A stretch of 64,000 nucleotides of DNA, from positions 17,688,001 through 17,752,000 of the forward strand of contig JAKSXM010000040.1 of the NCBI GenBank assembly GCA_022575985.1. Direction: 5' to 3'. This DNA comes from Anagrus nilaparvatae (taxonomy: Eukaryota > Arthropoda > Insecta > Hymenoptera > Mymaridae). The position numbers were made by a program, and so were the translations under genes. Of this stretch, positions 1 through 64,000 are shown one piece after another. How positions within the stretch are numbered: the first letter of the stretch is position 1; each line of letters begins with the position of its first letter. The notes beneath the pieces are model-generated. The model saw only the letters and a program-made list of their open reading frames with translations, ran no database searches and was not told the origin of the DNA.

Positions 1-576
1 AAAGAATCTTCAGCAAATGATCTTGTTATGGTGAAAAAAAAAATTAGAATAATCTAAACCCTATTATTTTTATTAATGCCGATAAAAACTTTTATTTAAA
101 TAATTATTTATGAATACTGTAAATAATAAATAATAGTTTTCAATTTATGAGAATGTGGATCTCATCAAGGTTATTAAAGAGAAAATACTCAATAAATGTG
201 ATCGTGCCTGAAATAAAAAAGCCTTAGCTTTTTTATAATTCTTTGCGATTTTTATACATATTTTTTTGTTATTATTTTTTTTGATTTAAAATTATTAAAC
301 TTATTTGTGATTACATAGTTGTCTTAAACTTATTGCTATTATTTATTTTTTTTATACATTAAAATTCTTAAAATTATTTGTGATTACATAGTTGTCTTAA
401 CGTTATTGATATTATTAGAGGAAAAAGTTATAATCTATCAGAAGTTAAGTATAAATTTATTCTCTATTTTGATTTTTTTTTTATTATTTATTGTTTTTAT
501 TATATATTTTTTTGCTTATAATTCTTATTATCTTATTAATTAGTTTAAACGTAAATAAACTGAAAGAAAAAAAAAT
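1..576. other. AT-rich tail after env, with a 73-bp direct duplication
   Basis: No coding sequence is seen. A 27-bp block ending gttgtcttaa occurs at 301-327 and again at 374-400, giving a 73-bp period. In the giant-element model this is the 3' untranslated region before a downstream LTR. No LTR-like block and no clear polypurine tract are visible here. Confidence 0.6.
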
Positions 577-2542
577 TTATGGAAGATGCCATGTTGGGGT
601 TGGTATGTCTGATTTTTTGCTGGTGCCTGCTGTTGGATTTTGTTTCACAAAGGTGACTCTGTTATCTCTTGGGAAAATCAGAATTTCTTTCGTTGCTGTG
701 AAGGTTTCATTCGGGTTGCGTGGCGCTTCTTGTGGTTGGTTGCGTGTTAGCGTGTTTGGCCTTATGATGTCCCTGACTGCTGCTGGGATTTGTACTAAAT
801 CTGGTTGCCTGGCTGTATTCTCTGCATCTGTAACTTGTCTAAAACGATTAGTACCCCTACATTCGAGACAATACGCGGACAATATGCTCCATATTAGGAT
901 AGTAATGAAAATTGTGGTAGTGATTATTAAGAGTTTATTGTCTGTGTGTATAATGGTTCTTTTTTGGATATAGTCGTATTCCGATAGCTTTTTTGCTCTT
1001 TGGATTATATATTTTAAATCTACCCCAGTCTCTAGTGATTCAGTTCCCGAGTTATTATTTATACTTGTAGTTTCGTTAATTAGACCGTAAATTTTATCGT
1101 ATACATTTGCTTGCGTTTGGTCTATCATTTTATTAAGGTTTATATATGATTTTGTAAAGACTTCTATTTTTGTTTCGAATTTGACTTCTTTGGCTGCTTT
1201 AAGGACCGCGTTTGAAGTTTTACCAATGCAACCGTCGTCTAGTTTTAAAATTCCTGTGTCTGATAATCGAAAGGATATTGGTGAGTCTTGTTCGCAGCTT
1301 ACATAAATTGATTCATTTTTGTTTGTTGAAAAACCCCAAGCATTTTCTTGAACTAGTTTTATCCAGTGGGTTTGTTCCAATTTTCTTATTTTAATATTGC
1401 AATTTCGTAAATCTGTTTCACCTTGGGTGATTATTCTAATTTCACAGGTTGTTGATGAGCTTATTTCCATAATTGGATTCAAATTTTTACAGATGTATAT
1501 ATCTCTGACGTGTTTGCAGCTATTTAGATTTTCATAATCCAGGGATATGTATGATTGGTTATTTTTGTCTATCGCTATATATTTGAATTCTGGGTAAATA
1601 TATGCGAAAACTTCTAAATTGCCTATTTTTTGCTTAATGGGTAGCGGGTAAAGTTTATACAAATATAAGTGGTAATATTCGAGCAGTGGGACGAATAGTG
1701 CGTATATTAATTGGCTGTTTGATATGTAAACCATTGTTTTTGAGATTCTTGCGATTTCGTCAAGTGAAAATTCGTGGTTTTGTAGGGGAAATTCTGCCCC
1801 TATTCTTGCGTTTTGTATAAGTTCCATTGAATTTTCTAGTTGTTGAAATGGCATAAATTTGGCGTGTATTTCTCCGGTATGGGCCCAGAGTGTTGCCTCA
1901 AGAAGGGTATTTACTTCGCTTTCGAATTCCATTACAGCTGTCCATATTTTTGTGATGATGTTACTCATACGTTGTTGATATTCTACTTTATCCAATCTGG
2001 CGTCTAGGTCGCTTATCTGGTCGGTTATGTTTTCTAGATTCTTCTGAATGTTACTAAAGTTTATGTCTATAATTTGTGTGAGATTAAGTACGAGCTCAGC
2101 TGTTTGTTGTGAGGTGTTATACGCTTTTTCGGCAATTTCTTGTAACAATATTCCGTCTTCTTCGTCTAGAGTTCCGAAAAGGATTTTCTGAATTTTCCCC
2201 ATGAAAGGTAAAACTGCTTCTCGTTTTTCTTTTGTGACGTTATTTTTTCCGAAAGACTTTAGTATTTGGTATAATTCACTAGCTATGTTTTCCAATTTTC
2301 CGTATAGTTCGGTAAATTCTGGTTCGTAGGTACATGGGTTTTTACAGAAAGATTCGGTGACATTTATTGCGTGCCTTAGGGCTGGTGCTGTTTCCTTTAA
2401 GGGTTGTAAGTTTATTCTATTGAAAATTTTCCAATTCGTGGTGGAGATTCTGAGTTGGGCTATCTTTTCATAGATTAGCCCCGGATTTTGCGGTAACGGC
2501 TGTATTTCGATTCCATTGTATGCGCATATACTTGTCAAATCC
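577..2542 (-). CDS. env: Errantivirus-type envelope protein (baculovirus F-like), body exon
   Basis: Intact frame of about 650 codons ending at 577. It resembles the F-like fusion proteins of insect errantiviruses and baculoviruses, which act as type I membrane glycoproteins in entry. Counting from the TTG at 2,536-2,538, a basic cleavage-type site KEKR is near residue 103. It is followed by a hydrophobic fusion-peptide-like stretch and the family hallmark LFGTLDEED at 120-128. A heptad-like region follows (about 145-190), with many N-glycosylation sequons, one membrane span at about 536-555 and a tail of roughly 98 residues. There is no ATG at the start: the frame opens directly after a TTTTAG acceptor, so the start and signal peptide must come from an upstream exon. 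The leader exon ending at 51,738 fits in phase. Inferred to be made from a spliced subgenomic RNA, as known for gypsy env. Confidence 0.88.
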
Positions 2543-2550
2543 CTAAAATT
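2543..2550 (-). promoter_or_regulatory. Splice acceptor of env
   Basis: On the minus strand the bases AATTTTAG end at 2,543 and the env frame follows at once. One base completes a codon left open by a phase-2 donor, and the frame then continues into env. The tract before it is AT-rich rather than strongly pyrimidine-rich. The partner proposed is the GTGAGT donor at 51,732-51,737. Confidence 0.6.
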
Positions 2551-5500
2551 TATAATTTTAATGTATAATTCTTATTATTTATTATTATTTTTTTTTCTTG
2601 AGAGTATTTGGCGTCTGTTCATATACTGTTTTTTTTGTCTAAATTAAGTGGATTTGAGATATTTGTACATGGGAAGGTTGTATTTGTTTATCTTGTTTTT
2701 AGGGTGCTGGGGAATTTGGAATTTTCATATACATGTAATTTGAGTTATTTTATGTTTTTTCTGGTTAGGATCCGTGTTATGAGAAAGGAAAAATATTTTT
2801 CCATTTTTTTTTTACTAGAAAAATCTTTATAAATTATTTGTTTGTGGGAGAACAAAGGAACGGGGATTTGTTTTCTCCTCATTTTTGTCTAAGACTTGTA
2901 AGTTCTCGGAAATCTAATGGAGTTAAAAATAAAGGTTTTTTGTTTCAAATTCTGCGTTAGCCCTATGCTTCGACAGAATTTATGCTATGCAAATTTCTTT
3001 ACACACCAAAATTTATAGCGAATATTTTAATACTTGTCACTTACCCCTGTTAAATTATTTGGGTCTTGATTGCTTATCATATGGTTAAATTCATTTTGTT
3101 ATTTTTACAAGGATGGGAAAGTATCATATGATTTTTCTATGTGTGTGCGTAAAAATAATTGGAATTGGAGAAAGAAAAATTATAAGAATATGTAAAAAAA
3201 ATTTTAACCGCATAAATGACAATCTGACTACTATAAAAAATCTCACACCGAGCTTTAAAGCTCGTTAACTCGGACAAAAGAAAAAAAATTCCGTTTAGGT
3301 TCAGAAGTCATGAAGGGATAAAACTTAAAAATTATTAAATCTTTCTAAGATTTTTTAAAAAAAAAATAGATACTCAAAATATATGTCACTGTTCGCTAAA
3401 GTTCATAAGGTCTATAAAAAAATTATTTCGGTATCGTATTCAACAATATTAGTTTCTAATGGTTTTAGGCTCTTTTTTTTGACTATCAAAAGGCGTAATA
3501 AATTGATGTAAAAGGTTCGTTATGCTGATTTTTATTCAATACTGAATAACTATTATTGCGAAAAAATCTAAAAAAAGCTTTGTTTGGTTTTTTTTTTGAT
3601 TTATTTATTTATTTTTATATTTTTTTATAGACGTGTGCTTTAGTAAAAAAAAATTCTTATAGTGCCCCGTAGGAATTTTCCCGTAGAATTTCATTCTGTA
3701 GTCCAAAAATTTTCTAAAACACGCATGCGCGAGAAAAGGGTCAACTTTCTTGTTTGGTCTTTTTTGCTTTAATACCTTAGCTGCAGGCAGCTCAAGAAAT
3801 CATTTTTTCCAAAAAAAAAAATTGCAAAATCACGTTACCGACGGAAATCTTATTAAAATTTTGGGGTTTTTTTTTTTTACTTACATTGGGATACTAATAT
3901 TAAATCATTTCTATGATATCTCCTCTTTTTTCAAATAAGACTAAAATTGACTCTCTCTTTTTTTTTTTTTAAAAATGAAAAATTGAAAATGAGATTCAAT
4001 TTATTCTATCTGTTAAACAAATAATTATCATAAGACGAGTAGGAGAAAGAATTAGGCCTTTATGGTTTGTAAAATTTTCTTGTAACGTTTTTTGGAGCAA
4101 TTTCAAAAGTTGGTCATTTTAGCATTAAAATAGTCATTTGGTTTGTTGATTGTCACTATGGGAGTTAACAATAATACTTTTGGTGTGTGGTACATGAGTG
4201 GTGACCCTTATATGGAAAAAAAATTGGAAGTATTTTGGTTAGTTGGCGAGGTTGTAGCTTTGTGTTAAAGATTACAAAAAAGAATCCTCTTTAATAACAT
4301 TGTCGTATTGTGTAGTTACTTAAAGTTTTGTTATTTCTTTTATTTCTACACTGAAGAAAAAATTTCTTGGTTCAAGAACATCTTATGCATTGTTTTTAAT
4401 TTTTTTTTTTTGGAATCCAGAGTATATAATTTTTTTTTAAAATTAGGAAACTATCGTTAATTGAACGACGTACTTTTTTTTTTTTTAACCAAATATATCT
4501 ATTGAATTTTGGTTCCATTCAAACAGACACATGCCTTTTCAAAGAAAATGAACACTTTTTTCGTTAGAGACTGGATGGATTATTACAAAAAATTTCGATG
4601 CTTTGACTCAAAAAAGATTCTTTTAATTTAAGGAAACGCTTTTTTTTATATCATGAAATTTAATTTTTTTTGTTTTTCATGCAAACAAAAAATCTCATGC
4701 TACAATCATAAACTCTGCTTAAAAAATGCTTCATTTCATTCAAATAGTTATATTTTATTCGTTCAAAAAAATTTAGTTTTTAGATTGCATAAACTGGGTT
4801 TTAGTACTACACAATTTTCCAGAACTGCACTTTGTGTGTAGAAATTGCACGTTAAAATTCCCTCTAGAAAGTTGATTTGCATACAGATTTCTCTTTTTGA
4901 AATTTTGTTATTACTAGAAACAACTGCGCTTCGCGCAGAGAATGACTGCCTTCTATTCATTATCAAACAATTATTTATTAAAAATATTTTAAATTATTAT
5001 TTGAAAAGAGATAAAATATTGTAAATGATAAATTCTAATTTAATAAATGACCCTAATTTTTTTTGCGGTGACATTTAATTATTATATTCAATAATTTCAT
5101 TTGCTTAGTAAAAAGTATAAAACTAATTAATTTTTGTCCAAAAAGTAAATTATAATTGTTTGAAATTGGATTCTTTTAAATGAACTTTTGCACACAAAAA
5201 AAAAACAAATTTAATCGTTTAAACCATTTGAACTAAAAATTGGTATGGAAACTTATCATTAGTTGTGCTTTTGGGAAAAAATAGTTTGAACCCATTTCTG
5301 AGACCCTTCATTTCAACTTGGGCCCAATTGGCGTGGAATCCCTCATATAGTTGTTTTTAATTTATTTTTTTAGTTATTTATATTTAAAAACTTACAACTG
5401 GTTTGCGTTCTCACATAACCAACGATCATGGAACATGTTCTTTTATAAAAGTCTTAACGTATACTCCTAATTTTATAAGTAGTACTATAACTCCTAATTT

Positions 5501-8500
5501 TTATAAGTCCTAAAACAAAATTACAACAAATCCCGAAATATAATTAATCCTACGTCCATAAAACTAAAGTATTCTAAGGTCTTGTTTTTATCAGAGCTTG
5601 ATCAGGCCCTGACTCCCACTTCAAATTATTCTAAGTCCCTAAATCGAAAATATTCTAAGTCCATTTCACCCCTCTCCCTAAAAACATGAATATTTCGACC
5701 CCTCCTGCCGAGCTGGACTTTTTCAAATACTTCATCCAATGAACATGTTCCATGTTAATAAATTAATGTGATAAAAGTGTATAAGAGTAGTTAAACGAAA
5801 TTAGTATATTCAGAAAAAATAGCTTTCTCCAGTAAATAAAATTTACTTGATCAGTAAAAAAACTACTTCACACACTGAAAATCCTTTTAGTTCTCAAATT
5901 TTGGAGCTATACGTCCCAAAAAATTTGTAGTGAAGCAAGCTAAGGATTTGGAGCTTTGACGCACTATCCAAGTGATCAGAAAGCCAAAAAGAATTTCAGT
6001 GCAGTGATCAGAGAAGTCTGTTAAAGATAATTAATTTTTATTCTAAGAATTTTAATATTATCACAAAAAAAATAGTCATTTTTACTCTTTCGTACTGATT
6101 ATTAATTTTAACTAGTTATATTTATCTTCAAATCTACATTTACTTATTTTATCATTCATGAAACTGCCTTTCTGCTTTTACCCTACAGGTGTTTTTAAAC
6201 CACCAAATTTTAGTCTTAGTTCAAAAACCTATTTTTGTTCATTTAGTTTTCATGAATCTCTTAAACAATCACCAATTATTTTTCCATGGCCTAACCATTA
6301 TTTTCGGTATAAAACACAGGGTTCAATTATTCGATGCTTGTTTTCACCGTCATGGAAAGTTAAATAGACCTATATTTTTTACACGTTTAATAAATAAACA
6401 TTTTTTTTGCTTTTTCAGAATTTCTATTCAACCAAATAATTTTTACTAATCTAATTTTGCAACCGAAAATCCATTTAGGTCTTTTTTCTTTACACAATTT
6501 GTCTACATTTTTGTAGGTATAATCTATCTTATCAATTTAGACATTGACCCCGAAAATTTTTGAATAAAATTACTCATACATGCTCAAGTAAAAATATTCT
6601 AAATCGGGAAATAATTTACTGGTTCCTGGAAGGGGTAAACAAATTTTTATTAATGATTTGTTTATATGTAAGTGCTTTTTGAGACGCTCGGATGCTAAAA
6701 ACCGATTTTTAAGAAAATCCGTATTGTGTGTATTTTTTGGGGATCTTGTTACGGACTAAAACAAAATTTTAGCTTTAAAAGTACTGAAACTACCCTTTTT
6801 TATTCCTAATTTTTTATTAAAGCTTTAGATTCCAAAATTCTATTATAAATCCGATATCTGAAATTTTGAAAATTTTAGTCTTATCATTTTTGTAGACAAA
6901 AATACAAAAATAATATCCCTTTCTTTCTCTATGAGAGTTATAATTTTAGGAAATTTATTAAAACCATAGAAGTTAAGGTTAAAATATTACATTTTAAACC
7001 AATTTAGCTATTGGAAGATAATTAATTATTAATTATTAAATAATTAATTAATTATTTATCTTTTTCGAGTATCATAACCTATAGTACCAATAACTTGGTG
7101 ATTTATTAATTATATTTTAAAACGGTTTTTTAAAGTACCCAATAAATAAACATAGTACCTAATTTAAATTTTTTTTATTTTATTCAAACTATTTTATTTG
7201 GTATAATAAATTTAGAAGGATCTGATTTTTAAATTTTTTTTTTTTTAATTAACCGCACATTTTTTGTATATAAAAAAAAATTTATTATTAAAACATTTAA
7301 AAATTATTTTTGGTATTTATACTAAAACATATACGACTAAAAATTTTGAGGTTTTATATTTAAAATTTTGTTTTTATCACAATATTCATGCTATAACCCA
7401 ACTTCATAAAATTATAAATAAATTTTCAAATTTAAAATAAAAACATTTGGAGCAATGCATTTTTATTAACCAATCAGGAGTGGTTTTTAGCTATAACAAT
7501 GTACATAGTTACTGTATCGAAGACATGTACTTTTTAGGATAGGATTATTATTATTTTTTTTATAAAGGAACACTCATTTGGTGTTAATTAATTCCCGCCG
7601 TTTAGAACCAAAAAAAAATTACCCTGCCAACTAGTTGGCACTGAGGTTCCTCAAACAATGGTCTGTAATCTTAATTTACAACAAATATTATTACGGCCCT
7701 GTAATTACATACATTTTTCGTTTTTAGTAGCTGGTAGAGTAAATTATTAAAATCGTTAAAGTGAAAAATTCTAGCGTCCATGGATTGGTCGCGCCGGCGT
7801 TAATAGATTTTAAGTCATTTGCATAATTAAAGAAAACAAATATAAAAGGCTAATTTTATTTATTTATTTTATTAGAATATATAATTAGCTCTTAATAATT
7901 AAAATATTGGGTAACATGTTTTTTGTTTTGTCAAAGAAATGGTTGTTAACGATGCGAAAATTACAAATATTCGCTCAATTATTATACAAGATAGGAGTTT
8001 TTACCAGAATTTACAATAATTTCTTATAATTTATTTTCTCAGTGTACTTCTTGCATTTGACCAATCTTCCGCAACAATGATAATAATAACAATAGTAATA
8101 TTTTGTAATAAATAAAAAATTAATTGCTTCAAGATTTTAACATTATTTCTATTATTTCCATTAATCACAAAATAATAAATTATTTAATTCTATAAATTGT
8201 TTGATTCTTTTTAAAAAAAAATGCCAATATAACTTTTAAATCTTAATTTTATAATGCAAAGATAACCATAATCATTTAATTTTTTTTGCTGTTTACTATT
8301 GTTTATAATTTCATTAAGCTATATACATAAATAAACATAGCCATGAATAAAATAATCCGAGGAAGTCAAATGAGGCAAGATTTCCCTCACTCTTTCTTGT
8401 GTGTTATAATTTATATCAAGGTAAAAATTGTGATTAGATACAAAATTTACTATATACTAAATTTCTAAAACTTGTAATTAGATATGTCCAAAACGAAAAA

Positions 8501-8640
8501 TAAAGGTGTTTTATGCATATGTTTTTTTTACGAAGATTTCGGAGAAAGAAGAAGAAGAAAAAAAAATTCAAAAGAAATATTTTACACCAAGAAAATCTTG
8601 TATCTTGTTATTTTTAATATCGAAAAAAAAAATTGACCAA
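2551..8640. other. AT-rich non-coding stretch
   Basis: Long T and A runs on both strands and no convincing gene. The open frames around 6,158-6,449 and 4,653-4,966 have unbiased, low-complexity composition and no recognisable domain. One possible terminal-inverted-repeat element (5,427-5,754) is listed separately. Confidence 0.6.
5427..5754. repeat. Possible MITE with 14-bp terminal inverted repeats
   Basis: CATGGAACATGTTC at 5,427-5,440 is mirrored by GAACATGTTCCATG at 5,741-5,754, enclosing about 300 bp with a locally lower A/T-run density. No target-site duplication could be recognised, and GAACATGTTC is itself palindromic, which weakens the case. Confidence 0.3.
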
Positions 8641-9600
8641 CAATTAGTATTAGATCCAGGAAATTACTATAAACAATTTTCTAAAACCGTATAAATAAAT
8701 TAGGTACTATCTTCAAAGAAAAAAATTTTGGAGTTTTGGAATTTTGTGACAAAATTTTATGAGAGAAAAAAAAAATTATTGGATTCGAGATATCGAGTCA
8801 AAATCGTACTTTTAAATATAAGTATTTTGTGGAAATAAGATAGGTATTACATTAAAATGGAAAAAAAAAAATGGTTTTAGAATTATTGATACTAAAAAAA
8901 AATTTTTAAAAAAAATTAGATCTTTTGTGAAATATCACCGGTTACAATATTTTCAAATATTAATACTATCATGAGATTGAATGAAGCATTATATTAAAAA
9001 AAATTGTAGTTCTTTTAATTTTTGATTTTTTAATTTTGAGAAAGAAAATTTTGAAGAGAAAAAAAATTAAGTATCATTTCCGAAAATTTACTGTAAACGG
9101 GGTTCTTAAAACTAGTACTTCCATGGAAATAAATTAGGTACTACGTCCAAAAGAAAAAAGTTTCGCATTTTTTGTATTTTTTGTGAGAAAAAAAATTTTA
9201 GGAATAAATTTTCAGAAAATTAAATATCCGATTCGAGATATCATTTGAAACTATACTTTCAAATATAAGTACCTTCATGAAACTATATGAAGTAATATAC
9301 CCCAAAATTTTGTATTTTTTGTTCCTTTAATGTTGAGAAAGAAATTGATGACATTTGATTTTAGAAAAAAAAAAATTACTATAAACAATTTTCTAAAACT
9401 ATAGAAATAATTTGGTACTGCGTTCAAAGAAATTTTCGGGGTTTTTGAAATTTTGTGTTAAAATTTTGTGAAGAAAAAAAAGAGAACAATTTCAAAAAAA
9501 AATTTTTGGATTCGAGATATCGAGTAAATTTCGTACTTTTAAATATAAGTACTTTTATGGAAATAAATTAGGTATTCTATCCAAATTAAGGTAGTTACTG
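8640..9600. repeat. Diverged tandem repeat (about 230-290 bp units)
   Basis: Blocks such as ttactataaacaattttct, ggattcgagatatcgagt and tttaaatataagtac recur in the same order. The second block is near 8,781 and 9,508, with a degraded copy near 9,229. Three to four worn copies are present. No coding content is seen. Confidence 0.65.
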
Positions 9601-10204
9601 TTAATGCCCGAACTGAGCAATTAGATTTTAATGCACTCAGTAGATTAATTGTAAAAAAAAACATTTAAAATTGATTACTTTGCCGGTTTTTCTGTCACGT
9701 GCTACATAGTAGTCTTCTTTCTTTGTCTATCTTGAATTTTTTAAAAGGCGCAATGGTACGTTATTTCGTACTAAACATGGGCCTTTAAAATTTGTGTTTG
9801 TTTTTTTTTTTTTCAATACCCAGACATAAAAATAAATAAAAAAACGAGCGCCTAATAATCACTGTTATTAATATTTCTATACCCGGACTTTTCATATATT
9901 TAATTTGTGGTCCGGATGAGATTAATTCCCGGACCCTTACTCCGTATGGGTTTGTGTCCAGACTCCCTAGTATCTGTTGTGGTACGACAGAGCCTTACCG
10001 TTTTTTTCTTATGTGTGTTTTTTTTATTGTTACATGTGGAAAAAACAGGCGTGGAAGTTTAATACGTTTTGTGTTAGGCTAAAAGATTAAATAAAAAAAA
10101 TAAAAAAAAAAAAATAAAAAATAAAAAAAATTACCGTAAATTAATATAAATTAATATGAATTAAGATAAATTAATTATTGGGTTTTTTTTTTTTGGTTTC
10201 TGTT

Positions 10205-10743
10205 ATATAAAAACTAAAGATTTTGGAGTTTAAGAGAAAGGTTAGTTTGTTGTTGTGGCTGAAGTTCTTTTTTCTTCAGTTATTTCTCAAATTTTGAAAA
10301 GGTAAGATTGTTATTTGATGGAAAAAAAAAAGGAAAACCTTTAAATCTTTTATATTTGAAATTTTTTTTCTTATATAGACTTTTTTTTGCATAGCGAGAA
10401 ATCAATTGGTTATCTGTTTAGAAAAAAAAAACTTGGATTCGGTTCAAATTGTGTTATCTTCTTACTTGATTTGGTGAATTCATTGGGTAAGTTTTTTTTT
10501 TTTACTTAAGTGATGATCTTTGTATAACCTTGTGCCTTTTTAAATTTTAGGTGGAGTTAGATTGCCTTATTTGGTTTTGCGAGGTCCAAATTTTCAACGG
10601 ATTTTTCTTGATTTAAATAGAACTAATTACTACCAGCAATGATGGAAAGAAAAAATTCTAAACCAGAAAGCTTTACAGCTTTACCAGTTTTAGCTAGAAG
10701 TCTAGGGACTAGATCAAGGCAGAAACATCTGGTAGATTATTGA
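10205..10743 (+). CDS. Possible TATA-driven spliced unit with a 34-residue ORF
   Basis: A TATATAAAA box lies at 10,205-10,213. Downstream, good splice signals outline three exons: one ending 10,301 (AAAAG|GTAAGA), one at 10,379-10,486 (before GTAAGT), and one starting 10,551 (after AATTTTAG). Neither of the first two exons contains an ATG. The first ATG of the predicted RNA is at 10,639 and opens a 34-codon ORF ending TGA at 10,741-10,743, with a basic C-terminal half. No family is recognised. It could equally be a non-coding RNA, or the 5' part of a gene whose later exons I cannot see. Confidence 0.3.
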
Positions 10744-13700
10744 GATTGATTTGAAATTAAGTTATTTTTATAATTTAGTGAATGAAAAATTAGTGAAGTA
10801 AAAACTATTGAACTATGTTCGTTGCATAAAATTGGATTGATGTGGCATAGTGAAAAAACTAAGGCATCGATAGATAATAAAGTCTATGGGAGCCAATACT
10901 TATAAAAATGTTTCGTCAAACGTCATGCTCCAGTCAATATAAAAATTTTCTTAAGATTTGTGCTTGTTCGGCCTAGTCATCTGTTATCTATTTTGATGAG
11001 TGCTAAATTTATTTAGTGAAATATCAAGTTTAAAAAAAAAAATGAAAAATTAAGATGATTTAAGATGTTCCAGATTTGAATAAACCTTTTTAAAATGGTC
11101 CAGGAATACGGTAATGCGTGAAATATTAATTCCCCTTTTTTTTCTATTTTTAAAACTGATTAAAAAATTGTTTTCTAGAAAATTTTTTGGGACAAAAGAT
11201 GTTTACATTAACCAAAGAATGATGCTTGGTATAAGGTATGCAATAATACCTTGGCTATAAATACTCTAAAAAAATTTTGGTGTTTGATAACGAAAGGTTT
11301 TTGGCGACAAGTTTTACTATAAACTTGCCTACAACCACAGTGTCTACGGCATATTGGTCCTCATTTTAGAACAGGTTACTGATTCATTTTTTAGTTCATA
11401 ATTATGCCAATAATTAATTATAGCAAGTACTTTTATAGTAGCTCTTGCAGCAATATAATTTTTTATTTTCTGTCAAAGAAAATTTTAAAATCATTTTTAT
11501 CATTCCAGGTATAATTATGGAGCTGATGCATAAATAACATGAAGTATATATAAAAAAAAATGTTAAACATTTAATTTTTTTTGTGGAATTAAATTTTCTC
11601 CAATTTATAGATCTAATCTATATAATATGTGGTTCATATATTTTAAAATTATAAAATAATTTTTTATTATTGTTCTATAAAAAAAAAACTCCGCTTTTCA
11701 ATCGAATATTAGACTTCATCCAAAGATTCATGTATTTATTTGATGTTAATAGTCGAACTCTTTTATGACTAAAAAAAACTTGTATTTAAAGAAAGGTGTA
11801 AATATTTGCTAAATATTTATACATATTGTTATCACAATCTTTATATTAAATCCGTAAAGATGTTCTATTAATTTAATTTCATTAAATGAAGCATTATCAT
11901 ACTGTAGAAGTTGTACGACTGAAATATAGCTATGCCTATTTTTTTTTATTGTGTTACATCAGTTTATGTTTTAATAGTCTGTAATTATTTATACTTTATT
12001 AGTTTTTACATATTTTTATTAGTGAACTAGATGCAAAAAAAAAGTACAAATTTATATACAGTGTTGAAAGCTTTTAAATTGATTTTACAAATTATATTAA
12101 TTTTATTTGATAAGGTTATCCAGGGTATGTTAAATTATAAGTCAATATATTAAAAAAAAATTATTTCCTAAGTTAATTTCCTTTACGTTCTTGAATCTAA
12201 ATATGCAATTAAAGATATTATACAAATAATTAAATTTAGTTCTAAGTTCATTATATCAAACTTTTTTTATACATATTTTTTTTTGAAAAAACAACATTTA
12301 TTGTACATCTCTAAAATGAAAATAATCTTGATTTTCATCTTTGAGATTAAAAATTTTTTTTTTAAACCAACAACAAAATACTGTATATATAACAAAAAAT
12401 TAGTTCCCTTTTATAATAACACAAATTATTATACTTTGTACGTTTTATATTCTGGCCATGGAAAATTTATTTTTCCTTTTCTTAATATCAAAGAAAAAGG
12501 TGCGTTGTAACATATAAATTTATCTTTAAGGAATCAATGAATATATAAATCTTGCAAAAATATGTCTGAATTAATAAATATAAAACCAAGTTTTACTTCT
12601 ATATTTATAAAACATTTTTTACAAATTAATTCGTATAATATTTGATACGAATGTATCAAATATTAGCTTTGAAAAAAGTAATTAATCATACATGCAAAGG
12701 TAACAAAAATAAGGAACTATTACATTAAATTAAAATTAAAACATTTTCACAAAAAAATTCTATAAGTACTTATTATTAATTTATATTTTTTCAACCATGC
12801 TCTATAAAAATTATTTATGTTCATGGAAAATGTGAGATAAAGTTTACTGTATGCAAAATATGTTTATAAAATTTCCCATTTTACTTCTGTATTATTAAGT
12901 CAACCTGTTTAAATTATTTGTAAAATACAAAATTTCCATTTTTGTTGATTTGGTCATTGGTAATTGTAACGCATTGAATCAAGAAAATGTGACTGTATTT
13001 ATTGAGAATGTCATCGATTCACAATATTGCCATTGAAACTTAGTTTAAAATTAAAATTAAAAAAACTCAATGTGAAATTTAATAACAGATTTATTTATTT
13101 TTTTTTTAATAAATCTGCAAAACTTATATTGCAAATTATAATTTTTTGAGCTAATTATTAATTGCAAGAAATAATTATGGTATTTAATATTTATAATTGG
13201 GTTTGGTTGCCCTATTTGAGTTTTGTTTGGCTTGACTTACTAATTTGATGTTCAAATGGTTTGAAATTATTTATAATGCGTTAAAAAAAAATTTTAAAGT
13301 GATTCAAGCAAAATTTCAAGACTGCCCCCAAATAGTGTAACTTATGAAAGGCTATAAGTGTTTATAAATTATTAAATCATAGGAATTTATTTTTTATCTA
13401 GTTTTTTGATTAATATATTAATAATTAATCTATAATTATCCCGCAATAGTCTAAGGAATACTCGTTTGATACAAAAAGAAACTCTCTTAAATCTCACAAA
13501 CTTGCGCAAAAGAAATTCTGTAAAAAGTTAAGTATTATTAAGTATATTTTTTAAAAAAAAACTTTAATTGCTTATTCATCTCTAGTTATGAACCACCGTT
13601 ATAGATAAACTACAATGTTCGCAGATCAAAATTCCTTGCAATTACAAACTTTCTCTTATCACATGTAGAAGGTTTTCCACCTATGTTGTGCCTTTACGTT

Positions 13701-13973
13701 GGGCTATGTGTAAGGGCTAATGGAATTTATAAACCTAAGACTTGTAGTATGAGTATAAGTATGCCGAAAAATTTTAATTGAGGAAAAATTCCATTTGATT
13801 TTCAGGAGTTCCTTTGAAAAAAGTTAATCTTTGCTTTCTTCCCTTTTTTTTTTGGTGGGGGAAAATTCAACAAGTAGTTGGCGTTTGGCCAAATATATCA
13901 GGGGAAAGGTTAGGTAGATAAGCATTGTTTATTTGAGAGGTAGGCATAAATTTGGAGCTTTGGACTTTCCTAC
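10744..13973. other. AT-rich non-coding stretch
   Basis: Low-complexity A/T runs with no supported gene. The open frame at 12,283-12,510 is rich in Lys, Phe, Tyr and Asn, as expected by chance at this composition. Confidence 0.55.
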
Positions 13974-15285
13974 ATGGACAAAGTAAGGATGATTTTCCCG
14001 ATTCTTGTTATATTTTTATTCTTAGGTAAATATTTAAGGTTGTCTTTCCATATTTATTTAAGTTAATTTTTTATGGTGTCATATAGTTTTTATTTGTGCA
14101 ATAGATTTTTATATTAGGATTTTTGTTATTTGTATGTGCATGGATGCCTTGTTTGGGGTTTTTATAGAGTTTTATATTTGTTAAATTTTGATGATGTGTT
14201 TTTTTGTTTAAATTATTGTTAATTATTTTTTTTTTGGTGTTGTTGAGTTTTTTGAGATAGACTTTTATTTTTTGTTAAAATTTTTGTTGTTTGCATGTGC
14301 ATGGATTTGTTTTTTTTTTGGTAATTTTATGGAGTTTTATTTTATTTGTGTTTAGTGATGTATTTTTGTCTGCTAATGTATTTTATTATTATTAGCTTAG
14401 TGAAATATAAATCTTTTGTTTTCTGAGTTTTTTGTGTTTCTGGAATATTGTAAGGGTTATTGGGTAAATATAGTCTGGAAAAATTAATGTATTATTTCTT
14501 TATGTTATTCTGTACTGTGTGGACTTGGAGTTTTGTTGTTATGTGCTGTGTTTGGTTTGACGCATGAAAAATTTCTATTTTTTTTTTGGAAAGATAAATA
14601 ACTTAAAATGAAAAATAAGTAACTATTTATTATTTACAGGTCCTATCGAGGGATTTTGTCCTGCTGACGAGGTCTACGAGAAGGGCAGATGCTACAGGGG
14701 TAAGTTTTTTATATTATTTGTATAGGAAAATTATAATGTTTGTGCATTATATTTTTGTTTTTAGCTATAGCGGTTGGTGGAACATGTGGTACCAATAGCC
14801 GCTGTGTGACCAGGTCCACCAGTTGTGTGTCTGGTATCTGTTCTTGCCAGGATGGGTTCATAAATAGGGGAATGCTATGTGTTGCTGAGCCTGGTAAGTA
14901 ATAATTTTTTAATAAAAGGGAAAAAATTAATTAAATCAGAAAGATTTAGTGCTAATAAGAAAAAATTTTCAGCGGATGAGACAGTTCCTTGTGTTGGGTC
15001 TTGCAGTGAGGGTTACACCCAAACAGAAACTTCAGGTAAAATATTTGTATATATAAAATATGAATTTTGTTTGCTAATAATCAGTTATTAATTTTTTATA
15101 TTTTTATTTTAGGTCAACAAAATGTATATGCCCTATATGTTGCCTTTGGGGTAGTTTTGATTTTGTTAGCTGGTGTCGCAGTCATCCATCTTAGAAATAT
15201 CTACCGTCGTAGGCTTATTAGACGCCAGGCATTAGATATTTTCTATAATAAGGATGGCTCGACTTCCACCAGCATATTTTCTTAA
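13974..15285 (+). CDS. Small type I membrane protein with an EB-like cysteine module, five exons
   Basis: Five exons join cleanly: 13,974-14,025; 14,640-14,699; 14,765-14,893; 14,973-15,035; 15,113-15,285. All introns are GT-AG and all are phase 1, so each middle exon is a symmetric module. The product is about 158 residues. Exon 1 encodes a hydrophobic signal peptide. Exons 2-4 carry ten cysteines, six of them in exon 3 with the spacing of insect EB or EGF-like modules (GGTCGTNSRC, then C.C..GF). Exon 5 gives one membrane span (about 20 residues) and a short, very basic tail (RRRLIRR). It probably sits at the cell surface; ligand unknown. The first intron holds two worn copies of a roughly 160-bp repeat (14,105-14,420). 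AATAAA follows the stop. It faces the minus-strand ORF at 15,416-15,838 tail to tail and is antisense to gag-pol-env. Confidence 0.8.
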
Positions 15286-15415
15286 ATAAATATACACCTT
15301 AAAAAAATTATTATGTAGAAGGAGTCACCTCTGCTTTATTAATAATAAATAAAAAAACTTGTATAATATTATATTAAAAAACTTAACCAAATTTCAGAAA
15401 AAAAACTATTTTCTT

Positions 15416-15838
15416 TTAATTCTCAACATCTATATCCTCCTCATTTTCATCTTCTATCTCGACCCATTCATCCTCATCTTCCTCATTGTTTCTTCTGTAT
15501 CCTATTTCTTCTCCTGGGCCTCTTTGGACCCAACCTCGTTCATTTCTTTGGTGCAGCTGATTTTCGTCCTCTCGTTCTTCAGCCATTCTTTGATTATCTC
15601 TTGCAACTTCTGCTGCCAAATTTGCTGTTGTTACGGCTAAGGTATTAAAAAATCTAACAGTTCTCCGGTATTGTATGCCTGGAATAACTAGGTCCCCTCC
15701 TCGGACTGTTACCTCCAGTTTTCTAAAAACCCAGGCCACCAATGCTAGGCCTCTACCGTCATTTTTTGCTTGCAAGTGTCTGCAAAGATCTTGTCCCGAT
15801 TGGAACAAATTCCTATTGTTTTCGTTATTTGGATTCAT
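15416..15838 (-). CDS. Unrecognised 140-residue protein with an acidic C-terminus
   Basis: ATG-started intact frame with clearly higher GC and balanced residue use, unlike the chance frames around it. The first ~85 residues look folded, with a Val/Leu/Arg-rich core around VAWVFRKLEVTVRGG. The rest is hydrophilic and ends in a run of Asp/Glu (DEDEWVEIEDENEED). No signal peptide or membrane span is seen. I do not recognise the family. It is sense to gag-pol-env with no intron seen, so it may be an accessory protein of the element. An acidic tail can mimic nucleic acid or bind basic proteins, but no function is claimed. Confidence 0.6.
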   Translation of the reverse strand: MNPNNENNRNLFQSGQDLCRHLQAKNDGRGLALVAWVFRKLEVTVRGGDLVIPGIQYRRTVRFFNTLAVTTANLAAEVARDNQRMAEEREDENQLHQRNERGWVQRGPGEEIGYRRNNEEDEDEWVEIEDENEEDIDVEN

Positions 15839-16189
15839 TTTTTCTTTACTTCTTTTTATAAGAATTATTGATAGTACTGAGTTGAAATGTTAACGTGATC
15901 TGTATAGTCTAGCATGTTTTCGGTTTTCTAAATTCCTCCGGCAAGATAAGGGACCATCTGGTTTTTCTCATTCTTGGTGACCTTATACTGTATTATAAAT
16001 TTTTTCTTTTCATATTATACTGTCGTATCTTATAGAAAAATACGATATTTTTAGTTAGATACTTTGGCTAGGTATGGTTTGAGCAAAGAGAGAAAAAGGA
16101 AAGAAAAAATTTGAATTTTTTTTGCAAACACGAACGTTTTTGCTTGAGAAGGAATTTTAAACATTTTTTATTTATATTTATGGTATTTT

Positions 16190-16580
16190 AGACCTGCTAA
16201 AATATTAATTTCATCATTTAAAAATTTGCTTGAATTTTCAAGCAAACACTAATATTTTCCCTGAAAATTACTTAGTATACCTTTAAAAAAATACTTTAAA
16301 ACTATTTAAACCTTAGCTCATATCTTTAAATTTATTTTTTTTTGAATTTTCAAGCAAACACTACTATTTTTCCTTGAAAATTTCCTAATATACTCTTAAT
16401 TTATGTTTAGGATAATTTAAAACTATTCAAAAACCTTAATTCGCATTTTTTAAAATTTGCTTGAATTTTTCAAGCAAACACTAATATTTTCCTCGAAAAT
16501 TGCTTAAAATACCCCTAAAACTATTTAAGGGCCTTAATTCATATTTTTAAAATTTGCTTGAATTTTTCAAGCAAGCTTTT
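16190..16580. repeat. Tandem repeat with palindromic core, first block
   Basis: Four copies of a 97-118 bp unit, with cores at about 16,225, 16,338, 16,456 and 16,553. Each core is an imperfect palindrome of the form TTTGCTTGAATTTTCAAGCAAA, followed by CACTAATATTTTCC and a shared spacer. A weaker copy lies near 16,140. Non-coding. Confidence 0.8.
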
Positions 16581-16714
16581 CTTTTGTAAACTATTTTAAT
16601 TTACAAAAAAAATTACTTGATTTAGTCATATTTTGTTTAAAATGTTTCATATTTTACCGGTCTAGTTATATTATTGTCTAGTTATATACTCATATTATTA
16701 CACAGTAGCTTGTT

Positions 16715-17097
16715 TTTATATATATATATATGTGATTTACTCATATTAAAACATTGTCGCTCGTTTTTTTATATGTGATTCACTTATACTAAAACATTGT
16801 CGCTCGTTTTTTATTATATGTGATTCACTCATACTAATACATTGTCGCTTGTTCTTCTTTATATGTTATTCACCCATACTGATACATTGTCGCTTGTTCT
16901 TTATTATATGTGATTCACTCATACTAATACACTGTCGCTCGTTTTTTATTATATGTTATTCACTTATACTAAAACATTGTCGCTCGTTTTTTATTATATG
17001 TGATTCACTCATACTAATACATTGTCGCTTGTTCTTCTTTATATGTTATTCACCCATACTGATACATTGTCGCTTGTTCTTTATTATATGTGATTCT
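16715..17097 (+). repeat. 45-bp satellite array with 180-bp higher-order unit
   Basis: The motif ATTGTCGCT recurs every 45 bp (about 16,754; 16,799; 16,844; 16,889; 16,934; 16,979; 17,024; 17,069). The 60 bases from 16,801 are identical to those from 16,981, so four 45-bp units have been duplicated as a 180-bp block. Because 45 is a multiple of three, the array stays open in frame for about 85 codons, but this is a consequence of the repeat and not evidence of a gene. Confidence 0.9.
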
Positions 17098-17829
17098 GTA
17101 TAATCGTCTTAAGTTCTCTCTCCCTTTTTTTTTCTGTGTTTTTATACCCCATGTGCCTTTATACTATATCATTATATTTATTAGGACATTATTAGAATTT
17201 GGTAAGTACTCTAATGTTTATTCTATTTATTATTATTTTTTTTGATAATTAATAATATTACTCCTATAAAATATATGTATATATTTTTTCCATTGTTATT
17301 TTTATTTTAGTAAGCCTCATGCATAAATTAAAAAAAATTATTTAACGTCTTTTTTCCAATCCAAGCACGACTTTATTACTGGTTAAAATCCCTAAAATTT
17401 TTTATTATTCCCTTAAATTGCCAAAGTATGCTAAAAAGTTACTTGGGTTAAAACTCCAAAATTTCTTGTTAAACTTATACATTCCAAAATTTGTTTAAGT
17501 ATCCAAAAATTTACTCAAAAAAAAAATTTTTTTTTTTAACTGCGTAACCGTTTAATTTTATAGTTTTTATGTTTGAATATACTGCAAATGACTAACTCCT
17601 GTTAAAATTTTTTCAACCGCTCAAGTAGTAAAGAAATAAGTTATTCCTGTAGTTTAACGTATTTTCTTTTTCTTATACTTTAATTAAAAGGATTTTACTT
17701 TAAGTATTAACTAAAGTTTATAGCTAAAAGATATTGCAAAAATTTATAATCTTATAACAATTTAAACAAGAAATAATTATCCCTATCACTAAATTATTCA
17801 ATTTTTTCTTAATTCTTTCAACATTTCAA

Positions 17830-19262
17830 ATCTCTGCTTGGAATTTCAAGCAAATTACACATTGCTGACATTTTTTGTCTGTAATTCTCTAAATTTTGTT
17901 CAGATTTTCGCTTAAAGCCAAAATTTACTGAATTTGTTTACTTATTTCTATCTTTAACATGATTAATAAAGAAAAATCTCCAAATAATACTTTTAATCTC
18001 CCTAACGAAAAATTGCTTGAACTTTCAGGCAAACAAAAAAATGCTGTCATAATTTTAAAATTACTGAAATTATTTACTTATTTTTCTTAAACATGGTTTA
18101 AAAAAAAATAAAAATTTTCAAAATGGCATTTTTAGTTTCCTTAAAAAAAAATTGCTTGACCTTTCAGGCAAACAAAAAAAATATTGCTGTCCTTATTTTA
18201 GATCTTTAAAAATTTTTTTTCTTGAACTTTTAAGTAGACATAACTTCTTCTACGAAAATTTATTCTATTTAGAAAAAAAAAATATTACTTAAAATTAAAT
18301 CTTTAAAATTTTGCTTGAAATTTAAGACAAATATAACTTTCTTTGAACTTATTCTAAAAAATTTACTTTATTTAGAAAAAATATTGCTTAAAATTAAAAC
18401 TTTCCAATTTTTGCTTGAAATTTCAGGCAAACATAACTTTCATTGAACTTATCCTACAAACTTTTATTCTATTTAGAAAAACACGACTTGAAATCAAAAA
18501 AAAAATTTTTCCTTTAAAATTTTGCTGGAAATTTCAGACAAATTATAAAATTTATTATATTATCAAATTTATTCAATTATTTAATTGTTTTTTTTTTCTT
18601 AACTTGATTTAAAATGTCTTAAAATGATATTTTTAAATCCTACCAAAAAATATTGCTTGAAATTTTAGGTCAACACAGAATTATTTACCTTATTTCTCTT
18701 ATTTCAAACAAAAAGGTCTGAGAAAAAAAAATTTCTCAAAACTAAAATTACTGCCATTATTTAATCATTTTTATCTTAGCATGTTTTAAAATGTCTCAAA
18801 ATGACGTGTTTTTTTTTTTAAAACTTAAAAAAAAATTGCTTGAAATTTCAGGCAACCATAAAATTCACTAATCATCTTCTGAGAAAAATTTACTTTACTT
18901 CACAATTGATTTGAAATGTCTTAAGGTAATATTTTTACTTGAAATTTAAATCTAAACTTTACTTGAATTATTTTTTAAACCCATTGCTCTAAAAAAAATG
19001 ACTTGCAATGATATTTTTGCTTGAAACTTTCAGGTAAACATATACTTTACTTAACTTATTCTGAAAAAAAAAATTACTCTCTTTAGAAAATATTATGCGC
19101 TGGCTTTTTGAATCTCTAAAATTTTTCTTGAAATTTTAAGCAAATTAAACTTTCGCTGAACTTATTTTACGGGAAAAAAAAATTATTCTATTTAGACTAA
19201 AAAAAAAAATGATTTAAAATAACCCCTTTTTTTTTGAAAATTTGCTTAAATTTTCCAGCGTA
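17830..19262. repeat. Dispersed palindromic repeat array upstream of the JmjC gene
   Basis: At least eleven degenerate copies of the palindrome GCTTGAAATTTCAGGCAAAC occur between 17,833 and 19,260. They lie near 17,833, 18,011, 18,150, 18,309, 18,410, 18,519, 18,652, 18,835, 19,017, 19,121 and 19,240, typically 90-180 bp apart. Flanking blocks such as ACATAACTTTC.TTGAACTTAT also recur. The same core occurs in the block at 16.2-16.6 kb. The array ends about 370 bp before the JmjC start codon. Confidence 0.8.
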
Positions 19263-19630
19263 TATTCTACCGTTCTTAATATTTTATTCGATATCTAATA
19301 TCCCAAAGAAAACTATACTTCGAACTCTCTGTTTGAGAACGTTCGCGTACCGTTTAATATTCTCCACTATATTATTTACTGTTTGACACCTCAAATTTTT
19401 TTATTTTCTCTATTTTTTATCATGATCCTTACGGCTCACTATCTTTTTTGCATATTCTTCAACTACAATATTTCCTTTTTTGGTCGAATTTATTATTTCT
19501 TATTATTATTTTTTTTTCAAGAAGAAGCATGAACGATCTATATCATACTTAGTGTTTTTTTTTTATTAGGACTCTTATATTTAAGAATATTATTTCTATT
19601 TTTTTTTTATTTTTTTTTAGGTTTTTTATC

Positions 19631-22066
19631 ATGAGTTTTGACGAAGATTTTGATAATGCCAATATTTTTATCGAAAATAGGTTAGTTAAATACCTTTCTA
19701 ATGTTAAATTAGAGGATTTGCCTAACTTTATTGATAAACAACTTAAAGGCCATCTGGAGAATCATGTCGCTGTGGTTGTACGTATTTTTCTTTGTTATTT
19801 TTTTTATCTTTAGTCCATTTTAAAAATTTCTAATTTCTCTCACTTTTTTTTTTTAGCTCCGAGGTTGTTATACTCCTGACCCCAATATTAATTTAACTGA
19901 TTGGGTTTCAAAATTGCCTCCCAAATATTTTAGACAGGAGCAGTTTGCTACTGATATTTTCCCTGATCCTGCGACCGCTCCTTTTAAGGTACTGGAGGTT
20001 CCCATACATGATGACAAATCTGATATTATAAAGGACGCTTTTATCGCAAGCTTACAAAATAATCCGACCACTACACCTACATTATCTGAGATTCCTGGGA
20101 TATTGGATAAATTTGTTCGGAGTGGCAAGATTTGGAGGAATATCCGAGATCACCATGACTCTTTTAATGAACATCACTGTTTACAACTCGCTTCTGCTTC
20201 TCTTAATCCCAATATAATCGAAACTTACTTAAACGACTCTCCAGGTACTATTTTTATTCTTATCTTTTCTCTCTTTTTTTTTATAATAAATAAAATAAAT
20301 AAAAAAAATTTCTTTAGGTTTAACCAAACCCATGGTATACGTAAGCCCACATGCATCAATCACTTCGTGTCATTTAGAATTTGCACAGCTTCACTCAGCC
20401 AATTTGGTAATTTTTGGTAAAAAACTCTGGATGGTATTTCCTGATACTGCCAATAGACCTTTTACACATGCCATTAACGATTATAAGCTCTCTTATCCAG
20501 GCTGTAAATTTCGTAAGGTTACCTGTAGTTCCTCTTGTCCCAATCCTTATTGTAATATTACTAAAAAGTCTTCCGATCCTACTTCAACTAAGGTTCCTAA
20601 AAAGAAACCCCTTAAAAAAATTGCTTCCAAAAAAGTTTCCCTTGTTTCTAAAAAATCCTCCCCCAAAAAACTTCCTTCGACCTCTAATTGGCAGGCATGT
20701 AAGAAGGCTTCCAGGGTTTCTACAAGAATCCGGAAGATTCCAGACCTATTCCAACCAGAGACTTCCATGAGAAAGGCTGTTTCCAAAAAACTGCCAGTTA
20801 AGAAAATTCCTGACCTTGCTTCCTGCGAAAACAAACCTGTTTTTTGCAAACGTGGTACTCCATGTGATGGTTGCCGTTGTAAATTTGCTCCTTTCCATGA
20901 ATCCTATATCTTTCCAACGCAAGCATTTCTGGATGAGCATAAGATACCTCGAGCTTTCATACATCAACAAGCTGGTGACCTTGTTATTTTTAATAGTTCC
21001 TGTGCCCATCTTGTACTTAATTGGACAGCGTGCGCAGCAGGCAAGAATTTTATATATATTTTTTGATTAAACATAAAAAAAAATATTATTATTATTATTT
21101 TTATTATTTTTATTATTTTTTTTTTTAGAGGCTGTTAATTTCTTTCCTAGCTACTATAAAGGTCAATTAAGGCAGGAATATACTTGTGCCTGTCCTGTCA
21201 CCGATCGTCATCAACTTGATACAACGGCATACGATAGGTCTCAGCCTGGTCTTGTTTGTCCCGATCCTGACTGTACTCATTTCCCATCTTTTGCAACTCC
21301 AGAGGATTTTAAATATCATCTTCACCGACATAGAAAAGATGCTACAGATTCTCTTTCTACTTTCTCCGCGCCTTCTTCTCCCATTTCAACCAATGGCCTA
21401 GATATTGAGATACCTTTTGATACCTTTTCTCTACCTCATTCACCCTCTCCTAGTCCTACCATTGTTTCCGCTTCCGATGATGACCTTTCTGATTCACCTC
21501 TTACTTTAGCTTCCTTGCCTCTTTCTTCTACTGTTTGCTTAAATATTTCTCCTACTTCTGACTTATTTCCTATTCCCTCGCCTTCAAGTTCACCTAATAT
21601 ATCTCCTTTGGGTTTTGCTCAGTTTCCACCAAATATTAATACTACTTTTCGACCAATTACCCCTTTATCTGACCTACCTTCTACTTATGCCCATTCTTTC
21701 ATTCAAACTCCGTTACCTATCTTACCCTTTCCAGTTTTTAGTCCTATCCCCGAAATTCCTTCTTATTTAGATTTAATTCCTGATACTCCTTCTACCTCGC
21801 GTACTCCTTCACCCTTTATTTCTTCACCTGCTTTACCCAAACCACGCAAACGTCACTCTTATAATCCTCCTAAGACTTGTCCTCTCTGTAAAAAAGTATT
21901 TACCAGTAATGTAGTTGTTACTCGACACATAGAAGACACTCATGGTATCTATGCTGGCCCTGCGCCTTGTCTACAATGCTACATATGTAATAAGACTTTG
22001 AAAAATACGACTACTTTGAGTCGTCATATTCGTGACACACATAATAGACCACTTGTTCCCTATTAA
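19631..22066 (+). CDS. JmjC-domain oxygenase with three C-terminal C2H2 zinc fingers
   Basis: Four coding exons: 19,631-19,777; 19,857-20,244; 20,318-21,040; 21,129-22,066, giving about 731 residues. A TTTTTTTTAG acceptor 10 bases before the ATG implies a 5'UTR intron. JmjC signatures: an HxE pair at His197/Glu199, the GKKLW strand at 212-216, the QxxGDLVIF strand, and a distal His at about 409 followed by N and later NFF. These fit a Fe(II)/2-oxoglutarate enzyme. A basic Lys/Pro-rich insert of over 100 residues splits the JmjC fold and ends in a Cys cluster. The C-terminus has a Ser/Pro-rich linker and C2H2 fingers at about 463-486, 670-691 and 703-724. No JmjN is seen. The third intron is GC-AG (donor G|GCAAGA at 21,041). 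Likely a sequence-guided chromatin demethylase or hydroxylase; substrate unknown. Confidence 0.85.
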
Positions 22067-23799
22067 TTATTTTTTTTATGTATATATATCGTTACTAGTT
22101 CTGATATTATTAATGTTAAGTTTATTGTACAGTTACTTTTTTCGAATATCTAATAAAAATTTATATGTTCTATTTATTATATATTTATTTCTTATGACAT
22201 ACCCTTACTTTTCCTAAGAATTATTTTTATTCGCTGTCGTCACATCGCGTATTTTTCTACGTTCTTTCCTCTTTTTTTTTTACTGCCTTATTTAAGTTAC
22301 TATTTTTTCACTTAATTTAGGGAATTGTTATCATTATTCTAGGGAATTATTATTCTTATTTTCTAAATTTACTGTCTTACGATTGCTATAGCTATATTAG
22401 TAGGTACACATTTTTATTAACTTGACTTTATTATTATTCTTATGTAGGTACTCTATAGAATATGCGGTATAAAATTTATTGTTATTATTTTATCTTAAAA
22501 AAAAAATTTATCCGTTTAAATTAGAGAAAAGGAAAAAAGAATTACTTTCTATCACTTATTATTTTTTATAATCAAAACCCAAAATGTCATTATTTTATGG
22601 TTGAATGCAACACTGAACCTTCTCATGCCCATCAATTTGTAATAATAAACTTGGTCTACAACTTCACCTAAAGAGTCCAAATCCAATATACATGAAGTAT
22701 TTAAAAGTGAAACCAAATATACGTCAAAACCAAAAAAAAATCAAAAAAAAAAACTACTGCTATTAGAAAAAAAATTCTTTTGACTCCGCGATGTTTGTAT
22801 TATTTTTTTTGTTTGAAGATATTTCGCCCTAATTTTTTATGTTCCCGCTTTAGATAAGATAAATATAGATATAAATTTGCAGTCCGTTAGTATATGCTTG
22901 CTTATTATTATTTTTAAATATAATATTTATTCTTATTAATAAAAATCTGATATGAGATTAAATATATTTTTTTTTCATTTAGGCTTTTGTTAAAGAAAGT
23001 TTACGATATTTTTTAAATATAACTACGTTCCTACCATATATTGTTACCCTGTAGTGAATTTTTGAAATATTATATAAATTGGGTTTTCGTAATATGTATC
23101 CTATGTATATAAATTTATGCGGTTCTTATAGTAATAATTTTTTTTTTCGAATTATGTCTTTGGTTTTTACTATACCCTAAATGTATTCAATAAAAAAAAT
23201 GCATTTTTCGATGTTCTGTTTAATATTATTGTTGATTATGTAAAAGGGGCTTAATGTTTAAACTATTGAACTTGTTAAATTGAATTAAAATTTAAATTTA
23301 AATTAAATTATTTTAAAATTAAATTTAATTAATTATTTTTTTTTTATTATTATTTTTTTTCTATTAAACTCTGAATATGTTTTTATGATAAAGAGAAAAA
23401 AAACTTTTCGTGGTACTTGAGTAATTTTGAGCAGGGGGGGGGGTTTCCTTTTGACTTGCTAGTGTTATAACTAGTTGCGGGTAGTTTATGCTACTTAACT
23501 TGCTAATCGTTAGGTTAACTTATGATTATTATAAATTAATGTTTATTATATTTTTTTTGGGTGTTGTACGATATTAAATGAAATATCGTAACTAAAAAAA
23601 AAATGATAGAGTTACAAACTTCAGAAACAAAAGAGATTTATTATTTTATACGATTGTCACAATGTTTTATACAAATATTCTCACTTAATTATATTATTAA
23701 GATTCTTAATGTCTTATGTTTTTATAAATATTCATTTGCTCAAGGTAAACTGTCTTCTTACTTCTTTTTCTTCACGGACACTGTATAGTACATACCCTT
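22067..23799. other. AT-rich non-coding stretch
   Basis: No gene is supported. It contains long T and A runs and a G10 tract (about 23,435-23,444). Confidence 0.55.
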
Positions 23800-24228
23800 T
23801 TACAGTTCTGTTGTTTGTTGGCTGCTTCCTATTTCAGTTAAATTCGAATTTCCTAATATTTGTCTCTTTTTCCTCTCTAAATTTTCTAATTCTTGGACTC
23901 TTTTTTCGTGATAGTTTTTATGTTCTATCACACACTCTTCCAGTCTTTTTTCTACTATCCTTAGACTAGCTTTTACGTCTTGTAAGGTTTCCCGCAGCTC
24001 TTGTTGCTCCGAGCCCTCCATAATCTTCAGCTGGGCCCTAACTCCTTTTAATATTACAGGAATTTCTTCCTCTTTTCTGTCTATTGATCTTTGGTGGCTT
24101 TGGTATAAGCACCTTATTTTTTCCTTTGTAATCATTTCCTCTATTCTTATTTTTTCCTGTCTCTGTTTTTCATCTTTGAATTCTCTTCTATAGTCTTTAA
24201 TTCTCCTAATTGTGCTTTTTGAGAACAT
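23800..24228 (-). CDS. Unrecognised 142-residue coiled-coil protein
   Basis: ATG-started intact frame, rich in Glu, Lys, Arg and Leu. It is almost entirely predicted helix by eye, with heptad-like spacing from about residue 15 to 125 (for example EKRVQELENLERKKRQIL). A single Cys pair lies at distant positions; no membrane span or signal is seen. Codon content is less A/T-only than the surrounding DNA, which argues for a real gene. It is sense to gag-pol-env, with no intron seen. A structural or dimerising accessory protein is possible; no family is recognised. Confidence 0.55.
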   Translation of the reverse strand: MFSKSTIRRIKDYRREFKDEKQRQEKIRIEEMITKEKIRCLYQSHQRSIDRKEEEIPVILKGVRAQLKIMEGSEQQELRETLQDVKASLRIVEKRLEECVIEHKNYHEKRVQELENLERKKRQILGNSNLTEIGSSQQTTEL

Positions 24229-27200
24229 TTTTTTTTATTTTTTATTATTATTGTTTTTTTTTATATATTAATTCTGACCAGATTCTGACGAGGTTGATTT
24301 TACTCTGGCTAAATTTTTTCGAGATCTTTGCTTATATAATTTTTTCCCTTTCCTTAAATAGTTTTTTTTTTATTGGGACTTTATGTTTCCGTCGCTTACA
24401 CGTGTTTCTTTTTTTTGTATTTTGTATATTCAGTGTAAAAAAAAATTTATTATTATATTTTTTTGTTAACAATTTAAGAGAAAAAAAAAATGTTTTCCGT
24501 CATTTCAGATCTAATAAACATATTTGGGTAGTTCCGATAGTCTATTATTCCCAGGTTTGTAGCGTCCTTAAATCATCATTGCCGTCCTGGAGCTTCTGCG
24601 TTTATTGTAAAAAAAAATCTTATCATTGCAGAATTTACTTATGTTCTACTTATTCTTATTTATTTCACAACTACATACTGTGGAGAACCTCATATGAAGA
24701 TTTTTACTTGGCTTAAAATTTTTTTTCGTGGTATTCTCGAAATTTATTTATTCGTATTCCTTTCTCTCAGGATTTTACCTAAGAAAAATGATTTTCTATC
24801 CCTTGTTATTGCTTAACTAAATGTTGAGGGGAAAAAAAAAATTTATGAACTTGGCGCATAATCCTGTTAATGAAAAAATAATAATGGACTTTTACTCTAT
24901 GTATTCTGAAGTAGCTAAAATTAGGGGTATTTCCTTATAGTTTAGCGACTTTGAAAACAAAGTTGCTTATTTATCTTAGAGTTATTCATTATATTTATAG
25001 AAAAAATTAGTGAGGAAAAAAAATTAGTTGATATCGGGGGAAGAATATTTTATTACTTAAATTAACATTCGTCTGAATTTCTTATTATATAATGTCCTAT
25101 ATATAAGGCTATTTTATTTTGTTTATTTTAAGCGGTGTTTGAACTTATATCTGTGCCGAAAGTTATAATGATTTGAAGAGTGGAAGAGTATGTGAAGGTC
25201 GTTCTTTCATTCCTTCTTTCTGTCGCTTCCTCATTCTCTCCCTCTTAGATTCTTGTATTTACTACCATTTTATAATATTTATGGGAATATTTGGTGGTGT
25301 AAGCATAGTTGTCAGATGGGTTATGTTTCTTTTATATATATTTTTTCAACCCTGTTTGTGTTTCTATTTCGTAATTCTCGATTATATTCAAGATTTGAGA
25401 TTTTAACTACTGTATTGCTTTACTAAAGGTTGGCTTAATTCTTGCAAAATACTTCATATGTGCTATTATTTTTTTTATTTGATGTTTCCATAAAGAAAAG
25501 GGGAAAAAATTACTTTATCATTGTTATGTTAGGAAAAGGACATTATTTTATTATTATTATTAATAGAAAATTTTTTTTATAATTTATACTTGAAAGAAAA
25601 AGGGTCAATTTATTATGACTTTATTATTATTATTATTTTTAAGTTGTTCCAAAAATAAAAGAACGACAGAACGGCAAACCGCAACCAAAAAAAAGGATTA
25701 TTCTATGGTTTGACAATAAAGAAAGAAAACTTGTTTCAATATGAAAAGAAAAATTATTTACCTTTATTTTCCTCCCAGTTCAATTTTTTATACATTTTTT
25801 TTTACAAAATTCGAATTTTTTCTTTTTACAATTTATATTTATTTCAATTGTACTGCATATTATATTTTTGTTAACAAGTTAAGTGAGATTGACAAAGAAA
25901 ACATTTATGTTTATATATTTATATACAATAACAAATTTCGCCTTTACAGTTTTGTGTTGTTTTTATTACATTATTCGAGTACATATTATCTTATAGTTAA
26001 ATTTATTCACTATCATTATTTGTTGTCAGAGTGGCGTATGATGAAACTACAGTTAGAATATGAACAGTTTTTTATTCTTATTTCTCTTTCAACCAATTTT
26101 TTGTTAGATTTACATATCTATATTTTTTGCTAGGAAGAGAAAAAAGATTACATTCTTTTACAGTACTTTATTTACTATTACATACTTATATTTTTATTTG
26201 GAGTCTTCTGACATTGCAATGTATAAAATATAATGTACTTTGTACTGCTGTTTTTACAATCTTTTGTTATTAATTTTTTCTTTACAGTTGCTTACATTTT
26301 ACAATATATATTTTTTACTTCGAGAGAGATATTTGTTTAGCATTTTGGTTATATTCTATTTTAATTTTATTAGTGAAATATTGCTTCCTGATAATTCTAA
26401 TTTGTTTCGGAAGTATATTTTTTGAATGAAAAACAAAAAAAGTAAAATGTATTGGAATGACGAAAAATTAAATGTGGGGGAAATTCTGAAAGGTACTGAG
26501 TTTGTCATTAGTTTTGAAAGTGAAACTTGTTGGATTGTTTCTAATCTTTGCTTTTTCTCTTAGGACTGGAACTAGAAACAAGCTCTATCTGTTATTCCGA
26601 AAAAAGAGCAATAAAGTTAACGTTTCTAAGTTTTATTTCTGTTTCGGGATAGATAGCATTTCTAGAGTCCCTTGATTTTTGTAATCGAGTAAACTACGAA
26701 AAATTATTGTAAGAGATGTAATGATTCTTTAATAATATCGTTCCTTATTTAAGGTTTTCCTTATTTTACGTAAGACATGGGTCACCTATTCAGAAAAGAA
26801 AATTATAAGATATTTTAGAGCCGAGTTAGATTTTCCGAATTTTTTTTATTGTCTACGTTTAATGCGACGTGCAGTCGTTAATACGTTTTTTTTTCTTATT
26901 TTTACAAACTTAACATTAGTACAAATGGATTAAAATCTAATCCATTACCTCCAATACAATTTTTCAAAATCATCAGTATATAATTGCTAAAGTGAAAAAA
27001 GAAAAAGAGGACAATATTCTAGAAAAAGGCATATCAAAATAAAAGACAAAGACAAAAGAAAAACTACGGTTCTGGGAAAATAACATCCATTGTATTCTTT
27101 GTTATTTTGTTCAGTGAGTTTGGATAATATCCAACTCTTTCCGAGTATGAAACTTATTTTCTACCAACTTATTCATTAAAATCAGATGACTTTAAAAGAC

Positions 27201-30200
27201 AATTTCTTCAGGATCGAAATCTCTCAGATGTACAATAATAGTTACTAATAATTAGCAATTTAAAAAAAATTGCCGTCGGGAATCGCTATTTTAAACATTA
27301 TCTTTATATTTCTTCCCGACGTGTGTTAAAAGTTTTCCATTTTTCTTTCATTACCCGTGACTTTGGGAGTAATTTATCTACTTAATTTATTATTTATTCT
27401 AACTTCTTAGACTATTGGATGTTATTTCCCTAGAATCGTTCTTATGAGATAACTTAACAACGAATTTAATCATTAAAACTTTACTCTTTGACCGCATAGA
27501 AGTTATTTTTCAAAGCTTGTTTATCAGGAAAAAAATTAAAAATAAACAACTAAATAATTTCTTATCCGTTCTGGTTGGAGTCACCTATTGACTTTAAATT
27601 TGGTTGCAATTCGAAGGTCTTATAATACTGGATATAGAACTTGTATATATGGAGAAGAAGAAAAGGAAATATTATTCAGATTCGGGGGGTAATGATGTTA
27701 GATATAGTTCTACTTCGTCCGTAGTACAAGTATATGGGTATTTTTACTCAAAACATGTATTTTTAGTTATTTTGTTTTTGAGTTTTTTTGGGGGGGGGTA
27801 GTAAATTTAGAGAATTCTCGGCTTTCCTCAAAGGGGTTTCCTTCTGGAGGTTTTAGATGGAAAAATAAACAAAGTTAAAACTAAATAAATGTCCTAGTAA
27901 ATGGGTAATACCAAAAAAGGTTAACTATCAATATATTCAACAAATTGGTTGGTTCTTATTATTAAAAAAAAAATAACAATCATCAAAATTCACCTTATGC
28001 ATAGAATTGCAAGAATTTCCCGAATTTGAAACTGCTCATTGGGTTTCTGCTGTATTGTTAAAGGTTCACCGTATTTTGTTACCGAAAGGTGATTTAATAT
28101 TTTTAAACTTCTATTCGAAATAAAAATATTATTAAGTATTATATTTTATACAAATGTGATTTTTATTCCTTGTTAGAAGAAGATTTTATTGGTAAAAGGA
28201 AAAGAAATTATTTGGTAATGGTGGTTTCTGGACCCGCCACGGAGAAATTAATTTGCTTGAAACAAATAGTGGTTATTTTTATAGTATTTCCTATGACAAT
28301 AAAATAAATTTTAATACATGAAAAAAAAAATACGACTTAAGATTTGTCCGTCCAGGTCGTTTTAAACTAAAGTAAACTTAAAACTCTAAGTTATTCTAAT
28401 ATTGTTTATTATATTTGTATATATTTTTTTTACTAAATTTACCCTTAATAGCAGTTAACTTAAAGTCCATACGAATTATTTTATAATTAAATTTATGATT
28501 ATTTATAACTAGAAGTTTTCCTCTCTCTTAGAATTAAATTGTATATAAAAACTATTTGTACTTTTATAAAATTTAAAATTTTATATATATTTTTACTGTC
28601 TAAGTCTTTATTTCCTATCACTTAATATTAAAATTGGTGATTATTATACGGAAAAAGAAAATCTATAAAAGAGAAAGAAAAAAAAAATGGTCGTATATAA
28701 GCGTCAATATTTCCCCAAATATACTTATTTAGTACGAAAAGATATTAGAGTATCTTCAAAACGGGGGTAAAGAGAATTTATGTTATGTGCTCGTGGAGGA
28801 GCAGGACATCAAAGGCATTTTACTTTAATTTGATACTGATATCACAGATATTTACGTTTTTTTTTCCCGAATCCTGAAGATTCTGAGGATTTTGTTATTC
28901 TAGATTTATGGACTTAATTTTAACGTTCTACTTATATAAGAAACTATCATTCTTTAATGTAGATTCGCGGTGAGGTTACTGAAAAAGAACAATAATTTAT
29001 CTACTAGAAAATTATTTTCTAACGTATATCTATTCTGGGGCGAATTTGAGGAATATTGCATCTAAAAGGCGTAATATTGTCTTATTTGTTAGGAGAGAAG
29101 AATGTGGGAAAAATATTCTAGGAAAAAATAGAAATATATCTTTAGTTTATATTCTAATGATAATTTGGGATTTATCCGTTGTTCACGGATTTCTCGATAC
29201 ATTATTTTTCCTACCTTTACTATACCATTCAAAAGAGAAGGATCAGTTCAAAAGACCGAAATCATAGTCAGATCGTTCCCTTTTGTGTTGTAATAGCAAA
29301 AACGAATCCCCTTTTTTTTTCTAAATTTGGGATACTATTTAAAAATAATCAAAAACTTCAAATTTAATAACTAAAACATTTTTTAAGGTTCAGAGGGATA
29401 TTATACAACCTTGTGTTCCTAATGCATCATTCCCAGAAAAATGGTTTTTCAAACACAGGCTTCAGCTAAATTATTGTTATAATTAATATTATTATTAGTT
29501 AGCCTAAAAAAAAATCTACGCTTAAGAATGATTTAGATGGTAAAATATGGGTTGAAAATTTGATTTTCTGATTTTTCATTCTTATTCTCTAGGTTTCGAT
29601 TTTTCAAATTGGAGATCTATTTATTACTACATAGATATTTATAAGTAATGGTGGCTTTTTAATTTCCTGAACAATTAATCTTATCGGTAATCCATGTCTA
29701 TTACAAGTTAATCTAGAATAAAGAGTATTGATCTCATTAGATTTTCTAAGGGTCTTAAAAAAACAAAGAATAGAAAAATCTTTATTTCCGTCGAGGATTG
29801 ATTGGAAAAATCATTCAAAGAAAAAGGGTTTATGTTATAGTTTTTTTTTTACTTTTTGTATTCTTTTTTTTTTTGCATACGCCGATTTTTTCCTTGCGTA
29901 CAGCACAGTTAACGAGATTCTTATTTTCAACCTGATATAGACGGCATCATTTTGGAAAACCATTTTGCAGTAAGGTTTTGATTCGCATATTATCTACATC
30001 TTTTTCAAGATACTTGATCTATTTGCTGGATTCTATCGCGGCCTACTATCAGACTTAGCCTACTATCAGAAGTTATGTTTGCGTAGGGTAAAATTTTTTG
30101 AATTTTCTTTTTATGATTTTCATGAAAGAAAGAAAATTTCTTATTCATTAAAGAAGGGAAAGATTACATTAGACCCATAGTCAAGGGTGATACCAAGTCT

Positions 30201-31138
30201 CTACTAGTTAAAGGAGAAATTAAGGATAAAATAATAGATAAAACGGGATAAATATGAAGAGATAATATATAATTTAAATTATATAATAATTTTCGTTATT
30301 AAGTTTGTACCTGATTAATACGAACTATACATTGAGTTTTTCGTAAATCCAATTTCACTTTATAGTTTTCCTTTCTTTTTTATATTTTATTAGAAAAAAT
30401 AAAGGAGAAAATATCGAGTCGGGGAGTATTGAAATAAGCCAAATGAAAAAATAATGAAGTTATTTATGACAAGTCAGACCTGTCCTAAATTATGCCGATC
30501 CCGACTGAAACTTTTCGTGATTTAGTAATCACTATCAAGTTACTTGTTTAAAGGAAAAAAGGGGCGAGTTATTGTTTAATATCTACGGATTTGTAGATTC
30601 AATACAAACAAACGAAAAAAAAAACTTGTATAGAAGATGAAAAAATTGAAAAAACTCAATTCCACCAATAAATCAAAGTTTGTTACAATTTGTTAGCCGT
30701 AAGTAAGTTTACACGATACTTTAGAGTAGAAGAATTTTGTTTTCTTCTCAAAGCCCAAAATCTCAAAGGGTAGTTACATTTCATATCTCTCTCGCAGTAA
30801 TTACATTTGAAAAAATTAATTGGTTTTTAGATTCTATTCATTTTTTTTTATTCTTAATCCTTTCTCAAGCATAGAATGATTAGTTTTCCTTAATTATGAA
30901 ATATTATTTTTATAGATTTTATACCCCCAAAAATCTGTTCCCCTTTACAGGAGCAAAAAATTCTATGCTTAAAAAAATGACTTATTGTTTTTTTTTTATT
31001 GCATTGTCTTAATTACTTATTTTTTTATCTTTTACTTATTTATATTATTAAAGAAAATTACTTGTAAAAAGAATTAACGGTGCCATATTTGTAGGTCTTG
31101 TTTTTTGTCTTGGTTCCTTGTTTTGGGTTGATGGTGGT
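24229..31138. other. Long AT-rich stretch without a supported gene
   Basis: 24.2-26.4 kb is strongly T-rich on the plus strand with only low-complexity frames. From about 26.4 to 31 kb the composition is more even and homopolymer runs are fewer, so decayed coding sequence may lie here, but I cannot assign any. A G9 tract lies at about 27,790. Open frames at 25,741, 27,604, 29,046 and 29,728 show no domain and look like chance. Confidence 0.5.
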
Positions 31139-31357
31139 TTATTGTCCATCCTGTTTTGAGTTTAGTTGTATGGCCATTTTTTCTCTTGTGGTTGTTCCAT
31201 ATTGCCTCTGTAGCGTCAATTGTCCTTGTGGTCTGTTAATAACTTGGCCGATTATTGTTCTGCTTTTAATGATTAGACATGGTCCTAATTCGCTTCCTAC
31301 TTCAACCAAAAAATGAAAAGGTGATTTATGGAATTGTTGGATACGGAATAGATACAA
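31139..31357 (-). CDS. Possible short coding remnant or exon
   Basis: An open minus-strand stretch of about 70 codons with locally raised GC and non-random residue use (for example GPCLIIKSRTIIGQVIN), but no ATG at its head. It may be an exon that takes its start from elsewhere, or a decayed ORF. In another frame on the same strand an open stretch continues downstream to about 31,070. No family is recognised. Confidence 0.25.
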   Translation of the reverse strand: MYLFRIQQFHKSPFHFLVEVGSELGPCLIIKSRTIIGQVINRPQGQLTLQRQYGTTTREKMAIQLNSKQDGQ

Positions 31358-32256
31358 TTTTTTTTTTTAATATTTACTTTTTTTTTTTTTTACCTTTTTA
31401 ATTTTTGTTGTGCTCTTTTATTTTATTATTCCTGCATTCGGAGTTTTTGTTCATTGCAGCGAATTTTGTTATCGTTCACTTTTTCCTATTATTTTTATTT
31501 ATTTTTACTTTGAAAGAAAGAAGAAAAAAAAATGATAATAGATTTCCGAGAGGAAAAAAGTTTCTCCGATCCCTTTTTCTCTCAAGTGTTGAGAAAAAGG
31601 GTTTAGTTTAGACACTCATTTTTGCAGGAATACTGAGGGTCTTTCAGTTTTTTCCTTGGGTTTTATAGGTAAAATTCGTTAGCTTATTCCTTGTGCGCGT
31701 GGGAGTGTTATCCCCCTCTTCGCATATTGGGACCGTTGCATTCTGCTATATTATGCACAGTTGGACTTCCCTCTTATTCTTATTGGTTGACTATATATAT
31801 AGTGGGGGTTCATATCGATTGGTAATATGGGCCTTTGTATTCTTTATTCCCTCTTTGTGGTTTATGCAGATTAAGCTTGCTTTTGGGTGTGGGTGGGGTT
31901 TTCTCCCTCTTTTTGTTTCAAAAAAAAATTATGATTTATTATTTAGCCATTTTGTTGGTTGTCATTTTATAACATTAATATTTGTTTATTATTGTATATT
32001 CTCTTTTTTCTATTTTTCTATTTATTTTGAAAGAGAAAAAAAAATTATTCAAAGTAAAATATTGTATGTACCAAACTTTTATTGCTATGGTTGTATGGGG
32101 ATAAAGAAAATTATACTTTTTGTAAGAAAAAAAATTTATTAATAATCCAAGAATGTTGAACATGATTTACAATGATTGATTTTTGCATTCATTTATATAC
32201 TTGCAAAAAAAAATTAAAAAAAAATGAATATGAAAGAAAAATTATGTTCGATTATT
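31358..32256. other. Stretch without a supported gene
   Basis: A higher-GC patch at about 31,690-31,910 has open frames on both strands, all broken or low in meaning. The rest is T-rich low-complexity sequence. Confidence 0.45.
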
Positions 32257-33440
32257 TCATAAATGTGTTTTCTTTGCTACTCTTGATTTTCTTTCTAGTA
32301 GATATTTCGGGTCTGCTACGTTGGGTCTTTTGCACCACATGCAATTGCCGGTTTCTCTCCTACTTTTCCTGTGGCAATGTATTAATTCACAGTGTATTTG
32401 CAGCATGTCATAGGCCTCTTGTGAATTTTCTTTTAGTCTTTGTATGATTACCGCTTGATTCCTTATTTCTTGTCTTAGGCCTTCTATCTCTCTTGCCATT
32501 TTATGATCTCTTGGTATTATTCCGGCTTCTTGTTGCGCAATTTCTTCAATATCTCCATTCACCCATCTGTTTGACCATGGGAAAATTTCATGGTTTTCTC
32601 CAAATCCTGGCTTTCCTTGATTTGGTAGGTAATTTATAGTATTTCCAGGGCATTGCCATATTCCCGTTTGGCTTGTTTCATTTATGGATTGTTTTTTATT
32701 GTCAGTGCTTTGCCATAATGTACTTGGAGTGCTTACTGCCCCATTGCTTGTGGGTATGTAGGTATTTGTTGCTTGAGCGTTGTATCTGCTCTGTATCCAT
32801 TGTATTGCTTCATTGCCAGTTAATGTTAAATCATTTTCAGGGCTTTCTCTCCTATTTTGCGTTGGTATCTCTGGGATTGTATCTCCGAATATTATCTTAT
32901 TGTGTCTTACGCTGTTCATTTCAATTTCTTGTTGATCTTCGCTAACGACTATTATAACTGGATCTTCTTCACCTGGGTTTTGCATTATTTTTCCAAATAT
33001 TTCCGGTGTTCCTGGTTCAGTTGATTCCTGAATACCAAACAATTTTTTGAAATTTTCCCTTTCTTCTAAAGTTAGGAAAGGTGAATCATCCCCTCCTTGT
33101 ATGTTGGATAGATTTCCCGCTGATTTTAAATATTTCCTTGGTTTAGAACTATTTTCTATTTCTGCCTTTGCTTTTTCTTTCGTTTTTCGAGTTAGTAATT
33201 CTCGTAGTAAATTTTCAGGCTTCCGGTTATTCCCTGGTTTCTTTATTGTTTTTACTTTCCAATTTCCCTTGATGTCGCTGATAATAATTGGAATTCTGGA
33301 TTTTTCTATTATTCTCATAACTTTATTTCCTGACTTTGGATAAAAAAAAATGCGATACACACTAGCTGTTGTATTTTTTAATTCTGTTGCCTTGATAATA
33401 TTTATTTTTGTGTATGGTGTCTTGCTTTGTTTGTTTTACT
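32257..33440 (-). CDS. Unrecognised accessory protein with a C-terminal CH..CxWC motif
   Basis: An open frame of about 390 codons. Coding-like sequence begins near 33,440, well before the first internal ATG (about 33,318), and only GTG occurs at 33,360. The true start is therefore either the ATG at 33,318 (about 353 residues) or lies on an upstream exon. The N-terminal 50 residues are basic, with a strand-like RIPIIISDIKGNW. The middle is hydrophilic and Asn/Gln/Pro-rich. A heptad-like helix (about 290-315 counting from the GTG) leads to a Cys/His cluster: CELIHCHRKSRRETGNCMWC, a likely zinc site. The neighbour at 33,535-33,837 shares both the CH..CxWC motif and the PIxII strand. It is sense to gag-pol-env. 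Function unknown. Confidence 0.6.
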
Positions 33441-33534
33441 TGGTCTTGTGGTGAGGGCAAGAGAAAAAATTGTTCCTTTTTTTTTTATAGGTTTTTATTG
33501 TATCGTCTATGTTATTATTATTATTTGTTTCTTT

Positions 33535-33837
33535 TTACATCCACCCTTTTCTCATATCGGTGTCATACGTATCTTTTAATATTTTTTCTTTTTCTTGTTT
33601 CTCCCAGGATTTTTGAATTTTAACAATTTTCTTTTCAATGTTTATTATAAAAATTGGGTTTTCTTTTTTCTTTTGTAGACACCATTTACATTTTCGATTT
33701 CCAAAAATTTCACGTTTTTTATGACAGGGTTTATTAATTATTTTTCTTTTATTCCAGATTTCAAATAATTTGTCGGTATTGTCTAGTATCTCTTTATATT
33801 CAACTATTTTTCTTGCCTTTTCGTTTGCTTGGTCCAT
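33535..33837 (-). CDS. Unrecognised 100-residue protein with a CH..CxWC motif
   Basis: ATG-started (AAGATGG context), highly charged and Lys-rich. It contains PCHKKREIFGNRKCKWC, which parallels the Cys/His cluster of the ORF just downstream, and a following NPIFIINIE strand that parallels the PIIISDIK strand there. The two may be paralogous domains, or two exons of one gene: a weak GTAAAA donor overlaps the stop, but no convincing acceptor keeps the frame. No family is recognised. Confidence 0.5.
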   Translation of the reverse strand: MDQANEKARKIVEYKEILDNTDKLFEIWNKRKIINKPCHKKREIFGNRKCKWCLQKKKENPIFIINIEKKIVKIQKSWEKQEKEKILKDTYDTDMRKGWM

Positions 33838-34117
33838 CTTATCGTTTTATTTAGTATTCTGATTGTTTGCTGGAACATTTGATATTTATGATTTTTAATC
33901 GTGATGTCGAATATTATACTATTATTTATTATTTTTGTTTTGTCTGGTTTGAGTAAGTTTTATATCCGGTTAAATTGTTATCGTTATTATTTAGAAAGGG
34001 AAAAAAAATATAGGTATTGAATTATTGAATGTTATTGAGTCTAAGTGGTCTGATAACAGAAAGAAGGTGTTTATGTTTTAATATTGTTTAATAATGGCAT
34101 TTTGCGATTGGGGTGGG

Positions 34118-34321
34118 TATAAAAATTTGTCGTATCTTGAAGTATTTTATTAATTGTATAGAAGTGGTAGATTCATTTTTTGCTCTCATCTCATTCTGAT
34201 TGTTAGTCGAGAAAAACTGTATAATTTACTTTATGGTGATACGTGGCCGTTTTTTTTTGGTTAGTATTTATTTATATTCCTGGTTGTAAAAAAATTATTC
34301 AGCGTTTTTTTTATTTTAGTA
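34118..34321 (+). promoter_or_regulatory. TATA box and 5'UTR intron of the first F-box/LRR gene
   Basis: TATAAAAA at 34,118-34,125 is followed by about 130 bp of likely 5' exon, a possible donor G|GTTAGT at 34,260 and an acceptor TTTTATTTTAG ending at 34,319. The start codon is two bases later. The upstream exon contains one ATG, whose frame would end in a stop overlapping the main start. Confidence 0.5.
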
Positions 34322-35704
34322 ATGGAAAGGTTGGATTTTGATTGTTTTTCTCAAATTTGGAAGCGGTTGGAAATTCCTGATCAGATGTCTTTGGCGTGCG
34401 TTAGTGCTTATTGTAATATTATGTCAGAAACTGCTTGGCAGCGTACAGTTAAATTAGAAGTCTGTTACGGAGGTCAATATACCACTAATGAGGGTAATTA
34501 TCTTTTAGACATTGAGCTTATTCCCTTAGAATCTGTTAATAATCTTTTCCGGCACATGTCTGGCGTGAAAAACGTATATTTAAATGTCATGCTCCCTGAA
34601 GATTTTGCTGTTCAGCAGCATTTGTGTAAGCTGTTAAGCATTACTCTCAAAAATTTTCCACGCTTGATTGACTTATCTTGTACGAATATTATTTTAAATC
34701 GCGATCATATAGGTCTTTTCCATTCACATGTCTTAAATTTATATCATTTTTCTTTTAACCGAATGTCTCCTTGGTTCTACAGGCATTTTCCCGCATTGAT
34801 TTCTACTTTTTATAATTTGCGTGAGCTAAGGTCGTTTAATCTTCAGTTAAATACTGAAGGTGTAGAAACACCTGCTCCATTAAAATTACCAGCTATGCCT
34901 GTAACCTTTTCGAACCTGCTTGTTTATGGCACTATTGCTACCCCTTTTCCGCAGTGTATTGTTTATCCTGAACGCATGGATGAGCTTGGCTACTTATCTA
35001 TGGGACCTGATTTTAATTGCTTAATTTGTTGCAATAATCCCAAGGATAATAATTTAGCTCATATTTTACTTATGACCAACTTAACTGTACTTCGTATCCC
35101 TTATAGTGATATTGATGATGCTGGGCTTCAAAAGATCTGCTTGAGCTTACCTAAAATTGCGCGACTTGACATAAGTGCGTGCTTTAACACTACTCCTGAG
35201 AGTTATCAGTATCTTAAAGAATTGCGTAGCCTGTCATATTTGGCTGTTGCTTATTTGCCTGTACCCTATTTGTGTTTAAAAGATTTAAAATTACGCACCC
35301 TTGATGTGTCATGTAGTTCTCTCGCTAATAATTGTTTATTAAATTTATTGATGGAAATGCCTACTTTGTGCTACGCTATGTATGATACGGATTATATTGG
35401 TTTTCGTAAATATTCTGATGGAAATTTGGAATATTTTCGTAAGGTTCTTGCTCAATTTTCTATTTTCGTGGAACATCTTGATCGGGATATTTATTTGCAT
35501 CTTCAATTAAATCTTTATACTACCTTTGTTCGGGAGTATAATTTAGGCAATTATCCTAATTTAATTCTATGTCATGCGCGTCATATGGGTTCTCCTGTAT
35601 TCTTTTTGCAGTCATATTTTTATTACACTACACTAGTGTTGCCTCATTCTTTTTATTATTATGATTATGTCGTAAATGATAGCGAAGATGAGGATTCAGA
35701 TTAG
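34322..35704 (+). CDS. F-box/LRR-like protein A
   Basis: One intact coding exon, 460 residues, starting ATGGAA just after a splice acceptor. Residues 4-40 fit an F-box in spacing (L-x2-D-C ... IW..L.I.D ... V ... W) and align without gaps to the F-box of the host-like gene at 59.8-60.1 kb. The rest is irregular leucine-rich repeats (for example LTVLRIPYSDIDDAGLQ, then LDIS.C). The tail is Tyr-rich and ends in an acidic DSEDEDSD. F-box proteins bring substrates to SCF ubiquitin ligases through Skp1; the LRR part would choose the substrate. It is a clear paralogue of the gene at 38,506-39,876 (shared VxNLFR, DFAxQQH, LNRDHI and LxISACF). It is antisense to gag-pol-env. Confidence 0.8.
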   Translation: MERLDFDCFSQIWKRLEIPDQMSLACVSAYCNIMSETAWQRTVKLEVCYGGQYTTNEGNYLLDIELIPLESVNNLFRHMSGVKNVYLNVMLPEDFAVQQHLCKLLSITLKNFPRLIDLSCTNIILNRDHIGLFHSHVLNLYHFSFNRMSPWFYRHFPALISTFYNLRELRSFNLQLNTEGVETPAPLKLPAMPVTFSNLLVYGTIATPFPQCIVYPERMDELGYLSMGPDFNCLICCNNPKDNNLAHILLMTNLTVLRIPYSDIDDAGLQKICLSLPKIARLDISACFNTTPESYQYLKELRSLSYLAVAYLPVPYLCLKDLKLRTLDVSCSSLANNCLLNLLMEMPTLCYAMYDTDYIGFRKYSDGNLEYFRKVLAQFSIFVEHLDRDIYLHLQLNLYTTFVREYNLGNYPNLILCHARHMGSPVFFLQSYFYYTTLVLPHSFYYYDYVVNDSEDEDSD

Positions 35705-38418
35705 ATTTTAATATTCAAATCTTATTATTGGTATCATGACCGACGTACAGAATTAATTAGTTTGAATTATATATATATATAAAAAATGATATACATTATT
35801 ATTATTTTTGTAAACCGATAATAAAAAAAAATGAATAAACGAAACTAGTTATTAAGTATTTTATCTGTATAAGTTCTATATCATTACTTAAAATTGTTAT
35901 TCTTTGCGATAATAAAAAATTGAAACAATATGACGTGGTGTAGCCATTTTCTTTTCGTATATATCTATGGATTATATTTGTGTTTCTTTCTTTTAAAGAG
36001 AAGTAAAGAAAGAAAAGAGAGAAAAAAAAATTCATTATTATTACTATTATCTCTCCTCTCATTTTCCCAATTCAACAGCCTACTATTTTTATATATTATT
36101 ATTATTCTCTTTTTTTTACAAAAAACCCACTGTATGCTGTCTTTTTTTTTGAGCATTTTAGATTGTTTCTATATCATACATGGATTACATTATTATTTTC
36201 TTACATGTATGTATAGGAACTATACTATACTTGTATAAAAACCTTTGCGTTGCCTTACCTTACCTCTTCCTCTCTATTCCTTCCTATTTTCCTCCTTTGT
36301 TTATCCTATGTTAATAGGTATTAGCCATTTTTATGCTGCAGAATATCCTAATTTCGACTTCCTTCCGCTTTGTTTATCTTTTTCCTTTTGTAACCTTTTT
36401 ATGCTGTAGTGAAGGTACCTGAAGAAGGAGTCAATGATTATGCATAGGTAAGTATTTATTGTGTTTTTCCTATGGTATTAACTAATTTCCCAAATTTTTT
36501 CTTGGTTTCTTTTTATTATAATTTTTTTTTTTTAATTATTTTTTTTTATCTGGATATTCTTCTCTCTCTTTTTTCTACTGTACCTGCTGGTCCCTTTGTA
36601 ATGTTTTGTAACTCTTATCAGAACCCAGCGGTTCAACATTTTCTTGTTTTTATTATTTTTTTTATAATTTATTTCTATGTACACAAAATTTTCTTAGAAA
36701 TATGTTTTCAGTTTTTTCTTTTATGTCCTTGACGTATTTATTCTATTTATCTGTAATTATGGCTCTGTGTTTTTCCTATTTGGGTAAACTTTTAAAAGAG
36801 AAAGAGAAGTTTGGAAAAATTGAGGAATAAGTAAAACTGAAAACTCAAAGGCTTTCAACAGTCTCTTTTATGTTTGATTAGCATAAGTTAGTCTTTTTTG
36901 TTTCTTTGTACGTATTCTTTGTACATATTATTTTTTATTATATTTTTTTTGAAAAAAAAATGCCATCGCTTCGGGAACATAAGGGGGGAGTTTAGATTAC
37001 CGATAAATTCTTTTACTTATTATTTTTACTTTTTATTGCTATTTAAAAAAAATAATTACTCCACCATATCGTAATATGTTGAGAAAAATTCTCTCACAAT
37101 AAAAGGTTTTTATGAACTAGCTTCGTCCACTTCATTCTTTTTCAATATTTTATGTGAAATTTCGTAATTTTCAATCTACTTTGGGGGGGTAAATACCTCC
37201 CCCTCTGGGAAAAGTAATTATAAATTAGTTATTTCTAATATTCAAGATCATTCTTGTCATTGTTTTTTTTTGAAAGAAAAAAAAAACTTAAATTCTGATT
37301 TGAATATTACTTCTCCGCCCTGTATCCTTGACTTTACCATTCATTGCAAAAAACTCATTTTTTGTTAATATATTTTATTGATATTCTGTAATTTTATTCT
37401 TTTTGCCAGTGCTTGTTTTTTTTTCTCATAAAAAAAAGGTGCTGTATTTAGTCTATCAAATCATTTCATGTTCCTTGTATTTTATACATCTTGTTATCCC
37501 GGGTTTCTGTTTTCAGTTGAGCGTTAAAAAAGGTTAATAAGTTATTTCTATTAGTCTGGTCATCTAGTTAACGATCGTCTTGGGAGAAGAAAAAGAAATT
37601 CATTGTAAATGTTTTTATTATTCTTACCATATAAGTTTTTATGTATATATTTTTTATTGATGGTTTGGCGCCTATTAGTCGTCTTAAGATACAGTGTATT
37701 ATTTTGTATATATATTTTTTTTCATTTTTTGTATTATATTTCTTACTATATTTAATGTAATCTTTCTTAGACTAAACATTTTATTTTCTTCAGATTTCTT
37801 TGTTTTCATTTGAAACCATTTTTTATTTTATTACTTCTCGGATTTCTTGGAAGACCATGTTGCTTTACCCATTCTCACGATTTAGATATTTTTATTTATT
37901 TTATATTATTATTTTTTGCAATCGGTCACAAAATATTTTTGAACTTGTATTATTACTTTTTTTTTACAAAATTATTTATATTTTGTCTGCATTTTTTGAA
38001 GGAGTCTATTGATTACGTTTTTATGGTTTAAACTACCTTGGGAGGGGTTTCTATTATTGTTTTATTAATAATTTTTTTTTGAAACAAATGTTAAAATTCT
38101 CTCCTTTTTTTTTACAATAAAGCTTCTTTCAAGGGCCTATAATCACTATAAGGGGAAATAATGCAACTTGTATTTTAAATTTTTTTTGCTTTGCACCTTT
38201 AGGTGTTGCTGGAGGAGAAAAAATTTGTGTTATCGGTTCATTATTCTAATTTTTTCTTCAGTTGACTCTTGATTTTGTTAGGCGTTTTTGTGATTACGCA
38301 AAAAAAATTTCTGTGAAATTAGTTAGTTTTTAGTTGTGAAATCATTTTTCCTATTTTTTTTTTTAACTTTTGCGTCTACAGTTATCTATTTATTACAACT
38401 TCCTGTGAATTTTTTAAG
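35705..38418. other. T-rich non-coding spacer between the two F-box genes
   Basis: Low-complexity T-rich sequence with short A runs. A G8 tract (about 37,183) lies close to a C-rich tract. No gene is supported, and the two F-box genes do not share recognisable 3' flanks. Confidence 0.6.
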
Positions 38419-39876
38419 GTGCGTAAAAATACTGATTTAGAAAAAAAAACCCTTATTGTTATTATTTATATTTTTTTTTATGGTATATTTATTTTTATTC
38501 TCAGTATGGATTCGCTTGTTACTGCTGCTTTAACCATTGCTGATTTAGGTTTCGATGAATTTTATTGTATTTGGCGATACTTATCTCTTCGTGATAAATT
38601 TGCTCTGGCTCAAGTAAATGTTCATTTAAATCGTATGAGTTCCGAGTGTTTTTCCATAACTCGTTGTTTGGAATTAATTTATAGGCGTGGTCGTACTCAT
38701 TTACCTGGCTATACGTGTTTATGTATAAATCGGGTTCCAGACTCTGATGTTGAAAATTTATTCCGATATTTGTGTAATATTGAAAAACTGTCATTAAGAT
38801 TTATTTACGATACTGATTTTGCTACCCAACAACATTATTCAAAAATTCTTATTCATGCCCTAAAACATTGTTCCAGTCTTACCACCTTGTTATGTGATAA
38901 CGTAACATTAAATCGTGATCACATCCCTTTGTTGCGCTATCGTGCATCCCTTATTACGGAAGTGTATTTCAGTCGTATGACTCAATATTTTCAAGAGAAT
39001 TTTTTCAGTTTATTACGATTTTTTCAAAATCTCCGTTCTTTTACTCTTGATAGTTTAAGTTCACAGGTGCATGATCTCCGTTTTTATCCATCGATTATTA
39101 TTCTTCCCCCATTTCCTAAAAGTTTAGAGAAATTCCATGTAACGGGCTTATTACAGTCAACCCTCGATTATCTCTTTGTTAATGCTCAGAATATGACTTC
39201 ATTTACTTATTTTCATATTTTTGCTTCTCCATATGCCCTTTTACCTTCGGAACTTCGTGTCCTACATAACATGATTAATCTGGTGACTCTAAAAATTCCT
39301 CATAGTACCATTAGTGACACGGACCTTTTAATAATATGTGATCGAATGACCCATCTCACAACTCTAAACATTAGTGCGTGTTTTCAACTATCACCTCTTG
39401 GTTTTGACACACTCGTGAAGTTACGACACTTGCGGCATTTATCCGTTGCTTTTTTGAAAATTCGTTATAAACATTTAATCTCTTTGTCCCTTGAGACCCT
39501 TGATGTATCTCATTGTCATAATCATTTTCTTCAGATCTTTGGGCTCATTTTAGAGATGCCTACTCTTCAATCTATGATGTTTGAAAGTTCCGATTATCAT
39601 TGCAGGGAATGTACTCGTTATAATCGATTATGTTTGGAAAGTTTGATTCCTGCTTTTTGTAAGGAATGGGAACGTTTAGACAGAGAGCTTTTGTTCTATA
39701 TACCACGAGACAATTTTCATATTGTGGCATATGACTCTCCTTTATTTACTTTAAAGGGTTTTTCGGTATGTCATCCTAATCATTTTGATTCACCAAGCGA
39801 CTTTGTTACTCTTTCTAATTATTATTGTACTCTACCATTTACTTATCCCGCTTCCGATTCTTCTGATTTGGATTAA
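38419..39876 (+). CDS. F-box/LRR-like protein B, with 5'UTR intron
   Basis: An intron runs from 38,419 (AAG|GTGCGT) to 38,504 (TTCTCAG). The start codon is therefore the ATG at 38,506-38,508, not the open GTG upstream, giving 456 residues in one coding exon. The N-terminal 50 residues form an F-box-like helix set (FDEFYCIWRYLSLRDKFALA). LRR-like segments follow (LVTLKIPHSTISDTDL, LNISACFQLSPLG), then an acidic SDSSDLD end. It has the same length, order and motifs as protein A 2.8 kb upstream, so the pair arose by duplication and has since diverged widely. Likely an SCF substrate receptor; target unknown. Confidence 0.8.
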   Translation: MRKNTDLEKKTLIVIIYIFFYGIFIFILSMDSLVTAALTIADLGFDEFYCIWRYLSLRDKFALAQVNVHLNRMSSECFSITRCLELIYRRGRTHLPGYTCLCINRVPDSDVENLFRYLCNIEKLSLRFIYDTDFATQQHYSKILIHALKHCSSLTTLLCDNVTLNRDHIPLLRYRASLITEVYFSRMTQYFQENFFSLLRFFQNLRSFTLDSLSSQVHDLRFYPSIIILPPFPKSLEKFHVTGLLQSTLDYLFVNAQNMTSFTYFHIFASPYALLPSELRVLHNMINLVTLKIPHSTISDTDLLIICDRMTHLTTLNISACFQLSPLGFDTLVKLRHLRHLSVAFLKIRYKHLISLSLETLDVSHCHNHFLQIFGLILEMPTLQSMMFESSDYHCRECTRYNRLCLESLIPAFCKEWERLDRELLFYIPRDNFHIVAYDSPLFTLKGFSVCHPNHFDSPSDFVTLSNYYCTLPFTYPASDSSDLD

Positions 39877-41929
39877 CTTGCGGTTTTTATACTAAGGTAT
39901 GTTAAACTAATTTGTTAATTAATATTTAAAAAAAATGAAAAGAGGAAAAGAAAAAAAAAACAATTATCACTTTTATTTGTTTAGACATTTGCTGTACTTC
40001 AGACAGGCTATACTCTTCGTTTCTTATAATATGTAATTCAAGGATTTTATTTACTATTTTATTGTTTATTGAAATGAATCTATATATGTAATTAAGTTAA
40101 TTTATATTATAGTGTATTGTATACATATTTATTTTTTATAAGATTATTTTTTGTATACATAAAACTCGAATTGTATTTATTTTATTATTCATTTGTAATT
40201 ACTGGAAGAGAAAAAAGAAAAAAAAATTAAATTCCTATCCCCTTTTCCGTCATTTCGTTATTTTACTCTTAAAGTAAAAACGGGAAGAGAAGAAAAATTT
40301 TTTTTAACACATTGGATATATTTCTCTACTATGTTTATTATTATTCCATTTCTCCCTTCTCCCACTCTTCAAAGTATAACTGTTTAGTGTTTAGTATTAA
40401 AATTTCCTAATTTTATCTCTTTCTAATATAATAAGAGAAAACATAAAATAGAAGAGAAAAAAATTTAAAAAACTTATTACTTTTTATTAAAGAATTTAAT
40501 TCTTATTCAATTAAGAAAAAAAAGATCTTTAGTTACATGCATATAATAACCATACGGGGAATCAAAGATATACATATCAATTTAGTTATTTTGTATCAGC
40601 AGTTTTTATTCTTGGTAATTATACATAATTCGTATTTTATATATTATTATTTTTTTTTATGCGATAAAGAAAGTCTAGACGATACGAAAATTCTTTGTCG
40701 AAATTGATATTTGATATTTGATATTTTATTTATGCATTTAATTATTTAATCTCCGCTAGATTAATATACTTTGTTCAAATTCCTGTAACTTAATTAAATT
40801 GCTTATTTAGCGTTTTATATTTTTTTTTTATCGCTAGCTTTATATTTATTCCTTAATCATAAATGATATATAATAATTATTATTTATGCGTAATAAAAAA
40901 ATATTTCTTATCTTAATTCGTAATATTAGTAATTTTATATTTATTCTTAATATTATAATCGTTAATTTAAATATTTTATTTTATACCCAAGAAGATTTAC
41001 TCTTCTAATCCTATTTTTTCATAATGAAAAAAAACTTAGATACGAGAACTGCTTTATTTACGGATTTTTGTATAAATTCTTAGCTTTCTTTTTGGTAAAA
41101 AAAAATTAATTCTGAGAAAAAAAAAACTTATTCAGTTTCCACACTGAAATTATTCCTCAAAACTACTTCCGTTCTCTACAAACTAATACATATTTGGGTA
41201 AGAGTCGTAAAAGATAATGGTGAAGTATACTGAGTAATTACATCTATAGAAAGAATATACCTAACATATAAAGTATGTATAAAAATATGCCATATGGTTA
41301 TACGTCCAAAAAAAACCTGTTGCCTTTCGGTTAAACTTGGTTTTTATATTTTATTCGCTCTTTTTTTTTTCATTGGAGCTGTTATTTACTTATTTGATCG
41401 CAAAAAAAAATTTCTATAAATAATGCCATAATTACATATATTTTTTCTTTACTTTTTTTTTTACAAAATTTATCGTATATACATTCATATTGTTATTTAT
41501 TTCCCCCGCGCCATCTATTTAATTTGTATTAATATTATGTTCATTGTTTGTCTTGGTAATATTGTCAGAAAAAAAAAAATGATTTATTTGATAATTAAAA
41601 TCTCTTTGTAAAAAAAAACTGTCCAGTAGAATTTAATATAGAATTTAATATAGAATACTAATATTTAATAATAATATTTAGTATAGAATTCGAATCCTAT
41701 TTCAACCAATATTTATCGTTTTATTATTTTCGCATTTTCCCGGACATTTTCGCGAATCCTAAGTTTAGTTTCCTTTTTGAAGATGGCAATACAAAAAAAA
41801 ATCTTACGGTATTTCCCTAATGCATAAGGTCTCTTACGTTTCGTTCTTGTACATACAGAAAACTAAAAAAAACCGTTGTGCCTATCTGGGCATATACCAC
41901 ACTTTTTGGGATAATTACTTAATGAATCT
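39877..41929. other. AT-rich non-coding stretch
   Basis: A/T runs and short AT repeats, including three to four copies of TAGAATTTAATA near 41,625-41,690. No gene is seen. Confidence 0.6.
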
Positions 41930-42540
41930 ATTCTATACCATTTCGCAGTTCTAAAAATGTATATTAGAGATTTTCCGTCCGTTTTAGTTTTCCTGAAAAT
42001 CGATTTTAAAGTTATCGTAATATTGAATTTTTCCTAAAAACCCTCCTCATAGAATAAGATGTTTTATGGTATTTTTTGAACCAAATGTGTACTTGACCTA
42101 ATCTTTACCATTTCGCAGCTCTAAAAATGTCCTTTTGAACCAGAATTTTCCTTTTGGTTTTAAAGAAAATTGATTTTTAGTTTGAGAAATTCGTTGTAGA
42201 ATACTCTATTATGGAGCGTAAGTACAAATATTATGTTATATGCTCGAGTTATTATTTGTGCGAAGGCAGATATTTTTTGACTTTCTTTCGTTCTAAATTT
42301 TTTCAGTATATTTTCGCAGTCTTGAATAAATGTAAATAGAAACTTAAAATCTTGTAGGATCCTTGTTATTTCCATTTCTAGATTCCTATTTATAGTCTAA
42401 TTTTATTAAAGGCCTGCTCTTGATTTGAGAGTACTGTATATTTAGAACGTTTAAATTCGTTATAGAATTTTTCTATATATTTTCGCAGTCCTAAAAATGT
42501 AGGTTTCCGCTTCGAAAGTGCTTAGGCTTTCCCAAAATTA
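41930..42540. repeat. Diverged 170-200 bp tandem repeat downstream of pol
   Basis: TTTCGCAG followed by (T/C)TCTAAAAATGT or a worn version recurs at 41,941, 42,111, 42,312 and 42,481, followed each time by a TTTTCC..TTTT.GTTTT-like block. Spacing is 170, 201 and 169 bp. Its place beyond the pol stop suggests a repeated regulatory or structural block of the element, but this is inference. Confidence 0.7.
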
Positions 42541-42991
42541 TCATTATAAATAACTTACAGAAAATCAACAAGTTGTAAGCAAAACTTTACTCATGCGTTG
42601 GATTGAATTCGTCAAGATATTTTGTTTATTCATTAAAAAAAATAATGTTACTTGTAATATAAACAATGTCTTTAATTATTTATTTGTTTATTCACTTTTT
42701 TTTTATTATTGTTATTATTTTTTTTTATTGTCACTTTGCTTTATCTTCCTTTTTTTTTTTAAATAAACGACATTGTTTATTGCAATTTATTGCATATTTT
42801 AAATAACACCTACTTTAATAGAGGTATTGTTCTTTTTTTTTCTTATTTTGCCTTGTCGGTAAGATAAAAGTTTAGTCGCGTGCGCGTTTGTTTTTTTTTT
42901 GCTCTCGCATCTTACTCTCTTCTCCCTTCTTTCTTTCTTTTATCCGCGCGGATTTAATACTATATTAATATAAGTAGGGAGTTTATAAATG

Positions 42992-43231
42992 TCAATTCTT
43001 GCTTTTTGATGAAATCCGTCGTTTCTTGTTTTCTTCATTATGTATATTTTTTGTTTCTTTAACTTGAGACGTATATATTTCTGTCTCTCTTTTGCACACA
43101 AGATCGTCCGCGAACATATAATTATCATAGTTTTTTGTATCGGCAACGTAGCATATCTTTTTCCCACTTGGCAACTCCTTAAAGTTATTCATATTAGAAT
43201 TCATCTTATGCTTTATTTTTTTTATCGTCAT
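42992..43231 (-). CDS. Possible 79-residue accessory ORF after pol
   Basis: The ATG at 43,229-43,231 follows directly on a good acceptor-like sequence (TATATTTCAG|ATG). It opens 79 codons, hydrophilic and Lys/Asn/Glu-rich, with CYVADTKNYDNYMFADD in the middle. It lies about 210 bp beyond the pol stop in the same orientation. No family is recognised. The A-rich strand makes a chance Lys/Asn frame possible. Confidence 0.3.
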   Translation of the reverse strand: MTIKKIKHKMNSNMNNFKELPSGKKICYVADTKNYDNYMFADDLVCKRETEIYTSQVKETKNIHNEENKKRRISSKSKN

Positions 43232-43439
43232 CTGAAATATATACGAATTCCTACTTGTATTATTCTACTTTATTGTACTAGGGTCAATGTATTTTATATT
43301 TTAGTCTTAATATATATGTAATTTATTTTTTTTGTTTATTTATTATTTTTGCATACTTTATCAATAAGTTTATTAACAAAATTAAGGCTAATTATTTTAT
43401 ATTATTATTATTTTCTTATTTATTTTTTTTTACTTTCTT

Positions 43440-46400
43440 TTAATACCAGTTTAATTTTGTTGGTTTTTCTATTATATTACCCGGCATTCTTGCAAAATGT
43501 GCGCGTTTTATTAGGTCCATATGCACTACCTTTGCTAGTTCTTCAAAACAAATTTCGACGTTATGACGGTCGTAATCTACCCTTGTTATCTCGCAAGGAC
43601 CTAGGAAGGCTAATTTAACATTTTTTGATTCATTACGGTTATTTATTAGGTATACATACTCCCCTTCCCTGAAGTGGTCTGTATTAATCTTTTTATTGTA
43701 GTAGTCGCGGCTTTTAATTTTTCTTTGGATCGTATTTAATCCCGCTAAGATTTGTAGATGTTGTATATTGTCTACCACTTCCGCTAGGTAGTCATCATAG
43801 ACTCTAACGGTTTCTCGTGGGGGATATTTACTTGGTGTTCTTGCTTTATATCCAAATACCAGCTCAAAACTTGTATATCCGGTAGTCTCTGACCTTGAAG
43901 TGTTAAAACAATGTGCCGCGAGACGAATCCAGTTTGGCCAATCGTTTTTCTCAAGGGCATAGGTCTTTAAATATTCAAGAAGTGGCTTATGCACACGTTC
44001 AATTACCCCATTTGAGGCCGGGTGAAACGCTGTTGTGCGGAATTTCTCAATTTTGAATAATCGGGCAAAACCCTCTAGAATTTTGCTTTGGAAACATGCT
44101 CCCTGATCGGTCAAAATGGCTAATGGTGGGCCAAAAGGCACTATTAAGTAGTCTACTAGTCCTTGGGCAACCGCTAGTGCTCCTGAATCTTTCAGGGGTA
44201 CGGCTATAAAATATTTGGTCAACGTACATATAATTGTTAGTATCCAGAGATAACCCGAACTTGAATTCATCTGGCCATGTAGGTCCATACTGACTAAATC
44301 GAAGGCCCTGCTAGGTGTGTTGGTCAATACCATCCCGAGACGTGTTTTGGGCCTCGAAAATTTCACTTCCTGACATTCAGGGCACGATTTTACTACTTGT
44401 AAAACTTCATTTCTTATTCCTCGCCAATAATGGTTTGCGAGTAATTTTTGTAGTGTTTTTTGGAAGCCACGATGACCTGATAATGCGCCTGCGTGATGTT
44501 CTCTTATCAGAGTATACCTTTTTTCTACTTGCGGTACCGATAAACTGTCGTGATAGAAAGTTGCTATTATTCTTTTATCCGCTAAATAATGGTTAAGTCT
44601 TTCTATATAATATAGATTTTGACTCTCGTTAAATAGATCACGATCTCTAGCTATAGAAAAATTTCTTAATTTTAATCTATCTACTAACTTTGAGAACACT
44701 TTTAATGTTGTGTTTAGTTCTGCTCGTAATAATCTTGCATCTACGTATTGTTTAATAATTAAAATTAGAATTGCTTTCCCTTTATTTTTTAGCACTATTA
44801 CTTCTCCTACTTTCGCTTTATTTGCTATTAATTCGGTTCTCTCAAAGAATTGTTTTTCTAATAAAATCGACAGTGTTTCTGTTGGATAAAAATCTTCTGT
44901 CGCGCATATTACTAGATTTTTAAAATTTAAGAACGGATGACTTTTTGAAATTTTCATACATTTCATGGGTTCTAAATTTTTCTTATCAGGAATTACTTCT
45001 TTAGGTCCCCATGGGGGTTTACGTTTTGGTCGTAGATGATTTTCTTTATCTATTGACTTTTCTTTTTTTATTTCTTGAGATTTTCGGTAATTATCGATTT
45101 CTTTTCGGTCCAAATTAATTACAAGTTCTTTCTTTTGTACTGTTTTACGTTGGTTTTGATATTTTTCGACCTCATTCTTGTCTAATTTAATTTGTAGCTC
45201 TTTATCAATTTTTTGTTTCAATTTTGCCCTTTTTACAATTTTCAATAGAGGAGTATAATGACTTTCACTTAAGTGTAAATGTATAAAATCTGAACTATCA
45301 TTGCCCTTATAATGTATATATGTAATTCTTGTAGCCCTATTTTTATCTTTATTTGAATCGTACATATGTACACATACGTTAACTTTATATTCTTGTGAAA
45401 AAATAAATAATGTATCCGCGTTCCCCCACGCGTTCTCCGTGTTTAATACGTTATACGCTTCCTTTGGATTTTCGCATAACTGTATATACTTACTATATTT
45501 TAAAGAATCTCTCAATTCACGAAGGTTCAAATCACTTTCCATTAATACTAGTAAGCTGTGAAATAAACATTCGCCATTATCATTAATTTTTAAATCTCTT
45601 ATAAAAGTTTCTTTAGGTTCAGCGCACACGTCAGTATGTAAATATCTCACGTGATCGCTGTTAAAACTCGGCACGCGACTGTTTCCGTCTTTATTATTTA
45701 TTTCTCTCTCTTCGAGAGGTATTTCTACTGTATTCTCTGATTCGTTTGAGCCCTCACTAGAACATATATTTTTGTACGTTGCTAAATCGGCTTCGTTTTG
45801 TTTATTATTATTATTTTCACACTTCATTGTATTATTTTTATTATATACTTTTAATTCATCATTTTTATTATTTTCTGTTTCTTGTTTTTCATTTATTTCT
45901 TTAATATATAATTTGGTTTCGATATCTTTATTAGTTATTTTACCTTCAATTTTCACATTAAATTCTCCTTTAAAGTTTTCGTTATTATTATTTCTTAAAT
46001 TACTGTTATAAAATATTTTTTCCATTATATTTTGTGGGCTTATGTTTTTTCTTTCGTTATTAATCTTTATATCCTCTATAATTTTAATTTTGGGCTTTTC
46101 TCTTTTTTGTAGTTCTTGTTGAAAGAACACTGCAGGGGATGTTTTTTCTTTATTAATGGAACTTATGCTATCTGAGATTTCCATTTTTGAGTCTTCTTGA
46201 TTTTGCATTTTTAATTCTAGTAATTGTCTATTATCCATTGGGTCATCTGAGCTATTTGTGACTGAATTTGGTCTCCTTTCGTCTTCTTGATTTAACATTC
46301 TCGGGAGGGAGGGGGATCTTGTGTCTTGTATGACTCTTGGGGACATTTGTGGGTAAACATAATCCATTCCTCTCCTTCTAGGCGGTAGGGGTGGAATTTC

Positions 46401-48866
46401 AGGTCGTATTTTTCTTGGCCTACCGACGGTTCTTTTTAATGGTTGCGCCTCATTTAATATATTTTCGACAAGCTTACGTTTTGCTACTGCTTTTGGCTGT
46501 ATTAATCTTTTGCTTCTTGTAACGACTGTTTTCTTTTTACTCGTCATTTTGGCTTTTTTCGGAATTACATAATCTGAGTCAGAATCTGATTCTTGTGTAA
46601 ATTTAACTTTTTTCTCATTGATTAGTTTTCTTTTTGCCATTGCGATTTTAAATAAACGTATGTAATTATCCGATTCAGATTCCGAGGTATTTTCGAATTC
46701 GCCTTTGTCAGCCATTTCAAATAGTTTGACTCTTGGTTGATCTGGATCTATTTGACTTTCTTTAATAATTGGGTTTCTTGAAAGTGCATCCGCCACTAAA
46801 TTCTCTTTTCCTGGTCGATATATTATTTCAAATTCGTAATTCATCAATTTTGATCTTAAATTGCACGATCGGAAATCTGTTTGTTTTGATTGATGCAAGA
46901 ATTTTAGGGAGTGGGAATCTGTTATGACATAAAATTTCCTACCATACAAATATGGTCTAAATTGTTGTGTAGCAAAAATAATCGCTGCCAATTCTTTATG
47001 ATAACTATCCCATTTGATTTGTGAATTTTTTAGTAATCTTGAGGCGTAGGCTACTACATGTTCTTTTCCTTCGTCGTCTTTTTGTTCCAAAACGGCCCCC
47101 AGGGCGTAATCGCTAGCGTCCGTTACGACCCAGAATTCGCGGTTAAAATTTGGGGATACTAATATTGGCTCTTCTAATAGTTTCTGTTTCAAAATATCGA
47201 ACGCTTTTTGCTGTGCATCGCCCCAAATAAACGGCTCGTTTTTTCTCAGTAAATCTGTCAGTGGTTTTGCTATCTTAGAGAAGCTTTTTACAAATTTTCT
47301 ATAAAAACTGCATAATCCTATGAAAGATTTAACTTTCTTTGGAGTTGTTGGGACGGGAAAATCTCTTACAGCTTTAATTTTTTCCTCACTTGGCTTTAGT
47401 TGTTTATTTCCCACAATATGACCTAAAAAATTAACTTCCCTTCTTAGAAACTTACATTTTTTCGGATCTAGCAGTAATTTTGCTTCTCTGAGCCTTTCTA
47501 GTAGGAGCCGGCACTTTCGCTCATGATCTTGTAAATCGCTTGCGTAAACTATTATATCGTCTAGGTATGCAAAGACTCCTTGTAGGCCTGCTATCACCTT
47601 GTCGATTAGTCGGCTAAAACAAGATGGAGCCGAGGAGATTCCCATCGGCACTTTTCGGTACTGGAAGCTCCCGGCAGAGCAGGAAAATGCCGTATATTTT
47701 TTGCTCTCTTCCGTTAGTTCCACTTGATGGTACGCAAGAACTAAATCTAAAGATGAAAGATAGTACGCATCTCCCAATTGGTCCAAGATTCCGTTCAAAT
47801 CTGCAATTGGGTATGTGTCGCCCTCTAGGATAGAATTTAATTTTCTAAAATCCACTACACATCTCCATTTTACTGGCCCATCGGCCGTTTTCTTTCGAGG
47901 AACAACCCAGACGGGATTAGAATAAGGGCTCCTAGCTGGTTCAATAATGCCCATTTTCAAATGTTCTTGAATTATTTCGTCTAGCGCTTTTTTTGCTTCC
48001 GGCGGCTGCCTATACATTTTACTTTTTATCGGGACATCGCTTGTAAGTTTTATTTCAAGTTTTTGTAACGGTGTGCTTGTAAATTTTCTTCCCTTTAAAT
48101 AAAATCGATCCGCAAAATCGTAAACTAAATGGTCTACTTGATCTTTTTCTTCTTTACTGAGTCCTTCTACATTTACTTCTCTCATTATATTAAATGATAA
48201 CATGTCTATATCTACTTCCATTTCTGAGTCCCAGTAATCTTCTTCTGGATCTTGTCGGATTTCATAGTCTAAAAGATCGACAATTGGAGCCTCTAACTCA
48301 ATAACTTCATTTGAAATATTTGTGCATCTCACGTATGCTTGTCCGTTTATATTTGTCGCGAGAGCGTTTCCGATGATTAAATGTGGATCTAAATCTAATT
48401 GGGGTATATATCCCTCCCTTATATCTAAATTTTTTACGCATAAGTATATGTTCTGGCAAGAGTTGGGTTGAATTAAAAATTTTTCTCTTTGTAAGAATGG
48501 TAAAATAAATTCACCAAAATGTAGTCGCATCCTGCCCAAGTCTATTTTCCCCTCGTATCTTTGTAAATTATCTAGTCCTAATAATGCATCTGCTTCTAAT
48601 AAAAAATTATCGTCTATAACGTGAAATAGGCAGGGTAGATTATTTAATTGTAACATAACGGATCCCTTTGTAAGCGCTTCTTTCTGTGTAATGCCTAAAA
48701 TTCTTACTTGAACTCGTGTATTAACGTATTCTGAATATCGTAGGGCAGATTCTTTGACTAGGCTAATATCAGCTCCGCTATCAATAAAAAAGGTTCCTTT
48801 TCCCCCAATAAGATTTTCACTATTTAATTCGACTACAGGTGGGATTTTCTTTGCACTTGTGAACAT
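43440..48866 (-). CDS. pol: Pro-Pol polyprotein of a Ty3/gypsy errantivirus-like element with an inserted OTU domain
   Basis: Intact 1,808-codon frame from its first ATG; by -1 frameshifting it joins gag about 70 bases earlier (near 48,938). Domains in order: aspartic protease (FIDSGAD near 29); reverse transcriptase with YLDD near 432; RNase H (TDAS near 580); a basic linker with an AT-hook-like GRPRK (near 813) and a long Lys/Asn/Glu-rich stretch; an OTU-type cysteine protease domain (about 1,090-1,210: NGECLFHSL, AWGNADTLF, SHYTPL); integrase with HHCC zinc motif (about 1,455-1,498); catalytic D, D, E near 1,526, 1,585 and 1,620; and a GPY/F-like module (GPCEI near 1,755). Every key catalytic residue is present, so the copy may be active. 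The OTU domain is not part of the usual errantivirus Pol, which is several hundred residues shorter. Confidence 0.96.
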   Translation of the reverse strand: MFTSAKKIPPVVELNSENLIGGKGTFFIDSGADISLVKESALRYSEYVNTRVQVRILGITQKEALTKGSVMLQLNNLPCLFHVIDDNFLLEADALLGLDNLQRYEGKIDLGRMRLHFGEFILPFLQREKFLIQPNSCQNIYLCVKNLDIREGYIPQLDLDPHLIIGNALATNINGQAYVRCTNISNEVIELEAPIVDLLDYEIRQDPEEDYWDSEMEVDIDMLSFNIMREVNVEGLSKEEKDQVDHLVYDFADRFYLKGRKFTSTPLQKLEIKLTSDVPIKSKMYRQPPEAKKALDEIIQEHLKMGIIEPARSPYSNPVWVVPRKKTADGPVKWRCVVDFRKLNSILEGDTYPIADLNGILDQLGDAYYLSSLDLVLAYHQVELTEESKKYTAFSCSAGSFQYRKVPMGISSAPSCFSRLIDKVIAGLQGVFAYLDDIIVYASDLQDHERKCRLLLERLREAKLLLDPKKCKFLRREVNFLGHIVGNKQLKPSEEKIKAVRDFPVPTTPKKVKSFIGLCSFYRKFVKSFSKIAKPLTDLLRKNEPFIWGDAQQKAFDILKQKLLEEPILVSPNFNREFWVVTDASDYALGAVLEQKDDEGKEHVVAYASRLLKNSQIKWDSYHKELAAIIFATQQFRPYLYGRKFYVITDSHSLKFLHQSKQTDFRSCNLRSKLMNYEFEIIYRPGKENLVADALSRNPIIKESQIDPDQPRVKLFEMADKGEFENTSESESDNYIRLFKIAMAKRKLINEKKVKFTQESDSDSDYVIPKKAKMTSKKKTVVTRSKRLIQPKAVAKRKLVENILNEAQPLKRTVGRPRKIRPEIPPLPPRRRGMDYVYPQMSPRVIQDTRSPSLPRMLNQEDERRPNSVTNSSDDPMDNRQLLELKMQNQEDSKMEISDSISSINKEKTSPAVFFQQELQKREKPKIKIIEDIKINNERKNISPQNIMEKIFYNSNLRNNNNENFKGEFNVKIEGKITNKDIETKLYIKEINEKQETENNKNDELKVYNKNNTMKCENNNNKQNEADLATYKNICSSEGSNESENTVEIPLEEREINNKDGNSRVPSFNSDHVRYLHTDVCAEPKETFIRDLKINDNGECLFHSLLVLMESDLNLRELRDSLKYSKYIQLCENPKEAYNVLNTENAWGNADTLFIFSQEYKVNVCVHMYDSNKDKNRATRITYIHYKGNDSSDFIHLHLSESHYTPLLKIVKRAKLKQKIDKELQIKLDKNEVEKYQNQRKTVQKKELVINLDRKEIDNYRKSQEIKKEKSIDKENHLRPKRKPPWGPKEVIPDKKNLEPMKCMKISKSHPFLNFKNLVICATEDFYPTETLSILLEKQFFERTELIANKAKVGEVIVLKNKGKAILILIIKQYVDARLLRAELNTTLKVFSKLVDRLKLRNFSIARDRDLFNESQNLYYIERLNHYLADKRIIATFYHDSLSVPQVEKRYTLIREHHAGALSGHRGFQKTLQKLLANHYWRGIRNEVLQVVKSCPECQEVKFSRPKTRLGMVLTNTPSRAFDLVSMDLHGQMNSSSGYLWILTIICTLTKYFIAVPLKDSGALAVAQGLVDYLIVPFGPPLAILTDQGACFQSKILEGFARLFKIEKFRTTAFHPASNGVIERVHKPLLEYLKTYALEKNDWPNWIRLAAHCFNTSRSETTGYTSFELVFGYKARTPSKYPPRETVRVYDDYLAEVVDNIQHLQILAGLNTIQRKIKSRDYYNKKINTDHFREGEYVYLINNRNESKNVKLAFLGPCEITRVDYDRHNVEICFEELAKVVHMDLIKRAHFARMPGNIIEKPTKLNWY

Positions 48867-48901
48867 AACTTTTGCGGTTGTAGGGATGTTTTGAAAAATA
48901 T

Positions 48902-50944
48902 TTAGCTCGACACCACTCGGCGTCGAGCGGCATTCAAGTTTAAATTCTGTTGATCATTAGTATTTTCGTTTCTCATGTTGGTATTATTATTCCGATTCCC
49001 GTTGTTTATATTTCTCTCTTGGTTAGTATTGTTATATCTTAGCTGATTATTTCTCGGAAAATTATTTGCATTAGTAAAATTACCATTATTGTTGCTACGC
49101 AGCATGCTATTTCTGTTAAAATTGTCGCTGTTATTATAATTTGGTCTATTCTCATTGCTTTGAAAATTATTATTGTTATTTCGATTAAAATTATTTGTGT
49201 TTCTTTCGCGGAAACCGTTTTGATTTGAACCTGAGTTTTGATTTTGATTATTAAAACGATTAAAATTTTGTCTGTTGAACTCGGGGTTCCTATTATTTGT
49301 AAAATTATTACCTCGAAAATTATTATTTCTTTGCCCGCCAAAATTTCCGAATCTACTATTAAAATTTGCTTGGTTATTAAAATTTCTATTATAATTGAAA
49401 CCTGAAAAACGATTTTGCGGATTATAATTATTTCGCGGCCCCATATATCCTTGGTTCGTGTTGTTTTGATAATTTGACCAAAATGGGTACGGGTAAGGTC
49501 GATAATTTTGATTTGTTTGTTTTTGTTCTTGATTTTTCATTTCTTGCATTTTCTCTTCCGTTGGAATGTCTCCTGATTCGATCGCTTTAAATAGTTTTTG
49601 ACAATTTTGAACTTGATGACTCCCTTTGCAGAAAACGCATTCTATTTTTGCTGCTATTGCGGTCTTAACGTTTGCCGTCGCTGAGGCTAAAAGAGCCCAA
49701 AGATTTCCTAAATCGGTGTTTTGAAAATTATTCGAATCTGAATCAAAATTATTATTTCTCATTTGTGGATCAACAGTGTGTAGAGTTGCAATATTTTTAT
49801 TAGGTTTTGCAGCACAATTTTCGTGTCTTTGGAGTACCTTACTCCTGCCTTCCAAATTCACTGCAATATTTGCGGCTTCCCTCAATGTGGTCGGCTTTTT
49901 GGCCGATACCCTATATTCCGGTGGGTCCCTTAATCCGTATAGAAAACATTCTAACGATTCTTGTTTTGTTCTTGTTTTTTGGTATTCTTTTTCCCCTTGT
50001 CTCATACTAACCGAAGAGTCGTATAGGGACAAAAGTCTTTGTTCTAACGTTTGAACTCGTAGTGCATAGTCGGCTACGGGTTCATCTTCCTCTTGTTCAA
50101 CCCTTCTAAGTTCTAACCTGATAGTATCTGCATCTTGTATACCTCCGAACGTTAATTTAAGATCCTGCAATAACTGTTCAATAGAGTCATATCCTGGTGC
50201 CGTACCTCCATAAGCTAGTTGGGCTCGTCCCTTTAGTTTTGTGGAAATCGTGTTTAAGATCCACTTTTCACTGTTTGGTCCGTAAGTAGTTAAAATATCC
50301 CGTATAACTTTCGCAAATGCGCTTAAGGTTTCTGGACGGCCATCATAATTTGGGATTGTTGTTAGGGCTGCATTTAGCGGTATGTTTCCATATGGGATTC
50401 CCGATCCTTGGGTGTACATAACCCTTCGTTCGCGTGGTTCTCTGTGGTTATTCATTTGTATATTTTCGGTGGGAAAACGTCTTATTTCAACCATAGGTTC
50501 ATTATTGATAAAAAATTGCGGCTCGTCTTGTTCCTCAATTTCATCTAATACCGGTTCCCTTAACAGTCTTCTTCTTACAGGCGGTCTAATAAACGGCACG
50601 CGATATCTAACGTTATTTTGTATATCTGCTTCCTCAGGTGATTCTGTCCGGTATTCGGGGTTTTCTGTATTGTTTAAATCGTTAGGTAAAACTGGACGAG
50701 GTAGCAAAACGTCATTCTGACCAAGTTGTGCCCTATATCTTTCTAACTCGCTAACCAGGATATCGTTTTGTTCCTGCATTCTATGTACCTCACTAAGGGT
50801 TATTGTCCTGTTAGGATTTTGTGTACTATTTTCCCCGGCTGACATTCTTCTAAATTGTTCTGTTATATGTTCTATGTTACCGTTATTAGTGCTGCTTATA
50901 TTTGGAATATTTCTTTGTGTAACTTGTTCGTTTTCGTCTCCCAT
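48902..50944 (-). CDS. gag: Gag polyprotein
   Basis: Intact 680-codon frame. The first ~180 residues are hydrophilic and Pro/Glu/Arg-rich. A capsid-like region of helices follows (about 190-395, with the retroviral-Gag-type pattern PVADYALRVQTLEQRL). A single zinc knuckle near 432-445 has spacing C-x2-C-x3-H-x4-C, one residue shorter than the common form. The last 200 residues are extremely Asn/Arg/Phe-rich, typical of RNA-binding nucleocapsid tails. It forms the particle and packages RNA. It ends 36 bases after a slippery heptamer that feeds the pol frame. Confidence 0.95.
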   Translation of the reverse strand: MGDENEQVTQRNIPNISSTNNGNIEHITEQFRRMSAGENSTQNPNRTITLSEVHRMQEQNDILVSELERYRAQLGQNDVLLPRPVLPNDLNNTENPEYRTESPEEADIQNNVRYRVPFIRPPVRRRLLREPVLDEIEEQDEPQFFINNEPMVEIRRFPTENIQMNNHREPRERRVMYTQGSGIPYGNIPLNAALTTIPNYDGRPETLSAFAKVIRDILTTYGPNSEKWILNTISTKLKGRAQLAYGGTAPGYDSIEQLLQDLKLTFGGIQDADTIRLELRRVEQEEDEPVADYALRVQTLEQRLLSLYDSSVSMRQGEKEYQKTRTKQESLECFLYGLRDPPEYRVSAKKPTTLREAANIAVNLEGRSKVLQRHENCAAKPNKNIATLHTVDPQMRNNNFDSDSNNFQNTDLGNLWALLASATANVKTAIAAKIECVFCKGSHQVQNCQKLFKAIESGDIPTEEKMQEMKNQEQKQTNQNYRPYPYPFWSNYQNNTNQGYMGPRNNYNPQNRFSGFNYNRNFNNQANFNSRFGNFGGQRNNNFRGNNFTNNRNPEFNRQNFNRFNNQNQNSGSNQNGFRERNTNNFNRNNNNNFQSNENRPNYNNSDNFNRNSMLRSNNNGNFTNANNFPRNNQLRYNNTNQERNINNGNRNNNTNMRNENTNDQQNLNLNAARRRVVSS
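48905..48944 (-). promoter_or_regulatory. -1 programmed ribosomal frameshift signal (gag-pol)
   Basis: In the gag frame the codons T-TTA-AAC form the classical slippery heptamer TTTAAAC (48,938-48,944). After a 9-base spacer comes a hairpin at 48,905-48,928: ten base pairs (one G-T) closed by a four-base GAGT loop. It ends directly against the gag TAA. The -1 frame is open from the heptamer through the gag stop into pol. All three parts of a textbook signal are present at standard spacing. Confidence 0.88.
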
Positions 50945-51731
50945 ATCACCTAAATCCGAGATATTATTTCTTCCGATTCTTAAATTTTTTGCGATACTTT
51001 TAAATTTTCTAAATTTTTCTTTAATTTTTATTTTATGTTTGGGTGGAATTTTGTAATATTTATATTTATGATTTTGGATTTAGAACAAGATATTAATGCA
51101 AGGTTTAAAAAAAAAATTTTTTTTAAAATGGTTTTCGATAGTTTATTCAAAAAAAAAATTAGTTAAAAAAGAGAAAAACGTGAAGTTCTATTTTATAGAC
51201 TGCCCTATATATATGTTGCTAAATGTAAATTCGTTTAATGCTAAATGCTTTTTGCGCGTGCGTAGTTAGTTTGGTAAGATTTTGCAAAATTCAAGCTCTC
51301 TTTGCACAAAATCTAAGCTGCTTGCTTGCTGTCTATATCCAAGGGGTTATGGAATATGTGAATGTTTGCCTAATATTAGGTGTTAATATGTTAATTTTTT
51401 TTATTCTTATTATTTATTATATATTTTTCTTTTTTTTGGAATTAACCCTTGTTAAAATAAGATTATTATGAATTATCAAAATAAATTACAGCCCGCAAGT
51501 CGCGTATTGCTAGGTTTAATCAATTCAGTAAAGGTATTACTAAGATATTTTGTGTAATTTCAAAGGCAAATGTATTACGTGTAGTTCAGAAGTTTTTTGT
51601 AGATGTATATATTAGAAGTATTTTTCGTAATTAAGTATATAAGTGTATTGATAGTAAAATATTCTGATTTGTAAGTTACGTCGAAATGTTTATTGTCTCG
51701 AATGTTTATTTAAAAATTTTAACTAAAATGT

Positions 51732-51737
51732 ACTCAC
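51732..51737 (-). promoter_or_regulatory. Splice donor in the leader, proposed for env RNA
   Basis: GTGAGT, a perfect 5' splice consensus, begins at 51,737. The exon before it stops in phase 2. The TGA that ends the leader ORF (51,736-51,734) lies inside the donor, so splicing removes the stop. The phase fits the env acceptor at 2,543. Confidence 0.65.
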
Positions 51738-52195
51738 AGTACTGCAACGATGAAAATCCAGTTTCCTGACATTTTCTGTCGTTTGGATGACTTCGGTACT
51801 GCTTGGCTCTCTCGATCTCTGGATACCGCTGGTCCTGTTGACTGAACTCCAATGATATTGATTTTGCGTCTTGATCCCTTTTTGTTCTTGTAGAATAATT
51901 TCCCGTAGAGTGGTAAAATCCTTGTTTGGGCGCCTGAATGTATACGATGTTCTTTCCTTCTATGTAAGATTTTGGTATTTATCTGGATGTCCTTTTTTTT
52001 TTTTAAATTATTGATTTTTCTCAAAATCTCTTTGCTGCTCGCAAAAAAAATTTCCAATTTTTTTTTATGTTGATTATCTATTCCTGACACCTCCGAATAT
52101 CCCACCGGAGCGTCCAATTTGTTGTGTTTGGATGCGAATAAACACAGATAAATGAGGATGTTCGTATTCGGGTTTAGCCTGTTGGCTAAACTCAT
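51734..52195 (-). CDS. Leader ORF running from the LTR through the primer-binding site; carries the proposed env signal exon
   Basis: The frame opens with an ATG inside the LTR (52,193-52,195), reads through the primer-binding site, and stays open for 153 codons, mostly Lys/Arg-rich. A second in-frame ATG at 51,770-51,772 starts a short hydrophobic stretch that ends at the donor. In the spliced RNA this stretch would be the signal peptide of Env, either alone or after a long basic leader as in some retroviruses. Unspliced RNA ends this ORF at the donor and leaves gag to start at 50,944. Confidence 0.5.
   Translation of the reverse strand: MSLANRLNPNTNILIYLCLFASKHNKLDAPVGYSEVSGIDNQHKKKLEIFFASSKEILRKINNLKKKKDIQINTKILHRRKEHRIHSGAQTRILPLYGKLFYKNKKGSRRKINIIGVQSTGPAVSRDRESQAVPKSSKRQKMSGNWIFIVAVL
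52099..52116 (-). promoter_or_regulatory. Primer-binding site
   Basis: Minus-strand TGGACGCTCCGGTGGGAT begins with TGG, complementary to a tRNA CCA end, and directly follows the presumed LTR end. The last bases resemble the T-arm complement of a tRNA (GTGGGAT). I could not assign the tRNA. Confidence 0.6.
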
Positions 52196-52612
52196 TTACT
52201 GGTGACAGGAATTTAAATAACTAAGTCCTTTTGTTGTTATAATGCTGATTTATTGACTTATAAAGTGGCTGGCCGTGCTTATATCTCTTAATAGCGGTAG
52301 AGAGATAACCTGAGTACAAGTTAGTTAGTTCAGTCAGTTCTGTATTTCAGTTCGTTCTGCCTGTCAGGAGCTTTTGTAAGAGCTTTTAAAGGGTTTACTC
52401 TATGGGAGTTGAGGAGGAGATCAATGCGTGTAATTGGCTTAACGCGGAAAATTTAGTGTCCTTAGTAACAGTGTCTCCAATCATTGGTAATTAGTCTGTC
52501 AATGCGCACGATGGGGGTGGCTTTATTCCCACCTTCAGTACTTCGTGTGAGGTCTTATTATGCACTTTCTTGCACGTGCGGTTTCTCGGAATGATGATGC
52601 TGATGGAGCATT
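52117..52612 (-). mobile_element. 5' long terminal repeat
   Basis: GC content rises sharply here compared with both flanks. On the minus strand the order suits U3-R-U5: TTTAAAAG promoter-like box, an ACTGACTGAACT initiator-like region, AATAAA, then the end next to the primer-binding site. The inner edge (52,117) is set by the primer-binding site. The outer edge is uncertain: an AGT typical of errantivirus LTRs at about 52,543, or the composition change near 52,612. No second copy lies in the window to fix it. Confidence 0.65.
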
Positions 52613-52689
52613 TTTAATTATAATATCATATTATTTTATTTCTAATAAATCTGTCTAGACGTAATTCTTAGTATTTTATATTTAATCAA

Positions 52690-53010
52690 TTTGTACCTAA
52701 CGGTACACTAAGATACACTTTTAATGCAGAATTACATACAGCCTAATTTGTGTGATAAAAAAAGTCATGTAATATATCAAAAATACAATTTTCTGATATC
52801 TGTTTTCTTGCTGAAAATCGTGATTGTACATGTCTACAGCAGATAAGAAAATAGGTTCCATTTGGTTGTGATTAAATTCATAAGCTGGTTGAAGAGCAGC
52901 AATAAGAACTTGTCTAGCTTTTAAAGCTACTCGACTGTTTTCTGTAAGGTTAAGACTTCTTAGTTCTGTAAGTGTTGTAGCAAATGCGGCGGTAAGACCT
53001 GGCTCATTAG
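52690..53010 (-). pseudogene. Acetyl-CoA carboxylase central-region relic
   Basis: The minus-strand frame from 53,010 gives a stretch of about 70 residues close to the central region of eukaryotic acetyl-CoA carboxylase (motifs VALKARQVLIA, then EPIFLSAVDMY). After one or two frame changes it continues in the same order (FDILHDFF, then AVCNSALKVY). Stops and frameshifts show it is dead. It is next to the LTR, so the element seems to have inserted in or near it. Confidence 0.8.
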
Positions 53011-53124
53011 CTTAAAAAAGCTTTGAAAAACCCGACATCTCACAGTATAAGGTATATGAGATAGCAGAATGTTTCGTCGCGCTGAATAAGGGCTTTTCAA
53101 TTAGGAAACATCAAGATGCACTAT

Positions 53125-55530
53125 TTAGAATAATTTATAAGCTAAATCAACTTTTAAAAATAACTGCCCAAGACAAATATTTTTGGTTAAATTCTTACCA
53201 TGATATTCTGATAGCACAGCAACGGTAGATTCTTGTAAAAATGGTTGCAGAAATAATAATATAAGTGTAACATGTCTTCCTGATATATGAAGTGCATTTT
53301 GTGTTGCTGCAGTAAAAAGTATTGCAATAACCGAATGTAACGATAAAGATGGATCAGGCGTATTATTTAATAATACAAGTAAAGATAAAATTTTTTTAAT
53401 ATGATTGAACAAGCAGTCATTTCTGGTTCTTTCGAATTCAAAAATTCAAAAATTCTTCAACATTATTTCATACAAGGGACTTATGTAGGTCATTTACTGG
53501 TTTCCTAACATCTGCAGGAAAATCGTTCAACATTTTCTGCCTTACTTCAGTAGATAAGTTGTTTGGACACTAATTAACATTTTGATGAGCAGCAATTTGA
53601 AATATATTTCTGGTGAAATCTACTCCTAAGGTTTAATAAATATTTTGATAATGATTCTTGTTCAGTTTTGTCTAAACATTTTATTCCTTTATCAAATATT
53701 CATATTTTAGGAACTAAATTATTCAGCTGAACTTCTAATAAACTCAAGTTAGTTTAATGTTTTTGTGATAATTATTCGGCTACAATAAATACATGTTTAT
53801 TTAATAACAAAAAAAATTTGTCGCATGTGTAAAGAATTATCTAAAAATTCATCAACAAATTCTTCTAATTTTCTTAAACTTTCATCTTGTATTAGTTCTT
53901 TTTTTAAACTATATACTGTTCATAATTCCATGTTAGTTTTACTATTCATCTGACTTGATTGTTCGTTATCGGAATCATTATACTGATTTTTATTGTAATA
54001 ATTTTTTGTTTGTTGACTATGTTTTTGTTTCTCAACCCTGACTACCTCCACCAGCTTTACCACTAGATGCTTTTTTTCTTCTTTCAGCTTTTTTATCAAC
54101 TTTAAAGTCATTATTTTCTAGAGATTTCTTAGTTTTTAACTTATTTTCAGCAATAGTTTGTAACCAAATTCCATTATCCACAATCTCAGCTCCTTTTTTT
54201 TCAGCAACACTTTCTAGTTTTTTATACAAAAGTTTTGTAAAAATTTATTAGAAGCTATGATTGTTTTTGCCAATATGTGAACAGTATTCTTGATTTTTGA
54301 AGTAACTTCCCTTAATAGCGTTTCAACATCTTCAGGAATAAAAACTGTTGGTAATACAAGATACAGATCAGAATAAGAATTATTAGAAATAATTTATTCA
54401 ATATTTGATTCAACTTGATCAATAAGACCAGAACCTACTGCAACGGTATTAAGAAGTATAAAATTTTTTGCATGGAAAGTGTCGTTTGACAAAATTTCAA
54501 AGATCAGATATTCCTAATTGAACTAAAGGATCGTACTCTAAAATAGTTTTTATTATTTAATTTAAAGTTCTGGTTATTAAATAAAATTAAATGTAATTAA
54601 TTAAGAAATTGCAATACCTAAGTAACCACTTTGTTTAAATAATTTACTGACCCAATTTCCAGTAACTACCCCTGGTATTTCTTGAAGATTTTCAACGATT
54701 GCTAAAAAAGAAAAAAGAAAATAATTAGTCACATGTACTAAAAAAATTTTAACAAAATGTTAAAATAACATTATATGCAAATAAAATTAAATGCTTACAA
54801 AAAAAATAGTCTTTAGGAACAGAACATTAGAACATTACCCCAGAATTGCTGACAATGGAGTTGGTTTTGTAATTGCCGATAATGTACCTCTTACTTTTGC
54901 TACATTTATAGCTATAAGACTTTGATTATAAAAAACTCTTGGATCTAGTGTCTAGTTTTCCACTTATTGTTTTACCTAATCCTTTTTAAATAAGTGTCAT
55001 TAAAAAAGGTCATAATGTAGCGATAATTTTGACACATTAATAAAGCCAATTTGATTAAGTTTCTCATTGATTTCTTATGATATTTTCATAGTATAATTTT
55101 GATCAATCAATTTTCCTAAAATTATTAGAATATTTTTCTCATTCCGTTCAATATCATTAACTGCCTTAAGAACTTGAGACAAATCAACGTTTAAGACTTT
55201 TGCTAAATCAATTAAATTTATTCTTCCACCGTGAATATATAATTCATCTTTTATTTCTTTGCTAAGATGTTGCGGAGTTACATATTCTTTTCCATCATTT
55301 GTAAAAATTACGTCGAGTAATTTATTTTCAGTAAGTTTCATTATAATCTGTATACAATTTCGCTCCGATAGTCTATACATGAAAAAAATTAATTAAAAAG
55401 AAAATTATTTATTTAACTTATTAAAATAAAATGACGAATTACATACATCTGCTATTCAAAACTCAATGGAGCTTTTTGAAAGTCAGCTGCAAGCCTTTTA
55501 ACTTCATCCCAATCTGCTGAACTCATGTTT
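53125..55530 (-). pseudogene. UFL1 (UFM1 E3 ligase) relic
   Basis: UFL1 segments appear in order on the minus strand. The N-terminus is at 55,525 (MSSADWDEVKRLAADFQ). A spliced-looking second exon is at 55,372-55,075 (RLSERNC; GKEYVTPQHLSKEIKDEL). A broken middle region follows (AITKPTPL near 54,860; NWVSKLFKQSGYLG near 54,640), then the Lys-rich Gly-rich part at about 54,230-53,930 and the C-terminal part at 53,412-53,125 (HISGRHVTLILLFL). Premature stops and several frameshifts are spread along it. Introns remain, so it is a decayed gene or segmental duplicate, not a processed copy. UFL1 normally attaches UFM1 to target proteins at the ER. Confidence 0.88.
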
Positions 55531-58500
55531 GTAAAATTGAAAATTAAACAAAATTATAAAATAAAAATTTTTTTAAGAATTTCTCAAATAATTTTTACTG
55601 TAAATAAAATAATAATTTTAAATTATTAGCCAAAAAAATTTGAAAATTTTACGGAGTATGTATATAATTTTGAAAATAACTCACACGTCAATTTAGAGGT
55701 TATGTGTTTCAAAACATCAAACATCAACACACCTACACCAATAGCTTCAGCCAATCAGAGGCTAAAAAAGACACCAATTTTGGCCACCAAAATACAGCTT
55801 CAATTTTTGATTAATTACAAAAAAGAAATGCTAATTAAATCTAATTTTTTTGAAAAGGGTGGCTCTGCAGTAAAAATAAATAAAGGATTGATTAATACAT
55901 AAAGGATTGATTTATTAAAAAAAGTTTATGAAAAGAAGACTATGATTAAATACATTGTTTAAACAAACTTTTTATTTAAATTAATTCTATAAAACTAACT
56001 ATCAACACTGTTAACTAAAAATAACCAACGAATAAAATATTTACATAATTAATTGAACTTTCATGATAAAAAATATTTATATACATTATGAAACTTAAAA
56101 TATTTTTAATGTATTTTTATACACATAAAAATCTGATAACTTATTGTAACTAATTTTTGGTGCTTCCTTAAAATTTGGTTTTAAATAATTTTCATGGTAA
56201 TTATGTTTCACATCATTATTATTAAAAAAAAATAATTGCTTGCCCATAAAAGCAATTTGATAAAACTTGGATAGCATATTTTATGATGCTATGATATTAT
56301 TTTTATATGTAGAGGTTATCTGATATAGCTGAAATGAATTTTAAAAATAATTAAAACATTATTTAAAAAACACGAAGATCATTTTTTACCTTAGAATAAT
56401 AAAAGTATAATTTATTTTCTTTTTGTTTATGTTATTATATAATTTTTATACAATCTTAAATTTTACTTATTAAAGTATTTTAAAAAAATTTGAAAATAAT
56501 TTTTATTGCTTTTTTAAAAACTTTTTTATAGTCGTTTTTTAATTGTTTTAGCTATTAGAATAAATAAAAACAAATGATATAATCTGAATATAGGTACACG
56601 AAAAAATTAAAAAATTTTTGAAATATATAATAAATTGTTAAAGAAATAAATAGTTAAATAAATAAAAAAATTATACATGACCAGGCTGATACATTTTAAC
56701 GTAGAATAAAAAAAATGCCAAACTTTTAAAATTTCTGTCTTTAAAAAACATTTCACTACAATTATTTGAAACGATGATTTAGTTGTTTTACAGGTGCTTA
56801 AAAAAAAATTATTATTTAAATTTTTAAAATACATAAATAATCAACAATGAAACTAAAAAAATGATTCTATAAGAAGTAATTATCCAAGTAAAAACGCCAC
56901 ATATAAATTAGCGGAGTACTAATTTTAGAAATACAGTTTTTACTTGTTTTTTCAGATCGCACACCTAATTATTTGAAAAAATGTTTTTCATAATTTTTAA
57001 CATGATTATTTTTTTTAAACTTAAAGCAATACCTAATTTTTTTCCAGGTGAATTTAAGAAATTCATTATTTAAAAATTTCTAGTATTTTTCGTACTTAAA
57101 TTTTTCAATTAAAAAGTAAAAGAACGTCATTACTTTTTTTTTTGTTAACGTAATGCCTAATTTTTTGCGCGGGAATTATTGTTTAAATACATTTGGTGCA
57201 ATTTTATTCCTCATATATTATATATAAAATGGTAACTTTTATAAATATTTGCCGTTGCTTGAAAAATCCTTAAGTTCTAGCATAATTTAGTAGCATTAGC
57301 TTATAAATAAAAATACTTTTTATTATAATAATAAAACTTTTTTATTTTACGTATTCTTACCTGAAAGTAATTAACAAATAAAATTTTTAGTTGAAGTAGA
57401 ATTCACTATCATTTATTAATTGGAATAAAAATTATTTTCAAAAAAAATGAAAATTAAGGTTAATTTTACCTATGAGGCGAAATTCGTGAAATGGTTAAAA
57501 TTTGTAAGGTTGATCTCTCAAAACTTATCAGCGGGTTTGTAGCCCGAGGGGGAGGGGGTTCACACAGCAAAAATATCAACTTTCTACAAATTTCTGCAAT
57601 GTGCCCCAGTTATTCCAATCAACCTATTCAATGTTTCTCAATTTTCTTACTCATTTTTTAAAGAAACCTCTAGAAAACTCAAATAAAAAATTTTTAACAT
57701 TAAATCCATAATAAAATTCCCGCTTAAGCTATTCCTGGTTGTAGTTATATGGAAAAAACCTCGGGATACCCCGGAAAGTACGTAATATCTATGAAAATAA
57801 AATTAAAAAAGTAAATTCCGCCAATTTTCACGAGCCTAAACTGAAACTGAAATATCTTCAAAAAATATGTTTTCAAATGCCTTAAGAAAAATTGTATCAT
57901 TTGATTTTTAAGCCATTTTTTTAATATAAAGTAATTTAAGCATTTCTATTGACTATAGAAAAAAGCAGTGGGGGTATAAAAATAAATTTAGATATTATAG
58001 TCAGTAAAAAAAGTAAATATTTTAGATAAAAAAAAATGTGTTTTCGTTGAAAAATATACGAATCGCAAAGTTAAGAAGTTTTAAAAATTTGCCCTATACT
58101 AATTTTTTAAAAATTGACCATTTGGTATAATTGAAAAAATAAAACGAAATTTTAAAAAATCTTAATTTTGCGAAAACTATTTTATTTTTAAACAAAGAAG
58201 AAAATTTTTTTTTAAATCGATTATGTTTTTATTGGCTATTCAAATCTTTAAATATAAATTAATTGCTTTTAGACCCACTCCTTTTTTTATACCCAATACA
58301 AATTCTAAAATTACTTTATTAAAAAAAAAAAGCAAATACTAAAATTTTTTGATTGCGCATCCGAGCTAGGGAAAGCTTGTAGAAGGTATTTTTTTTTTAA
58401 TGTTTTGTTTTCATTGGTTTTTCCCATTTTCCGGGGTTTCCCGAAAGCTTTTCTGAAAAAATAACGTAAGGAATGGCTTCAGCGGGAAATCATAATAAGG

Positions 58501-58775
58501 ACTATAAATTTAAAAATGTTTTGAAAGCTTCTTTCGCAAAAATTCGCTTCTTTCGCATTTCGCAAAAATGTTTTTTAAAAATGCGTAAAAAAATGGAGAA
58601 ACACCGACGAAGTTTCATTGTACATAACTCGGGCAGATTGAGATCTGCGTAGTTGAAATTTGCTGAAAGTTCATATTTTCTAAGCCTAAACCCTCTCGTG
58701 AACCTCTAGATAAGTTTTCAGAGGTCAACGTGGCAAGTGGTGACGGTTTTACGAATTCTGACTACTACATAAATT
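55531..58775. other. AT-rich stretch without a supported gene
   Basis: Host-like AT-rich DNA with fewer long homopolymer runs than left of 52 kb. Open frames at 55,702, 56,095 and 56,607 are low-complexity. A G-rich patch (cgagggggagggggtt) lies near 57,550. Confidence 0.55.
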
Positions 58776-60085
58776 TTAATAAAAAAAATCTTCAACAATT
58801 TCTAATTTTTTAGGAAATATCTTGGGTAGATAAAATGTATTAAAATCTACGTACATTTTTAAATGTGTAGTGTCATGTACTTCTTTAAATAGAATTATAT
58901 TTTTTATAAATTGGCTACTGATTTTACAGCCACGGATATCTAACAGTTTTAAATTTTCACATTTAATTAACTTATATAAACCATAATCTTTAACTTTAGG
59001 GCAATCTTGAACATGCAATATTTTTAATGAAGGCATATCTTGAAACACTTTGTCAGTTATTTGTGAACAATTTTTTAAGCTTAATCTTTTTAATTTAGTT
59101 AATTTGCATAAGAATTGCAAACCTGAATCTGTTATTGAAAAACAATAATTAATTTCTATATCCTGTAATTTAGTACAATTTGATATATTTTTTAATAAAT
59201 TATCAGTAACATACAGATGCGAAGATTTGAATACCAGTTCATACATATTTTTAAAAAATTGGAAGTACTTTTCTCCTTCACTTGTCATATAATTTTTACT
59301 CACGTATAAAATGTGCAAAATTTGTAAATTCTTACAAGAACTTAAAGCTTTAGCAACTTCATCATTTATTAAATCAATTTCTATTCGTAATTCACTCAAA
59401 TGAACAAAATTTGTTATAATCTGAAATATTTTTAAACTATTAAGACCATGACTTAATTCATAGTTTAATAAAGAAAGCTTTTGTATGCCAGATTTTGTTA
59501 AACATAAAAAGCAATTTTCATTTACTTCAAAATATTCAAGTAATAAATATTTTAAATTTTTTTGTTTACTTAGTAAATGTAAAAGATCATTAGTGTTTCT
59601 AAACTTTTCAGTAGCGCATAATTCTAGTTTTTCAATATTTTGATTATAATTAGATACATTTTTTACAACAGTTTGTTCAATAAAGTCACAATTTTTTATA
59701 CTTAAAAAATTTAAGTTTCTAGTTGAATTTAAAAAGCAATGCATTTTATCAAGATTAATTTTTTTACAGTTGTATAAAATAAATTTTTTTAAATTAATAA
59801 AATCTAAACGTAACAGACAATCGCCTGTTAGCATTTTAATAAGTTTCGAACGATTTCATGAGGATCATGTGTGTCACTTTTTATCAAATTATTCCTTATG
59901 TAACTTATATCAAATATATGTGTATCGGACCAGCAACTTTGAGTAATTTCCTGCCATTTTTTACATACTCTTTCTATTCTTATTCTATCTTTTATCTTCA
60001 ATTGTTGAAAAATGTACGTTAAGCAATCATCATTTAGTATTTCTATCGATGCAGAAACATCATTTTTTAAAAGTACAACAGACAT
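58776..60085 (-). pseudogene. F-box/LRR gene split by one frameshift
   Basis: The first frame (60,085-59,828) encodes an F-box (LNDDCLTYIFQQL ... VCKKWQE). The second (59,834-58,776, 352 residues) encodes about ten leucine-rich repeats of the FBXL/AMN1 type (SITDSGLQFLCKLTKLKRL; CSQITDKVFQDMPSLKIL). The two overlap by 7 bases at a short A-run (about 59,836), where one missing A would explain the break. Everything else is intact, so this is a very recent pseudogene or a sequencing error. Intact, it would be an SCF substrate receptor of about 437 residues. Confidence 0.85.
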
Positions 60086-61387
60086 CTTTTAATTTGTACA
60101 GAAAAAGAAATTTTTATTTTCTAGAATATAATTTGATCTTCTGAAATAAAAGTTATTTAATTATGAACAACATTATTGAAATAAAAATTATTGAAATAAA
60201 AGTGTATATGTAAGTTTATGAAATTAAAAAGTTAAGTTTTTTAAAATTCAAATTTTTATATAATATAAAAATTAAAGAAAGGGGGTTTCCTATTATAAAA
60301 AATCCAAATTTAACGACTTAATATTGTATATAGCCATGTACCTAGGTTTTTAAAATAAATTGTGTTTATTTATCAGCCACATGAGCATTGTTATATTATA
60401 GGTTTTGTTGGTCGCTGATCACTAATTTTGAGATATTTTTCCGAACATATTAGGAAAATACCTTTAACTCTTTCTTGAGGAATTGTCCCCACCACAAGTC
60501 ACGTGGTACATGCTTTACGCAGTTTATTTCATTTTATTTATTTAATATATAAATTTATTTAAAATAAAATACTTGTTAAATCATTTGTAAATAACTAATA
60601 TTTTTATATTTAATGAATACAAATAATTTTAAACGTTACTACCCATACACGCATACTTATGTAAGTCACACAGAGAACGATTCAGGGAAATTCATCAGGT
60701 AAGAGTTAAACTTGAATAATGAACCCTAAAAAAAGCTATATATGCATTTACACTGAGTATCTAGATTTAGTCAAAATTGATTTTTTGGGTCACTGATTAA
60801 GAATTTCCTTAACTATTACAGAAAAAATTATATTTCACCTTTATATTTGCAAAAACTGACCCTAAGGAGTGTCTACATGTGGTTCCTTTCAGGGGTGGAT
60901 TTTACAAAGTTAATAATGAAATATTAATTTCACATAAATAAATCTCCGAAATTCTTAATAGGCGACCAATGAAACGCATATGGGCAACATCTTGAAACTC
61001 GAATTGCGAAAATAGCACAAACACCTCTTTTTAGTGATAGTTTTTACAAAGTTAAGAGTTTTCACCCAATACCCTACGTGGAAGACCTCGAAATTCGTGA
61101 TTAGAGACCCAAAGAACCTATAGTAGACCAAAGCTTATGACGACCGGTAAATAAAAGCCTAAACCGCAGTTTAACTAAAGAAATACATTAATCTTATTCG
61201 TTCTTAAAAAAAATTTATTATCCTGAACTCCGTAAAAAATAAAATTACGTTTAATTAATTAATTAATTACAGTCTAGAAACACTGTGATGTATATATATT
61301 TTCATTGAACGCGTTAGAAAGAATCGTTTTTCTGCACGGCAAGCGTTCTTTCTTACGCTTTTAATGAAAAACTGTGTGTTAGATCAC

Positions 61388-61479
61388 GGGATAAAAAGTA
61401 AATTTTTTGCTTTCCATGCTGTCTACACGCTCACTCGTGTATACAACTGCATGGAAAGCATAAATCTACTTTTCATCCC
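61388..61479. repeat. 92-bp hairpin element
   Basis: Arms of about 32 bp at 61,388-61,419 and 61,449-61,479 (GGGATAAAAAGTA... / ...TACTTTTCATCCC; GCTTTCCATGC / GCATGGAAAGC). The inner ACACG/CGTGT pair extends the stem. Likely a short MITE or foldback element, or a small-RNA precursor. Confidence 0.7.
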
Positions 61480-62998
61480 TTGTTTAACAAATAACTATTA
61501 AGCCCCCATGGCCTAATTTTTAACATGTCTTAAAATACGGTAATTTTAATTTATTTTATTCACGGGGTTAACTCCCTAAACCAGAGAGTTAAGCTTCGAA
61601 AATGAGAGAGTTAAACTTCCGTAGTTGAACTACATTATTATTTTTGTTAGAGTTAAAGAAATTCATTATTTTTTAATTTTTCAGATTTTAATTCAAAAAT
61701 TTAATAATAAAAATAAAATAAAAAAAATTGTCAAAAATTATATGAGAAGAAATACGCTTGATGCTATTGTGAATTTTATTCTCTATGTATTAAAATTTGA
61801 CCCTGATCCATTTGTGAAAAAATGAAATATTTTTTATCATTTGTGAAATGAAATTATTTATTAAATAAAATGAATAAATAAATTTGGTAAAAATTCACGG
61901 ATTAGGTAATTTCACTAATGTATCTGTATATATAATTAATCCAATTTTAAAATTATTTGCAAAATTATATTCAATTATGAATAACTTCCCTTTCGTTTTT
62001 TTATATTGCGTACAAGTTTAGAAGATTATTAAAAAATTATAATAAATTAAATAATATTATATAATTTAAAAAATTCATTGTACAAATTATAAATAAAAAA
62101 GTAAAAAATTTTTTTTTTAATGTGTAAAAGAATATGCATACCTTAAAACCAAGAATCAAAATTTATTTTATTTTTTTAAATAAATCTTTTCTCAATGTTT
62201 ATAAATATTAAAATACTTTATAATGTAATAATAAACAGAATCCTGAAAAATTATTTTGACAAATGATATAGCGTATATAGTCAGCTGAAAAGAGCAATGA
62301 CCGGAAAGAGAAAGTTACTGAACTCAACTTTAATATACAAGCGCCCTCTATACTTATTATAAAAATAATTTCTATATATGTCGTAATTTTTTAAACAATT
62401 TTTTATTCCAAATCATTTATCGAAATATTTTATTGAAGTTTACCTTCTACACGCACGTACCCCAGAATCGTATACTTTCCATGCTATTCGTCGTTTACAC
62501 AGTCCCATACATTAAATGCTTTTGCCCATACAGGAGAGTAAATATTTCAAAAAATGACACGATGAAACAACACGCATTATTATTATTATTATTTTAACAT
62601 AAGGGGGCCTTATATTATTATATCGTATAGTATACTATAAGAATGAACACGAGATAAAGAGAAGAAAAAAGTTGTGCGAGATACCTATATGCGCGGCAAA
62701 TCTACTGTATATGTTGAACGTTTTTGGTAAATATAGCGGCGTTTGTAATTTAAATTATGTTTATCTATAAATATTTTTGCAATTTGTGCTAAATTTTTGT
62801 TACTTTTATACGCACAGGATAAGATATAGAAGATAAATTTTTAGCCTGCGTCCTTAGACGCAGTAAGCCTTGCCTGCTTTTTTTTAAACCGATGTATTTT
62901 TCCCTGGCAACTCATTTCTTTATGAAAAAAATAATTTTTATGTACCGAATTTCAATTTTTAGGGCAAACGCCTTTCAAAACTGTAAGTAGCAAGATTT

Positions 62999-63352
62999 AC
63001 TTAACACAGTTTTTGACCTAAAAATTGAAATTTGGTCAATAAAAAAGATTTCTTTCTTGATAAATGAATAAAAAGGAAAAAATTAATAGATTTAAAAAAA
63101 AAATTATTATTTTACGATGAAAATCAAGCTAGTAATGCATATTTTAAGTTCAAAAACGTGCATATTTCAAAAGAATTTCAATCATTTTTAAGACAAATTT
63201 CAGCAATAATATGCTTTACTAGCTTAATTTTCATCGTAAAATAATAATTTCTTTTTTTTAATTAATTAATTGTTCCCTGAGTACTCATTTCTTCAAGAAA
63301 GAAATCTTTTATAGACCAAATTTCAATTTTTAGGTAAAAAACTGTGTTAAGT
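62999..63352. repeat. Long palindromic element (about 350 bp)
   Basis: Left arm 62,999-63,140 and right arm 63,205-63,352 are near-complementary for over 100 bp (outer ACTTAACACAGTTTTT against AAAAACTGTGTTAAGT; inner TTTACGATGAAAATCAAGCTAGTAA against its mirror). The sequence at 62,890-62,965 repeats the outer right arm directly. A foldback or MITE-type transposon is likely. Confidence 0.8.
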
Positions 63353-64000
63353 ATTGTTTTGATTATTTTTATATAAATTACTTTTTATATTTATATTTTA
63401 TTTATTATTCTTTAATATAATTTAATAAATAATAATTTCATTATTAATTAAATTTAATAAAATAAGTAATTTATATCGTTTAAATCAAGTAATTCAACAT
63501 TCTAGCTATAATTAAATTAATTTTTAATAATTACCTATAAAAAAAGAATGAAATTCATGAAGCAAAAACTTAAAAAATAGGTTTTACCTATGATCAATAA
63601 ACAGATTCTTAATAAATTTTAGGCAAAAGCCACCAGTACTTTCTATTTAAGCAATAACTTAAAAATTAGCTTTAAAAACTAAATAATTTCTCAAATATTA
63701 TTTAATTCTGATGCAAAAATTATAAAATTTTATAATTGAAACAGAGCCCAAAGGTGTTTAAATCAATCCAGTCAACATTTTTACGAAGCATTAAGTCTAA
63801 TAAAGCAAGAATTTTATGAATACTCTTCGTGTTTCCTGGTCAGTTTTTAATTAATTTATTATTATATGAAAAATAAACTTTTGAAAGTTTATTAACAAAA
63901 ATAAATTTATTTAAAAAATAATTAAAATTTATTTAAAAAATATAAACTTAAAAATAAAAATTTGTAACTAATTCAAGCTATATTTATCTCACAACGTACA

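What the first reader, a model, noticed from the sequence alone, without database searches (positions are those of the whole stretch)
577..52195. Env and gag-pol 41 kb apart appear to be one element, joined by a 49-kb splice
Seen: env has no ATG and opens right after TTTTAG (2,543). A perfect GTGAGT donor (51,737) sits in the leader between LTR and gag. The exon before it ends in phase 2 and carries an ATG plus a short hydrophobic run, and the acceptor continues in the matching phase into env. Known: gypsy-type errantiviruses make env from a spliced RNA with a leader donor. Inference: this is an errantivirus-like element of more than 51 kb, several times the normal 7-9 kb, with an intron of about 49,195 bases. 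Phase agreement alone is a one-in-three event; together with the signal-peptide-like ending and the missing ATG it is persuasive.
Basis: partly seen in the sequence, partly recalled or inferred. Interest (0 to 1): 0.95.

Follow-up and report, generated by a model that had tools for sequence, protein, structure and literature searches.

The report
Giant 56-kb retrovirus-like mobile element
Two viral genes 41,000 bases apart belong to one giant retrovirus-like jumping element about 56,000 bases long, one of a whole lineage in this genome that also carries extra genes on the opposite strand, which tests how large such an element can be.

Summary
The window copy is one LTR element of 56,137 bp (C79:17684571-17740707). 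A 3' LTR lies 2.8 kb left of the window, identical to the 5' LTR over 588/588 bases, preceded by a polypurine tract, with TSD TTAG. Two sisters, 51.8 and 63.0 kb, have gag, env, both LTRs and TSDs of their own. Complete copies of three more diverged families measure 22-36 kb.

The env splice is supported by comparison, not by RNA. In families A, B, C and E an ATG lies 35 or 32 nt before a leader donor (phase 2) and env begins at an acceptor of matching phase. Exceptions: sister A3 has an in-frame Met just before the acceptor, and family D is unresolved.

Not foreseen: the interior is not filler. Opposite-strand LRR (F-box-like) genes lie between RT and env in 22 of 30 RT-env pairs, opposite-strand JmjC hits in 15 of 30. 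Expression, packaging of so long an RNA and the cargo's roles are untested. About 2.4 kb is a nested insertion.

The parts
52708..52711 (.). target-site duplication TTAG at the 5' end of the element; its partner is L009:6567-6570, outside the window
52120..52707 (-). 5' LTR, 588 bp, TG...CA; identical 588/588 to the 3' LTR at L009:6571-7158 (C79:17684571-17685158, window coordinate -3429 to -2842)
52099..52116 (-). putative primer binding site, 3 nt after the 5' LTR; similar sequence after the LTR in families B and C; the matching tRNA was not searched for
51738..51772 (-). short coding part of the proposed env first exon: 35 nt from ATG, ends in phase 2, hydrophobic
   Evidence: same length in families B and C, 32 nt in E
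51732..51737 (-). proposed splice donor GTGAGT
   Evidence: 8 of 8 copies
48902..50944 (-). gag, 680 aa, one CCHC-type motif
   Evidence: at least 69 genome matches; weak PNMA match
43440..48866 (-). pol, 1808 aa: protease-like, RT, RNase H, insert, integrase; its open frame overlaps the gag end in another frame
44700..45590 (-). pol insert between RNase H and IN: OTU-like (Pfam E=0.087), then macrodomain-like stretch (OARD1, E=0.0043); both weak
38419..39876 (+). LRR protein gene, F-box-like N-terminus by eye only, opposite strand to gag-pol-env
34322..35704 (+). second LRR protein gene, 31% identical to the first
32257..33435 (-). open frame of 392 aa, no convincing family; status unknown
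19857..21066 (+). JmjC protein gene, probably in two or more exons (inferred from the frames); shared by sister A2 (99% aa) and, opposite strand, by copies of families B, C and D
21077..22066 (+). C2H2 zinc-finger open frame next to the JmjC exons (21515-22066 is 75% identical in sister A2)
2543..2544 (-). proposed splice acceptor AG of env
577..2542 (-). env main exon (Baculo_F), no start codon of its own in this copy
1..247 (.). right-hand part of a nested insertion of about 2.4 kb with inverted ends (rest in L009:7851-10000), absent from sister A2

Best explanation
The gag-pol block and the env gene are the two ends of one Ty3-type, env-bearing LTR element of 56.1 kb (about 53.7 kb without a nested insertion). 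SHOWN by sequence: identical LTRs with PBS-like site, PPT and TSD; sister insertions with the same layout and other TSDs; more diverged relatives of 22-36 kb in the same genome; opposite-strand LRR and JmjC genes between pol and env. INFERRED: a full-length RNA of about 55 kb serves gag-pol translation and reverse transcription; part of it is spliced from the leader donor at 51,737 to the acceptor at 2,543, removing about 49.2 kb, so that a short exon supplies the ATG and the start of the signal peptide of Env; the opposite-strand genes are transcribed from promoters of their own and help the element against the host (the LRR protein perhaps as adaptor of a ubiquitin ligase, JmjC perhaps on chromatin; the OTU- and macrodomain-like parts of Pol against ubiquitin and ADP-ribose marks).
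For: LTR pair 588/588 identical, PPT, TSD TTAG. Sister A2, 51,812 bp, TSD ACGG; A3, 63,003 bp, TSD CAAT. Family B 26.6 and 32.6 kb, TSDs TAAT and TATA; C 22.1 kb, TSD ACGA; E 35.6 kb, TSD ATGG (LTR ends for B and E set by eye at TG...CA). RT-env spacing is nearly fixed in subsets: five loci at 26.1-26.5 kb, five at 20.6-22.2 kb. Coding genes change mainly silently between copies: env window vs A3 dN/dS 0.11 (49 silent, 20 replacement), gag 0.05-0.20, pol 0.09-0.58 where both kinds of change occur. Splice: ATG-to-donor length and phase, and acceptor phase, agree in A, B, C (35 nt) and E (32 nt); shuffles give 0.8-1.8% per leader. [quoted passage not shown] Of 57 LRR hits with an RT hit within 45 kb, 56 lie downstream of the nearest RT and on the other strand.
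Against: No RNA evidence of any kind. Sister A3 (L028) has an in-frame Met in the open stretch a few codons before the acceptor, so in that copy env could in principle start without splicing; in family D (L059) the env frame stays open upstream with an in-frame Met and its leader was not fetched, so D neither supports nor refutes. In family C a first scan gave a different, 3-codon candidate donor and missed the one now preferred. The interiors were not compared in full: fetched pieces of A2 and A3 are 95-99.6% like the window in gag, pol, env and 34.8-45 kb but 67-87% over 7.6-16.7 kb in A3. Some family-A copies with gag have no env hit (e.g. L003). 67 of 97 RT hits have no env within 80 kb downstream; 17 of 97 have an env nearby in another arrangement, mostly in element-rich contigs; spacing in the same env groups also takes other values (25.7, 28.5, 31.4, 31.5, 32.8, 44.2 kb) and two are near normal, 4.0 and 10.5 kb. 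Short-term constraint on the LRR gene is weak (dN/dS 0.24 to 1.86 on few changes), and one decayed env copy (L029, N-terminal part) gives 1.29. The F-box region of the LRR model has low confidence.
Confidence: 0.84

Rival explanations
1. One giant element, but env is made from an internal promoter or another, nearer first exon (or its own ATG in some copies); the leader donor serves another or no transcript.
For: 49 kb is long for an intron of a retroelement; the interior holds opposite-strand genes that need promoters of their own; A3 and family D have an in-frame Met upstream of env; nearer first exons were not searched for.
Against: The leader exon keeps length and phase in families A, B, C and nearly in E, whose env proteins are only 30-44% identical to this one, with 0.8-1.8% expected by shuffles.
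Confidence: 0.14
2. Two unrelated insertions: a gag-pol element lacking its 3' part and a separate env-bearing remnant, side by side by chance.
For: Genes that look host-like lie between; no second LTR inside the window.
Against: Identical LTRs and a TSD enclose both; the same pairing and order at other loci with their own TSDs.
Confidence: 0.01
3. Copies arose by segmental duplication of one odd locus, not by retrotransposition.
For: Several copies share contigs such as C79 and C373.
Against: Each of the seven copies examined at both ends has its own 4-bp TSD; the window copy's LTRs are identical to each other yet differ by 0.7% from the 3' LTR of A2.
Confidence: 0.01

Closest known systems
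Insect errantiviruses / insect endogenous retroviruses (ZAM, Beagle and other subclades; PMC12992720, passages)
   Same: Ty3-type gag-pol, F-type (Baculo_F) env as third gene, proposed splice from a short peptide-coding exon upstream of gag.
   Different: Several times larger; LTRs here end TG...CA; opposite-strand LRR and JmjC genes between pol and env; OTU- and macrodomain-like insert in Pol; clade not tested.
Burro giant LTR elements of planarians (PMC6431247, passages)
   Same: Giant Ty3-type elements with env homology and extra domains, some ubiquitin-related.
   Different: Burro exceeds 30 kb with up to 25 kb between LTRs and has env in frame between gag and pol; here about 55 kb lies between 588-bp LTRs and env is a separate 3' gene.
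Plant Retand, Grande and RIRE2 elements (PMC11963269, abstract and passages)
   Different: Retand pol-3'LTR region of 2.9-6.6 kb with a TRP28 domain and no recognisable env; here tens of kb, LRR and JmjC, env present.
Large retrotransposon derivatives (as described in PMC6431247, passages)
   Same: Some family-A copies here lack RT and RNase H and would need help in trans.
   Different: The window copy has gag, pol and env frames.

Membership tests
Ty3/Metaviridae LTR element | PR-RT-RNase H-IN order in pol, with a separate gag | tested here: met
   (protease match below cut-off, E=0.0018)
Ty3/Metaviridae LTR element | two LTRs with PBS, PPT and TSD | tested here: met
   the PBS is by sequence only, tRNA not matched
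Errantivirus | F-type env (Baculo_F) | tested here: met
Errantivirus | env mRNA spliced from leader (or gag) to env | tested here: inconclusive
   sequence and comparison agree in A, B, C, E; A3 and D leave doubt; no RNA
Errantivirus | pol falls in the errantivirus clade | not tested
   no tree made; no Drosophila reference pol fetched
Errantivirus | LTR ends and targets typical of the gypsy group (recalled: AGT...AYT ends, YRYR targets) | tested here: not met
   TG...CA ends; TSDs TTAG, ACGG, CAAT, TAAT, TATA, ACGA, ATGG; the criterion itself is recalled
Burro | env in frame between gag and pol | tested here: not met
   env is 41 kb 3' of pol
Retand-like with antisense frames | antisense TRP28 frame between pol and 3' LTR | tested here: not met
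   the antisense genes scanned are LRR, JmjC and C2H2
F-box/LRR proteins (cargo) | LRR fold | tested here: met
   LRR-type Pfam hits in 10 of 12 members scanned, all below curated cut-offs; model (pLDDT 65) matches LRR proteins incl. COI1, TIR1, SKP2, FBXL17 and NLRs: 20 matches at E<=0.001, TM by query 0.23-0.43
F-box/LRR proteins (cargo) | F-box | tested here: inconclusive
   no Pfam F-box match in 12 members scanned; resemblance by eye; low model confidence there

The most novel reading that the evidence does not exclude
A lineage of giant, ambisense, env-bearing retroelements: RNA genomes of 22 to over 60 kb are transcribed, packaged and reverse transcribed whole; Env is made by removing an intron of 49 kb here and about 57 kb in sister A3 (by coordinates); and genes on the opposite strand (LRR/F-box-like ubiquitin adaptor, JmjC) plus OTU and macrodomain parts of Pol act as a counter-defence set. 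It would be the largest LTR retroelement known to me and well beyond the Burro elements (>30 kb) of PMC6431247.
Probability: 0.4. Interest if true: 0.97.

Novelty: new variant of a known kind. Interest (0 to 1): 0.93.

Why it matters
[quoted passage not shown] Insertions of 52-63 kb with TSDs and nearly identical LTRs show that at least one lineage passes these limits several-fold, and recently. It makes testable how such an RNA is packaged and copied, how a 49-kb intron is spliced at the right rate, and what retrovirus-like elements gain from opposite-strand genes. Scans that cap LTR-to-LTR distance at 15-25 kb (recalled practice) would miss it and file gag-pol and env as separate debris.

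Tried and rejected
Two separate elements and segmental duplication: rejected by LTR identity, PPT and distinct TSDs. LTR copy inside the window: none. OTU/macrodomain fold model from a single sequence: pLDDT 39, not used. env relatives in viral contigs: 11 pattern matches, none confirmed. Plasmid collection: no match to the 5' LTR and flank, window 52000-53700. LRR gene outside the element, 58776-59834: weak match to the inside LRR gene (E=0.011), not taken as the same family. Frames 32257-33435 and 33535-33846 share a weak C-terminal stretch (E=0.023), not pursued. The LTR DNA search of the own genome did not complete, so LTR and solo-LTR numbers are unknown. Host species not identified.

Rows used: env 60 of 75, the other 15 (mostly fragments) dropped; LRR 85 of 88 and 88 of 88; JmjC 92 of 116; RT 97 of 97. 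The genome searches score only the best candidates, so all totals are lower bounds.

Full report
WHAT WAS CHECKED. The window is C79:17688001-17752000 of an unnamed 488.7-Mb assembly in 393 contigs. On its minus strand lie gag (48902-50944), pol (43440-48866; protease-like, RT, RNase H, integrase) and, 40.9 kb further, env (577-2538; Baculo_F, E=1.2e-43). env has no Met before residue 124 of its open frame and lies just after an AG at 2544-2543; the leader holds GTGAGT at 51,737.

ONE ELEMENT. The window has no second LTR. The 10 kb to its left (L009) has one: 588 of 588 bases identical to window 52120-52707, directly after the polypurine tract AGAGGGGGAGG, with TTAG outside both LTRs. The 5' LTR is followed, after 3 nt, by a PBS-like sequence. 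The element runs from C79:17684571 to 17740707, 56,137 bp. Identical LTRs speak for a recent insertion. About 2.4 kb between env and the 3' LTR (window 1-247 and L009:7851-10000) has inverted ends and is missing from sister A2, so the element proper is near 53.7 kb.

SISTER COPIES. gag has at least 69 matches in the genome, env at least 75. Copy A2 (C79:5432126-5483937, 51,812 bp) has env 99.6% identical in DNA, LTRs 98.8 and 99.1% alike over the two parts compared, TSD ACGG. Copy A3 (C1:1128709-1191711, 63,003 bp) has env 97% identical in protein, LTR parts 97.4 and 99.4% alike, TSD CAAT. Its distance from gag to env is 54.7 kb. Interior pieces fetched: window 34.8-44.8 kb matches A2 at 97.5%, 36.0-45.0 kb matches A3 at 95.6%, 18.7-22.2 kb matches A2 at 94.9%, and 7.6-16.7 kb matches A3 at only 67-87%. 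So the interior belongs to the element, but parts change faster or by exchange. A copy on C347 of about 48.9 kb (ends estimated from L007 and L027) has an env identical to the window's in protein, yet belongs to a group (L004-L007) that lacks window 48216-46230, that is RT and RNase H, with the frame running on across the gap in the two members translated; integrase was not found downstream in the one copy of this group for which that stretch was informative (L014). Copy L003, about 116 kb from the window's gag, has gag, RT, LRR and JmjC hits but no env hit.

THE LINEAGE. Family B (gag 57-58%, RT 65-66%, env 43-44%): 26.6 kb (C1) and 32.6 kb (C196), LTR about 508 bp, identical within each copy, TSDs TAAT and TATA. 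Family C (gag 59-60%, RT 62%, env 44%): 22.1 kb (C317), LTR 592 bp identical, TSD ACGA. Family E (RT 53%, env 30%): 35.6 kb (C62), LTR about 0.9 kb, 99.9% alike, TSD ATGG. Of 97 RT hits, 30 have an env on the same strand within 80 kb downstream: 3 of 13 at RT identity of 79% or more, 7 of 11 at 58-66%, 20 of 39 at 50-56%, 0 of 34 at 43-46%. As a control, 17 of 97 RT hits have an env within 80 kb in one of the other arrangements, mostly in element-rich contigs. Spacing is nearly constant in subsets (20.6-22.2 kb at five loci; 26.1-26.5 kb at five loci), with other values between 25.7 and 44.2 kb in the same env groups, and two near normal size (4.0 and 10.5 kb). Large size looks like a trait of the lineage, family A being its extreme.

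THE SPLICE. In family A the 35 nt from ATG (51,772) to donor are identical in 8 of 8 copies, but so is most of the leader (97% mean identity), so this alone says little. The other families say more. Family B (two copies) and C have an ATG 35 nt before GTAAGT or GTAAGC in the leader, family E 32 nt before GTAAGA; the frames are open, hydrophobic near the donor and end in phase 2. For C, 35 nt is counted from the second of two in-frame ATGs; a first scan had missed this donor and shown another, three codons after an ATG. For E, 35 nt was sought first and not found; 32 nt came from the wider scan, where it was the only candidate. In A, B, C and E env begins at ...AG followed by one base that completes a codon, so the phase fits, and an in-frame stop lies upstream of the acceptor in A, B and C (phases read by eye). 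Two results do not fit well: A3 (L028) has an in-frame Met in the short open stretch before the acceptor, and in family D (L059, C47) the env frame is open further upstream with an in-frame Met, and its leader was not obtained. Dinucleotide shuffles of each leader give an ATG-donor pair at 32 or 35 nt in 0.8, 1.1, 1.8 and 1.7% (A, B, C, E), and 0.15-0.45% with the hydrophobic condition; the lengths were fixed after seeing the data and the families are related, so these are not independent tests, but env identities of 30-44% leave little that is kept without reason. [quoted passage not shown]). The two exons' letters were not joined. No RNA was available.

THE CARGO. Two LRR genes (34322-35704 and 38419-39876, +) are 31% identical to each other. 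A protein from another public contig is 74% identical to the second over 97%, and env has a 78% relative in another public contig; whether the two contigs share a source is not known. In the genome the second LRR gene has 88 matches: 57 have an RT hit within 45 kb, of which 56 lie downstream of the nearest RT on the opposite strand and 1 upstream on the same strand; 11 have only an env hit nearby and 20 have neither. 22 of 30 RT-env pairs hold an opposite-strand LRR hit between them. A first count gave 35 of 60 env with an LRR hit within 45 kb (29 upstream and 6 downstream; 29 opposite and 6 same strand), about 0.9 expected by chance. The JmjC gene (19857-21066, +) is 99% identical in A2 and has opposite-strand hits inside 15 of 30 RT-env pairs, same-strand hits in none; of 36 JmjC hits with an RT within 45 kb, 32 are downstream on the opposite strand, and 56 of the 92 used have no RT nearby. 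It was not found between RT and env in family E, nor in two pairs on C47. Between families A and B it is 88-89% identical, more than RT (66%) or env (44%), which points to exchange between families or unusual constraint. The LRR model (pLDDT 65) matches LRR proteins, among them F-box ligases and NLRs; the F-box itself is not shown. pol carries a weak OTU match and a weak macrodomain match between RNase H and IN. Roles in counter-defence are inference.

NOVELTY. PMC6431247 (passages) gives Burro (>30 kb in all, up to 25 kb internal) as the record in 2019. Searches of the held library for larger LTR elements showed none in the titles and abstracts listed; one search was spoilt by a term that also matches 'burrow', and most subscription papers are not held. 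Antisense frames in plant elements are known (PMC11963269, abstract and passages). I therefore rate this a new variant of a known kind, of high interest, with the RNA steps still to be shown.

Noticed in passing
window 44700-45590 (-): Pol insert between RNase H and integrase with OTU-like and macrodomain-like stretches, both weak by sequence. Two distant pols (P0017, P0018) carry a ubiquitin hydrolase domain (PF00443), in P0017 between protease and RT.
   Followed up: partly
L004-L007, L014-L017: A group of family-A copies without RT and RNase H; at least one (C347) has env. Giant elements that would need help in trans.
   Followed up: partly
window 19857-21066; C1:11107445, C196:19711528, C274:33767, C373:2992345: JmjC gene 88-89% identical between families A and B whose env proteins are 43-44% identical; GC of 20-22 kb is 37% against about 24% beside it.
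   Followed up: partly
window 1-247 and L009:7851-10000: Nested insertion of about 2.4 kb with inverted ends between env and the 3' LTR, absent from sister A2.
   Followed up: partly
L028 and L059: In-frame Met upstream of env in sister A3 and in a family-D copy, which could allow an unspliced start there.
   Followed up: no
window 52721-55392 (-): Pieces of acetyl-CoA carboxylase and UFL1 coding sequence in separate frames next to the insertion site.
   Followed up: no
C373:1780520 and C196:12364335: Two RT-env pairs with 4.0 and 10.5 kb spacing, possible normal-sized relatives.
   Followed up: no
34 RT hits at 43-46% identity, e.g. C79:4747088: A numerous related RT group, many with long open pol frames, none with an env hit of this search within 80 kb downstream.
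   Followed up: no
window 16727-17096: Array of 45-bp tandem repeats inside the element; neighbouring 16.2-18.9 kb blocks recur in L014-L017.
   Followed up: no
window 15416-15889, 23800-24234, 33535-33846 (-): Further sense-strand open frames of 103-157 aa without a convincing family.
   Followed up: no
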